A stretch of DNA of 64,000 bases from Brachionus manjavacas (taxonomy: Eukaryota > Rotifera > Eurotatoria > Ploima > Brachionidae): positions 1,550,001 to 1,614,000 of the forward strand of contig JAHQIY010000014.1 in assembly GCA_019054805.1 (NCBI GenBank). Direction: 5' to 3'. A program made the position numbers and the translations under genes. Below are positions 1-64,000 of the stretch, in pieces. Each line of letters starts with the position of its first letter. Positions within the stretch are counted from its first letter, which is position 1. A model generated the notes under the pieces. That model had not been told where the DNA came from and ran no database searches. It worked only from the letters and a program-made list of their open reading frames with translations.

Positions 1-25
1 TTGTTATTATTTTTTAAATTTTTAG

Positions 26-1391
26 TTGATAAAAAACAAAGCAAATATAAACGCCGTAAATATTCACGGAAATAGTCCTTTACACTATGCATGCCACTTT
101 GGTTATCAAGATTTGGCTATCGAACTTATTAGATACAATGCTTGTTTGGGCATGTGTAATAGATTCCATCAAACAGCCATAGACATGTGTCGTGATGAGC
201 TAAAAGAAAATATTTTAGGTTTAAATAACTTTTATCTAATGATTAAAGAAATTAAATTATTATTTGTAAAATTAAGAAATGGTCAAAAAGCTTAACTTAG
301 ATCTAACGCGGATAGCATTTAGACAAGAGTCTATCTCGAGATATAGCAGACAAAAAAGCAGTAAATTGAGTTAAAGTTAATCTAAAAATCTTCCATATTT
401 TTTTTCTTTGAAGAAGAGGCAACTTTTGCCATTCAATCGACCATCAATATAGACGAATTGCCAGTTGAAAAAATGCTAAATTCAAATCATCTAAGCACTG
501 TACTATTTGAAAAAAAAAATTTGAAAAAAATAGAAAAATAATTTATTTAGATTTGGAAAGGATATTGGCAAGGAAATGAGGTTGTTATCAAAGTGCTGAA
601 AACAAAAGAGTCCTCACCAAAAATAGCCAGTGCTTTTAACCAAGAATCGAAACTATTGCGTATTTTTAACTCAGTTAATATACATCCTGTTCTTGGAACT
701 TGTGTATGTTTGCCTGATCTGATAATTGTCAGTCAATATTTAGACTACGGGTCTCTGTACTCGATCCTACATGAGAACAATAATTTAGATCTTGATTATA
801 GTTTTAATATTGGGTTAAATTTTTCCATTGGTATAGCGAGAGGAATGGAGTTTCTACACTCATTGGAGTCTGGTATTAATTTTGATTTAAATAGCAAAAA
901 TGTGGTTGTAGATGATGATTTAACTCCAAAATTAAATATGGCTGAGTGCAAGTTTTCTTTCACTGAAAAATATAAAATTTTCAATCCGGCTTGGATGGCA
1001 CCTGAAAGTGATTTGATTTAGTTTAATTATTTCAATTAAAATTAAATTTGGGTTTAAGGTTTGCAAAAAAAAGCAGAAGAATGTAACAAAAAAATGTCAG
1101 ATATGTGGAGTTTTGGGGTGATTTTATGGGAACTTTTCACTCGAACAATACCTTTTCGGGATTTGCCTGCTATGCAATGTGGAATGATGGTAAAATTTTT
1201 CAAATTAAAAAAAATATGGTTTTAATATATTTGATTTTGAAAAGATTGCCAAAAATAATCTCAGACTCGAGCTTCCAATTGAAATACCAAATCATGTAAA
1301 AAAACTGATAAAAATATGCACTAATGAAGAGCCAAATAAGCGTCCAAAATTTGATATGATTATTCCCATTTTGGAAAAAATGGCTAGATAA
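26..1391 (+). CDS. ILK: Integrin-linked kinase (ILK), 3' part of the gene
   Basis: ILK is the pseudokinase scaffold that links integrin tails to actin through PINCH and parvin at focal adhesions. I see six exons: 26-218, 277-360, 414-499, 551-1007, 1059-1189 and 1245-1391. They join in phase to 365 codons, and the 5' end (first ankyrin repeats) lies before the window. An ankyrin repeat with [17 protein letters not shown] is followed by the linker and then the kinase-like domain: VVIKVLK (ATP lysine), [41 protein letters not shown] and the C-terminal [14 protein letters not shown]. As known for ILK, the HRD and DFG motifs are degenerate: the loop reads FDLNSKN and the DFG position reads ECK, so a structural role is likely. 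All introns are 49-58 nt. Spacing of NHLSTIWKG matches vertebrate ILK exactly, which fixes the exon 3/4 junction. Confidence 0.93.
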
Positions 1392-1567
1392 TTTTTTTCT
1401 GATAAATTTTTTACCTTAAAAAATAAAAATCAAAGTTTTATCATTTAAGAATTTTGATTAATTTGAAGCATTTGGAAATCTTATAAACTTGACAATAAAA
1501 ATAAATTCGAAAAGTTAAAAAAACATAAATTAATACTTGAAATTATTATTTTTTTGAAAAAAAAGCA

Positions 1568-1701
1568 CAATGTAGATATAGATCAGGACTGTTTCTGTCC
1601 AGAATGTACAAAATGTTCATGTTGCATTTTTTTGGATTCAGCTGTCTGTACCCATCTTGTGGAATGCTGTTTATTAGATTCAAAAGAATTTCCTGGATTA
1701 T
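1568..1701 (+). other. Orphan Cys-rich open segment, possible last exon (I-mfa-like pattern)
   Basis: A short frame ending at a TAG codon (1699-1701) encodes about 44 residues. It is very rich in cysteine, with the core DCFCPECTKCSCC and then a C-x(5)-ECC end. Possible splice acceptors (AG) precede it. The spacing resembles the C-terminal I-mfa (MyoD family inhibitor) domain, but that is only a pattern impression. No start codon or partner exon was found between ILK and the LINE fragment downstream. It may be a relic exon or a small gene with exons I cannot see. Confidence 0.25.
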
Positions 1702-1916
1702 AGAAAAAAATTTTATCAAAAACAAAATCCAGAAAAAGAAAAGCCGGTGCTTGACATGAAAAAGTTTAATTCATTTTTTGTAAAAATAAGTCTATGTCTT
1801 TGTGACTTTTTTATAAAAATAAAATTTTACTTATGCGTGAGTCACATAATTTATGTTTTTATAACTTTTTCTATGTTTTTTTTCAACCTAATCCACACCT
1901 AAAATTGATGAGGGTA

Positions 1917-1964
1917 AAGGTCTGAAGACACCACAACATAGGCGTTATGGTGTCTTCAGACCTT
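1917..1964. repeat. 16-bp perfect inverted repeat at the LINE 5' truncation point
   Basis: AAGGTCTGAAGACACC at 1917-1932 is the exact reverse complement of 1949-1964, with a 16-nt loop. The right arm is the normal LINE coding sequence (VSSDLK); the left arm is an inverted copy of it. This looks like a snap-back or twin-priming product formed when the 5'-truncated LINE inserted. Confidence 0.8.
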
Positions 1965-2640
1965 AAATGGACATTTCAAGTAAAGAACGCGTGCGCGAAA
2001 GCAAATAAAGCACTCGGAATTCTTAAACGAACATTTTTAAGTAGAGAAGAATCTCTTTGGTTGAAACTTTATATGTCTTTGGTTAGACCTCACCTCGACT
2101 ATGCAGTTCAAGTTTGGAATCCGAGCAAAAAAGGTTACGTAAAAGCATTAGAAAAAGTACAAGAGCGTGCAACGAAAATTCCTTGGTCACTAAGAGAAAT
2201 TTCATACGAGGAAAGGCTTGCCAGATTGGGTTTAACAAAACTTATTGAGAGAAGGGTGAGAGGTGATTTGATTGAGGTTTTTAAAGTGATTAACGGTCAT
2301 GAAAAAGTGTCGTATACAAAAGAACTTCTGGATCCTGTTGGCAGGAATGGACCGATACCGAGGTTAAGAGGAAACAGCGCAAAAGTTCAAAGAGATAGTT
2401 TTCCAGCACAAAAAAGAAATGATTTTTCTGCCGCAGTGAGTGCTAGACACGTTTTTTTCTCGAACAGAGTAGGTCCGCGCTGGAATAGACTTCCTGAGGA
2501 GGTGGTTAAAGCTAAGACAGTTAATGGCTTCAAAGTAGCATTAGATAGGTTTAACAGAATTGGCTGCTAAAGCTTCATACGCCTTTAAGCGGTGATGAGC
2601 TCAGATTTCCTACTTGTTAGGATTTCGCAGCAAGAACTAC
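1943..2640 (+). mobile_element. 5'-truncated non-LTR retrotransposon (CR1/jockey-like), C-terminal part of ORF2
   Basis: An open frame to the stop at 2570 encodes the region after the reverse transcriptase palm. Landmarks are GVMVSSDLKW, the thumb motif VRPHLDYAVQVWNPSKKG, LEKVQERATKI, LRGNSAKV and the terminal FFSNRVGPRWNRLPEEVV. These are typical of jockey/CR1-type LINEs. The RT catalytic core is absent, so the copy is dead on arrival. The frame has no internal stop, so insertion is probably recent. After the stop come about 60 nt of 3' UTR and a short ACTACTAC tail, which is interrupted at 2641 by the pogo-like element. Confidence 0.88.
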
Positions 2641-3019
2641 TACAGTCAACCCTCGTTAATTCGGACAAGTTAATTTTTAAGATATTAGGCCGAATTAGCG
2701 ATTCTCCAAGATATCGTTATCTCGGAAAATTGTAATTTTAACAAAAAGTTCGGATTGAAGAAAAAAGTTCTATAAAATTTTTTTTATTGATAAACATAAC
2801 AAAAAAACAAGTCTAATTAAATGTATAATTGGATATATTATTTACGAATAAAATTATCAAGTGTTGATTTTTTTTTTTTGATAGTTTATTTAAAAATTTT
2901 TTTTTTTTAAATGACTTTGAGTAATTAAACTCCTTTCACCATTGTTAGAAGAATTTTTAAATAGTGTTAGAGTTTAAATAATTTCAGAAAGAGCAAATTA
3001 CAAATACATTTTAGAAAAG

Positions 3020-4690
3020 TTACAAGCTTTGAACTATCCACTGCTGCAAATACTTTGAGACAATTGACAAGGGAGTTCTAAAGTCAGGTATTCTTGAGCT
3101 TTCAACAAAGACATCAACGTACTCTTTCGAAAGGCTTGTTATCAAAGCGTTTTTGTGACCAAAACAATTTTTTAAGTATCTAATAAACAGTTTTTCTAGT
3201 CTTAATTTTATTGGATCTAATTTAGTTTCTTCAAGGAAGTTATAAAAAATTTCCGACGGGGTGTCAAAGGGGAGATGGTAAATAGACTTGATATAGATAT
3301 TTTGAAGTACTTGTAACCTCTGGATATTTGTTTTTGAGACTAGTTTTATAGTAAAAAAACTATAATCTATAATTGAACCTATGAGAGCATTATAAACCCC
3401 TACTAAAGTTTTATTATTGAGCTTCCATGATTTATGGGACAGAATTTTGATAATATTTAGTCTATCTTGACACCTAGACCGGATAAACTCGACTTGAGAG
3501 TTAAAAGATAAGCTTTCATCAAATTTTATACCTAAAAAAATTGGACAATCACAGTATGGAATTTTCTTGCCAAGAAGATTAAGAACTAGATCCTGATTTT
3601 TTGAAGAATTTCCAGAAAAAATTAAGTAACAGCACTTATCGGGAGCCATTTTTAGTCTCCATTTGTAGAGCCAAGTTTCGACTTTTTTCAAGTAGCTATT
3701 TATAACTTTGGAAATGTTACCATATTTCTTAAATATGAAGAAAGTGACTAAATCATCTGCAAATAATAAAGAGTAAGAATTGTTTTTTTTGTCCTGTTTA
3801 GGTACGTCATTAATAAAAATTGAAAATAAAAGAGGGCTAATAACGGCACCCTGGGGGACGCCAGTTGCTATTTCTCCACAAGTAGACTCAAAATTATTTA
3901 ATTTAATAAAAAACTTTCTATTATTTAAGAAATTCTTTACCCACTCAAGAATATAGAGTGGGACTCCAGTTTTACTTAGTTTATAAATGATACCACTATG
4001 CCAAACCTTGTCAAAGGCTTGAGAAATGTCAAAGAAAAGGGAGCATACTTTTTTTCCTAATTAAGGTCTCAGAGACTTTTTGGCTTAAGAACACAAGGTT
4101 GTCTGAGGTACGACGGTATTGTCGGAAACCAGATTGTTCTTTACAAATGAAACCTTTGGATTCCAAAATGAATAGAGTCTAGTTTTAATTATCCTTTCTA
4201 GGATTTTACCCAGACAGCTGGTAACACTTATTGGCCTGTACTTTGATGGATCATGGCTTATTGTTTTTTTTGGAATCATCGTTATCTTAGAAATTTTCCA
4301 ACTGTCAGGAATATCATTATTCTCGAGACATAAATTAAAGAATTCAATTAGCCTAACAAGAAAGATTTCAGGGAGGTTTTTTAACATTTGATTGTTAATA
4401 TTGTCAGGGCCAGAAGCTGAGTCATCTTTTAGAGTTTTTAGTATATTCTTTAATTCATTTAGGGTAATTTTAGGGAAGTTTGTATTTTCATTTTTGTATA
4501 ATTCCGAATTAAGATACTCTTTTTCGGATATATTTTTTTCGACCATCTCAAAAAATGACCGATCAAATGAATTTTCAATTTCCTTAGAAAAAGTTTTACT
4601 TAATATTTTTTTAAACAATTCACCTTTTTCCTCATCTGAATTAAATTCTTTTAAGTCTAAAATTAACTTAGGGATATAATTCGAGGAAGA
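3020..4690 (-). pseudogene. LINE reverse transcriptase with frameshifts
   Basis: Minus-strand segments 4690-4165, 4165-4050 and 4050-3020 carry successive RT blocks in different frames. Each block is otherwise open, including GVPQGAV and FADD. The protein lacks the 3' RNase H of some clades and ends shortly after a thumb region, as in jockey/CR1 ORF2. Sequence preservation suggests young age. Confidence 0.85.
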
Positions 4691-5035
4691 CCCTTTTTAA
4701 AGGAGTTAATTTTTTGCCAAAAGGGTCTAGATGAGTTTGGGTTTGGACCCAGAGATTTGAGGAAATTTTCCCATTTTTCATTTTTGTGTTTAGAAATATT
4801 GAATCTTATCATATTTGTTAATTTATTACACTCTTTTAGATTTTCAATAGTTTTGAATTTTAATTTTTTTAATTTTTTACGTTTGTGGATAAGTGCGACT
4901 ATATTTTTAGGCAGTGAATTTTTGAATTTTTTGGACGGAAATTTAGGAATAGCGGAATTAGCTGCGTCTAAGATACTTTTGGTTATTATTTCATTACTTA
5001 GATTCAGATCCTTTGAGTCAAAACAAAAGTCTAGT

Positions 5036-5895
5036 TTAGTCTAGTTTTTTTCCATTTTCTTTTTTTACTTCACAGTATTCAAAGCCCAATTCTAACTCGA
5101 TAGGATAATGATCACTAGTCAAATCGTCATTGGAGGCTATGAAACTGTTGAAAAAAGGACCTAAATTATTCGATAAGATAAACAAATCCAAGATAGAAGA
5201 GTAATTCCGACAACTTAAGCTAAAAGTAGGAGAGTCGTTATTTACAATAATAAATCTCGAATTTTCAATAAATTCTTCTAAAATTTTTCCATTCTCATTT
5301 GCTTTATTCGAACCTAGTGCGGTAAGTTTGGCATTTAGGTCACCACCAATTACAAAATAATCATATTTTTTTTCAATATACTCAAAGACTTTCTGATTTA
5401 AAAAATCTGGAGTTTTGTTTTTGTAATTAGGAGGAGGTTGGTAGATACTGATTACGTGAAGATCTTTTTTAATAGAACCAGAAGTAACCGGGACTTTAAT
5501 GACAAGAATTTCGTTGTTAAAAGAATCAAGATCATTCAGTTGATGGAATTTTAAATGTTTTTTGACTAAAATTGCAACACCGCCTCCCTTTGAATTTCTA
5601 CATTTATGAATAATTGTTGATTGTTTTTCTTCTAATTTATAAAACCTTAGTTTATTTGACAAATTATAAAAAGTGTTTGTATCTTCTTCACTTAAGCAAT
5701 TCTTATGCTGTTCAACATAATTAGCAATGATACTTAAAGATTCGACTAGACTTTTGTAATTAATAGTATTTTCTTCTATAAATATATCATTCTCGTTGTC
5801 CTCGGACTCATCGTTAACCTCGCTTTGATTTTTGACTAAATTTATAATATCATCATCATTTAAAACTTCGCCACTTTCATTTTTTAGAAAACAAA
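5036..5895 (-). pseudogene. LINE endonuclease (APE-like) frame with an unusual N-terminus
   Basis: The frame contains GGGVAILV, the YQPPP strand, GGDLNAK (catalytic Asp/Asn), the SILDLF motif and TSDHYPIELEL (catalytic His). These are the second half of an APE endonuclease domain. The first half, with the Asn and Glu active-site strands, is missing. In its place are about 80 acidic residues in frame (for example DESEDNENDIF) that do not look like endonuclease. It ends at 5036, where a tandem 10-bp duplication creates a stop and shift. The element was probably rearranged or internally deleted before or during insertion. Confidence 0.7.
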
Positions 5896-6224
5896 CAATT
5901 TAGAGAAGAAAAGGAGAAAAAATAATGAAAAAAAAATAATTTTGTGTTTAATTTTTTTTCAATAAAAATTAATTGCTTATATTTCTTAACAAAACTTTAT
6001 ACAATTTGTTTAAAAAATGCGCCGGATAAGGGAATTTTGCTTCGCCGGATTAAAGAGTTTAAATATAATGTATTTTACACAAAACAGGTTTTTTTTGGCC
6101 CAATTCCTCCGAGTAAGCTAATTTTCCGAGGTATCGAAGGCCGGATTAAAGAGGGTTGACTGTACTACTACTACATGTACAACATAGCATTTTAAAATAA
6201 TTTTTTTACTGATGAATTAATTTT

Positions 6225-6625
6225 AAAATAATAATAAATAATAAGGTTTTGTGAAATTCAGTACAAAATGAAAAAAAGAACAGAAAAAAATGTAAAAAAA
6301 TTGAATAATTTTTTTTCTAAAGGTTTAAACTTAGTTCTGTAAATGCAACATAGTGCAATTTTCAAAGTACCATCAAATATCAAAGCCTGCTAAATTTGCA
6401 GAGTTATGCAGAAATTAAATTTCAATATAATCGAACGTGATGCATTTTGCAGAGATTCTGCAAACCATTAGCAGACTTTTACAGTTGATGCAACTTAGAA
6501 TGTTGCACCATGCTGCAATAACAGAATTTGTTTTAAACTTTTAGATAAAAAATTATTAAATTTTATAATACTTTTTTCTGTTCTTTTGTACTGAACTTGA
6601 CAAAACCAAATAATAAATACTTTTA
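6225..6625. repeat. Imperfect 0.4-kb palindrome (fold-back / MITE-like)
   Basis: The left arm (about 6230-6375) and right arm (about 6475-6622) are reverse complements with scattered mismatches. Matched landmarks are AAGGTTTTGT(G/C)AA.TTCAGTACAAAA at the outside and GTTTAAA followed by a TGCAACAT-like block inside. The centre lies near 6425 and includes repeated TTTGCAGA words. There is no coding potential. Confidence 0.7.
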
Positions 6626-6794
6626 ATAAATTCTAAATATCAAATTTTTCAATTTTTACAGGATTTCAAAACTTTTTAATTTATACTATTTTTTTTTAAA
6701 TAAAAAATAATTCTTCTTGATAGATATTATTGCTCAGTACTATTTTAGTTAAGAGAAGTTAATTAATGAATATTATATACAGTACAGTATAGTT

Positions 6795-7296
6795 ATATAT
6801 AAGATTTAAACTTCATAAATAAAATAAAAATTGAATAAAATTCAAACTTTTTTTAAATGGTTAATATAACTTTGACATTTAACTGGTGTTAAGGTTTTCT
6901 CGAATTCTTTTACGACAAGACATCAAGACAATGACCCCAAGCATAATTCAATGATGTGCTCTTCTTTTTTGGACTTAAATAATGTAAAATGGGTACTTAA
7001 AATTTATAATTTTTTAATGTTATATATTTAAAATTCTATATATTTAATATTCTCTAATAAAAGATTAAATCCCCTCCTAAATCTCCTGATCTGAACCCAA
7101 TAGAGTTGCTATGGAACGACTTAAAAAATTACGTAAGAAAAAAAATGATTTTATCAGAATCAGATGCAACAATTGGGGTAAAAGAATTCGAGAAAACCTT
7201 AACACCAGTTAAATGTCAAAGTTATATTAACCATTTAAAAAAAGTTTGAATTTTATTCAATTTTTATTTTATTTATGAAGTTTAAATCTTATATAT
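6795..7296. mobile_element. Tc1/mariner transposase fragment inside a perfect 119-bp inverted repeat
   Basis: On the plus strand, QDNDPKHNS (about 6927) and then SPDLNPIELLWNDLKNYV ending QSYINHLKKV (about 7075-7250) are the second and third catalytic-Asp regions of a Tc1/mariner transposase. The third acidic position is the DLNPIE Glu/Asp neighbourhood. A GT-AG-like break, or an insertion, separates the two parts. Arms 6795-6913 and 7178-7296 are exact reverse complements over 119 bp by eye. The right arm includes the transposase C-terminus and its downstream sequence, so the left arm is an antisense copy of the same end. Confidence 0.85.
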
Positions 7297-7364
7297 TTTA
7301 GGTAATAAAAATTGTTATAGATAAAAATGGTGATTGGTCTGACCATTAAAACTTTAGCTATTAG

Positions 7365-7735
7365 CGTTAATTTTAAAAAACTTTATTTTTTACTAGTGTT
7401 TTTTACTAAAATTTACTTTTTTTTACTTAAAATTACCATTTTATAATAAAAAATTACGTAAAATTACGTAAAAAAACGTTTTTTTTTTTGTTTTTTTTTC
7501 ATAAAATTTATAAAAAAAATCAAAAAATTCAAAAATTCACCAAAAATTGGACTTTTTTTGGCCCTTTTGAAGATTACCAAAATTGACGAAAAATCCGGTA
7601 AAATTACGTAAAATCTGGTAAATTTACATTATTTTACTTTAGTATTTTTACGTAATTTCACAGATTTTTTCCGATTTTTACGTAAAATCTAGTAAAAACA
7701 CGTAATTTTTAGTAAAATCACTATATCGTAGCAGT
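7365..7735. repeat. Fold-back region rich in TTTTACGTAA words
   Basis: Six copies of TACGTA or ACGTAA-type palindromes lie within 7450-7710. They are embedded in diverged arms made of TTTTACTA and AAATTTAC words that pair left (about 7370-7440) with right (about 7615-7730). It ends in GCAGTACTGTATG, and a similar TACAGTACAGTATA occurs at 6779, so the block from 6779 to 7741 may be one old TIR element that includes the Tc1-like piece. No gene is present. Confidence 0.45.
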
Positions 7736-7741
7736 ACTGTA

Positions 7742-8207
7742 TGTTACAATTATTAAACCCTTTTGTGTCATTTCCTTTAAACAAAAATGAAATTTCAAAT
7801 TAATTTTATTAAATGTTAAACGTCAGATGAAAAATCAATGATGTTCATTTTGGCTAAAATTTTTGGCAAATGCCAGTAAATTTTTTTCAAAAAGCCTATT
7901 TTAAACTGAATGGCTTACAAATAATGGTTCCCATGAATTATTTTTATCAGTATATTTTAATGTTTACCGATTTGTATGATTAAAAATTTTATTTGTTATG
8001 TTACTCATTTAAAAAAAATACAAATAATTACGAATGGGAATTCTTTTGTCGCAGAATTTGACTTCTACTGAAATTAATTTTGCGCCAAATTAGAAAATTA
8101 TCAGGACAATATGGGGTTTTTCACTGGATTGTGTGAATCTATATTAAATGTTGAAAAAATAAACTAACTTATTAAAATAAAAACAATTTTATTAAAAATA
8201 AAAATAA
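7742..8207. other. AT-rich spacer, nothing recognised
   Basis: No open frame or repeat that I can support. It contains the 3' flank of LSG1. Confidence 0.5.
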
Positions 8208-10485
8208 TCAATCATTTTGATCAAAATGTTTTGTCAAACGTCTCAATTTTTCTTTTTTCTTAATATTGTTGTGCTTTTTCCACGGTTTTTCTCCCAGATT
8301 CATTTGATCGACTTTGGATAAAGCTTTTTGTCTATGATATCCAACAATTCCACCTTTGGATAAGGCTCTGGGCTCCAAATTTTGAAAAAATTCCCTATCA
8401 AAATTAGTCAATTGTGATTTTTTTTCTTTCATCTAAAAAATTAAAGTCTAAAATTTTCCACCAGCCAAAAATCCAAAAATTACCTGTTTTTCAATTTTCT
8501 TAACTTTTTCCAAATACTTAACTTCTTTACTAGTCTCATATCTGTGATCTTGGAACGAATCGGCATCGATTCCAGGTGGCGGATAACAGTACAACAATTT
8601 TCCATTGACATAATCTTTGAGAATATACCTAGAAGCCCGTTGCACATCAGGCATTCCTTTGTGATTAAAATAGCTTCTAAAAGTGGCATAAGCCGAGGCA
8701 ACTTCCTCGGCTGTAGGAGCTCTTTCCTGATCCTGACCCTCCGTCGGCTTTTTTATTTGAATACCATAGATCATTTCATAAACAGCGCGTGGTATGTGAT
8801 CAATAGCAAGATTCATCGGCTCTACATAGTCCCTCATTTGGTCAATTGGAAGGATACCATTTAAGATCAGCTCACCACGAGTGGACACAAATGAAGGAAA
8901 AACTAAGCCTGGACAATCACAGAGCAACAAGTCATCGTCAATAAACAAAGTTTGATAGTGTTTGGTTTTACCCGGTGTTTCACTTACGCCTACTTTTTTA
9001 TACTTTAAAAGTGTGTTTATAGTGGAGCTTTTTCCAACATTCGGATAACCAACCAAACCAATTGTGGTACAACCTGCTTTAGCTTTGTCAACTACATGCT
9101 TGTGAATAGTTTTAAACAAATTGATTAAATCAGCACTGTTTAAAATTCGGCATTTGTCGCGTTCCTCTTGTGTAATGTTCATTTTACCAAGTTTTTCCTC
9201 CATTTCCGCAATTTTTTTTTCCATTTCATCTTTGTTTTTTTCGAAAGTTGGTACAGGAGCCGGCGCTAGTTGTTTTGGTTCGGGAGTTTTTTCCAAAGCT
9301 TCTGTCTCTGATTGCTTAGAGTCCTCTTCTGATAATGGCTCATTGTTTTCCTCTTCTGTATCAGAGCCGGATTTTTCCTCTTCATCTTCCTGTAGTACAT
9401 TGAATTTGTTATAGACCGCGGAAGCACTCGGCCCTTCTTCGTCCTCTTCGGACTCTTCTATCAAGCTAGATTCATCTCTGATCGAACTGGTATTTGTCAT
9501 TTCGGAATCGAGTCTCTTCCGACCTGAGTCGCCAAGACCTTTTTCATACTCCTCTATTTTTTCAAGATTAGTTTTTTCATTGGCAACGGCAGCTGACCAA
9601 AATGCCACTCTAATATTTATTCTTTCGAAATATCTCAACCATTCTAAGCGCTGTCTATCGGTCAGATAGTCAGATTTGTTAATTAGCAGCAGATTTATTT
9701 TGTTTTCATCTATTTCTTTGACATATTTTTCCAGATCTTGGCAATAGAAAAGCAATGGATTGCGTGCATCGACTATTTGAACAACCACATCGCTTCGTTC
9801 AATTACTCTCCATAGTTGACGCCAAAATTCCAAGTTTTTCTCAAATGGTGTCATCGAAAGAAACTCGCTTTCTTGGGCACTAAAAAATTCAAATATTGAT
9901 CAAAATTTTTTTTGAATTTTGTGTTGATATTACCTGGCCATATTGCGTCTCCATTCCAAAAAAGATTGTCTTTCTTGCAATTGAAGAGCCTTGGCATCAA
10001 TGTCAGTGCCTTTCCAGAAAGGTCGGCGAGGAATACGCAACAAATCGGCGTTTTTCTCTTGAATTTCTTTTATCTTTTTTTTTTCCTCCTTGTTCAAAAC
10101 ACCAATTTTACTGCTTGAACTAGCAAATTTTATATTCAGGCGTTCTAGTTGGAAAAAGATATTTAAATTTATAAAAGAAAAAAAGAAAATCTTTTACCGG
10201 AATTAAATTCTTTTCCGGCAAGCTCGGCAGTAGTCAAAAAGTCATCCAGAGAAGTTTGTTCCGTGACAGAATTTAGATTTATTTTATTCCAGTCCTCAGA
10301 CTCAGTAATATTGGAAGTATGCAACTAAAAATTAAGTAATTATCATTAAACAAAAATTGCCCATATGATGCCACACTTACCCACTTTTCGTTTGAGTCAA
10401 CTTCTCGATTACCTTTGCTAAATCTAGATCTGACCAGAGCCTTGCCCAGAGATGATTTTACATTTACAGTTTTGTTTTTACCCAT
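8208..10485 (-). CDS. LSG1: Large subunit GTPase 1 homologue (LSG1), five exons
   Basis: LSG1 is the cytoplasmic cpGTPase that releases the export adaptor NMD3 from pre-60S ribosomal subunits. Exons on the minus strand are 10485-10381, 10324-10198, 10144-9934, 9879-8484 and 8432-8208; all phases join to 687 aa (human 658). The start is MGKNKTVNVKSSLGKAL, close to the vertebrate N-terminus. Then come SVTEQTSLDDFL, RIPRRPFWKG, TPFEKNLEFWRQLWRVIERS and VDARNPLLF. G motifs are circularly permuted as expected: G4 INKSD, G5 SAA, an acidic insert, G1 GYPNVGKSS, G2 TPGKTKH and G3 DCPGL. SGILPIDQMRD-like and ARYILKDYV blocks follow, and the tail is GEKPWKKHNN followed by a Lys-rich end. Introns are 50-56 nt. 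Confidence 0.96.
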
Positions 10486-10700
10486 TATTATTTAATCAAG
10501 AAATGTGAGTTTTTTTTTTTTAAATATTAAGTCTTATATAAGGCAAAAATTTAAACAAATTGAGATGATTGTTTTTTAGTCCTAAAATTTTGTTAATATT
10601 TTTCTATCAAATTTTTCAAAAAATAATTTTTTTTTCCTAAAAGGGCAGATTAGTTTTTGAGCCTGAAGATGCGATAAAAAAAAGATAAAATTTTAAAAAT

Positions 10701-10988
10701 TTATTTAGAAGCAGATTGATTTTTTTCTTTTTTTATTTCTTTTTGACTATTTTTGGCTTCTTTTTTTGTCAAATCAATCTAATTAAAAAAATTATTAGTG
10801 ACTAATTGTGAAATTTTACTTTTTTTAGAGCAAAATTATACCTTCTTTAAATTCAAATCAACCTTTTTTGGCTTTTTGGCGATAACGCGCGTTTTTTTCA
10901 AACTACTGCACATATTGGTCACTTTGTGCAACTTTTTTTCGCTCATGGCCAAAATTTCCGATTTCACCTCGCTGCCTTTAGTTTTCAT
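10701..10988 (-). CDS. Small Lys-rich protein, two exons
   Basis: Exons 10988-10842 and 10778-10701 join in phase across a 63-nt GT-AG intron to give a 74-residue, strongly basic product. It starts MKTKGSEVKSEILAMSEKKL and ends QKEIKKEKNQSASK. A TTTAG acceptor lies 14 nt upstream of the ATG, so a short 5' exon or a trans-spliced leader is possible; the frame is also open upstream (IWLR before the Met). Composition suggests a nuclear or nucleolar protein, but I do not recognise the family. It is divergent from the BTB gene that starts at 11140. Confidence 0.55.
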
Positions 10989-11139
10989 TCTTAGCCAAAT
11001 ATCTAAATTATGACAAAAATTTTATACCATTTTTGGTAATTTGTCGAAATTGAAAAATTCAAAATGCCAAAAAAGGAAAATTTGCAGATTAAAATTACCT
11101 ATAAAATTGAATTATTTTTTGTTATTCTTTTTAAATAAA

Positions 11140-11850
11140 ATGGATTTAAACATTGAGCTATACGATTTTTTCAATGGAGATGAACTATCTGATTTGAAGA
11201 TAATTGTCGAAAATCAAACACTTTACGTGCACAAGGCTATTTTGGGTATTTTAATAAAACATATTTTGAAAAACCATTTTACTGGTTTTGCATTAGGAAC
11301 AGTTTCACCAGTTTTCAAAAAAATGCTCACTTCAACATTAAAGGAATCTCAAGAAAATTTGATTCAGCTGCCGGACAAAAAATTAGACGACATCTTAACA
11401 CTGCTAAAAATGCTTTATCCAGACTACCCAAAAGACATGGAAGACTCGAAAGTCCAGGCATTATTGGAACTTAGCGACGAGTATTTGATGAATAGTTTAA
11501 AAGTTTTGATTGAGAAATATTTAGTTAAAAAAGTTGAAGATCTGAACAAATCTAAATTGTATGGTAAAGAAATAGAGCTACAAATTGAGTTTTTAGTTGA
11601 TTTAATAAGCTTGTCTTTGAATTATAATTTAAAAAAGCTGATCCTTTCCTCGACAGAAGCTTTGGCAAATAAATTTACCAAGGCCCAGCTCGAGTCTAGT
11701 GTCAATTTTAATGAGCTTGGTGACTCGATTAAGCTTCAAGTTTATTCCAAAAAAATAGACCTGCTTCAAGAAAAACTGAGCTCGACAACTGCCAAGCTTA
11801 AGCAAAATTCGGATGCCATCTTAAAGAAAAAAATTTTCAACCGCGAATAA
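11140..11850 (+). CDS. BTB/POZ domain protein, two exons
   Basis: BTB domains mediate homodimerisation and often recruit cullin-3. The ATG at 11140 begins MDLNIELYDFFNGDELSD. Then follow the BTB strands LKIIVENQTLYVHKAILG-TVSPVFKKML, a D.LTLLKMLYPDYP segment, and a helical C-terminus (coiled coil near residues 185-215). Exons are 11140-11245 and 11297-11850 (219 aa). The 51-nt intron is in frame and free of stops, so unspliced RNA would add 17 residues in the middle of the BTB fold. Splicing restores the canonical HKAILG(T/S)VSPVFKKML core, which is why I prefer the spliced form. No Kelch, MATH or zinc-finger partner domain is seen. Confidence 0.8.
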   Translation: MDLNIELYDFFNGDELSDLKIIVENQTLYVHKAILGILIKHILKNHFTGFALGTVSPVFKKMLTSTLKESQENLIQLPDKKLDDILTLLKMLYPDYPKDMEDSKVQALLELSDEYLMNSLKVLIEKYLVKKVEDLNKSKLYGKEIELQIEFLVDLISLSLNYNLKKLILSSTEALANKFTKAQLESSVNFNELGDSIKLQVYSKKIDLLQEKLSSTTAKLKQNSDAILKKKIFNRE

Positions 11851-11863
11851 CAGAAAAGGAATT

Positions 11864-12415
11864 TTATTTTTTTAATAAATTAAATTTAATGTATGATACT
11901 ATTTTGAAATTTAGATATGCATCAATATATGGCTCATTGATCCATAAAGATATTAAAGTCGTTTGACACTCTTCTTTTAGGCGCGATTTAAATAAATATT
12001 CATTAACAAGACAGCTTTTTAGTTGATATTCATTTAAATAATTTGTTTCTAAATCTAAAAGTTCTTTTTTAAACTCATTTTTGTCTATTTTAGAAAAAAA
12101 ATCCAATTCCATTTCGAATAAATTTCCTAAATTTTTCACTATCTGCTCCAAACGAGACTTGTAATTATTCAGATTGCTCAATTCTGATTTTAATTTGTCC
12201 ACGAATTGATTGCATTTAGAAAGATTGGCAAATTTATCACTGTCAATGATTACCTCTTTATTTTCACCTTCATTAGTCAATTTATAATAATCCTCATAAA
12301 CACTCTTAACATGTGAACTGCCTATATTTGTCGACAATACCCATTTTTGCTCAATTATTTCCGTCAATTCGGCTAATAACCTTTCAGCTTGCTGATCGAG
12401 TAAAGACCTACTCAT
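11864..12415 (-). CDS. CINP: CINP-like protein (CDK2-interacting protein homologue)
   Basis: This is a single-exon gene of 183 aa with ATG at 12415. In vertebrates CINP is a small coiled-coil protein that binds CDK2/CDC7 and ATRIP and acts in replication and genome maintenance. Support comes from length and from the C-terminal block: a helix ending in KEECQTTLISLWINEPYID aligns with the family's leucine-rich helix followed by an S(M/L)W..(Q/E)PY motif. The N-terminal part carries a W-x(4)-T-N-I-x(3) segment as in CINP. The middle is coiled coil. It is tail-to-tail with the BTB gene, only 13 nt apart. The match is by family memory and moderate; another small coiled-coil family is possible. Confidence 0.6.
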   Translation of the reverse strand: MSRSLLDQQAERLLAELTEIIEQKWVLSTNIGSSHVKSVYEDYYKLTNEGENKEVIIDSDKFANLSKCNQFVDKLKSELSNLNNYKSRLEQIVKNLGNLFEMELDFFSKIDKNEFKKELLDLETNYLNEYQLKSCLVNEYLFKSRLKEECQTTLISLWINEPYIDAYLNFKIVSYIKFNLLKK

Positions 12416-12569
12416 CTATTAAACTCAATATTATTTTTTAATAAAACAGTTTTTAATGATTTTTTATAACCATAAAAATAAGTCTAAACAACAAATAAAA
12501 AAATTGTACAAAAATTTATTCAAATTTTTTTAATAAAAAATAATTATCGTTTATAAAACACATTTTGGT

Positions 12570-13099
12570 TTAGTCTGATTTTGGCACTAATTTGTTTAGA
12601 TTGGTGCGAAATTCTTGTGATTTATGATCAAGTTCTTTCTCGAGGCTCTTAATAATGATGTCATATTTGTCGCATAGCTCATTCATTGAATCAACTAGCC
12701 TTCTTTTATCACTGACCAGCAGTGAATCAATTGATTTATTAGGATCGTCGACAAATCTCCTTAAAATAAAATGATTAATTGTGCAGTCAGCTTGGACAAA
12801 AAGTTAACCATGCAGGCTTGCCAGCTTGATCTGAGGATCTGATCATGGAATGAAGTTTTTCAACTTTTTCAAAAAAATTCATGCTTTTGTTGTATTCTTC
12901 GAAGTTTTCTTTGCATTTGGGTAAAACTTCCTTAAACCATTGTGAATACACTTCGTAGACACCATCTTTTTTGTCAAATTTACTCAGCTCAAATTTTACA
13001 CTATTTAGACTAAGAAAAATTAAAAAAATGTAGCCAGCCTTTATAAATTTACTGAATAGCTTTCAATTGCTTTTGGATCAAATCATAAATTTCATTCAT
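12570..13099 (-). CDS. Small coiled-coil protein, three exons, unassigned
   Basis: Exons 13099-13053, 13009-12809 and 12759-12570 join in phase (introns of 43 and 49 nt) to a 145-residue protein. It starts MNEIYDLIQKQLKAIH, has FKEVLPKCKENF in the middle and ends with a long charged helix finishing LVPKSD. The LPKC plus C-terminal helix arrangement is weakly reminiscent of BLOC-1 subunit 5, but I would not assign that. It was assembled entirely from splice signals. The strongest evidence is that all three phases close and no stop occurs. Confidence 0.6.
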
Positions 13100-13291
13100 T
13101 TTAAATTGAATTATTTAAATTATCTTTACTTTAAAGCATGCTTTGAATTAATTTAAAATTTAAAGCCAAAGACTTGAGTATAGTCTTAAAGCTAGCTCAA
13201 ATTTAAATGACTGCAGTTTTCAAAAATTTTAAGCTTAAAATTTTGAAATTTTTGTTTGAAAATTTATTTTTCAAGTAAAGGTTTGTCAATC

Positions 13292-13915
13292 ATGTTCGGC
13301 TTGAGCTACAAAATTTTGTTCTTTTTACCAATTTTTTGTTTGGCTTTTGCCAAAAATAGTACTTGTAAGTTTGATCAATTAAAATTTGACTAATTTTGGT
13401 AAAACTTTATTTTCAGTTTCTTTGAAAACCACTAAATGCCAGTTCATTTCAGCTAAGAATGAGTTGTTTTGTGACTCGTAAGAAAAATACTAGAAAATGT
13501 TTGCAAATAAAAATAATTTTTTCTAAGGTATAAAGGAAATAAAACTTGTGAAGCCATAATCGATAGCTTGCCATTAAATTTTACATTATTTGCAATTGGT
13601 GAATTTAAAGCCACAGCCGGACAAATACCTTTAACTTGGTTTAGACTCTTTCCGAGGAAAATTGACAATACTGGATGGTGGTATTACAAACACATGAGAG
13701 AAGAGAACAAAAAAATGTCTTTGCACAGTAAAGAGAAAGTGTCCAAGTACAATACTGGAATAGTAGTTGTGGACTCTTTGTGCTGGAATCAGATGACTCA
13801 TGTAATCAAATCTTCAAGCACTTTTGATGTCATTCAAACTGAGCGCTATAATTATGGAATTTTCGCCAAGCCCTTCTACAGAGTTAAAATGATCGGTACT
13901 CTGGAAATTTTATAG
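13292..13915 (+). CDS. Secreted small protein with signal peptide, three exons
   Basis: The ATG at 13292 starts MFGLSYKILFFLPIFCLAFA, a clear signal peptide. Exons 13292-13364, 13417-13477 and 13528-13915 join in phase (introns of 52 and 50 nt) to 173 aa. The mature part has four cysteines (KTTKC, LFCDS, KTCEA, SLCWN), an aromatic DNTGWWYYKHM segment and a beta-rich C-terminus. No known domain is recognised. It is divergent from the coiled-coil gene, with about 190 nt between the two starts that could hold both promoters. Confidence 0.75.
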
Positions 13916-14449
13916 AATTATTTGTTAGTTGATTAATTTATGATAGTCCTGAGTGACTAAAATTTTTTTACAATTTTGTAAATTTGAAAATTTTTATGTT
14001 TTTAAAATTTTTTGAGAATTTGAAAAATAGAACTAAATACATTTTTGTAGAATAAAATTTTTTAAAAATTTTCTCAATTTTAAAACATGTATCAAGATTT
14101 GAAATGGTGTTGTTTTAAAAGAATGGTAAATTGAGCTATGAAAAAAAGTAGCTTTTTGGAAAGATCTCACTATAAATATGAGTCCTAACTCAGTTGCTTG
14201 TTTATGTGCTCTTCTCATATTAAAGAATTTTCAACAAAAGACCAGAAAATTTTTTGAAAAAAATGATGTATTGTATTTTGTCCAGCTATTTAATTATTTT
14301 TTACTAAGTTGATAATTTTCTTATTATATTTTAAAATAATTAAAAAAAATATTTTTTTTTTAAATTTTTATCTCTATTTATTATACATCGACAAGCATGC
14401 TGTTAATTTTGAGGCTTAAAAAACAAAAAATTTAAAAAAAGGAATAAAA
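13916..14449. other. AT-rich intergenic DNA, nothing recognised
   Basis: No frame or repeat that I can support. Confidence 0.5.
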
Positions 14450-14870
14450 AGATACAGGAAAAGCATATGCACCCTAACAAATTCTTCTATTTGGTCTTTT
14501 TCTTTGGTAATTTTCAAGTTCCGATTTTGCATTTTTTGTGTTTCGGTTTTAATCTTCTGAGTACCTGATTGAAGTATTATAAAACAATAGTCAAAAAATG
14601 ATCTTATAAGTGATACATATAAAATTCTGCTGATTTTAAAAGAGGATCCCCATATTAAACTTTTAATTTTTCTGATTTAATACCAAGGAATGTTGTATTT
14701 GGGTCGAGAGTAAAATGTGAGTTGCCGATTTTTTTTTTCATTCCATAATTTATTTCGTAATTTTTTCGAAGATCAGTCTTGGTAAATGTTGCGTAGCAAG
14801 TTTTCTTTTTGTTTATTTAGTCCTTATTTATTGTAGCATTCAATGATTCTATTCACTACCTTTTGAAGAA
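14450..14870 (-). mobile_element. Decayed LINE reverse transcriptase fragment
   Basis: Read on the minus strand with several shifts, the stretch resembles the part of a LINE RT after the palm. It shows TCYATFTKTDLRKNYEIN, a DPNTTFLGI step, then RSFFDYC and a Q-NR-LK thumb piece. Stops and frameshifts are frequent, so it is old. Confidence 0.55.
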
Positions 14871-16762
14871 ATTAAAATAGCTTTAATCAATTTTCTGAGG
14901 TAAATTTTTTGTTAATTTAATTCAGCTAAAATCAAAATAGCTTTAAATAAAAAAAAAATAATAAGAATAGCTAAGTAATAAAAAAAGCATGTATCAATAG
15001 CTAATTTTAATTAGAAGCAATCAGTGAATTGGAAAAAAATATTTTATTTTGAAAAATGTCAGATGTTGATCAACTAACATCTTATGTTAGAAATCTTAAA
15101 TATAGATTTTATTTCTCTCTCACAAAAAGGTTATATTTCTCTATCTTGTTTTATTTCTCATCCCCAGTTGCATTTTTATTGTTTATTAGTATAGACAAAA
15201 TGGACAGCAAAATAAAAAAAAAACATTTTAAGCTCTTAATTGAGATTAATATAATTAATTAATTAATTAATTAATTAATAGACTAAAATTTTTTTATATT
15301 TTATATTTTTGATGCTTTTTATTATGCAAAAATTAAATCTCTTATATGTACAAATTAAAAATTATTATTTTAATTGAAACTAAATTAACAAAAAATTTAC
15401 ATTTCGTTTTTATTTCGTCTTACATTTTAATTATACATTTTCGTCTTACATTTTAATTATACATTTTTTAATTTTAATACATCGCCAGAATTGGCGCTAA
15501 ATTAAATTAAAAAAAAATAAATTTTGAGAAATTAGGTTTTGATTTTATTTTTATTGACACCTTATTTGAATAAAATTTTTTAGCTTTATTGAATTATTTA
15601 AAAATTAAGGCAATTAAGCTATTCTAAAACATTTTTTTCTTTATTTAAAAAAAAATAATTGAGCTATTTTGATATATTTTTTAACCTGTACGCTGTTTTA
15701 ATTATAGTTTTTTTTTAAAACGATGCTATTTTGAGCTACTCCTGTATGATAGATCTATTGTATTTTTTAATACATTAATTTTAAAACTTGCCTATGAGGC
15801 TCAATTTAACCAAATAAATAATAAAAATGTAAATCGTGTGTGCCTTCTGAACAAAAAAAATGTCTAAAAATCATAAATGAAGTAAAAAATGTTAGTGAAA
15901 TTTATTTTAGCTTGAAAAAAACTCTTAATTCAATAATTAAAGATTATCAACAGATTAGCATCGAACAAATTTTTCATACCAAGTCAAAATTTTACTGAAC
16001 AAGTCATGCATTCTATTAACAAAATTTGATGATGTTCATTTTGATCCAAAATTAATTATTTGAATGTTTATTATTTGAATAAAAAAATGGGTCCTTTTGT
16101 TGCACACAGTTTCTAATCCGAGTACCGATAATTTAGATGTTTTTTAGATAATTACCGAGCATATATTTGTTACGGTGTGAAAATAACGAATTACGAAAAA
16201 TTTATTTTAAATTTACTTTAAAAGTTTATTCAACACAATTTAGTTCTTTGTCTTCTCTTTATCTCCTCTGAAGTTAATCTAAGGTATTCAGGCCAAATTC
16301 CCTAGACTAACATATTTAAAGAAAGTTAACTTTTTCGGGGCGTATTACTATAAAATAAGCTAAAAAGCTCAATTTTTGTTTTTTTTACTTCAGGTTCAAT
16401 GTGAAATTTTTTTCTGGTAAAAAAGTGATCAAACATTGAGCAAAAACTAGTGTGTTTAATTATATTTTATTCAAAAACTAAGGATTAAAAAATACATAAT
16501 ATCAGATTAATAATTTTCACCATTCTCTTTCTTCAAAATATATTTTACAATAGGTGAAATAATTTTTAGGCCATTCAAACAAAAGTAATTATTGTAAATC
16601 GTGGCCACTTCCGTTTGTTTATCTATTTCTTTGGTGTTTTTTAAATACATAAAGTCTAAGTAATGAAAATTAAATGAATAAACCAATTTTGAGATTCAAA
16701 AAAAAAATATTTTTTTTGTTAAATTACTTTAATAAATAAACAAATTAATAAAAATTTAAATA
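14871..16762. other. AT-rich intergenic DNA with a (TTAA)n run
   Basis: A TTAATTAA microsatellite of about 30 nt lies at 15251-15281. A short tandem echo of TTTCGTCTTACATTTTAATT occurs near 15405-15465. No coding signal. Confidence 0.5.
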
Positions 16763-18394
16763 CTAAACTTTAACATGTTTCTTATTCATCAGAACTATAT
16801 AGTATCCAGAATCTAAGGAATCATTTAGCCAATTTTGTTTTCGCCTACGTTTAAATCTATTTCGCATAGAATTTTTAGAAACACATTTTTTTCTAATTAA
16901 TGAAATCAATAAGAAAAACAAGAGTAAAAAAGCTGTCATAACCAAAATAAAACTAATTATAAAAATTAAAAAATTAAATTTGGCAAAAATGATTGTCAAA
17001 ATGGAATTTCGACGCGTCTGGTCCATAAGATCGCTGTCGCTTTGGGACTTGACTTGCAAGCTCTGCGCACACTGATCAACTTTTAGATGAAATTCACAAA
17101 TAAACTCGATATTGTCATGGAGAGACAAAACTTCCGGACACACATCAAAATATTCCACTGACCACGCATCCAAGTATGCGCTTGAGTAGTTCCTGGCATA
17201 AATGCACACAAAATAAACTGAACAGAATAGATTTTTATCCTTGAACAAAACAGCTAGGCTCAAACTCATCTGGTCATAACCGAACAACTTTAATCGCCTT
17301 TCATTATATAAATTTTGATCGGCTTCAGAATAAAACTTGTCCACCACTAAATTTTGATTTATTCTGTTCAAATAATTGACGATTTGATATAGGCTGCAAA
17401 AGTCAGAAATCAATTTCGGATTTCTTAGGCTAAAATCATTTAGAGTAGTCGACTCAAGACAATTGTACATCCACTGATAGTCTGGCAGTGAAAATTTTAA
17501 AAAATTCGAATTTATGGACAAGGTCCGTAGTTTTTTGAGCCAAGTGAACGCCTTTGGGTGAATATATTCAATGGGGTTGGTGTCAAGATCCAGAAACTCG
17601 AGTTCATCAAGCTCTTGGAACATGAAATGTTCCACTCTAGTCAAATTATTCAGCGACAAAGTTAAATATTTTAATTTTTTGAATTTTTTAAAAAATGAGC
17701 TCCTAATTACTGTCACTGAACAATTTACTATTTCTAGCTGCTCGACTGATTCTATTAAAGGAAATAAAAAAGTTTGTTCATCTAGAACTGGCATGAACGT
17801 GTTGTATAGTTTTAAATCACTCACGCTGCCAATCGGTTCCAGGTCATAAAATGCTGATTTGCTCGCTTGAATTTCTCTAATATTTAACAATTTTAATTTA
17901 GCCTCGTTTAATAAATTAATCCAATTTAAAATTGTAAAATTAACATTCATTAAATAAAGTTCGAGTCTTAAATTTTTAAAGCTCCTGGGCTCTATGAATC
18001 TAACTTGAGAGTCGTAGATAAAAAAAGCCAAATTGGCCCATATGTTCAATTGTTTAATTCGATTAATGTTCGAAAAGGAAATTTTAACAATTGTTGACTT
18101 TTGTTTGGGATTTTTTTTGGCTAAATTTTCCAAAATTTGCTTCAAATTTCCGATTGTTCCGGGGCTAATTTCAGTTATGCCAGAATTGCTTAGGTCCAAA
18201 GAGCAGAGTAAATTGACCGGCTTGAACTCGTACTGGACTAAATCGGCAATAGATGGAGCAATTTGGGTCAGGTCCATTTTTCCATTGCAGTTGATGTTGA
18301 CACAGTCGAATATGTCGATGTAGTAGGGGCATTTGGTGACTGCTGAGCTGGCCAGAAGAACAAATATTGCTTGGATGAAGAGAAACTTTGCCAT
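16763..18394 (-). CDS. Leucine-rich-repeat single-pass membrane protein
   Basis: An intronless frame of 543 aa with ATG at 18394. A signal peptide (MAKFLFIQAIFVLLASSAVT) is followed by a Cys pair and LRRs from roughly residue 55 to 330. Clear repeats are LKYLTLSLNNLTRVEHFMF, LEFLDLDTNPIEYIHPKAF and LRTLSINSNFLKF. A cysteine-containing juxtamembrane region follows. A hydrophobic helix lies near residues 465-505 (FLIFIISFILVMTAFLLLFF), and then a short basic cytoplasmic tail with RKKC and RFKRRRK. There is no TIR or kinase domain. Role is probably cell-surface recognition or adhesion. Lack of introns differs from most neighbours. Confidence 0.82.
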   Translation of the reverse strand: MAKFLFIQAIFVLLASSAVTKCPYYIDIFDCVNINCNGKMDLTQIAPSIADLVQYEFKPVNLLCSLDLSNSGITEISPGTIGNLKQILENLAKKNPKQKSTIVKISFSNINRIKQLNIWANLAFFIYDSQVRFIEPRSFKNLRLELYLMNVNFTILNWINLLNEAKLKLLNIREIQASKSAFYDLEPIGSVSDLKLYNTFMPVLDEQTFLFPLIESVEQLEIVNCSVTVIRSSFFKKFKKLKYLTLSLNNLTRVEHFMFQELDELEFLDLDTNPIEYIHPKAFTWLKKLRTLSINSNFLKFSLPDYQWMYNCLESTTLNDFSLRNPKLISDFCSLYQIVNYLNRINQNLVVDKFYSEADQNLYNERRLKLFGYDQMSLSLAVLFKDKNLFCSVYFVCIYARNYSSAYLDAWSVEYFDVCPEVLSLHDNIEFICEFHLKVDQCAQSLQVKSQSDSDLMDQTRRNSILTIIFAKFNFLIFIISFILVMTAFLLLFFLLISLIRKKCVSKNSMRNRFKRRRKQNWLNDSLDSGYYIVLMNKKHVKV

Positions 18395-20269
18395 TTGCTT
18401 GCTTAACCATTCATCTTAAATCTAAATTTTTTCTTTTAGTTTTGTTTTATCCTCAAATTCCGGTAAGGTAAACTTAGTCAAACAAATTCATGAATGAATG
18501 GCTAAATAAACAAGAATATATTTTCCGCTTGACCAAACCGATGAATATTTATAAAACTGTGCTCAAATCGGAAATTTTAATTTCAAATCGAAATCTGATA
18601 TTTTGATCAAGCTTTGCCTTTCCTTGAAGTTAGCCTTAATAGTAAAAAAATCTAATTAAACTACAAACAATGTGATATTTTAATTAAGTTCAAATAAATA
18701 AAAATTCATATTCGAAAAATTCAATACAAGAAAAAAATTTATCTATTAGCTATGACTATGAAAGTTGAACATTTTTTTATCTTTTATTTATTTAATAAAA
18801 TAATTTTAGGGATTTACCCCTAGGATTATCGCCTTCTTTCGGTCCTCATGTAATATAAAAATAGAAAATTTAAAAATAGTAATTAGGTTATATATAAAAA
18901 TGATGTATACAAAAAATTATAAATTTTGAACATTTTTTTAAGGGCTTATCTGTTTCGAAAATTTTTTAAAAAAATAAAAAACTTTTGGCGTATACATAGT
19001 ACAGATTTTGTTTATCATTTTAGTAAAAACGGTGCGCATCTGTGTGTCTATTTATCACTTTTTTTTATTTTAAATTAGATTTTTGAAATTCAATTGAGAG
19101 AAAAGCTTGCCTACTATTTAATTTTTGGATTTGATTTAGAATAGGTGAGAAACACTAACTATGATAAACTAAAAAAATATCTATATTGCATAATAAAACA
19201 AGTCCCATAGCTAGATCTAACTATTCAATTTAGCAAAATCCCCCTAATTAACATTTGCAATACACAATTAGATCTCAGTTTGATACATTTTGGCTAAGAT
19301 TATGCGCCTATGTTTTTTAATCTATTGAAATTTTCTAGTAAAAATATTGCTTTAAGATTTTCATCTTAAAAAAGTGACAAATGACAAAAAAATAAGGCCT
19401 TTGTTCTCTTTTGTGTAAATATTGGTGCCCATATTTAACTTAAATCTCGTGGCCTCAAGATTTTGTTTGAGCTTAAGAGCATAATTGAATTTAGTAATTT
19501 GAAAAAATTTTGCAAATGTCTCCACTCTTAAAATGTTTTTGTCGTCGAAATCAACAGACACATATTTTAGTAATTAATTTAGATTGAGAAAATTCGGTAA
19601 AACTGCACCAAATTTGTATCAAAAATTTGTCTCAAATTTGTCTGACATAATTTGATTGCATGAAAAACAAAATGCTTTTTTTAAATTTTGAAAAAAATTA
19701 TTTACCTGAGCATAATTTGATAAATCAAAGAAAATTAATTACAATTTAAATAATTGAAAAAAAAGATAGTTATCTTAATTTAAAATGAGCATTTAAAATC
19801 TAATCATTTAAGTGTCTTTGATTTTTTTAAATCCAACAAATCCAAATTATTTTTACTCTTGATCTTGTTAAATTGAACAAGTTTAGATAAGCAGTTTTTT
19901 AAGGTAGAAAAATTCAATTATTCTAAATGAGAAAAAGCAAATTAAGAGAATTCACTTAAATTGTAAGAAAAACAAAATATAAAGATTTTTTGTCCTTGAT
20001 AGTTGAGTAAGCCATAGTTATGAATACAAAATCTAGGTTAGCTTAAAATATCAAAAAACATATGTTTCAAAGATAATCTTTTAAAAATTTTGTCTGGTAT
20101 TTATCATTAAATTTTCAAAAAATTAAGTTGTTCTTTAAGTTTAGATTTTTTGTGTCTGATTAAATTTATTTGAACATAATTTCATAATTTGTTAAAAATT
20201 AAATAGTATCATTTTTTAATATAAACCTATATTTTAATTTTTTTTCTTCCTAATTCACTTGTCCTGGAG
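18395..20269. other. AT-rich intergenic DNA, nothing recognised
   Basis: A 66-codon minus frame at 19361-19561 has no supporting motif or splice context. The rest is low-complexity AT. Confidence 0.5.
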
Positions 20270-20490
20270 CATATGTTCATAACCATTAATTTTCACTCAA
20301 GTCGATCTTTGACCTCTATGCTTTTTCCCATGTTATTTCCATTTCGGCGAGCTCTTTCGTTCACCCTTGAGGAGTCACTTGAAGGGCTTTTTTTGGTATC
20401 TGTGTGTCTCTCATTCTAATGCATGTCAAGACTTTTTCTGCCAGATTCAGAAATTTTCAAACTTTCAGTTTCGAATAGAGTAAAGATGTA
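20270..20490 (-). mobile_element. Fossil 3' end of an RTE-like LINE ORF
   Basis: The minus strand resembles the extreme C-terminus of RTE-type endonuclease/RT proteins: DTQIPKKALQVTPQG followed by an ELAEMEITWEKA segment, with one or more stops and shifts. The stretch is GC-richer than its flanks. It is the same class as the fragment at 60900-61140 but covers a different part. Confidence 0.45.
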
Positions 20491-21525
20491 ATTTCAAGAA
20501 TTTCAAAAAAGAAAATTTTAATATATTTTATCTTTGAAGTATTTTTAGAAAAGTTAAATAGAAAATCTCTTATAACTTTGTAATTTTCGTATATCTATTA
20601 ATTGTATTTTTAACTAAAAAAATTTTAATAAAATCTTCGAAAGAAAATAAAATCTTAATTTACTTTCCGGAATAAGAAATTGAAAAGTATCTTATAGCTC
20701 AATTATATAGGTGATTGAAAAGTCATCTGTCGGGTTACTGAAAAGTATCCTATTATAAAAAAATCCTATTGTTGTGTTCTTTGAGGCTTTAGGAACTAGG
20801 TGAAAGACTTGGTCACAAGCTGACCAACTCGAGCACAGAATAGTATAGTTTTTCCGTATATTGAAAATTATGCAAAAAAAAGCATTGAAAAGTATCATTG
20901 AGACCTCTATTTCGATCTTACAACAGTCAAGCAAATCAAGAACCGAAGATTGATCAAAAACCACTCAACCGTGACGGATCAGAAACGCGCTCGAGGCATT
21001 ACAACAGAATTGAGCAGTTTAAGTTTTGTTTCTTCGCTGTTGCTGACTGATTTCCATGCTGGTCGGATATTTCCTGATATTTTTAGCTATTTTCAATAGA
21101 ACAAAATTCTTTCTTATTTTTAAATAAAAAAAAGACAAAAAATTAAAGAATCAAATAGGGACATTCCTTAAAAATATTAAAAAAAAAGGAAAATAAGAAA
21201 AATGATTACTAATATTTTAAACATTATTATTTAAAACTTTAATAATCGAGAATTTTAGTCAGATTTTTTTCGGTTCACTAAGGCTCAATATAAAATTATT
21301 TTAAGAAGATTGCGACATTTAAAATTTTTTTTAATTAAATAAATAACACAGATATTAAAAAAAATAACTAAATGCAATAAAATAAAACCTAGAAAGTAAT
21401 TAAAATTCAAATATTTATTGTTTTATAAAGAACATCTTGACTTTTCCTTTAAACATTTAAATTTAAATTAATAATCTAATTTTTTTGTGAAAAATTTCTT
21501 TTTATTTAATAAAAAAAATAAAAAA
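20491..21525. other. Intergenic DNA, GC-richer island at 20760-21070 unassigned
   Basis: The island contains short open stretches on both strands. One, on the plus strand near 20925, reads KQIKNRRLIKNH and might be a decayed transposase helix-turn-helix. I cannot assign it. The rest is AT-rich. Confidence 0.3.
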
Positions 21526-22500
21526 ATGAAGCCAATTTGTCAAATATTGATTATGACCATATTCTTAATGAATTTTGAACCAAATTTTTGTCAGCACATG
21601 AATCAATTTGAAAAACTTTGGCTAAACGGATCAACAGATTTGGCTGTGTCAGAACAATTTAGAAGCGCTTATTCCTTGTACACTGTTCAAGGTCTGAGTC
21701 TTCTAAAATGTGCCTCTTTTTGTTCAATAAACAATATTTGTCTCATTTTTTCGAAAAAAAAATTAGGAAATAATTCCGAATGTGAATTTTTTTCATCCCA
21801 AAATTTTGTGGAATCAGAAATTATTTCAAATGGTTATTCATCTGTATACAGAAAAAAGCTTGATATTTTGGAAACAACTGTTACAACTACAACATCCACT
21901 TCAACAACAACTACCGTTGATTATACATGTCTCGGTGGTGAATGTTCGTGTTTTGATAGCATGAGGTTATATGAAAAAATATTTTTTTATTTTTTAAGTA
22001 TTAAAATTTTTTAATTTAAAGTTATTTTTCAAAATCTTTGAGTAAATGTGTAAAATGTAGAGATGGTTGGACAGCATATAAAAATATTTGCTATCAGGGA
22101 TTCAGTAGTGTCAAAAGATGGCAAGACTTTGTCAACTATTGTATATCACTCAATTCAACACTCTTAATTGCAGACAGTTCTGAAAAATTTGATTATTTCC
22201 GTTCAGTTTCCAGAACTCTCACTGAGATTAGTAATAACCAACGCACTTGGGTAAATTTCAATTGTCTTCTTATTTTAAAAAATTATCTTATAACAAACCT
22301 TATACAAGGTAAATGCGAAATATGATGTGATAGGAGTTTTTGAATGGGAAAATGCAAAACCTATGAACACGACTTATTTTAGTCTTGGGTTATTAACTAG
22401 TTTTACTGGATGCTTTTGTTATTATACTACTCCATCATCACTTTTGACAATTACTGGATGTACGATGAAATCTAATGGAATTTGTGAATATAGTGATTGA
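21526..22500 (+). CDS. Secreted PAN + C-type-lectin-like protein, family member 1
   Basis: Exons 21526-21965, 22022-22250 and 22309-22500 join in phase to 286 aa. A signal peptide (MKPICQILIMTIFLMNF) is followed by a PAN/apple-like domain with LKCASFCSINNIC and ECEFF cysteines (residues about 35-115). Then come a short Thr/Ser linker, a CLGGECSCFD spacer and a CVKC knuckle. The C-type-lectin-like domain (about 155-286) has WTAYKNICYQGF, W..FVNYC, STLLIADSSEKF, QRTW, a GCFCYYTTP core and the final NGICEYSD. C-type lectins bind glycans or proteins outside the cell, but the Ca2+ motif WND is not evident. The ATG at 21526 is chosen because the paralogue at 23534 starts at the equivalent codon. 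Confidence 0.85.
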
Positions 22501-23533
22501 CTTGATTATCTTTCATATTTTTTTAAAATTTTATTTATCAAATATAACCTTTTTTTAATGATTGAAATTTTCTTAGAATAATTCTTCAAATGTTTTAAAT
22601 AAATAAAAATATGTTCTTTTTCTATTAATTGTACAGGAAATAAAATGATTACAATAGTAAAATGATGCAAATATTTTTTACGAACTGATCAATTCCAAAA
22701 CCCATTGATCAGATTTTTTACCATTTATAATTAATTTTTATTTATATAAACAAACTAGGTCTTAGACTAAAATCACATTTTACTGACAAAATTTAGAAAT
22801 CATTTTCTAATTTTTCAGTTAGACTCAAAAAAATAATTTTAATTTATTACTCAAATTCAAAACTTTAGAGTTTGTGTCTTTGTTCATTCAATTTATTAAA
22901 CTTAGTTTAGTTTTGAAATTTACAATATTTTGAAAATTTTGGAACGAATCTTGTCGACTGTAGTGTTTAAAAAAAATTTTTCTTTGGACAAAATATTTCT
23001 CATTTTTTCAACTTTGTGCAAAATTAAAAGGTAAATTGAGTGATCACAAAAATCAATTGAAAATCAAAATCTTATGTATTGTATTTTAATATAAAAATTT
23101 AAAAATAAAAATTCAACTTCAAAAACAAATTAATTAGACGAAATAACCAAATACCAGTCCATGTTTTTAACAAAGATTGACTTTGATATCTTTTTTGAAT
23201 GAGTCTATTGATTTAGAATAATTTTTAAATATACCAAATAAATCTAGAAAAATAGATTCAAAAAGTAAAAAAAACGCAATTAGTCTGTAAAAAAAAAAAC
23301 TTGAAAGAGAAAATAAAAATATAGAAATAATCACGAAGAAAAATGATTAATTAATTTTAAAAATCGAAAAATATAATAGATTTTTTTGGTTTTCATCGAT
23401 TTTTATTTTACCTCTTGAAAAAAAATTTAAGAGTAAATCAATTTTTTTAATAAAATCAAAAAGACGCAAATTTTTATAAATAAAATTATATTTTGTTTGA
23501 GTTAACATTGGAAAATATATCAGAAATAAAAAA
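22501..23533. other. AT-rich spacer between lectin genes 1 and 2
   Basis: No gene seen. Homology between genes 1 and 2 begins only a few bases upstream of the ATG (the AAATAAAAAAATGAAGCC box), so this spacer is not part of a duplicated unit. Confidence 0.5.
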
Positions 23534-24931
23534 ATGAAGCCAATTTGGCAAATATTGATTATGACCATATTCTTAATGAATTTTGAATCAAATTTTTGTC
23601 AGCACATGAATCAATTTGAAAAACTTTGGCTAAACGGATCAACAGATTTGGCTGTGTCAGAACAATTTAGAAGCGCTTATTCCTTGTACACTGTTCAAGG
23701 TCTGAGTCTTCTAAAATGTGCCTCTTTTTGTTCAATAAACAATATTTGTCTCATTTTTTCGAAAAAAAAATTAGGAAATAATTCTGAATGTGAATTTTTT
23801 TCATCCCGAAATTTTGTGGAATCAGAAATTATTTCAAATGGTTATTCATCTGTATACAGAAAAAAGCTTGATATCTTGGAAACAACTATTACAACTACAA
23901 CATCCACTTCAACAACAACTACCGTTGATTATACATGTCTCGGTGGTGAATGTTCGTGTTTTGATAGCATGAGGTTATATGAAAAAATAATTTTTTATTT
24001 TTAAGTATTAAAAATTTTTAATTTAAAGTTATTTTTCAAAATCTTTGAGTAAATGTGTAAAATGTAGAGATGGTTGGACAGCATATAAAAATATTTGCTA
24101 TCAGGGATTCAGTAGTGTCAAAAGATGGCAAGACTTTGTCAACTATTGTATATCACTCAATTCAACACTCTTAATTGCAGACAGTTCTGAAAAATTTGAC
24201 TTCTTTAGACCAATATCAAAAGATCTTACTACAATCAGCGGAAATCAGCGCACTTGGGTAATTTATTAATTGTTTATCTATGACGAGTCAAAGCTCTCTT
24301 ATATTAAAAAAAAACGCTTATTAATAAAAAGAATTGTATTGTTATTAAAATATTTAATTAATATGTAATTGTAATTGTATCAAAAAAAGATGAAATTATA
24401 AATTAGCAATTATGCAATTGAGTTCGATAATGATATTTGGATATCTTTATTTATTGGTTTATCTTTTCTGAGTAAAGCCCTTTCAGATAAAAAAAATTAA
24501 AAGTCAAGTAAAAATAAAATAAAATGTAAAATTGGTTATAATATAATATATAAGAAAATTAAAATAATACCAAAAATCAATTACAGGTGTAGCATGTTTA
24601 AGTATTGAACAGATCAAAAACGAAAGAAATTATATATCACTATATATCTTGATTCAAAACCTTTATTATACTCTTCCAACTGTTTTATAACTAATGAAAT
24701 TCAATTATTTTTTATTTATACTGAATATTTTAAATTAAGGTCTATGCTAAATATGATGTGATTGGAATTTACCAATGGATGAACTTGAATCCAATTAATA
24801 CATCATTTTTTGATAATGGATTAATATCGAGTAACACTGGATGCTTTTGCTTTTACACAACTCCTAGTTCTCTATTAATTATCACTGGATGTACTCTTAC
24901 TTCAAATGGTATTTGCGAATACGGTGATTAA
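23534..24931 (+). CDS. Secreted PAN + C-type-lectin-like protein, family member 2
   Basis: Exons 23534-23973, 24029-24257 and 24740-24931 have exactly the lengths of member 1 (440, 229 and 192 nt) and give 286 aa. Exon 1 differs from member 1 at only about six positions by eye, with similar identity through the codons SSEKFD in exon 2. Beyond that it diverges (FFRPISKDLTTISGNQRTW; exon 3 VYAKYDVIGIYQWMNLNP...GICEYGD). The second intron is 482 nt instead of 58, and the extra length is AT-rich with no recognised element. Domain order is signal peptide, PAN, short Thr linker, CVKC, CTLD. Confidence 0.85.
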
Positions 24932-25264
24932 TTTAGTTCAATTAAATAAATAAAAAGGAAATAAAGAAAAGAATGATAAATAGATTGTTGATTTTAATAG
25001 ATACAAAATATTAAATAAAAAATTATTTAATTTTAATAAAATTATTAATACTAGATTAAAAAAATTTGGAATTTAAGCTTGATAAAAATATTCACAGAAT
25101 TAACTTGATTATTTAGAATCTATACAAAACAACTAGTTGCATTCAAATCTTATAAAATAGCAGGTCTTGTCAATTTCATAATCTATAGATCACAAATTTT
25201 ACTCGCAAATTTTAACTTGTAAATTTAATGAACTAAATAAGAAAATTAAAAAAAAAAAGATGGC

Positions 25265-25450
25265 ATCAAATACATTCTGCACTATAAATAATCACAAGTT
25301 GCACTATAATATTTAAATTGCACTATAATATTTACATGCACTATATTAATCAAAGCTGCACTATAAATAACATTCTTACACTATAATATTCTTTAACAAG
25401 CACTAATATAATTTTTATTTTGCACTAAAATAATCTTTACTAAGCACTAA
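25265..25450. repeat. Array of GCACTA-type words beside the MULE fragment
   Basis: About ten copies of (T/A)GCACTA(T/A)AAT-like words occur at irregular 15-28 nt spacing in the same orientation, ending where the MULE transposase frame ends. They look like subterminal repeats of a Mutator-like element (transposase binding sites). The array is part of the element end by position; function is inferred. Confidence 0.6.
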
Positions 25451-25458
25451 ATTTCTTG

Positions 25459-26085
25459 TTAAGCCACTTGCGCCGCCAAATGAGATGCGTGCTCAAAGAC
25501 ATCTTTGCTCGCAAATTGCTGCATAATGACGATTTCATTCAACAACTGATCGCGATGAGTTTTCGTGACTTTTGACAAAGCGTCTTCCACCTTTGTTTTC
25601 ATGTGGTACCAACACATGATCCTCACTGGTTTAAAGCCGAGAGCTAATCCAAAGCCATTTGAAATAGCCTGAGCTGCGTCTGCCACTAAGTATTTCGGTT
25701 TGAAATCAACACCATGAAATTCTAAGACTGCTTTTTTTACAGCATTAAATGCAAAGGCGTAGTCTTCATCTTTTTCCGATTTGCAAAGAGCCAATCCATA
25801 AGGATGAAATGCTTTGGCTGCATCAGTTGTGCCGAGCAAAATAACCGAATAGCCGTTCCAGTTAAGTTTGTAGGTGGCATCGCAATGCACATGATTGTTG
25901 TACTGCGTCAAGCTGATAAGACGTTTCGACGTCCAGAACACGCGAACGGTAGATTCTTTAGTTTCAAAATTGTAGTCAATGTCATAGTCGTAACAGAACC
26001 CATCGTCCATTTTCGGTAGTTTATTGTCTACGCGATTAAAACGGGCTCTTTTTCGAACAGTTTAAAATGCCAATAATAAGCGTTT
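25459..26085 (-). mobile_element. Mutator-like (MULE) transposase fragment
   Basis: The minus-strand frame 26010-25459, open further upstream to about 26080 without a Met, encodes the MULE catalytic core. It shows HCDATYKLNWNGYSVILLGT (first Asp), HPYGLALCKSE, YLVADAAQAISNGF (second Asp) and the CWYHMKTKVED C/H motif. It stops before the final Glu region, so the copy is truncated at its 3' end, where GCACTA repeats take over. No zinc-finger or complete N-terminal part is present. Confidence 0.85.
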
Positions 26086-26229
26086 CATGATCTTTAGATC
26101 GGGAAATTGACAAGACCCAAAATAGCGCAATGTAAAATCTTGACCATTCTATTAGTCCATTGCTAAACTAAGCTAAAATTCTTTCAGATTAATAAAAAAA
26201 AAAATATAAAAGGTATAAAATGAAATGTA

Positions 26230-26360
26230 AAATAGAGTAAACAAATTTAATGGAGTTATGGTTTATTGGGTCTAGTAGGTAAGTTGAACCATAGTTGACA
26301 TATTAAGGGAACAATTTCTGTTCTCGAATTTTGTGAACTATTAGTTCGCTAGAATTTCTG
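26230..26360. repeat. Partial copy of the GGTGAAC fold-back repeat
   Basis: The sequence GGGTCTAGTAGGTAAGTTGAACCATAG and TTCTGTTCTCGAATTTTGTGAAC matches the left arms at 28600 and 47260. Only the left arm is present here. Confidence 0.55.
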
Positions 26361-26375
26361 GGTAAGATTTTAACG

Positions 26376-26910
26376 ACATTAGAACGTTTCATTGCAAGAC
26401 AAATCATAGCAAGGTGAAATTATCCATCTTCATAGCGAAGTAAGACAAAATTTACCTGGATTAATTGATTGCAAATAAAGTTAATTTAAAAAAAGTAAAG
26501 TTTAATTGTTAATTGAATAAAAAATAAGATAATTAAATTTAATTTAATGTCTAATCTTCAAAATTCAAAATTAAATCTTCAATATATTGACACAATTCTT
26601 CTTTATTATACATTTTACACAAACTTAGCAAACGTGATATAATCTTTTTTTTCATTTTCAGCCGGTCTATTAAACATTTCTCCAGCCCTTACTTTGATCA
26701 AATTACATTCCATAATTGATTGCTCTACTAGTAACTTCTCTAATAATTAGTAGAGAAGTAGAATGAGTTAGTAGAATTGCAAAAAATTACATGTAATGAA
26801 AAAAATTTAGTTGCTATGAAAAAAAAATAATGCAATGAAAAAATTAGAGATGCGATGAATTTTGTCTTGCAATGAAAAATAGCTTGCTATGAAACGTAAC
26901 AGAGCCGATT
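26376..26910. repeat. Possible old fold-back element with TTTCATTGCAAG words
   Basis: The block AACGTTTCATTGCAAGACAAA at about 26382 pairs in inverted orientation with sequence at 26850-26900 (TTTTGTCTTGCAATGAAA and ATGAAACGT). The middle holds a hairpin with CTTCTCT and AGAGAAG arms near 26733-26760. Arms are diverged. Confidence 0.4.
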
Positions 26911-26917
26911 TTAACAT

Positions 26918-27220
26918 CAGAGCCCGTATAGCCGATTGGTTTGCGTGTTAGTCATGCAGGTAGAGGATCGAGGGTTCGAAACCCGCTGAGGGTAAAAAAA
27001 CTTCAAAATATCTCTGCAATACGTGGCGAATTTTTAAACCTCTTTCATCATGAAAATAGGGGGACCAGTTTCGCCTGGGTAATAATTGCGGTGTAGATGA
27101 TCAACTCGATGCAGGAGCCTCTGTGTCAGATCGAAGCCGTTTCTCAAAAAGGTATTTGAAAAGGAGATGAGCGCTTCCCAATTATACACTAGAATAGAAA
27201 AGGGACAATCATTATTATTA
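26918..27220 (+). mobile_element. tRNA-derived SINE
   Basis: The head has a pol III A box (TAGCCGATTGG, 26929-26939) and B box (GGTTCGAAACC, 26973-26983) with tRNA-like spacing. An unrelated body of about 230 nt follows, ending in an ATT repeat. Candidate target-site duplications TTAACAT lie at 26911-26917 and 27221-27227. The cloverleaf has mispairs in the acceptor and T stems, so this is not a working tRNA gene. Both boxes are intact, so transcription is possible. Confidence 0.72.
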
Positions 27221-27227
27221 TTAACAT

Positions 27228-27616
27228 TTAGTTATGAATTTGTTCAGGTCCTGAAGCCGATTCATTTTTCAATCTTTTTAAAGTCATTTTTAAGAGGCCT
27301 TTAACTCAAACGTAAGGTGATTAAATTTTTGCTTGAGTTTTTGACAGCGAGTTTTCTGAAAACTTCTTTTAACTTTCCTGCATTCTTTTATCAGATTAAC
27401 AATGTTAGGGGGAAAGACTGCTTCTGTAGATTTTCTTAGATGGTAAGGAATGCTTTTATGTGAAGCAGAAATTATTTTTTATGTAGTTTTATCATTTAAT
27501 TAATCTATTGTGAGTGAATTTTTAGTGATATTAACTAAAGGGGCATTTAAAATCTCGCTGAATATGTCCCAGTTTGCTTTCAGTTAAATTTTTTAGCTCA
27601 GTGATAGTTCTGTAAA
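27228..27616 (-). mobile_element. LINE fragment (linker between endonuclease and RT), decayed
   Basis: The minus strand matches the LINE piece at 60094-60410 and the intact element at 2900-5900. Recognisable stretches are ISASHKSIPYH-like, PPNIVNLIKE-like and SASGPE at the end. Several stops occur. It abuts the lectin pseudogene at 27617, making a chimaeric junction. Confidence 0.65.
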
Positions 27617-28522
27617 CTGATTGTAGTAAGATCTTTTGATATTGGTCTCAAGAAGTCAAAATTTTCAGAACTGTCTGCAATTAAGAGTGTTGAATTGAGT
27701 GATATACAATAGTTAACAAAGTCTTGCCATCTTTTGACACTACTGAATCCCTGATAGCAAATAGTGTTGGAATCCGTACAAGCGGACACTTAACCGGTCA
27801 AAATTTTCAGAAACCGTGACCGTGTCCGCATTAGCCGGACAATCTTTAAGCGGACGGTCATTTGGCAGGTCAGCTAGGAGGTCTATTTTTTGGACCGCCA
27901 AAATAAACGGTCTAAAATATACGGGCGACCAAAAAACCGGCCTAAAAAATACGGACGGTCAAAAATACGGCCAAATTTTTGGCGGCCAGCCACTTAAATT
28001 GAAATTTTTTCGAAATAATGTTTTTAATTTTCTTTAAAAAAACTAATTAAAATGAAAAAAAAAAATAAAAAAAAATTTTCTTTATTTATTTTGAAAAGTT
28101 TTTTAAGATTTTTTTTTTCAAAAATTTACAAAAAATTTAGTTACCGCCCGCCAAAAAGCTGGCCTCTTATTATGCCGCCCGTTTTTTTAGACCGTTTATT
28201 TTGGCGGTCCAAAAAATAGATAGCCTAGCTGACTGGCCAAATGACCGCAAAAAACCGTCCGTGTTTTGAACCGGTTTGTCTTGACCGTATCCAACACTAA
28301 TAGCAAATATTTTTATATGCTGTCCAACCATCTCTCCATTTTACACATTTACTCAAAGATTTTGAAAAATAACTTTAAATTAAAAATTTTTAATACTTAA
28401 AAATAAAAAATTATTTTTTTTATATAACCTCAAGCTATCAAAACACGAACATTCACCACCGAGACATGTATAATCAACGGTAGTCGTTGTTGAAGTGAAT
28501 GTTGTAGTTCTAATAGCTGTTA
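27617..28522 (-). pseudogene. Broken lectin family copy 4
   Basis: Minus-strand remnants of the lectin family: the end of exon 1 (Thr linker and CLGGECSCFD) at 28522-28415, intron 1, and exon 2 interrupted by the hAT MITE at 27762-28299. Exon 2 stops at the TTIS codons (27617), where a LINE fragment begins. The PAN exon and exon 3 are absent. Where present it is almost identical to member 2, including its FRPISKDLTTIS patch (here FLRPISKD), so it is a young partial duplicate. Confidence 0.85.
27762..28299. mobile_element. Non-autonomous hAT-type palindromic MITE (538 bp)
   Basis: Ends are TAGTGTTGGA and TCCAACACTA, flanked by the 8-bp duplication ATAGCAAA (27754-27761 and 28300-28307). Because it interrupts a sequence known from paralogues, the empty site is visible and the duplication is certain. 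Arms of about 200 bp pair around an AT-rich centre and contain CGG/CCG-rich words such as TTTTTTGGACCGCCAAAATA. There is no transposase. An 8-bp TSD and this TIR fit hAT elements. Confidence 0.88.
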
Positions 28523-28594
28523 TTTAATATTAAATAAAAAAAAAATGAATTTAAAGGAAAAAAAAAGATAAAGAATTCATTTATATTAGAGTCT

Positions 28595-29495
28595 ATATTC
28601 ACTCGTTGAAAAACCGGGTCTACTCGGTTAGGTGAACTTTGGTTCTCTTATTATCCAAACAATTCTTGTTCTCAGGTTTTGTGAACTATTGTTCACTCAA
28701 TTTTTTTGTTCAAAACAGAATTAGGGTGAACCAAAATAGAATTAGACGAACAATTTTTAGATTATGTGAACTAATAGTTCACATCTTGAGTGAATTCAAT
28801 GTAAATCGACCGGATTTTTATTTTCTTTTTACTATTTTTTTTTTGGATATAAATAAAATTATAATAATTTATTCAAAATTAAATTAGATAAATACAATTT
28901 TGGATAAATTTTATTATAAGAAAAATGAAAAACATTTTATTTGAAAGAAAATTTATTAACAATATAAAGACTATTTAACTTATTTTACATTTTTTATACT
29001 TTCCTCTTTTTGAATAAAAAAATTTGATTTTTTAACAAAAATCTTTCATTCCAAATTTCAACCAATCAAAATATATGTAATTTTTAAAAATTCGGACGAT
29101 TCACTCACTATGATAAATTCTGAGAACAAGAATTGTTCCAGATACAGGTGAACCATTGTTTACCTCACTGACAAAAACCCGATAAACTTTGCTTTCATCT
29201 AATAAAATTGAAAATTATTTTTAAAAATGGAATACAGAGCGTAGATAGTTTTTAAACTACAAATATTATCTTTAAGGATCATCATATCACAAACATAAAG
29301 TCAAAATTACACTAAGTAAAACACTAAGTTTTTCATGCTTGCAATATTAACTTAAAAATAATTATTTTTTTGAAACTGAAAAAAATATTATATTTAAAAA
29401 ATTAATTAAAAAAAATTAATATTTGAAGCATCGCACTTTTTCAATGTTATTTCAAAATTGGATATTTTTGTAATTCAAACACAAAAAATTAAACC
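28595..29495. repeat. Dispersed ~0.9-kb repeat, copy A (with fold-back first half)
   Basis: A left arm (28605-28700: GGTTAGGTGAAC ... ACAATTCTTGTTCTCAGGTTTTGTGAAC) pairs with an inverted right arm (29100-29195). A 300-bp flank follows that is also found at 47930-48235 (TTATCTTTAAGGATCATCAT, TTTTTCAATGTTATTTCAA). Copy B lies at 47250-48235. It is non-coding. Confidence 0.75.
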
Positions 29496-29686
29496 ATTTT
29501 TATTAAAATTTATTTTAAAAAATAATAAGATCCAAAAAAATAATAAGGTTTTATTATTTTCTAAACCTTAACTCAAGTGATCAGAAACAGCTTATGAAAA
29601 TACTTGCCTTATAATCAAAAAAAAATTATATCAAAAAGTTTTAATATAATAATGAATGATTTAATATCCTTTTTTTTTAACATTCA

Positions 29687-30475
29687 TTAAGAATTAGAAT
29701 ATTCGCAAATTCCGCTTGTTGAAGAAAAACACCCCGAAATGTCTAAAAAAGAATGAGGAAACGTATAAAATCCAAAGCATCCAGTAAAAGTTGTTACACC
29801 CGCAACCAACGATGCGTTCAAGGGATTAAGGTTCATCCAGTTGAAAACATTAATTGTATCATATCTTGCATAGACCTAGTGATTAAAAGGGTAAAAAATA
29901 TTAATTTGAAATTAAAATTGTACCCAAGTTCGTTGATTACCACTAATAGATGAAAGATTTCTTGAGACTGTCTGAAAAAATCCAAATTTCTCATTATCAT
30001 CGGCAATTAGTAGAGTTGAATTAAGTGATACACAATAATCTACATATTCTTGCCAGGTTTTGGATTGCGGGAATGCTCGATAACAAATTGATTTATAAGG
30101 TAGCCACAAATCTCTACATTGATTTATGTTCGATTGATTGATTTTTTTTTTATAAAAAGATGAATAACCATTTGAAATAATTTCTGATTCCACAAAATTT
30201 CGGGATGAAAAAAATTCACATTCAGAATTATTTCCTAATTTTTTTTTCGAAAAAATGAGACAAATATTGTTTATTGAACAAAAAGAGGCACATTTTAGAA
30301 GACTCAGACCTTGAACAGTGTACAAGGAATAAGCGCTTCTAAATTGTTCTGACACAGCCAAATCTGTTGATCCGTTTAGCCAAAGTTTTTCAAATTGATT
30401 CATGTGCTGACAAAAATTTGATTCAAAATTCATTAAGAATATGGTCATAATCAATATTTGCCACATTTGCTTCAT
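29687..30475 (-). CDS. Secreted PAN + C-type-lectin-like protein, member 3 (linkerless)
   Basis: Exons 30475-29924 (552 nt) and 29875-29687 (189 nt) join in phase to 246 aa. The signal peptide and PAN half (MKQMWQILIMTIFLMNF to SNGYSS) are nearly identical to members 1 and 2. The Thr linker, CSCFD segment and first intron are missing: the PAN half runs straight into NQCRDLWLPYKSICYRAF. The lectin half is clearly diverged and ends GICEYSNS. It lies in opposite orientation to members 1 and 2. The hybrid structure suggests gene conversion of the 5' half onto an older lectin gene, or loss of linker and intron together. Confidence 0.85.
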
Positions 30476-31630
30476 TTTTATTTTGATTTTTAGTTCTTTT
30501 CCTCTAGAATCGTTTGAGAGATTAATTTAAAAATTTTCGGTTTAAATTTTTTGAGATTTTTCACAAATCTTAAAAATAGATTAAATTATTAATAAGTCAT
30601 TTAAAATTTAATGAATAAATAAAGTAAGGGAATTTAGTAATTTTAATCTTCCTTAGCTTTTTCTAAGAAAATTACTCCAAAACTAAATAAAAATAATATT
30701 TTTACTAACATCAATTAATATTTAATGAATTAAGATTTTTTTAAAATTTAAAAATTTAACTTGATTTTATTCTTGATATAAAATTAACTTTTTTGTTTTC
30801 CATTATTATTTAATATTCATTTACGAAAGCAACCATTTCTATTAAAAATTTAGGATTTTAAAACGTAAGTTATTTTTTTTTATTTAATGACACAATTTTT
30901 ATGCAATTACTAGCTGAATTTATTTAAAAAATTTACTCATAAACCTTTTTTTTTTTTTGATAATTCATTTCCCCAAATATTTAATTGTGTACAAGTTTTT
31001 TGTTATATTAATTGTATAATTGCTAATTAAAAATGTTTTACAAAATTTTAAATTGATTTCAAAATAAAAATTTCTATCATGTTGTTACGCTAGCTCATTA
31101 AAAATTAACGAAGAATTTTTTTTATTTTTTTTATTATTTCAATTGTTTAGAAATCAATTTTGTATCCTCACTTATTAAAGGGACCTTTTTCATTATTTTT
31201 TTTAAATTGATTAAGTAGCATTTAATAAAAAAAATTTATTTTAAATAAGTATATTACAATTATTATAACAAAAAGCACTACATATAAATTTCTTAAATTT
31301 TTTCAATTTTTGAATAATGAAAAATTAGTTTGGTTGGTGAATTAAAAATCTCCTTTATTTTAAAATTAACTAAGTTTAATAAATAATTTAACAAAAATTT
31401 AAATTTGAAATGCAGTTAATCATGCAAAATCATCTTAATCAGCATTTAAGACTAGTATTACATTCAAACATTAATTTGAAAGATAAAAAAAGGTCGAAAA
31501 CAAAAGATATTTTTGAAAGAAAAATTAAAGTATAATTGTTATTTTGTTTTGTTTTTATGTTTTTTTTTGTGCATTTTTTCCTTGAGCTGGAGTGGTGACG
31601 CATTCACCACTACACCTTTTTCTAAATGTT
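30476..31630. other. AT-rich intergenic DNA, nothing recognised
   Basis: Only low-complexity AT sequence and short frames without motifs. Confidence 0.5.
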
Positions 31631-31639
31631 TTTTTCTAG

Positions 31640-31860
31640 ACAACAAAAGTTTTAGAAAGTTATATAAAAAATTAAATGTACTAGACACCAAATTAATTTC
31701 CATCAAAATAGTCTTCAACGTGTTTGAATAGACTGGTAGAATGGTCAAATGTATGGATGATGAATTTTAATGAGGAAAAGTGCAAGATTATGGTTATCGC
31801 GAACAAGTATTTAATTTAAACGTAAAAATTAATGGTAGGCCACTCGGGAATACTGATAAA
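31640..31860 (+). mobile_element. Decayed LINE RT fragment
   Basis: Across frames, a W-S-x-V-W-M-M-N-F piece, then KCKIMVIAN and an NVKINGRPLGNT-like strand are visible. This is the region just after the RT YADD box. Stops are present. Confidence 0.5.
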
Positions 31861-33030
31861 TAACGTGAAATGTGCATTTTACTTTTTTCAAGCATTCCAG
31901 TCTTTCAAGTTCCTCTTTATAAAATCGTTTAGATCGGTATTTGTATCTTGAATATTCCAGTCACAAAAAAAGGAGAACTAATCTATGAAAATTGATAGAT
32001 AAATCATTAATGAGTTGGGAGAAATTTCATCGAAAAATATGTTAATACATCGTATTTTATTTAATTATCAAATTATATTTTTAAATTTTTTAAATAATTT
32101 TTAAGATAATAACAGGCAAAAATTTAATAAAAAATATTTTTTTCCAGTTTTTTTCTCTAATTAAAATTCGAAATTTATCTACACTTTTACATTTGCATAT
32201 TAGAGTTGTTTAAATGTCCAAAATTAAAGGCCAAGCCGGGACTTGTTGTTATTTTTTTTTAAAAGTCCAACACTCGCTTGACTTCCATGATAACCACCTG
32301 GGACCGCAAAAATATCATTTCCTGGAACGGAAGAAATTTCATTTGTAAGAAAACAAATACTTTTACAGAACTTAATTCTCGATACATGATGTAAGGTCAT
32401 GACTGGATTCGTAATGAAACTGATAACTTAAACAAAATTTACGGACTCATTTTATTAGATTAAAAATCAATAAAGAAAAAGAAAAAAAAATATTAAATTT
32501 ATACTTAACTTATATATATTGAATATTTTTATAAAATAATATTTAATTAAATTTTGTATTCTGGTACCACAATTTTAAAGAGCGTTTGAAACGTCATAAT
32601 CATAAATTTCCATAGGAAATGATTTTTTTGTTTCGTCAATACCAATCAATGATAATGTTAAAATTCGCGAACGTGATTTTCGAAGACAAAATAGCAATTT
32701 GTGTGATTAACAATCTCAAGCAAGGAAAAAACATACAACAAAAAAGCAAAAAGTTCCAAAGAACAAAGAGAAAAGATTACACGAACCCGTTTTTCGGTCA
32801 TAACAATTTCAAAACTAAATTTTTTTTTAATTTATTTTTTTCTTGTTTGTTTTTTTTTAAATAAAAATATTAAGAGTTTGATAATAAAGTTATTTTAAGT
32901 TTATTTTCTTATTTTTAGATTTTGAAATATAAACCTTGGCAAGACTTAAGACCAAGATAAATTTAAGTTTTTTCTGACATAACTAGCTAAAAGTGCTTAG
33001 ATGAAACATGCATGAAGTCATCGTTTTTAG
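31861..33030. other. AT-rich intergenic DNA
   Basis: An 81-codon plus frame at 32619-32864 begins MIFLFRQYQSMIMLKF and is basic, but it has no supporting context. No other signal. Confidence 0.4.
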
Positions 33031-33235
33031 CTTGGAATGCAATATCAGCTTGGTGTCTTCATACTAATAAATAGATAAAATTACAAGAAAAAGCACAGGC
33101 TAGAGCGATTAAACTTAATGACTTAAGAACATAATAGAACTTCCTTATCAAAAAAGACTATGAATTTTGGACTTATAGATCAATTGAAGTTAATTTCAAT
33201 ACTGCTACTACTACTACAACCTCATATTTAATCAT
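33031..33235 (+). mobile_element. LINE 3' fragment with CTA-repeat tail
   Basis: The frame shows SAWCLHTNK, then EKAQARAIKLNDLR (thumb motif equivalent to LEKVQERATK). It ends in CTACTACTACTACAAC at about 33211, the same kind of 3' tail as at 2635 and 6164. Confidence 0.6.
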
Positions 33236-34296
33236 AGTTTTATTTAAATTATTGATAATTATTTAAAAAAAAAATGTTTAACATTTTTAAACAAAATTTC
33301 TAAAACGTAAATACATGCAAAAATATTGAAATTATTTATTTAAAGAGTAGATCGAATATTGACAGAAAAAGAACAAAATGTTAAGTTTTTTATTTTTTAT
33401 CACTTAATATGACTTTATTTTTATTTTAATGCTAAAAATTTTCGAAATTACCAATTAATAATAATTAATTTTGCTCCAAACTTCACATCCGCTTTTTAAG
33501 GCATGATTGTACCTCTAAACATTGCTTGTAAATTTGAAATAATTACATCAACAACAAAACTTTGAAAAGGTGATCTAAAGTTCTCCAAAAACATAACACA
33601 AATAATCTTGAAGTAATGAAAAACGATTTAAATGATTTAAAATCATTACTAAAAGTTCTATTTTTGCACTTTTTTTTGATTATTTAGGAGTCCCCTAATT
33701 TTTTTAAATTAAAATCAAATTATATATAAAATGTAAAACCTCAGATTTTTTTAAATAAAAAAAATTTAAAAAAGATAAATTTTATTTTAAAAATCTTATT
33801 TGACAGATAATTATTTTTTAATTTAATAAATTGATTAAAATTGACAAATTATCAAAATTTTTTTATCTTTCCAAAAGGAAGTTTAAAAAATAATTTCAAT
33901 AAAGCATTTAATAAATTTTATTAAATATTTTTAGATGTATTTATTAGCTGAAAAATTTTATTTGTTGAATGATGCTTTTATAAACCTTGTTAAAAATATA
34001 TAGAAATTATCAAAAAATTATTGTTGTAATTGATTTATAATTTTTTTCCGCCAAAATTTTAGCTAATATAAAACGAGCTGGCTAAAAATATAGTAATTTT
34101 TCTTCATTTAAAAGCAATATTTTTCATGGCTCTTAGCGGACTGAAGATTAACTTTATCAATAATCACGCTTTAATATTTTAATATTAATGTTTCCATGAC
34201 AATTTAAAATAGATGTAAAGGTTAAGAAATTTTTTAATTAAAATTTTTCAAAAAAAGTAAAAAAAATAATCTTATTCGAAAATTGTAAAATACAAA
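33236..34296. other. AT-rich intergenic DNA upstream of ARMC9
   Basis: Nothing recognised. Confidence 0.5.
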
Positions 34297-37200
34297 ATGT
34301 CCGGCACAGTTGCATTAGAAGCTCAACTGAATGGTTTACTTAAAGAAGTAACTATGAATTATTAAGAGTAGATAAAAAAATTATCCTGTTTAAAGTACTT
34401 AGATCATTATGGCTTTGATTCAACTTTGGCCAAATTTACCGAAGAATGTTCTAGCAAAGGAAAATCAATTTTAGAAATAGAAAAATTAAATAACACAAAT
34501 CCCAAAATCAATCTAATCTTGGTAATTAGTTTCAATACCAGTAAAATTTAAGCTATTTTTTTTCTAGAATGAAATGATCGGCCTGTTCATACAAGGACAG
34601 CGGAAAGATTTTTTTCGCAGATGGTCTGAATACATTGCACCAGATTTAATAAACCAAGACTTACATGCTCAAAAGCTTGAACTCGAACTTAACATTCACT
34701 TTGCTGTTTATCCATTTAGAAAAAATGTTCGAACAAAAAAATAATTTGAATTTTTTTTTTTAATTTAAATTTTAGGTAAATTCAAGAGAAGGAATGAATG
34801 CGTTTAAGGAATACATAGAGAACAAAGGTAGAGTTTTATGCCAAACTAAAGAATTTTTGCCTTATTTCGGCCTTCCATATCACCAAAATCCACAAGACGG
34901 ATATCCTGAGCTTTTCAATGTACATAAACAAATTGTTTAAAAAAATTTATTAAAAATATTATTTTTATAATTATCCAGGAAGCATGGATTGCAGATTTAC
35001 AAAATAAACTAGAAGAATTTATGAAAAATGCCTTGAGAAATAAAAATCAGCCCAAATTGGTTGAGCTTGTATCCCAACAGTCTGATTCGAATTCCAATTT
35101 TGAAATAGCCAGGCTTAAGCAACAATTAGCCGAATCTGAAAAAAGAACCATGGCTTTTATGCGAAAATTCAACAGGGTCCAGTCTGAATACCACTCGTTG
35201 ATTGGCATTACAGCCGAGTTGGTTGATAGCCTGGAGAATTCTATTAACGGAAAACCTGTCAGCAATGAATACATACAAAATATATGCTTCAAGCTTTTTA
35301 ACACACAACTAAAACAAACCATTGATTTTACTAGACCTGGAACTGCCGGAGATCATATCCGCAACTCGCTCGCCTACCAAAAGCTCATACCGTAAAAATT
35401 TTAATTTTTAAATTTTAATTAAAAAAATTTAATTTTTAAATTTTAATTAAAAAAATTTAATTTTTACATTTTAATTAAAAAAATTTAATTTTTAAATTTT
35501 AATTAAAAAATTTTAACTTTAGAGAAAAATCGGATCTGAAAAAAAACATTCCGTCACTGGACTTTGTTAAAATAAAGCATGACTTGAGTCACCAACATGA
35601 AAAACGACAGCTTGCGCTTCTGCAAGCGCTGCGCTGGAGACTTACCAAAGCTGAATCAACTGAACAGCGGCAGCAAATTTTAACTTCTTACATAGCGTCA
35701 GATTTACTAAATTTCCGCAATGAAAAGCCAACAAACAGCATCATAGATCTACTCAAATCACCAAATGAAATGATTAAACAATTCATGGCTAGAATGATAA
35801 ACACTTTTGCTTCACTCAATTATGGTCGCAGCTATTTGGCATCAAGTCCAGATTTGGTCAAAAATATGATCCTGGCACTAAGGCACGAAAAAGAGGATAC
35901 TTACACAAGGAAAAATTTACTAGCCGCTCTACAAAAGTTGAGCTTAAGACACAATTTACATTTATTAATGATCAATGAGAATGCTATTGATTATCTAGTT
36001 GATCTTTTTGAAGACAACGAGTCCTTGAGCGACTATTCTTTGGAGTATGCCGTGGCACTGTTTATGAATTTGACCCTAAAAAAAGCCGGAAAATACAAAT
36101 GTGTCAATGATCATAAGCGAATACTTAAAGTTTTGACCGAATTGTTGTCAAATTCGTCAATTGAGGCTCAGAATTATATAAATGGCGCTCTGTATAGCAT
36201 TTTGACTGTTCCTCAGATAAGACTTTATGCCAAAGAAATTGTAAAATTTTTGCCTCTTAACTCTAGTGCTAATTTGAACTTTTTGTTTTAAAGAAATGCT
36301 TTGACTTAGAATAGGCCAAGGATCTTTGACAATTTAGAGAAAATTTCTTTTTAAAAAAATCTCTGTTTAACTTTTCTCCCAACAGTTTTGTGTCCCAAAA
36401 GATTTTTATGAGGGTTAACATTTTTTTTCGTAAAAATTATGTGGCCACTACAATAATTGCTTGGAACGGCAAAAAATTCAATTTTATGAATTTAGTGACT
36501 TCTACTTAAGCTTAAGCATGAAAAAATTCTGGGAGAAAGATTATTAAAAAAATATAAAACCTCTTTAGTGTAATGTATTTTTATCAAATTTTGATTTTTA
36601 ATAAAAAGCTGGTCAAAATTATTTAATCAACCCAAAAAATTTAAAAAATTTATAGAAGATAATTTTTGTAATATTTTCAGTATATTTTTTTACAAAAATT
36701 AGAAATTTAATTTAAAAAGTTAAAGATAACTTTGGTTCATATTTGACTCTTAACTTTTATTTAACTCTAATCAAATTTAATACACTTGTTTATTAGATTA
36801 AAAAAGGCAGTGATGGGTTTGAGTAATTTTAAGTGCAAAAATTTAATGTTTTTTTTTTTAAATATGCTTTTTTATCTATTAAAATTATGATCTTTTTGGA
36901 ATTACATTTTTCACTTGTGTTCAATTAGAAATTTTGTTTAAAGTAAGAATTGAATTTTTACGAATGACCAAATGTTAAAATTATCTCTAAATATGTCAAA
37001 CAAAAGATAAAGTCCTTAAATATTCCTTGGAATGAATTATTAAAAAATTATATTTTTTTAAAAATTGCTTTTAAACAAATTGTTCAAATTAGAAATTTAT
37101 TTTTTATCAAGATGACTTTTAAAGTTATGTATAATTTCAAGAATTTGGCTGAAGTTATCCAAAATTTTTCATCAGATGATGATTATGTGAACAAACAACG

Positions 37201-37957
37201 AGAAGTACTAATCAATAAAATAAATGAAGATTCTGACAATGAGACCGAGCAGCCAGATGACGAAGAGGATGATGAAGATGACGAGGAAGATGGCGATTTG
37301 ATGGAAAGAGAATTAGATGCTGGAGAGACAATTTTCAAGCAAACAGACGAAATTTCTGGAGAAAATTTGCTATTAAAATTTTATTCATTTATTAATCAAG
37401 GTAATGAGCCGAAAATGAGCCGTGAAGGGTCCAAACATAAATTAAAAAATGAATTATTAAATGAATCGACCCTTTTAAACAAGCCAACAACTCCATTAAG
37501 TGTGCGGAACAGCCAAGTTATTCAATCTAAAAATTTTGAGAAATCACAATCTAGAAACAATTCGTTATCTCAAAGTTTGGCACCTACAAAAAAAGATAAC
37601 CTAAAATCAAGTCTGTCATTCAATAAGACACAAAGTCGAGAAAAATTTGGAAAAAAGTTGACTGATTCAAAGAGTAAATCAAATTTTCCAAGCATAAATT
37701 CAAATGATATAAGAAGCATTGACAGCTATGAGCCAGTTAACGCAAATGTTCAAGATTCCAACGAGGCGTTTAGAAATAAGCCTAAAATTCAACGAACACC
37801 TGATCCAAGCACACGACAAAAATCTGTAATGGCGTCGTCAATTCAATCGAATTCGTCCTATGTACCAAAATATTCTGTCAGCGAGCCGAGGCCAAGTTCG
37901 GCAAGTTCGAATAAATCGAAAAACTCGCCTAATTCATCTACTTTAAATCAAAATTAA
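34297..37957 (+). CDS. ARMC9: ARMC9 homologue (LisH and armadillo-repeat ciliary protein)
   Basis: ARMC9 acts at the ciliary base and is a Joubert-syndrome gene in humans. Exons 34297-34347, 34396-34521, 34568-34726, 34776-34919, 34979-35391, 35523-36240 and 37112-37957 join in phase to 818 aa, close to the human length. Landmarks: LisH (LKEYLDHYGFDSTLAKF), FFRRWSEYI, LNIHFAVYPF, TKEFLPYFGLPY, a coiled coil, YHSLIGITAELVDSLE, TIDFTRPGTAG, LALLQALRWRLTKAE, the ARM repeats (FMARMINTFASL, LEYAVALFMNL, YINGALYSILTVP), the acidic DDEEDDEDDEEDGDLMERELD run and ISGENLL. The last intron is 871 nt, against about 50 for the others. Failure to splice it gives a stop at 36291 and a protein without the acidic tail. 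A second acceptor at 37141 is also in phase. Confidence 0.93.
35397..35515. repeat. Four-copy 28-bp tandem repeat in an ARMC9 intron
   Basis: About four copies of a 28-nt unit built of TTTAATTTTTAAATTTTAAT and then an A-run fill most of the 131-nt intron 5. One copy has a single A-to-C change (TTTTTACATTTT). This may vary in length between individuals. Confidence 0.85.
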
Positions 37958-38590
37958 AAAAGATCAAAATTTATTTTCACTGTGTTTTTTCTCACCTTTT
38001 AAATATATTCCCATTAAGATAATAAAATTTTTTAATTCACATTTTTTTTAAATAAATATAAAGAATGTATATTTTTAGAAAGTCGGGAGTAAATGAAAAT
38101 TTTTCTTTAACTCTTTCAAAGCTTAGAAAAATTATCAATATTATTTTATTTTCCTAGTTTATCAATATAACAATGTTCTGTTAAAATGAAAAAATCGTTA
38201 ATATTTTATTTATTATTTTATTAAAAACAACTAAAAACTACTACTACTACTATTAGGATGTGGTTAAAAAACATAAACTTGAAGTTCATGATCATGATCA
38301 CATGATCTAAACTTACTGGATTAATTTTGTTTTGCAAAATTTCAAAATATTGATTTAGATTTGATTTTACTTCCTAATTAAAAATTAAACAAACCATGTC
38401 TAATTAATTTTAAAAATTAAGTATTTAAAAAAAAATTTTTTTTTTACCAAATACTAAAAGTTTTGATTTGAAATTTACATTTGATCATTAACTTCAATTT
38501 TCCTAAAAAACCATAAAAGTGAAAACACAAAAAACAGATATTAATTAAAAATATTCTGTTTTATAATAAAATAATAAAAAATAAGGAATT
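37958..38590. other. AT-rich intergenic DNA
   Basis: A short ACTACTACTACTACT run lies at about 38235-38251, like the LINE 3' tails. Nothing else is recognised. Confidence 0.4.
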
Positions 38591-38599
38591 ATTAAAAAA

Positions 38600-39440
38600 A
38601 GTGATCTACGCGGCAAATGTTGAAGTTTAAATAAACTAAGGCTTTGGCAGACTTTGCTTTTCACCATTCCAAAAACTACATTGTCAATGACTGTTATAAA
38701 GCAATTTTCGCGCACTAACAGCATTAACTAATAATCTGTTTCATAATTTTACACAGCGATTTGTTAAGAAATTTAATCTCAAAGAGTCTCTGCGATTTAT
38801 TTCTCGGACTAATCAATTGTAATGTGATCTTTTTAGGTTTTTTACACCACAAGCGAACCGACACCATTTGTTGACGATATTTTTAAAAACCTTTTAAATT
38901 TTTGTATATTTGAATTAAGTCACAATTTAAACGACGATTTTTAAGTTTCATTAGATTTAAGTATTTCAATCTGTCTTCATGAGACTTGGTTCTGGTATAA
39001 TCAATCAGTTTTGTTGCTCTTCTTTGCACTTTTTCAAGAATTATAAAGTCTTTTTTTAAATTCGGACTCCAGGTTCCTACTGCATACTCCAGATGGGGTC
39101 TCACAAGTGATGTATAGTGAAGTCTTAATGATTCTCGGCTAAGGTTCTTAAAAGAATTTCTTATTTTACCTAATATTCGGTTAGCTTTCCTAGCTGCTAC
39201 AGTACATTGTTTATTTCATTTCAGATCATTTGTAATAAAAACACCCAAATCCTTTTCTTCTGTTATCTCCTCTAGGAAATGAAATAAATTTTGGTTTGAT
39301 AATAAGTATTTGGCTTTTTTTTCTCTTTCCTAGATACATTGCTTTTCATTTGTTCAGGTTTAGAATTGTTGACCAATTTTCTGTCCACTCCATTAGGAGA
39401 TCGAGGTCTTTCTGAAGTTCTAATGATCCTACGTTCGAGA
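38600..39440 (-). mobile_element. Decayed CR1/jockey-like LINE fragment
   Basis: The minus strand reads through the post-palm region: MEWTENWSTILNLNK, then EEKDLGVFITNDLK, NRILGKIRNSF, LVRPHLEYAVGTWSP, LEKVQRRATKLIDY, and a diverged tail to about 38600. The frame 39104-38883 is open; stops and shifts lie upstream (near 39225 and 39280) and downstream. It is a different subfamily from the copy at 1943. Confidence 0.75.
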
Positions 39441-40671
39441 ATTCGGAGAGACCAATTAATCAATCAATTAATTCATATTTACATTTAGTTCAAACTGATT
39501 TTTCATTTTTTGAAAACTTTTTTTTTTTTTATGTTTATCGGTGCAAAATTTAATCATGTGGCTAGGTCTAGGTCTCTAATCCAGCTCGCCAAGGCTTTGT
39601 CTAGATTATATTCTAAATGAATAAATATTTAGATATAAGGAACAAGTGTATGCTTTGCATATGGCACTAAGATTTTTGAAAAATTTAAAAATGAAGTAAA
39701 CGCATAAAAACTTCAGAGTGATACGTGTTCTCTCTTTAATTGGATTAATAAGGGGTTAAACAGCTTTAATGCTAACAGTTACAGTCCAGTTCTGGTACAC
39801 ATGAATTCTCATTTCAAAGACAAATAGTAATCAGAGACTCGAATTCTTTACCAACACTGTAATATAACGTCACACACAAAGACAAGAGGGACAACTTTAT
39901 CGCCTATAATAGGCACTCAACCTAACATAGTGTATGAAGGAAGATATTCGGAGTAAGAATTTAAACTAAAATAAAAAGGAGACACATCTTAACAAGAACA
40001 TATGATAATGAAGACTTTTTTAAATTGATTTATTTTTACTTTGCTGGAATAAATAGTAAAATGAATTACATTGTGATAAGCTTTTGGAACAGGTTACCGA
40101 TACTAGCAGAAGCTATCATAATATGTATCCTGTATTCCATTTGGTTCCGGGAACCGGAATTCACAATAGCTTACGATTATTATTACTATTTTAAGTTTTT
40201 TTATAGTGCGTTCAACTGCATCCTATTTACTAAACAATAAATAAAAGGAAATTTTTTTTAATAAAAATTGATTACAGTTTTTTCATTTAATTATTTTTCA
40301 AGAGTGATTTTAGACTAAACTAAATTTTTCAAAAGCTTAAAATTGTTTAAAAAATTTAAATTTAAAATTTAAAATTTTTCTTTTTTTATTATTAGCTCTT
40401 ATTAAAAGAAAATTATTTTTAATTTTCATTTCTAATTAAAAAATAAATAGAAAAAAGAATTTAAAAGAGCATAGAAATAAATAAGTGCACTTATTTTGGA
40501 AAATTTAATTAACAATTCACTCTTAGGAACTAATTGGAATGTTTTATTTTGTTTTATTAGAATAGACAAAAAAATCGACACCAGAATTTTATTAGTTTTT
40601 GAAGTGTTTTTTTAAATTTTTATTTTAAATATTAAGATTAAATACTGAAGGCCAAAAAATACAAATCAACA
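39441..40671. other. Intergenic DNA with a possible LINE tail
   Basis: Around 40060-40110 a plus frame includes VISFWNRLPILAEA, similar to the terminal NRVxxxWNRLPEEVV motif of the LINE at 1943. No other signal. Confidence 0.35.
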
Positions 40672-41603
40672 ATGGTTTCTATTTACTTTCTTTCTTTGAC
40701 AATTATGCTTGGCTTTGTAAAAAATGCCCAAGCTTTAGAGAACAGATTTTCAATTGTGAAAATAAATAACAGTAACAGCTTTGACTTAGCTCAAAATTTC
40801 AAAGCCAATTTTACAATCAACATTTTAAATGCCATTTCTAATTTAAAATGTTCAAGCCAATGTTCTTTGGAAATAAAATGTCTTTATTTTTCTTATTCAA
40901 TATCGAAATCATCTCAAGTTTGCTCCTTATTTTCAAGCGATAAAATTGATTCTTCTAACGTGATTTTTGATTTGAATTCAAAAATTTACAGAAAAATTTT
41001 GACTGAAAACGTTACCATTTTAACCACTGTACCAATGGATTACACTTGTGTGAATCAAGACTGCATTTGCAATGACGCTTTAAGGTGGTATGATAACGAT
41101 ATAAAACAAATTTAATTTTTATTTTATAGTTTTTATTCAACAATTCAAAATAAGTGTATTAAATGTAGAGATGGATGGTGGCCTTACAAAAATGTCTGCT
41201 ATCAAGGATTTGCTATGGCTCGAAAATGGACAGATTATGTGGCTTATTGCAATTCTTTGAACTCGACTTTATTGATGCCAATCGATGTTGACAAATTTAA
41301 TTATTTTGCTATTGTTGGCAGAAATTTGAGCTTAATTAATTCAGTTATACGTTTATGGGTATAATTTGAGAAACAAAAAATTTTAATTTAAAATAATTTT
41401 ATTAGGTGTCGGCAAAATATGATGTGCAGTCTGTTTATGAATGGACAAACGGGGTCCCTTTAAATAAATCATATCTAAACTCTATATTTTATGATTCATC
41501 TTCAAGTGGTTATTTTGCATATATAGTAGGAAATCAAGTTCCCCAATTAGGCTTAACGTTAACAACTTCAACTTCTAATGGAGTGTGTGAGTATTTCGAA
41601 TAA
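40672..41603 (+). CDS. Secreted PAN-like + C-type-lectin-like protein, member 5
   Basis: Exons 40672-41084, 41130-41358 (229 nt, as in members 1, 2 and 6) and 41406-41603 join in phase to 279 aa. Signal peptide MVSIYFLSLTIMLGFVKNAQA. The PAN-like region has NLKCSSQCSLEIKC and a later VCSLF. The linker is very short (ILTTVP), followed by DYTCVNQDCIC, CIKCRDGWWPYKNVCYQGF, AYCNSLNSTLL and the terminal NGVCEYFE. Exon 3 lacks the GCF cysteine (it reads SSGYFAY), so one canonical lectin disulphide may be absent. Protein sequence is well diverged from members 1-3. It is tail-to-tail with member 6. Confidence 0.82.
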
Positions 41604-41884
41604 AAGAAAATAGTGGCTAAATTAATTAATTTTATATTCTGTGTTATGTTCAAAATACATAGCTTTTGTACCAAATTAAGATTTTTTTCTTCTAAATTTA
41701 AATAGTAAATTAATTTCATTTAAAAAAACTTAAGAATTTATTAAATATCTTTTTTATTTAATAAAAAAATCAATTTATTTTTTAATAAAAAAAAAAGCAT
41801 TTTAATATTGATTTATAAAATTAATAAAATATTTTTATTGAAGAATCTAGTATAGATTTTTAGACGATAAAAAATTATTTTAAT
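41604..41884. other. Short convergent spacer between lectin genes 5 and 6
   Basis: AT-rich; must hold both polyadenylation regions. No other signal. Confidence 0.5.
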
Positions 41885-44025
41885 TCATTCTGAATATTCG
41901 CAAATTCCACCAGATCTTAAGCTACACCAATAAATACCTAATAAAGAATATGGAGTTGTATAAAAAGAAAAACAACCGGTGAAAAAATTGAATAAGGATG
42001 GCACAAGAAATGATCTATTCAATGACTGTTTATTCACCCATTCATAAACTCCAATCCTGCTGTACTTGGCATTTACCTTATTACAAACAGTTAAAAAATT
42101 TATATCAATTTCTATTAAATATATAAAATTTACCCAAGTTCGTTGATTTCTGTTAATTGATGTTAAATTCTTTGATACTAGCTGAAAAAAATTAAATTTT
42201 TCAGATTCTTCTGTTATCAATAAAGTAGAATCTAATGAAATACAAAAATCAACATATTCTTGCCATCTTTTCTGACTATCAAATGCTTGAAAACAAACAC
42301 TTCTGTATGCAGACCATCCGTTTTTACATTTGATGCATTTATTTTTACTCTTTGAAAAATGACTTTTTGAAAAAAAGTTTATCTAGATTCAAATAAAAAA
42401 TAAAAATGAAAAAACCTGTTTTTGTCAAAACATATACATTCTTGGTTTACACAAGTATAATCAGGTGTAGTTGTAGTTGATGTAGTTGAAGTTGATGTAG
42501 TTTCAGTTGATGTAGTTTCGGTTGATGTAGTTTCAGTTGATGTGGATGTGGTTGATGTGGTTTTAGTTGATGTGGATGTTGTTGATGTAGTTTCAATTGA
42601 TGTAGTTGTGGTTGATGTGGATGTGGTTGATGTGGTTTTAGTTGATGTGGATGTGGTTGATGTGGTTTTAGTTGATGTGGATGTGGTTGATGTAGTTGTG
42701 GTTGATGTGGATGTTGTTGATGTAGTTTTAATTGATGTAGTTGTGGTTGATGTGGATGTGGTTGATGTGGTTTTAGTTGATGTGGATGTGGTTGATGTAG
42801 TTGTGGTTGATGTGGATGTTGTTGATGTAGTTTCAATTGATGTAGTTGTGGTTGATGTGAATGTGGTTGATGTGGTTTTAGTTGATGTGGATGTGGTTGA
42901 TGTAGTTGATGTGGATGTGGTTGATGTAGTTGTGGTTGATGTGGATGTTGTTGATGTAGTTTCAATTGATGTAGTTGTGGTTGATGTGGATGTTGTTGTA
43001 GTTGAAGTAGTTGTAATTGATGTAGATGTAGTTTCAATTGATGTAGTTGTGGTTGATGTGGATGTTGTTGATGGAGTTGTAGTTGAAGTAGTTGTAATTG
43101 ATGTAGATGTAGTTGTGGTTGATGTGGATGTGGTTGATGTGGATGTGGTTGATGTGGATGTGGTTGATGTGGATGTGGTTGATGTGGATGTGGTTGATGT
43201 GGTTTTAGTTGATGTGGATGTGGTTGATGTGGATGTTGTTGATGTAGTTTCAATTGATGTAGTTGTGGTTGATGTGGATGTTGTTGATGGAGTTGTAGTT
43301 GAAGTAGTTGTAATTGATGTAGATGTAGTTGTGGTTGATGTCGATGTGGTTGATGTGGATGTGGTTGATGTGGATGTGGTTGATGTGGATGTGGTTGATG
43401 TGGTTTTAGTTGATGTGGATGTGGTTGATGTGGATGTTGTTGATGTAGTTTCAATTGATGTAGTTGTGGTTGATGTGGATGTTGTTGTAGTTGAAGTAGT
43501 TGTAATTGATGTAGATGTAGTTACAGTTGATGTAGTTGTAGTTGATGTAGTTGTGGTGAATGTGGATGTGGTTGATGTGGATGTAGTTGTAGTTGATATG
43601 GTTGTGGTTGATGAAGTTGGAGATGTAATGGATACTGTATTTGAAATCTTTTCTATTGTTATGTCTTTTTCACATTTGATATCCTTTTTTAAATAGATGA
43701 GGGAATTTTGATCATATGAAATATCACTTTGAGTGATGCGTTTTGATTTGAAAAACTCACAAGTTAACCTTTTCTCATAATTTTTGAATATGTATGAAAA
43801 ACATTTATTAATAGAGGAACAAATAGAAGCGCATTTTAATAAACTAAAATCGTTAATTGAAAAAAGAGAAAAATTTTGCTTAAAAGCTTCACTCACATAG
43901 AATTTCTGTAACTCATTTATTTTTAACTTTTCATATCTATTAATCTCTTGTCCAAAATAAGCTTTAATAATAATTAAGAACAAAAAATTTATTATTAAAC
44001 CATAAATGCCATTTAGGCGCCTCAT
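41885..44025 (-). CDS. Mucin-like PAN + C-type-lectin-like protein, member 6
   Basis: Exons 44025-42416, 42362-42134 (229 nt) and 42076-41885 (192 nt) join in phase to 676 aa. A signal peptide (LIINFLFLIIIKAYF) and a PAN region (LLKCASICSSINKC, LTCEFF) are followed by about 370 residues of Thr/Ser with scattered Lys, Glu and Ile. Then come DYTCVNQECICFDK, CIKCKNGWSAYRSVCFQAF, the lectin domain with FTGCFSFYTTP, and the terminal GICEYSE. The Thr/Ser region should be densely O-glycosylated, giving an extended mucin stalk between the two binding domains. It is secreted; no membrane anchor or GPI signal is seen. A mucus, tube, egg-coat or adhesive role would fit but is only inference. Confidence 0.87.
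42470..43610. repeat. Coding minisatellite (Thr/Ser stalk of lectin member 6)
   Basis: The repeat is built from 6-nt words GATGTG, GTTGAT and GATGTA, arranged in higher-order units of about 45-90 nt. Some long blocks recur, for example the block at 43059-43270 recurs at 43272-43480. Only the minus frame with Thr/Ser is real. Length is likely to vary between alleles. Confidence 0.92.
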
Positions 44026-44441
44026 TTTCTGAGATTTAAAAAATTACATCTCGCCTTTTTTATATGAAATTTTTGATTTTTTGTTTCCTTAAAAAGTACT
44101 TTAAAATTTAATAAAAATTACATTTTATTTTATTATCAAAAATCAGATATTCAAATGTTTGTAAATTTTTAATAATTTAAATAAAATTTTATTAATCTAA
44201 AACAATGACTTAGATTTAATTTCAATTGAAGTCTTTTTGACCGAAAACTTAAACTAATGTCTCATAAGAAACGCATTTGATCAAATGAAAATAAGCCTTC
44301 ATTTGTACTTTGATCAATTTCAACTCAGCTCAAATATTGATGTGTGTAGCAAAAAATTAATATTGAATTCTTTTATTATTTTTAGTTTAAAATTGAAAAT
44401 AAAATTATTTAATTAAAAAATATTTTAAACGTTTATTTGGA
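44026..44441. other. Spacer between lectin 6 start and innexin end
   Basis: AT-rich; would contain the lectin 6 promoter. Nothing recognised. Confidence 0.45.
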
Positions 44442-45833
44442 TTAAAAATATTTTGAGGCATTAAAGTCGTTAAACAATTTCCAATGATAAATTAAAATAT
44501 TTCTAATGAGACTATTAAAGTTGCTTTCTTGAGATAAACTAATAATTCTAAGAACAAAAATAAAATCTGATTTTAAATAAAAATTAAAAAACTCATCAAA
44601 ATCACCCTCGCAGCTACAATTTTTGAAATTAAGCTTATCTAAATTTTCTCTGCAGTGTCTCAGAGTCGAACAATCTTTGATTTTATAACCTGGCAAATTG
44701 AGTCTTAATCCTTTTAGAAGATTTTTTTTAACATATTCATATTCACTGTAAAAACCAAACATTCGGATCCATTTAAATAAATAATAGAAATTAATAACCA
44801 AAAGTGTCAGGTACCAAATTGAGAAAAAAACAAACATATACTGAATAAACAAATTAATTGGTAAACTACACATTACGGCATATGAGTTTGTCTTGGTCAA
44901 TTCACGTATTCGGAAAATGCACATACTTTTGAGGGGAAAATAAATCGAACTTGGTAAATAGCTTGCTTTTGGGTCAATTAATTCGTTTTTTGGGTCCAGT
45001 TGATGTGGCCCAAACAGCGGAAAAATATCAACTAAAAACTTCCAAACTGGCTTGAGGGTCAAATTGTACAGATCGGTTTGCAAAAAAATCCTAATCAAAA
45101 TCACCTGAATCAGCATGTTGAAAAAATTTAAAATTTTAACCACTACATAGGCAATGCATAGGCGCCTATCTCTAATTTTATGCAATAACGAGCCACTATT
45201 TGGTTCAATCGGATGGATAAGTTTGGTAAGCTCTGTGATCAAATAGTTCAAATGAGGATTTTCTAGCAATTCATTTGACAGACTTAAGACTTTATCCACA
45301 GAATCTACCACAATTATACTTTTTACATTCTTGCACATTTCAGCTGATCTACATAGCTCCTTTATGTCCAAATAAGTCAAGCTACGGAACAAATAAATCC
45401 AAATATGCTTGGTAAAAAGAAACAGGAGTGCTTGGACGATCAGAATATAAGGCACCCAAATGTAGTAGGATATAACAACTGGAGTTTCTTTGCCATCATT
45501 GCGAATTAGTATTTTGTTGTCGAATCCGATGTGTTCTGGAGTGAAATTTTGACTGATTATAACTCTCTCGGTGTCGTCTACAAAAAATTTATTGCTAATG
45601 TAGCATGCCAGATTGGCATATTCTTCTTGATTGTCTGAAAAATAAATTGGCACTGTGCAGCTTATAATTTTGTGGACAAAACTTTTAAGATTTGAGACCA
45701 AAAAAGTGAATACGAGGAGAATATTGACGGTAATTTGCCAGTTTAATTTGTCAGCTATGTCCAAATAAGAGCTTTGGTAAATGTATACATCGTCAAGATC
45801 GTCAGTATTGAGAATATTTTTTAGAAAACCCAT
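44442..45833 (-). CDS. Innexin (gap-junction protein)
   Basis: Innexins form invertebrate gap-junction channels and hemichannels. This is a single-exon gene of 463 aa. The ATG at 45833 (MGFLKNILNT) is preferred because the frame upstream has no ATG. It has four membrane segments: TM1 near 30-50, TM2 near 125-150 in the family signature YYIWVPYILIVQALLF, TM3 near 225-250 and TM4 near 330-355. Extracellular loop 1 has the paired cysteines ISCTVPIYF and NLACYIS. Loop 2 has KSMCIFRIRELT and VMCSLPINLF. The C-terminal tail has a CSTLRHC / NCSC cysteine cluster that is unusual. All four loop cysteines are present, so a functional channel is likely. Confidence 0.9.
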   Translation of the reverse strand: MGFLKNILNTDDLDDVYIYQSSYLDIADKLNWQITVNILLVFTFLVSNLKSFVHKIISCTVPIYFSDNQEEYANLACYISNKFFVDDTERVIISQNFTPEHIGFDNKILIRNDGKETPVVISYYIWVPYILIVQALLFLFTKHIWIYLFRSLTYLDIKELCRSAEMCKNVKSIIVVDSVDKVLSLSNELLENPHLNYLITELTKLIHPIEPNSGSLLHKIRDRRLCIAYVVVKILNFFNMLIQVILIRIFLQTDLYNLTLKPVWKFLVDIFPLFGPHQLDPKNELIDPKASYLPSSIYFPLKSMCIFRIRELTKTNSYAVMCSLPINLFIQYMFVFFSIWYLTLLVINFYYLFKWIRMFGFYSEYEYVKKNLLKGLRLNLPGYKIKDCSTLRHCRENLDKLNFKNCSCEGDFDEFFNFYLKSDFIFVLRIISLSQESNFNSLIRNILIYHWKLFNDFNASKYF

Positions 45834-47245
45834 TTTTGATTGAAGAAACTTTGGCAAATTTTAAGCATTTAGGCACTTAGCGAGATAATTGAGGGAGCAC
45901 ATGTTCAAGGATTGATGATTATAGTTCCACATCTGCTGGAAATATGCAAATTGGGTTTTATCTCTATCACTTTTAGTAATTAAAATAATTCAAGTTTTTT
46001 TTTTAACAAGTTTATTCTCAAACTTGTAGGGTTTTAGCAAGTTTTTTTATTAAACACCAAGAATATTGATTTCAATTAATTGTTGGTAAAAGTTATAAGA
46101 GCGTTGAGCTTATTCTAGATAAGAAAGTTGCTTAACCTGGCTTGGTTAATTTGCTTTTGTTGTAATTATGTTGTTACTTTAGGTTATAGCAAAAATTTGG
46201 CTTATTTTTCCACTGAAACGAGTCAGTTGCATTTTTATGACTTTCAAAAAGTGACAGACTAATTCGAAACACTTCAGAATTCGACAATTTTTCTTATTTT
46301 GACAAGAAATTATTAAAAAAATTGGAAATATTTCTGAATTAACTTGTTTTAGTTTTTTTTTAGGCTTTTGATGAATTTGTCACACTGCTAAATGAATACC
46401 ACATTGGTTTCGAACCGAGGTTCATAGAATATCAAAATTTCAGTTGTTTAATTGTTGTCAAAATTGAAAAATCAAGTCAATCAAGTTAATAATTAAAAAT
46501 ATTTTTTAAAATAAATAAATATAATAGAAAAATTTTATTTTCCGCTTACTTAAGGTCTTTTACCCCCTATTGCTCATTTTAGGTCCAATTTTCCGCATTT
46601 TAGGGACAACCTGAACACTTAAAAAAAATTGGCAACCAAATCAAATATCAAAATGTTAATTTATGATTTATTCAAAATTTTTAAAATAAGTATTAAAAAA
46701 TTAAAAAATTCACAAAAGTTTAAATTCAAATCGTGAAAAAAGGATTTTCAATTTTATATTTATCTTCACTTATTTACCATAAATTTCTTGATTGATTCTT
46801 CTTTTTTTTATTATTTTTTAATTTTCAGATTATTTTTGATAAAAAATTATTTAATTTGAGCATTCTTTCTTGAGTGATTTGAATGGAAAATTAAAATTGT
46901 TAAAAATTTAATTTCAAATAAAAATAGTTTAATTTTTTATGTTTGAATTATAAAATGTATCCAATATTGAAATAAAATTGAAAAAGTTTCAAATATTTTT
47001 TTCAGTTTCAAAAAAAAAAATAATTTTAAGTTAATATTGCAAGCATTTTTATATTTGAAATTGAATGAGTTTATTTTTGTTTGGAAATTTGAAATAAATT
47101 TTTGAAAATTCTATTTTAACTTTTAAACAATTCATTTATTTATTTTTCTCGAGCAAATACTCCTTACATGAAAAAACTAAAAATAAAGTTAAATAAAATA
47201 AAAAATGAATACAAAAAAAAGATAAATAATTCCCTTAGAATAAAG
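45834..47245. other. AT-rich intergenic DNA
   Basis: No coding signal or repeat that I can support. Confidence 0.5.
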
Positions 47246-47249
47246 ATTT

Positions 47250-48235
47250 TTTCGATTGTTGAAAAACTGGGTCTAATCGGTTAGGTAAACCATAGTTCAC
47301 TTATTATCTAGAAAATTGTTGTTCTCAGGTTTTGTGAACTATTGGTTCACCCAATTTTTTTGTTCAAAATATAATTTGGGTGAACCAAAATAGAATTAAG
47401 TGAACAAATTGAATAAAGCTATTTAAAAGAAATCTTAATTCTCGAAACTGATATAAAAATTAGTTAGTATTTTTTTTGTTAATTTGAAGGAGCTTTAAAA
47501 ATAGCTTAGCATTTGCTCTGATCTAGTTGACTTGGAATTACCCTTTCAACAATCCCAAATACCCAAATGCACTCTTTACTTAAATCTTTGCCTTTCAGCA
47601 TAAAATAATAAAAATTTAAAGAAAATTGAAATTAATTTTTCACCCTTTGTGTTTGACTTTGAAGAACATTGATTCATCTATTTCCCAAAATTTACTTACT
47701 TCGCCAAACTTTAAATTTTCTATGTAATTATTTTTTCTATCTTATTTTTTATCAATACATTAGCTTTTTTTCTAAATAGATGAAAAAATTTCAAAATTGA
47801 TGAACAATTTTTTGAATGATGTTAAGGTCAATTAATAGTTCATAAAACATAAGAACAAGAATTGTCCCAGTAATAGGTGAACCATAGTTTACCTAAGCAA
47901 CTAGACCCGAAAAACTATGTTTTCCTCTAATAAAATTTTGACTTTAGTGATAATTTAATTTCGTTTGGTGCATTTTAACAAATACTTAATAATTGAAATA
48001 TGAAGAACAGAGCGAAGATAGTTTTTTAAACTACAATTATTATCTTTAAGGATCATCATATCACAAACCCAAAGTCAAAATTTATAAAAAAAAACAAAGT
48101 TTTTCATGTTTGCAATATTAACTTAAAATTATTTTTTTTTCGAAACTGAAAAAAATAATTGAAACATCGCACTTTTTCAATGTTATTTCAACATTGGATA
48201 CATTTTGTAATTCAAACACAAAAAATTAAACCAAA
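47250..48235. repeat. Dispersed ~1-kb repeat, copy B
   Basis: Same organisation as 28595-29495: left arm at 47260-47400 (TCGGTTAGGTAAACCATAG), inverted right arm at 47830-47915, then the shared flank with GGATCATCATATCACAAAC. It has diverged from copy A by substitutions and indels. Confidence 0.75.
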
Positions 48236-48499
48236 TTTAAATGGTAATATAATAATGCATAATATATTTTGGTCAATTTAAGTACTGTTTTTTTTCTTAT
48301 ATTCGACTATACTACAATTCTATGTTTTTATTAAAATAACTAATTAAATCAATTAATAAAAAAAAAATTTAAAGTTTTTGAAGATTGCAAATTAAATTAG
48401 CAAAAACAGTATAAAATAACTTCTAGGATTTATGCGAATATTTTTTTAAACTTTTTAAATATTAAAAAAATTAATTATTTTTTTTTAATTTTTGAAATT
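48236..48499. other. AT-rich spacer
   Basis: Nothing recognised. Confidence 0.4.
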
Positions 48500-48775
48500 A
48501 GTGCAGGTTTGGAATCCAAGTATGAAAAGAGATGTGAATAAATTAGAAAAGGTGCAAGAGAGGGTTACAAAAATACCTTTGTCTCTAAGAAACGAAAGCT
48601 GAGTGAAAGAAGATTGAGAGCGGACTTGATTGAAATGTAAAAACTAGTGAATGGAATAGAAAAGGTAAGCTTGGTCAAGAATCTAGTGAATAAATCAGAA
48701 AACAAGGGACCAGCCGGGGCGTTAAGAGGAAATAGCATCAGAGTCCAGAGAGAAAGTTTCTCAGCTCATTTGGTT
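48500..48775 (+). mobile_element. Decayed LINE fragment, same subfamily as 1943-2640
   Basis: Reads VQVWNPSMKRDVNKLEKVQE, then VTKIPLSLRNES, a KLVNGIEKVSLVK strand and GALRGNSIRVQRESF. These are colinear with the copy at 1943 but carry stops and shifts. Confidence 0.75.
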
Positions 48776-50494
48776 TTTGTTTTTATTCAACTTTAAAAAG
48801 AGAAAATAAGTCTAAAAAATTTCGCTCTTAATGTTCAAATTTTCAATTAAATGACAGATGATTTTCGACTTCAAAAATTTTCATGTCATATTTCACTGAC
48901 AAAAACATGTAAAAAAACTGATGGTCTTGGCGTTCTATATATATTAATAATCTATAGAATTTATGAAATCAAAAAATAAGATCCCAAGAATGCGAAATTA
49001 TTTATTGAGTAATTAATTAACTCTTTTCTTATTTTAACCTAATAGGCTTATTTTAATAAAACAAATTTAAAATTGCTTAATTTGGTTTTATAAAGCTTTT
49101 TTTTGCAAATACCAAGTAATGCCGATGATTTTATAAAACTCATTTAAATAAAAAAAATATTTTATTTAAATCTCTCAAAATTCAAGTTTAATCTTGTAAT
49201 ATTTTATTTAAAACATAAGGAAAATTATTTTGTTTTTCATTAAATTGTCAGTCATCGCTCGAGTATACTACAGCACCATCTTACAATTGTCACATTTAAA
49301 TTTAATTTTGAGTTTAATAAAAAGATTTTAAAATTAACTGATATTTAAAAAAAAATTGACTTTTTAGATTTTAAATAATTAATTATTGTGGCAAAAAATT
49401 TAATAGTAATTTATTTTTTGCGATTGTATACAATAAATCCCTTTAATTGATATTAGAAGTAAGGAAAAAAAGAAACTTTAATTAGGGAATGTTTGGATTT
49501 CTACAATTCATCGGAATTTTAGGTGTTAACCCTCTTCTATAATTCTAAAAATTAATTTTTACATAGTTTATGATTGAATTATTTCAAAAATTAAATGAAT
49601 AATTACAAAATAAAAACTCAATTGATTCGAAAATAGAAAATCCACCAAACTGATCCCAAATAAAAAAAATATGAGCAGACCAAATTAAGCAACAGAGGCA
49701 ACAAATTAAATTACTCAAAAATTAATTCTTTATTCGTTTTTTTATCATCTTTTCTACTTTTTATCATTTATTTATTGATTTAATACTAACGAATATATTA
49801 CGAAATTTACTTATTACAATTATAATAACTTATTAACCCATTCACTAAAATGGTCATCATAACAAGTTCAAAACTTCTTTTTAACAATTTAAATAACAGA
49901 TAAAATTGTTAAAATTGCACAAATCACGGGTATTAAAATTTCAAGAAATTTTTCAATTTTTGCTGTAAAGGCTTTAAACTTGCTTTGCAAAAGAATTAAA
50001 ATGAAAAAATAGTTCCTGCTGGAAGAAGTCTGCAAAGTCTTTGCAAATTTACGCGGATTTGCAGCAAAACCAAAAATTACATCGTTTTTTGCTTTTTGAA
50101 TTGAAAATTTGTTTGATCTTCAAAATTCTCATAACACGCTGGTTAAATGGTACTTTTTTTTCCAATGTTTAAATTTATTCCAAAATAAAAATATATTCCA
50201 GCATTTAAATTTTTGTATCTCTTTGAGCTTAATTTTCGTTCACTATTATTTGAAATTATTATTTTAATGAGAATGATATACTTAAAATATCTGGAATTCA
50301 AAGTTAGAGGTACATGTTCCTGACTTATTTATCTAATTTATATTTGTAACGAATAAATCAGATTTTTTTTTTAGAGGTAGTGTAATCCGAAGTTTGACTA
50401 TTTGATTTTAAATATTTTTTTTCATAAAATTATCTTTGATAATGAATTAAAATTGTTTTTTTAAAAATTGAACATTTTGTCAATACATTTGCAC
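48776..50494. other. AT-rich intergenic DNA
   Basis: No gene or defined element seen. Confidence 0.45.
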
Positions 50495-50783
50495 CAGAGT
50501 TGGTCACAAGTCAAAGTCAAGTCAAAACTTTGAACTTAACTTTTTTTTATAGTTTTTTGTTTCCTTTTGTAAGAAAAACTGAATGATTTTGATTTAAATT
50601 ATGTTCATTACCGATAAAAACACTTTTTTTTTTTAAATTATTTATTTTTTTCAAAATAACGGTCTTTAATGAAAACTAAATTTTCAATTATTTTAATTTT
50701 CAATAATAAAGTCAAAGTAAGACTTTAACTTTATAAAGACTTTTCACCATTTTGACTTAGAGTTTGACTTTTTAACAACTCTA
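50495..50783. mobile_element. Short hAT-like MITE with AGTCAAA-type words
   Basis: Ends are CAGAGTTG and CAACTCTA. Candidate 8-bp duplications ATTTGCAC (50487-50494) and ATGTGAAC (50784-50791) agree at six positions. The inverted arms carry several AAGTCAAA/TTTGACTT words. It is old and non-coding. Confidence 0.55.
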
Positions 50784-50989
50784 ATGTGAACTTATATGTA
50801 TTCTTTTTGTCCGAGTATTATCAGGTGTAATATCATCGCAAAGTTTAAATTTTTTCAAAATTTTTATTCATTTGATACCAGAGAACATATTTATCAAAAA
50901 CGATATTAAAAAAAAATTAGTAGATTTAGGTCTGCACCAGCTCTAGAATGATAAATTTATCATTTAAAAGATAACTTTAGATAGTTTTA

Positions 50990-51200
50990 TTTGAAAAATT
51001 AACTCTTTTGATATACCATTTCAATGGCTAATAAATAAAATTGGTTGAAGAACAGAACCATGAGACAATCCACCAGTGATCTTATCCAAAAATTATACTG
51101 CCAAAATAACAGAGGATCAATACTAAATTTATTTGAAGAAAAACACCTTGAAGACGCTAATTGATGTTCTGCATCATATAATAAACCACAATAAAATTTT
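50990..51200 (-). mobile_element. Very decayed LINE RT fragment
   Basis: The minus strand contains TGGLSHGSVLQPILFISH, a degraded form of the RT GVPQGSVLGPILF box. It is preceded by a DAEHQLASSRC-like piece in another frame. Stops are frequent. Confidence 0.4.
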
Positions 51201-52025
51201 TAAAATATTTTATGAATTAAAAAAAATTGAGAATGAATTAAATTTTTCTCAAATAGATAATACCACATGTAATGACTCATGATCATTTAAAAATTAAATG
51301 GTTCACATATTTTGGTTGCAAAAATGAATCAATTTTTCAAGTATTTCAAAAGTACAATTTTTGGCGGATCACAATTTTTCAAAAACAAGTTAACAAAGTA
51401 GAAAAAAGCTTAAAAAAACAACTGAAATAATTCATAATTTAAATTAATTTTTTAGTAATTAGTTTTATCAAAGTTTTTACTGATCACTTTTAAATTGATT
51501 TGTTACAAAAAATTTAATTTGAGTAAATTAATATTTATTTTTTTAAACAATAAAATTAATTATTTGAAGTTAAATTAATTTTCTTTGGTCAATCAAACAC
51601 TTTCTGATTATTTTTATTTGAATAAAAAATTTGCTGAATTCAAAACAATTAATAAAAATATTAATTAAATTTTGATTCAAGCAAACCAAATTCAATCAAA
51701 AAAAAGAAAAAAGAAAATTTAGCATTTTTATTTTTTAAATCTGAAGGAGCTTTAGATCGTCATAGATAAAAAATCTAACAAAAAAGATAAAAGCATTTTA
51801 AAGGTTTAATAAAAAAGTATTTATTTACACTTTGAAAAAAAATACACAAAAATAATTTTCTGAAAGATGATTATTAAATTAGGATCAATCATCCTAGATT
51901 ATTTAAAAAGAAATAATTCTAACTTTTTCTTTTACTTAAAATTAAAGTAAAAGAAAATAGAATTAGACCTTCAATTATTCAAAAAAAAAACATTTATTTA
52001 AATAGTTATTGCTAAATTCTAGCTA
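51201..52025. other. AT-rich intergenic DNA
   Basis: An imperfect hairpin of about 17-bp arms at 51920-51965 (CTTTTTCTTTTACTT / AAGTAAAAGAAAA). The word GAAGGAGCTTTAG at 51744 resembles the LINE 3' motif at 60562. Confidence 0.4.
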
Positions 52026-52301
52026 TTATTCATTTTGCTTGAGAATAAAATCCAGTGTTTCCAATTCTTTTAAAAATTCTGAATCTATTGAATCGATTTC
52101 TTCGTTATTGTCGAAATTTTCGGAATAATTCGATGTAAAAGTGTCTGTGTTTACTTGATTCGGATAGTAAGAATACATTTTTTTGCTATTTTTTCTGCAT
52201 TTTTGAAAATTTAACTTGCAAATAATTGTTTTACTTTTTTTGGTAAATTTCTTAATTGAATTTGTGACCATTTTCATTCCTTTTAGCATTAGATTCACCA
52301 T
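52026..52301 (-). CDS. Small hypothetical protein (91 aa)
   Basis: An intact ATG frame with a Lys/Cys-rich first half (KKFTKKSKTIICKLNFQKC) and an acidic end (NEEIDSIDSEFLKELETL). Base composition is less AT-extreme than the flanks, which supports coding. No family is recognised and no splice context is needed. The basic-then-acidic design suggests a small DNA- or protein-binding regulator, but this is a guess. Confidence 0.45.
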   Translation of the reverse strand: MVNLMLKGMKMVTNSIKKFTKKSKTIICKLNFQKCRKNSKKMYSYYPNQVNTDTFTSNYSENFDNNEEIDSIDSEFLKELETLDFILKQNE

Positions 52302-53304
52302 GGTTGATAATTATTTGTCCACAATCAATTCTCTAAAGACTAATAATTTATTTAAAAAAATCTTAAAAATTAGTCCTAAAAGAATTTAGATATTTTTTGC
52401 ATTATATTGTCAAACAATGAATTTTACAATTTAATGGTTTGATAAGAAAAACATACCATTAAAATTTAAATTTTTTAAAATAATGAAATTAAAACTAAAT
52501 CTTGGACATGAACCGTCCTAACTATATGTTTAAAAAACTTAAATTTAAGAACCTTATTTAATAAAATGGCGAAGTATTGCTGGTCAAGTTTTCTAATCAC
52601 AAAAATTCTGATTTTAAAATTTTCTTGTACAAATTATTTCAAATTTAGAAAGAAAATAAATTAAAACCTATGAGACATTGGCCAAATTAAGTACCAAATT
52701 TGATTAAGTTGACGCGAACTTTTAGAACAAATATTAGCTCTTTATTAGATAATTCTTTAGCAAGCTAAGCAAAAGGGGAAAATTAAAAAATATGATCTTT
52801 TACTTAAGATTTGAAAATATTTTGAAACAAGATATTCGTAAAAGCTATGCTACGTTAAACTAAAAATTAAATTGTGACATAAATTTTATAAATGAACAAA
52901 TATATGATGCATAACAAGTTTGACTCATTGGAAAAATAATGACTAATGAATCACCAGTGGTAATTACTAGCCAAATAGCTTTGAGATAAATTTTCTAATT
53001 TTCGGACATTTGATAATGCCTGGCCTTTTGTTTGTTTAAATCATTGTTAAACCTGTCGAACAAAAAAATTTAAAATAAAATTTTTTGTCTCTTGGTGTAT
53101 CTATAATAAAATTAAAAATTTATTTGTTCATCTAAATTTTAATAAACAATTTTTCCAAAGTTGGTTCAACTTGATTACAAATTTACAAATAAGTGATCAT
53201 AAAATTTAATTGATGAATTCATTTTCTCTAATGATCATTTTATAAATTAATAATTCTTGAAGCAAAAAATTGCACAACATTTAACTAATAAAATTATCAA
53301 TTTT
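52302..53304. other. AT-rich intergenic DNA
   Basis: Nothing recognised. Confidence 0.45.
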
Positions 53305-53445
53305 CTAGGCTAAATATTTATAATAATCATACGGTTGAGATGCCAATCTATTACATGGCTCTTGAAGCTTATCATGTTCCCATGAAAAATTTTTATCAAT
53401 CAGCTTTCTGAAAATGTTTATTTTTTCAGCATTTGAAATTATCAT
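53305..53445 (-). CDS. Possible 46-residue microprotein or last exon
   Basis: The ATG at 53445 opens MIISNAEKINIFRKLIDKNF and ends PYDYYKYLA before a TAG. Codon use looks better than random AT frames: Trp, Cys, Pro, Gly-free helical N-part, Tyr-rich end. No upstream exon was found with confidence. No family is recognised. Confidence 0.3.
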   Translation of the reverse strand: MIISNAEKINIFRKLIDKNFSWEHDKLQEPCNRLASQPYDYYKYLA

Positions 53446-53849
53446 CGAAACACCCTTTTATTTAAAAAAAAATATTTCTAGATAAAGAATACCAATCTTG
53501 CCAAATAATTAAAAGTCTATTCAATTTATAGTATATTTTCTGGCTAAATTTGTCTTAATCTATTTTTAATGTCCTTTACTTGAATTAAAAACAAATAAGA
53601 GAAAAAATGCTTAATATAAAAGTACATTTACAAATTAAAAATCAACATAAAATTAATCTGGTAAACAACTATTTGCCAAATGGGAATTTCGTGCTAAAAT
53701 TTGGACTTATTAGATTAAAAATCAAAAAGTGGATCTTGTTGAAAGGAATTTCAATTGAAAACCAATTCGAATTTGATTTTATTAACTTAAAAAATTATAG
53801 AAATTTCTAGAGTCTTTAAATAATTGTTTATAAATATTTTTGAATAATT

Positions 53850-55639
53850 TCAAAGCTTCGCAACTTCTTGGAAATATGTACCGAGAAGTTTGACCTTAAA
53901 TTAGGTATAAAATTATTTTTTAATTTTAGTTTTAAATTCTTACTCCTTCGATATAATTGGTAACATTAATTTTTTCATTTTGGGAATGAGCACCATCATC
54001 GGAAGCACCTTTAATAATGTTAACATATATTTTTCTTTTATTAAAAATTACCAATTGGCAATAGTAGGACATTTTTTCCGGTCAATTCTTGGAATGTCAG
54101 GGTTACAGGAATTGATCCACCCTCTCTGGTCAAATCGGGTTCAACTTTAAAAACTCTTTTCATTGAATTAATTGCAGCTTGATAGTGTGGATGATTAAAA
54201 TCAGAAACCCATGATTTGGCTCCGTGAAACATAAAAGCTCTAAAATGAGCTAAAATTTAAGGAAAAAAGTTAGTTATTTTTTAATTTTTTTACTTCATTT
54301 TGTTAGGGCTATTTCTCTTTTTGAACTCGTTCTCCAAATATTGCACAACAAGTTTTTCGATCTCTTTTGGATCTTGATCGGGTACAATTCTAATTGAAAA
54401 TTTTCCAACCACTTTTCTCGGTATTACGGTCTTGGCACCTGATCCGTCAAAAGCCCCTTGGATTCCATGAATCGACAGCGATGGAAATCTCCATCTATGC
54501 ATCAAGGTGTTTACTTTATCATCATGAATCAATCCAAAACATCCACTTTCTTTGCAATAAGTTTCCTTTAAAATAATTTAAAAAATAAATTTTTTCACTA
54601 AAAGAAGCAAAACAAACTTGACAAAAATCAATTGGCTCATAGAGCTTTCTTTCTTCTGGTGTCAAATCTTTTACTGAATCATAGATGCCTGGAACCAAAA
54701 TTTTGCCTTTTCCATCAACCAAAGTATTCATTAGAGCAACCAAGTCTACCATTGATTCATGGCTTTAAAAAGGTTTTAATTTATATTCAAAAAATTATAT
54801 TAGAAAAAATACACTGAGCCTCCAAATACACCTGAGTGTAAATCTTTGGTTGATGATTCTACTTCGATAAAGAAATAGCAAATTCCTCTTAGGCCATATG
54901 TAATACATGGTTTGCTTGTTCCAAGCCAATAGTTGTCACTAATGCATACATAGTCAACTCCTTTTAAGAAAGTGTCCTTGCGTCTAGCTAATTCTTCATC
55001 TAATCCTTCTGATCCTGATTCTTCCATTCCCTCAAAGCAAAATTTTAGATTAATGGGAAGATCTTGATTTAATTCTTGGTAAGCTTCGATTGCATTTATC
55101 CAATCAAGGACTGGACCTTTGTCATCAGTTGATCCCCTTCCGTAAAGCTTTCCGTCTCGTTCGGTCAAAATAAAAGGCTCACTATCCCAACCATCCGACT
55201 AAATTTAAAAAATCAAATTTATTACAGAAAATATTTTTTTTCTAATACCAAAGCAGCTGGTTGAACATCCAAATGTCCATAAATTAGAACTGTCTTCTTG
55301 TTTGAGTCATTTCCAAGCTGACCAAAGACAAGGGGTGGTAGTTTAAGCTTGGTTCCGTCAGGCAAAGTCTGCTCTCCTATGTCGGCTAATTCAACACTAG
55401 CACCCAACTTTTTTAATTGCTAGTCAAAAGTTCAAATAAATTTAATTTTATTATTTAATTTTATTAAATTAGCATACGTCAGCTACGACATTGCACACTT
55501 TAAAAATGTCTTCTCTATTTTCAGGCCATGCTGATACACTTGGTATCTCTACCAGCTCTTTTAATCGATTAATGTACTTATTTTTGTTTTGGTCGACATG
55601 AAGATAAAATTTGTCCAAAAAGGCATCAATTGAAGTCAT
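53850..55639 (-). CDS. CNDP2: Cytosolic non-specific dipeptidase (M20, CNDP2-like), eight exons
   Basis: This is a Zn/Mn-dependent M20 peptidase that cleaves dipeptides in the cytosol. Exons 55639-55478, 55419-55249, 55198-54813, 54762-54618, 54565-54294, 54239-54052, 54008-53944 and 53894-53850 join in phase to 477 aa (human 475). Metal ligands and catalytic residues are present: YGHLDVQPA (His, Asp), [10 protein letters not shown] (Asp), [10 protein letters not shown] (Glu pair), SDNYWLG (Asp) and [10 protein letters not shown] (His). Other conserved blocks are [46 protein letters not shown] and [16 protein letters not shown]. The 45-nt last exon supplies [14 protein letters not shown], matching the family C-terminus. 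Without it the frame would read into intron and stop early. Introns are 43-58 nt. No signal peptide is present. Confidence 0.96.
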
Positions 55640-56973
55640 TTTTAGTTTTTTTTCTAGAATGAATGAATGAAATAATTAAAGCTTTGGAAAATTTTTGGTT
55701 TGTGCTCACGTGATTAGACGACTCTTTAGGTCTAAATTTAATTCTTTGCAAAATTTAATTATGCTTTTGATAAAATTAATTTTAGAATATCATGAGACTT
55801 GTTGTTTCTTAATCTAGTTAGCTATTTATTTAACTTTTATTTTAGAATTTATTTTTATCTAAATACGACGAATAATTTAAAAATGATATTGTTATTATAT
55901 CGAAAAGTAATAAAATGCAAAGTTTTAAAAGGAAAAACCGATTTTAAAAATGAAAATTTTTTTAGTATATAGTCTTAATTACTTATTTTTGAATTCAAAT
56001 TATAAAAATAGCAAAATATAATCAAATTTAATCGTTTATCATGCATCGAAAATTTTAAAACTTAATTGGTTTTAATAATATTCACATTTTGTATCATAAT
56101 TAATAAACTACTAACTGATATTAAATTTTTATTTAATCAAAAAAAAGCATGAAATTTCAAATAATAAAAAAATCGAAAATTTAGAAATTTTTTTCGGGCA
56201 AAGTTTAAAAAATCTATTAAAAAAGTTATTATTTTTTAATAATTTGCGATGATTTTGCTAATTTTTAAAGATAAAAATAAAAGAATTTTGATTTCAAAAA
56301 GTTAATAATTTTTTGGTTAAATTTTAATTTAAATTCATTATTTTTTTTAATTAAATTAAATTTGATTTTTATTGTAAAAATTAACGAATTTTTTGTGATG
56401 ATTTTGAGATCATATTTTAATTTGAAAAAAATTAAGTTCAAGATTTAAATATAAGTTCATTAAGAATTTTGGTATTTTGGAATTTTGGTTTTAAGTATTT
56501 TTTTAAAGGCAAATTGAAGTTCTGATCAAATATTATTAATACAATAGGTTAAAATTAATTTTTATTGTAAAAATTTAATGAAGAGACATATTTTCATGTT
56601 AAGCAAACCATGCATGACCATAAGCAAGTTTCATGCTTAACAAAATTTCTGCAGACATAGAAAATTAAGTGAAAAATAAGCTTATATTATTAAAAGATAA
56701 GATCTTTTTTAAATAATATTATAGATAAAGCTTCATTTGATTTTTGGTTGTTCATACAAAAAAAATTAACCGAACTTAGAAGTGAAACAAACTAGGCACC
56801 TCTAGCAAAAAAGTTATATAATTAAATTTTAGAGAAGATTCCCAAAAGAACTTTGTAAAAAAAATTCTTTTAAAATTTGAAAATATAAAATATTAATAAA
56901 TCTAATTGATCTTCTTTTGACAAACTTTTTTTTAAAAAAATAAAATTAAGTCACAAAAATTTTAATTTTTAGT
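55640..56973. other. AT-rich intergenic DNA
   Basis: Includes the CNDP2 promoter side. No other signal. Confidence 0.45.
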
Positions 56974-58517
56974 TTATGCAACAGTTGAGTTTGAATTAAG
57001 ATGACATAAAGGTGTCTGATTTGGACTCTTTAATTCATAGACAACAATGAAATATGATAACAAAGTCCCAAATATCTTTTTTTTTTAAATCAAAAAAATG
57101 GTTTATATATTAATTTTTAAAAACTTACTGTCAAAATAAATTCTTTATCTAAAATAATTTAAGTTAAAAAATTAAAAGAATTCGAAAAAAATTTTTATTT
57201 TGCTTACTAATGTTAATTATTCCAAACGCTGTCAGATATGGTACTCCATGAGTCAATTTGTTTATCATTAGATTAATCTAAGAGTTTACGAAAGTTTTAA
57301 TAAATTGATTAAATTTTCTTTATTTTTCCAATGCTTACTTTAAAACATAGACTGTTAGTAAATTCAGCTAAATTTACTTCAAGTAAATCTTCCAATATAT
57401 TTGAACATTGCTCTTGGATTTTTGCCCCGAATATCACAGTTAATAAGATAATGGTAGTGCCACTTACACCCCAAAATGGATATAAAATAGCCATAATTCC
57501 CTGTATACAATTACCATTCCAGTCACTCATTATATAAAGCAACATTAACACAATAGTTATATAAATCGATAAAGTGATTCCGATAAATTCTTGATAGCAT
57601 TTATTCATTTGTTGAATAATTTTGCAAATTTTCAAATGTTTTTTCCTCAACTCATCAAATTTATCCTCAAACTCATGTTGATTTTCTTGCAGATATTGTT
57701 TATTTGAAACCAGGATTTTGTTATTTACCAAATCTCGGAATTCCTGATTAAAATTTTTGAAAATAAAAATGATCATTTCGCAATGTGCTAGATAATAGCA
57801 TATTGTAATCATCCAAATGAAACTATTGTATGAAAAGATAATGATTATTAATATTTTATATGGTATATTATGTTTTGACCATGTTTCCTTGTGAAATGGA
57901 GCTAAAAATGAAGAAAAGGCTTCAAAAAAGTAATCTGGTCCAAAAAGACTAATAATTCCACTTACTGAATTAAACAATGATCCACAAAAACCTATCAGAA
58001 AATATATCAGAATTTTTTTTTTCAATACTTTAACTTTTATATTCGAATATTTATCTAAATAAAGTGACAATTCGTGAATTAATTGATTTTCTCTTGAATG
58101 CTTTTCTTGATTTACAAAAAATGCTGTTCCGCTTGCCACAGTTACTAAACACCAAAAAATAACAATAATTTTATAAACCAATTGAGCCGATAATGACTCT
58201 GATTGTCCATACCAAAATTCGAATAAGCTAAGTAAACGAGCAAAGTTGAGCCAAAGAATGACAAAAATTAGCAAAGAGTACACTTTTAGAAACCATTTAT
58301 CACTCTTTTTGTGATAAAGACCCACAATTCTCATCAAAATAAGAGGATATTTCATAATGTTGCAGTAGACCCTACAGTTTGATAAATCGACTTCTAGATC
58401 TGAACATCTACTATTAATAGTTTTTTTGAATATGGTGCAAATATTTTTTCCAGGGCTTATAATTTCGTTATTCTCCGATTCGAATGTAACCTTGTCTATT
58501 TTATCTTCTTTTTTCAT
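56974..58517 (-). CDS. Gustatory-receptor-like seven-TM protein, paralogue 1
   Basis: Exons 58517-57339, 57277-57208, 57148-57129 (20-nt microexon) and 57075-56974 join in phase to 456 aa. There are about seven hydrophobic segments: VYSLLIFVILWLNF, KIIVIFWCLVTVASGTAFF, ILIYFLIGFC, ILIIIIFSYNSFIWMITIC, ITIVLMLLYIM and VSGTTIILLTVIFG, plus the last one created by splicing (IFGTLLSYFIVVYEL). The end resembles the TYxxxxxQF motif of insect Gr and nematode GUR proteins. The N-terminus is cytoplasmic and charged, as expected for the inverted topology. Ligand is unknown. Long stretches are identical to the paralogue at 62399-63900. Confidence 0.75.
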
Positions 58518-60090
58518 CTTATAAAAATTTTATCTATTATTTTAAAAAATTGATATTTAATATTTTTGGCGTAAAATATATTTATAGAACTAATATTATA
58601 CTAGAACTTAGAAATTATTAATATATCAATTGATAAAAACAATTGCTAATATGATTTTATTAAAAAGCTTCTAAAATTCTAAAATAAGGAAATTTCGATT
58701 AAGTAGTTTATTTTTCTAGATTTTCCGATTTGACTTTATGATACAATCACTAATTTGAAAATTTGAATTTATTATAAACATCCTTTATTGTTAAAAATAA
58801 TTGAGATATTTTCCATTTTTTATTTTTAATTGCAATCATTTAATAAAATTTTGTCACATTTTGTTTCATCAAGTTATAAAAAAACAATGTAAATAAAATT
58901 TGAAATATTTTAAGCAGAAAATATCTCGATTGTGGACTCTTTTGAATTTTTTTGCCACCTCCAAATTCCTCTAATGTTATTATGGAGCAAATATTTCCTC
59001 GACTGGGAGAAGAAACATCAACATTAATAGGAAACAGATATAAAAACCTTGATAAGAAAATTGGGAACAGAAATCGATGTTAGACTTTAAGTCAGAATGG
59101 TAGAAGCTTAGGAACTCCTTCAGTAAGTAACAGTTATAATCATAAATACATAAATAACTCTGAGTCAAGCTTTTCACATATATCTAAACAAATATGTATC
59201 TATATATGATATAGATTAAGTGACCGAAAAAATAAACTTTTCTATCAAATTATTGAGTTCCAGTAGAATAATTAAATCTCAGTAAAAATTTAAATCCTCA
59301 GTAATTTTTTTAATCTTTAATTAAAAAAGTATAAAAATCTTAAATATTAATTAATTTTTTTTTTTTATTAAAATTAAAGTAAATAAAGAGATTTACATCA
59401 AGTTAAAATCACATCCCTTTGAAAAAAAAAATTTGTTAAATAAAGATAAAAAATCAAAATTTGTGATGAAATCAATATGCATTTTCGAATCGATACGTGA
59501 ATAAGTAGGTTTTCGAACGAAAAACAGCTTCGAATATAATATTTGAATATAAAAAATTTTATAAAATATAATTAAATATTATTTCATTTTTAATTTAAAA
59601 ATTGAATCTCTAAAACATTCGAATTAAAATTTGAAAATAAATTTGAAAATAAAAACGAATATTATAAATATTTGATTTTTTAATTGAAAAAACAAAACAA
59701 TTTAAAGAAAAATTTGAACAAAAATTTTCTAAAACTAAATTGAGTTTTGATTCTGTTTGGATACCAATTTCTATGTCAGATTTTGAGCAGTCAGCAAAAC
59801 TCTTCTAAAATTTCTTAAAATTTTCTTGACTTTTTTGATTAAGATTGCCCTTTATAAATACACAATTCTCGACATAAAAAAATTCTTCTTAAGGAAATGA
59901 CAGTGTAGGAGTGCAGAAAACTCAAATTTATCGATTTATTCCATTTAATTTAAGCAGAATAATTTGAGTAAGAAAGAGTTAAGTTTTAGAGACCTAAAAA
60001 GTGGTCGAGTATTTAAAAAAAAAATAATATCTAATTTGAAACATTTAATTTTTTTTAAAAAGGCTAATTATAGAGAATAGAGAATAAAAT
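58518..60090. other. AT-rich spacer between receptor paralogue 1 and LINE piece
   Basis: A 65-codon minus frame at 58980-59177 has no support. Nothing else is recognised. Confidence 0.4.
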
Positions 60091-60093
60091 AAA

Positions 60094-60605
60094 CTATTGA
60101 CCATTTCCCAATCGAAGAATCAATTTCTATGGGCTATCAATTAGAAAATAAATCAACATCTAAAAAATTTAACTATAAGAAAGCGAACTGGCAATTATTT
60201 AGCGAGATTTTAAATTCTCAAATAGTTATTATCCCTGAAAGATCAATTTCTATAGATCAATTAATTGATAAATTACAGAAAAAAATCATTTCTGCTTCTC
60301 ATAAAAGCATTCCTTATCTTTCTCAGAAAATCTACAAAACCAGCCTTCCCCCGAACATTGTTAATCTTATAAAAGAACGTAGGAAAGTAAGAAGAAACTC
60401 AGACATTTAAAAAAAATCAGACATTTAAAAAAATTTATTCTGTTATTCTCTATTTCAATATATCTAATTTAAATTTTCTTCTATTATAATCTTTTTTATT
60501 TTTATTTCTCTTTCTTTTTTATATATTTTATTCATTTTATTTAATTTTTTTCTTTTAATATGAAGGAGCATTAGCTCGGTACAAAAAACAAATAAATAAA
60601 TAACT
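60094..60605 (+). mobile_element. Internally deleted LINE copy
   Basis: The frame from DHFPIEESISMGYQ (end of the endonuclease) through WQLFSEILNSQ, ISASHKSIPYLSQK and PPNIVNLIKERRKVRR stops at 60410. It is then joined almost directly to a 3' end with GAAGGAGCATTAGCTCGG and a (AAAT)n tail at 60562-60605. The whole RT is missing. A duplicated TCAGACATTTAAAAAA (60399 and 60418) marks the junction. Confidence 0.7.
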
Positions 60606-60899
60606 AAAGTATTATCTTTATAAGACGAATCATATTCTTTGACTATGTTTTGGATACTTTCGTTAAGCAATAAATATTTTGGCTTTCTTTTATAAATTAC
60701 CTCAGTTTTCAATCTATTTCTGAAAAAAAAGATTTTTGATTGAACTAAGTCTAAATTAAAATAAAGATTTCTTTAAAAATAAGTTTAAAAATTCAATCCG
60801 GATCCGTCTTTTAGTTTGTAGAAATTCGGAACCGTTTTTTAGAACTAAGTAAAATCCGTGAAAAAAATAATCCGTCTTTTAGGTATAACCCGTCATTAC
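60606..60899. other. Spacer, nothing firm
   Basis: Contains a short repeat of the word CCGTCTTTTAG (about 60805 and 60873). No gene. Confidence 0.35.
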
Positions 60900-61140
60900 A
60901 CCATTTGTTGCTGAAAAGGCTGTGGAAAAATTTTACTGCGGTCCCAAAGTCAGCTTTCAAAATTTCTGCCTAAACGCCATCACTACATGAAGCTTTACTG
61001 TGCATCCAAGTCTTCACTCCAGCCTCTAGTTCCTTTTTCTGGTAAATTTGATGTCAATATCCTGGTCAATGATAGCGGATTCAGGGTGTTTGCTTTCTTT
61101 AGGTTCTGGTCTATTTAGAACATCTTTCAACTACTCTTTT
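60900..61140 (-). mobile_element. RTE-like LINE RT fragment
   Basis: The minus strand reads LKDVLNRPEPKESKHPESA, then a D-I-D-I-K strand and, after a gap, SDGV-AEILKADFGTAVKFFHS. This corresponds to the region before the RT fingers in RTE-type proteins (family pattern LNRPEP ... GIDGVQAEMLKA). Stops and shifts are present. Confidence 0.6.
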
Positions 61141-61374
61141 TGTTTTAAATATGATTGTTTAAAAAAATTAATATTTTAAGAAGGTTGCAGTTTATATCAA
61201 AAAATTAATTCAAAAAATGAGTTTTATCATTTTCCAAACATTAGTTTAAATTTTTTAAATTTCGTAAGAAAATTCGCATTTTTATATTTTTTATCATGAG
61301 TTTTGAATATAAGATAAAAAAATTTTAGTTTATAAATAAAATGATTTCTACTATTTTAATTAATTTTAGCAAAA

Positions 61375-61755
61375 ATGAATAATAATTTCAAGCATCCTTT
61401 TGAAAATCACCATCATCACCACCATCACCACCATCGTCGTCCTAATCGACCTTTTTTGCCAGTAAATAATCAGATTTTTGTGAAAATTTAATTTTTATTT
61501 ATAAATTAATAGATACCCTTTGTTGTTCCACCAAAGCCACCACAGACAATTATAGTTCGGCCAAAGCCACCACCAACAATAATAGTTCAGCAACCATACA
61601 TTCCACCACCACAGACCTATTATCCTCCTCCATCTTGTCCTCCTTCTTCATATCCTAAACCTCCTCTATATCCATCATTAAAACCATATGGAAATCAATC
61701 AAATAAATCAATAAGACCAGATGGAACTATATATGGAAACCCGTACAGAAGATAA
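61375..61755 (+). CDS. His/Pro-rich small protein, two exons
   Basis: Exons 61375-61461 and 61513-61755 join in phase across a 51-nt intron to 109 aa. It begins MNNNFKHPFENH, continues with nine consecutive His and then RRPNRPFLP. Exon 2 is proline-rich with a near repeat (PPKPPQTIIVRPKPPPTIIV) and PPP/YPP runs, ending DGTIYGNPYRR. There is no signal peptide. Splice sites, clean phase and low AT for this region support a real gene. A TTTTAG acceptor lies 5 nt before the ATG, so a 5' non-coding exon or trans-spliced leader is likely. Metal binding by the His run is plausible. The family is not recognised. Confidence 0.7.
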
Positions 61756-62398
61756 AAATTAAAATTTACTAAAAACTAAATACAATGAAATGAATAGAGC
61801 ATAAATTTTTTTTTTAAGGTTTTAAGTTAAAAACTTAATTTTAAAATAAATTCCAAAATTAATTTTTCCCTGAAGTAAAAAGAATACTGTTTTATAAAAT
61901 AGTATTACCTTGTTCGATATTGCAGTCTCAGAACCTGCAATAAAACTTTAATGCAGGCAATAAAGATCATTTAACATATCTTACTAAACTTTGGACCACA
62001 GTGTATAATCCAAAATCTTAGGTCAGTTTCAATATCAAGTTTTTTAAGTTTAATTCAGAATTTAAACTGGAATTTCATTGAAATTTCAAAGTAATTTTAA
62101 AATTTTTTTGGTAAAGCAATTGAATTTGACAAGAAACAAAAAATATAATAATATTTTTATTATCTTTTGTAAAAAATTAAGTAAAATTTTAATTGTAAAT
62201 TTTTATTTTCTATTCTGCCGTAAATATTTGTCTTTTGATCTTTTGAAAAATTAAATTTTTGTCTAAGATTGCAATTGATCAAAAATTGAATTGATTTTAG
62301 AGTCTCATGAGCATAAAACATTCACTCAAATCAAATGAAAATGAAAAAAAGAAAAATTTTTGAGGAACCAAACTTAGGCTTTCGTGCACCAATGTAAT
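61756..62398. other. AT-rich spacer before receptor paralogue 2 3' end
   Basis: Nothing recognised. Confidence 0.45.
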
Positions 62399-63900
62399 TT
62401 ATGTTGAATTCTTTTGATGAATCGAAGAATGGTTAGAACTCTTAAGTTGATAAATAACTACAAAATATGATAACAAAGTTCCAAATACCTTTTTTTTAAT
62501 AAAAAATAGTTTATATATTAATTTTTAAAAACTTACTGTCAAAATAAATTCTTTATCTAAAATAATTTAAGTTAAAAAATTAAAAGAATTCGAAAAGAAT
62601 TTTTATTTTGCTTACTAATGTTAATTATTCCAAACGCTGTCAGATATGGTACTCCATGAGTCAATTTGTTTATCATTAGATTAATCTTAGAGATGCGGAA
62701 AATTCTAGTTAAATAAATTTTCTTTATTTCACCAATGCTTACTTTAAAACAAAGACTGTTAGTAAATTCTGCTAAATTTACTTCAAGTAAATCTTCCAAT
62801 ATATTTGAACATTGCTCTTGGATTTTTGCCCCGAATATCACAGTTAATAAGATAATGGTAGTGCCACTTACACCCCAAAATGGAAATAAAATAGCCTTTA
62901 TTCCTTCCAAATAGTTACCAGACCGGTCAGTTATTATGTAAAGCAACATCAGTAGAATAGTAATATTACTTAATAAAGTAATTCCGATAAATTCTTGATA
63001 GCATTTATTCATTTGTTGAATAATTTTGCAAATTTTCAAATGTTTTTTCCTCAACTCATCAAATTTATCCTCAAACTCATGTTGATTTTCTTGCAGATAT
63101 TGTTTATTTGAAACCAGGATTTTGTTATTTACCAAATCTCGGAATTCCTGATTAAAATTTTTGAAAATAAAAATGATCATTTCGCAATGTGCTAGATAAT
63201 AGCATATTGTAATCATCCAAATGAAACTATTGTATGAAAAGATAATGATTATTAGTATTTTATATGGTACATTATATCTTGGCCATGTTTCTTTGTGAAA
63301 TGGAGCCAACAATGAAGAAAAGACTTCACAAATATAATCAGGGCCGAAAAGCCTAATTATGATGCCTATTGAGTTAAACACCGATACGCAAACTCCTATC
63401 AGAAAATATATCAGAATTTTTTTTTTCAATACTTTAACTTTTATATTCGAATATTTATCTAAATAAAGTGACAATTCGTGAATTAATTGATTTTCCCTTG
63501 AATGCTTCTCTTGATTTATAAAAAATACTGTTCCACTCGCGACGGTTACAAAACACCACAGAATCAATATAATTTTATGAACAAATTCAACTGATAAAGA
63601 ATCTAATCTTCCATACCAAAATTCGAATAAGCTAAGTAAACGAGCAAAGTTGAGCCAAAGAATGACAAAAATTAGCAAAGAGTACACTTTTAGAAACCAT
63701 TTATCACTCTTTCTGTGATAAAGACCCACAATTCTCATCAAAATAAGAGGATATTTCATAATGCTGCAGTAGACCCTACAGTTTGATGTATTGACTTCTA
63801 AATTAGAGCATTTGTTTATCATTTTCGGCTTTTTTATCATTCCAATAACTTCAATCTTTAAATCATTGACGTTTGAATCTTTTAAGTATTTTTCATTCAT
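62399..63900 (-). CDS. Gustatory-receptor-like seven-TM protein, paralogue 2
   Basis: Exons 63900-62743, 62685-62616, 62556-62537 (20 nt) and 62488-62399 join in phase to 445 aa. Its gene structure is the same as paralogue 1 at 56974-58517, including the microexon encoding NKEFILT across the junction. The last exon gives VFGTLLSYFVVIYQL, close to the Gr C-terminal motif. The first intron (57 nt) is in frame without stops, so the frame runs on unspliced; the paralogue's equivalent intron has a stop, which supports splicing. Identical blocks with paralogue 1 cover much of the second half, while TM2, loop 2 and the last exon differ. Confidence 0.75.
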
Positions 63901-64000
63901 TTTATTTTTAAATTCAAATCGTTTTTGAAATAATTTTGTATAATTTTTGTCAACTTTTTATTTTCAGCAATTAACAATAATAATAGAAAAATTTAAATTC

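Follow-up and report, generated by a model that had tools for sequence, protein, structure and literature searches.

How can neighbouring genes of one family begin with nearly the same sequence and end in domains that diverged long ago? The question is raised by a window of 64,000 nucleotides from the rotifer Brachionus manjavacas (contig JAHQIY010000014.1, positions 1,550,001 to 1,614,000; by the window we mean this whole stretch). A preliminary description had reported there five intact genes, together with a broken copy, that share one plan, a count borne out by our splice models, which have GT..AG introns and open frames and whose joins were placed from the sequence alone (Table 1). Its exon sizes were reproduced exactly, exon 2 measuring 229 nt in all four three-exon members of the window, and its outer limits, 21526 and 44025, are the outermost two start codons. 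The plan comprises a signal peptide, a PAN module, a Thr/Ser stalk, a short cysteine knuckle and, at the end, a C-type-lectin-like domain (CTLD). The N-termini are hydrophobic, signal peptides being called by hydropathy only, and the proteins stop 2-3 residues past a final CEY. The products are probably secreted two-domain rotifer proteins, in which a PAN module is joined to a C-type-lectin-like module. With regard to anatomy and conversion, and not to role, we are fairly confident that they represent a Brachionus PAN-stalk-knuckle-CTLD family with block conversion among its members.

Table 1. Family members and associated features in the window (positions counted from its first nucleotide).
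Feature	Position	Strand	Description
M1	21526-21965, 22022-22250, 22309-22500	+	440/229/192 nt; 286 aa; 21-residue stalk; knuckle; CTLD
Putative conversion tract of M1	21526..22192	+	near-identical to M2 23534-24199; abrupt end at 22193
M2	23534-23973, 24029-24257, 24740-24931	+	440/229/192 nt; 286 aa; second intron 482 nt
M4, broken copy	27597..28521	-	linker start to exon 2; pieces 28521-28300 and 27761-27617, M2-like
Multi-copy element in M4 exon 2	27762..28299	-	538 bp; ends TAGTGTTGG/CCAACACTA; 8-bp target duplication TTTGCTAT
M3	30475-29924, 29875-29687	-	552/189 nt; 246 aa; divergent CTLD
PAN-coding block of M3, M2-like	30144..30463	-	divergent from 30143 on
M5	40672-41084, 41130-41358, 41406-41603	+	413/229/198 nt; 279 aa; 14-residue stalk
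M6	44025-42416, 42362-42134, 42076-41885	-	1610/229/192 nt; 676 aa; 408-residue stalk
Tandem repeat of M6 stalk	42466..43613	-	15-nt unit, 76 copies (alternatively 51 nt x 22); most of the stalk

The family is not one unbroken array: an ARMC9-like gene, with an ARM-repeat match at 35503-36288 and not flagged in the preliminary description, separates M1-M4 from M5 and M6.

Genome searches added three members. M7, situated 28 kb beyond the window, repeats the exon plan (229/189 nt, exon 2 again being 229 nt) with an open spliced frame, M8 combines a PAN module with a mucin repeat but has no CTLD, and M9 is on a different contig. Single-protein searches were required to find family members. A per-exon genome scan with Lectin_C returned 25 matches at E ≤ 0.001, which included the M9 locus and no window gene, probably because introns split the CTLD in the window genes. 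The genome-wide PAN_1 scan gave 29 matches, with M7 (31.3 bits) and M5 (27.1 bits) over the cut-off. Among five other PAN loci examined for long frames, one (L059) held a Thr/Ser-rich stretch and PAN-like segments, with no CTLD in the region examined.

Stalks were measured from the end of the PAN module to the knuckle, or to the CTLD in M3. Thr and Ser accounted for 12% of the 8 stalk residues in M3, 29% of 14 in M5, 62% of 21 in both M1 and M2, 33% of 33 in M7, 87% of 408 in M6 and 55% of 1027 in M8. The last two are long tandem repeats of mucin type; the stalks of M1 and M2 are too short to be called so. The linkers of 0, 6-12 and about 370 residues given in the preliminary description follow another definition and are the same in substance. 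The stalk, which was described there as free in length, is built of repeat units that keep to whole codons, of 15 nt in M6 and 93 nt in M8, and the frame stays open throughout the repeats, which cover 1148 nt in M6 and about 3 kb in M8. Since these long stalks are whole-codon tandem repeats within exon 1, their length can vary while frame and splicing remain intact.

Do the two halves belong to the PAN and CTLD families? Profile searches supported both at the family level, but only some members exceeded the Pfam cut-offs. For PAN_1 (PF00024, cut-off 21.4 bits), two of eight members did so, M7 with 30.6 and M5 with 22.1 bits; M8 reached 16.3 bits, under the cut-off, and no Pfam PAN match was obtained in single-protein scans of M1, M2, M3, M9 and M6, the latter scanned in two parts. 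M7 also matched PAN_3 alongside PAN_1, at 15.0 bits for a cut-off of 21.1. As in PAN/apple domains, four cysteines were invariant in all seven members aligned, although Pfam does not pick up most members of the window. Against the PDB, the PAN profile had seven matches up to E 10, plasma kallikrein (E 4) and a microneme antigen being among them as well as Toxoplasma MIC4 (E 1.2e-4); three of the seven were Kelch-domain proteins. AlphaFold yielded unusable models for both the M6 PAN (mean pLDDT 40.3, alignment of 5 rows) and the M6 CTLD frame (34.3, 9 rows consisting mostly of exon pieces).

The Lectin_C cut-off (PF00059, 22.6 bits) was exceeded in three of seven members, M1 (28.5), M7 (32.5) and M9 (25.8 bits), while M2 and M3 (both 20.1) and M6 (20.5) stayed under it, and the Pfam scan found no Lectin_C match in M5. 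Cysteines C1, C12, C29 and the last one were present in all seven CTLDs and the inner pair in six, both being lost in M5; we assign their pairing, into the core pairs and the N-terminal pair of long-form CTLDs, by analogy. Searched against the PDB, the CTLD profile matched 75 distinct sequences at E ≤ 0.001, and the 60 listed among these are, we take it, all CTLD proteins. The best match was NKG2D, and CD69 and CLEC1B, likewise long-form non-calcium CTLDs, were also listed. Such domains resemble ours, by sequence only, in having no usual sugar-site motif: the EPN/QPD type ([EQ]P[NDSH]) occurred in none of the seven CTLDs, and for the WND type the four W.D matches, in M1, M2, M5 and M9, fell near domain residue 22, outside the long loop region. 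Thus "lectin" denotes here the fold only. NKG2D, CD69 and CLEC1B are type II membrane receptors, whereas the present proteins look secreted and carry a PAN module in front. Several other CTLDs of the same genome also lack the sugar motif: of its eight best Lectin_C matches (some partial), three have QPD, QPS or EPN. The knuckle, C-x4-C-x-C...C, was found in M1, M2, M5, M6 and M9 and in reduced form in M7; notwithstanding this knuckle, no EGF domain was matched by Pfam up to E 1 in the scanned members. M3 has neither knuckle, Thr/Ser stalk nor first intron, and its PAN is the same as that of M2.

The two binding domains had been described as conserved. Conservation is not uniform, and the statement found no support in that form: leaving aside the pairs within M1-M3, window PANs were 28-39% identical. 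The near identity within M1-M3 extends to synonymous sites (and, in M1/M2, to intron 1) and ends abruptly, which suggests recent copying. Between the ATG and the middle of exon 2, M1 and M2 differed at 9 of 667 nt, in a block which contains the PAN, the stalk and intron 1 and runs 171 nt into the 229-nt exon 2; from base 22193 on they differed at 24 of 58 nt (Fisher P 2e-21, calculated with 10 differences rather than 9). Their dS was about 1.9 in exon 3 versus 0.02 in the PAN, corresponding in rounded numbers to synonymous change at 29 of 43 and 1 of 59 sites. M2 and M3 gave 21 of 42 and 3 of 59 sites, respectively; they are identical between differences at 30464 and 30157, and four differences lie at 30157-30150. 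No such contrast was seen between M1 and M7 (37 of 55 sites in the PAN versus 24 of 42 in exon 3, P 0.40). In exon 3, dN/dS ranged from 0.12 to 0.59 over the 15 pairs of six members, rough values since dS is near saturation and some could not be computed; they speak for constraint.

The paralogs are old by their sequences, yet the 5' part is near-identical between neighbours, one PAN being seated on three different CTLD ends. M3 is a chimera of a copied PAN and a divergent CTLD, so that its lack of a stalk may have another cause than simple loss. Recent block gene conversion is our best reading of the near-identical front blocks as they stand in one assembly, and unequal crossing-over would give the same pattern, as would a duplication that was then partly replaced. 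An assembly artefact, by haplotype or repeat collapse, is highly improbable: the assembly is a single one and the three copies sit inside 9 kb, but the 5' flanks and second introns of M1 and M2 do not align, identity stops at different points in M1/M2 and M2/M3, and the tracts still contain small differences.

The broken copy M4 is itself composite, its M2-like pieces being followed by a 23-nt M1-type piece (27619-27597). Comparison of the span 27300-29600 with M1, M2 and M3 revealed neither a PAN exon nor an exon 3. The multi-copy element in its exon 2 is presumably hAT-like and non-autonomous, judging from its ends and 8-bp duplication. From about 28525 on, the M3-M4 interval is full of multi-copy repeats (at least 91 match rows, with 40 of 1541 candidates scored). 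M3 and M4 might derive from a single inverted M2-like copy that an insertion cut in two, and here the observations point both ways: the M3 block stops at M2 base 23865 and M4 begins at 23881, but the M3 CTLD looks old and constrained.

The roles in mucus, glue, egg coat or immunity that had been suggested for the locus remain at the speculative grade they were given. Our first choice, a tentative one, is cross-linking of a coat or mucus, with immune recognition as second choice. The proteins would be soluble extracellular adapters, whose PAN may dock to a common partner, a glycoprotein of mucus, coat or matrix. The stalk would be O-glycosylated and set reach and hydration, and the diversified CTLD end could touch a variety of targets without using the usual calcium site.

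Rather than reflecting such a role, the locus could result from ordinary birth-and-death of a secreted lectin-like family, with repeat drift and chance conversion and with neither stalk length nor mosaic pattern under selection, an explanation to which we give not much less than an even chance. Simple repeats of this kind can expand neutrally, and neighbouring gene copies commonly undergo conversion; the 15-nt and 93-nt repeats are indeed simple, and a decayed copy exists. Opposed to it are the frame kept over the repeats of M6 and M8 and the coding constraint on the CTLD, which are evidence against pseudogenes and not against a neutral stalk length. Secreted immune pattern recognition, with the PAN as common effector or anchor, CTLD ends binding different microbes, and exchange making and spreading variants, we consider rather unlikely. 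It would fit with diverged CTLD ends on a common front, with a local family including a broken copy, and with Gerdol 2022, whose available text presents the Brachionus set amid invertebrate C-type lectins in microbial recognition (PMC8878817). However, no EPN/QPD-type motif was found, the CTLD ends are constrained, with no computable dN/dS above 1, and members are few. A bolder scheme of constant front and variable back, in which recurrent conversion would homogenise the PAN-stalk cassette while the CTLD ends stay old and divergent and repeats tune the stalk, would provide several recognisers per docking module and make the exchange point in exon 2 a repeated recombination site; we judge it improbable. 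Mate-recognition or gamete-coat proteins in concerted evolution, like mmr-b of the same species complex, are very doubtful candidates, because mmr-b primer matches sit on another contig (C7), even though the text available reports concerted evolution and repeat-number change for mmr-b (PMC3495898) and, in a 2009 paper, a gene of the C-type lectin family under study as candidate male receptor (PMC2746195). A published mmr-b primer matched the genome exactly, which in itself makes Brachionus its most likely source.

Whether or not the proteins cross-link coat or mucus, their domain combination, which had been called unusual, needs qualifying, as CTLD and PAN already occur together in nematodes. 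In the portion of the survey available to us, class IV, with 1-2 CTLDs and 1-2 CW (PAN-3) domains, counts 16 genes in C. elegans and none in the next four species of the table (PMC5297725). The likeness is one of description, a CTLD being likewise joined with a PAN-type module. We know of no mosaic front block in these nematode CTLD + CW/PAN-3 proteins. In the accessible part of another report, PAN proteins and lectin proteins appear separately (PMC6742230).

Within the genus, the available sections of Gerdol 2022 describe secretory C-type lectins that often have a single CRD behind about 100 N-terminal residues without recognisable conserved domains, others with an EGF-like domain immediately ahead of the CRD, and no lineage-specific expansion (PMC8878817). 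The small local CTLD family contrasts with this last statement. Here the N-terminal region is PAN-like by Pfam in two members; the present family may contribute to the Brachionus entries of that study, and may supply a recognisable domain for the region published as domain-less. The locus further offers a compact natural series on one plan, with stalks of 8 to 408 residues and a single PAN combined with three CTLD ends, and RNA interference has already been used in this genus, according to the available part of the 2009 paper (PMC2746195).

Six copies of a gene encoding a signal peptide, a PAN module, a Thr/Ser stalk, a cysteine knuckle and a C-type-lectin-like domain (CTLD) had been claimed in the preliminary description, and all were found: five intact splice models (M1, M2, M3, M5 and M6) and the broken M4. 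In these models exon 2 is 229 nt long in M1, M2, M5 and M6, and the last exon measures 192 nt in M1, M2 and M6, 189 nt in M3 and 198 nt in M5.

Family members, neighbouring frames and repeats (window positions, unless a contig is named; C14 is the contig of the window, C6 and C17 are others of the assembly)
Feature	Position	Strand	Description
M1	21526-22500	+	286 residues; splice model, GT..AG introns, intact frame
M2	23534-24931	+	286 residues; as M1
M3	30475-29687	-	246 residues; as M1
M5	40672-41603	+	279 residues; as M1
M6	44025-41885	-	676 residues; as M1
M6 second intron	42077-42133	-	57 nt, in frame, stop-free; retention would insert 19 residues into the CTLD
M7	C14:1521411-1522389		outside window; exons 449, 229, 189 nt; coordinates and frame from sequence
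M8	C14, near 301,000		PAN, 31-residue repeats, stop; sequence search
M9	C17		predicted PAN-like first exon, acidic stalk, intronless CTLD with same knuckle; sequence
Thr/Ser-rich stretch	C6:1929500-1934500, at 447-1439 and 1883-2494		beside PAN-like cysteine segments; no CTLD in stretch read
MULE transposase-like frame	25459-26058	-	35.0 bits; between M2 and M4
Nested multi-copy repeats	28525-29527		between M3 and M4, adjoining M4's truncated edge; include ~336-bp element, many genomic copies, 95-99% identity
ARMC9-like frame	35503-36288	+	110.9 bits; separates M1-M4 from M5-M6
Innexin frame	44442-45857	-	160.4 bits; adjoins M6
7tm chemosensory-receptor-like frame (PF08395)	57309-58526	-	22.6 bits, below 26.6 cut-off
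7tm chemosensory-receptor-like frame (PF08395), alike	62572-63954	-	34.0 bits, above cut-off

Identity among M1, M2 and M3 is mosaic. Between the ATG and 22192, intron 1 included, the M1 and M2 sequences show 9 differences over 667 positions (8 substitutions and one gap), none of them in 22008-22192; in the remaining 58 positions of exon 2, beginning at 22193, there are 24 (Fisher P 2e-21, calculated with 10 differences rather than 9). dS is 0.02 for the PAN and about 1.9 for exon 3, where identity is 69%. This pair does not align meaningfully in its 5' flank, at 47% over 36 nt, or where intron 2 begins, at 47.5% over 40. M3 matches M2 at 98.2% over 336 nt, the six differences all lying at the two ends of the block, and its CTLD is about as distant from that of M2 as is the CTLD of M7, a relative outside the window (dS 0.91 and 0.82 in the two computable segments). 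Because the front is near-identical while the backs have diverged, and because M1 and M7 show no such contrast (synonymous divergence is similar for PAN and exon 3, P 0.40), M1-M3 are old paralogs having a recent common front. As read from the sequence, the probable cause is gene conversion, or some other exchange of blocks with the same effect. Instead of the two conserved domains first pictured, the genes point to a single front that was copied onto backs which are themselves old.

In the broken copy M4, the stretch from linker to exon 2 is interrupted by a 538-bp element bordered by an 8-bp duplication. The element is multi-copy in the genome (at least 103 match rows, for the best 40 of 744 candidates scored) and, from its ends and the duplication, we take it to be hAT-like. 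M2-type exon-2 sequence is followed directly in M4 by a 23-nt M1-type piece (27597-27619, minus strand; two mismatches), whose M1 counterpart is 22204-22226 (plus strand), with 0 expected in 100 shuffles. The junction looks as if it were the record of a past exchange within exon 2, and it falls in the region of that exon where M1 and M2 part.

Homogenisation has a local precedent, since concerted evolution was reported for mmr-b, a gene of the same species complex (PMC3495898). The 26-nt mmr-b primer MMRBF of Brachionus manjavacas had one exact genomic match and two with one mismatch (reversed control, 0), which places the genome in Brachionus, probably in the plicatilis complex. Another published primer, directed at GDP-mannose 4,6-dehydratase, had no match when one mismatch was permitted. 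These three matches lie within ~106 kb of one contig (C7:5.02-5.12 Mb), which bears on the clustering of mmr-b copies, a question that PMC3495898 does not settle.

The stalk, from PAN end to knuckle, was proposed to be of free length, and this is well supported. It counts 8 residues in M3 (measured to the CTLD), 14 in M5, 21 in M1 and M2, 33 in M7 and 408 in M6, where Thr and Ser make up 87%. In both M6 (unit of 15 nt) and M8 (93 nt) the tandem repeat is built of entire codons and stays within a single exon, so that the stalk can lengthen or shorten with frame and splicing intact. Either selection or drift may set the length.

Among the five intact window genes, Pfam placed Lectin_C above cut-off in M1 and below it in M2, M3 and M6, with no match in M5; PAN_1 was above cut-off in M5, and no PAN match was returned for M1, M2, M3 or M6 (the latter protein scanned as two parts). 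M7 ties the PAN and CTLD halves together for the family, as it passes both cut-offs (PAN_1 30.6 bits, Lectin_C 32.5 bits, the halves being scanned as separate pieces). A genome-wide PAN_1 scan gave 29 matches, among them M7 (31.3 bits) and M5 (27.1), and the four PAN cysteines are invariant in 7/7 aligned sequences (M2, near-identical to M1, being omitted). Against the PDB, the CTLD profile matched 75 distinct sequences at E <=0.001, NKG2D and PLA2 receptor best. The PAN profile had 7 matches at E <=10, with Toxoplasma MIC4 on top (1.2e-4) and Kelch-domain proteins as three of the others. With so few sequences, AlphaFold was not informative.

Relatives were sought in the 114 Mb, 61-contig genome; only the best candidates were scored, so match counts are lower bounds. 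The M6 PAN query gave at least 8 matches at E <=10, among them all five intact genes of the window; the others were M7, M8 and a weak, stop-containing one (E 0.17). The M7 PAN query gave the same seven genes and no others among scored candidates. The M8 PAN scores below the Pfam cut-off (16.3 bits) and precedes a stalk of 1027 residues (93 nt x 32.5, 0% indels); no CTLD was seen in the next kilobase, nor did CTLD queries match near M8. These queries added M9, whose first exon has no Pfam support as PAN, and weak matches to other CTLDs.

Calcium-dependent sugar binding by C-type lectins follows the EPN/QPD motif rule. An EPN/QPD-like motif was found in 0/7 CTLDs of the family, and its four W.D matches all lie near residue 22, outside the loop region; classical calcium-dependent sugar binding is thus unlikely. 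For the 8 top-scoring Lectin_C loci in the rest of the genome, QPD, QPS or EPN was present in 3/8 and none in 5/8 of the stretches read, some of them partial.

A hydrophobic N-terminus, the domain plan, stalk repeats, mosaic identity and coding constraint are all visible in the genes. We infer that the proteins are most likely secreted adapters, their role and tissue of action being putative: the PAN would bind a partner common to members, the stalk, presumably glycosylated, would give reach, and the diversified CTLD end could contact other targets. Compared by description, some of the lectins that Gerdol 2022 (PMC8878817) lists as having 'no recognisable domain' may belong to this family. The combination of CTLD with PAN has already been reported in nematodes (PMC5297725).
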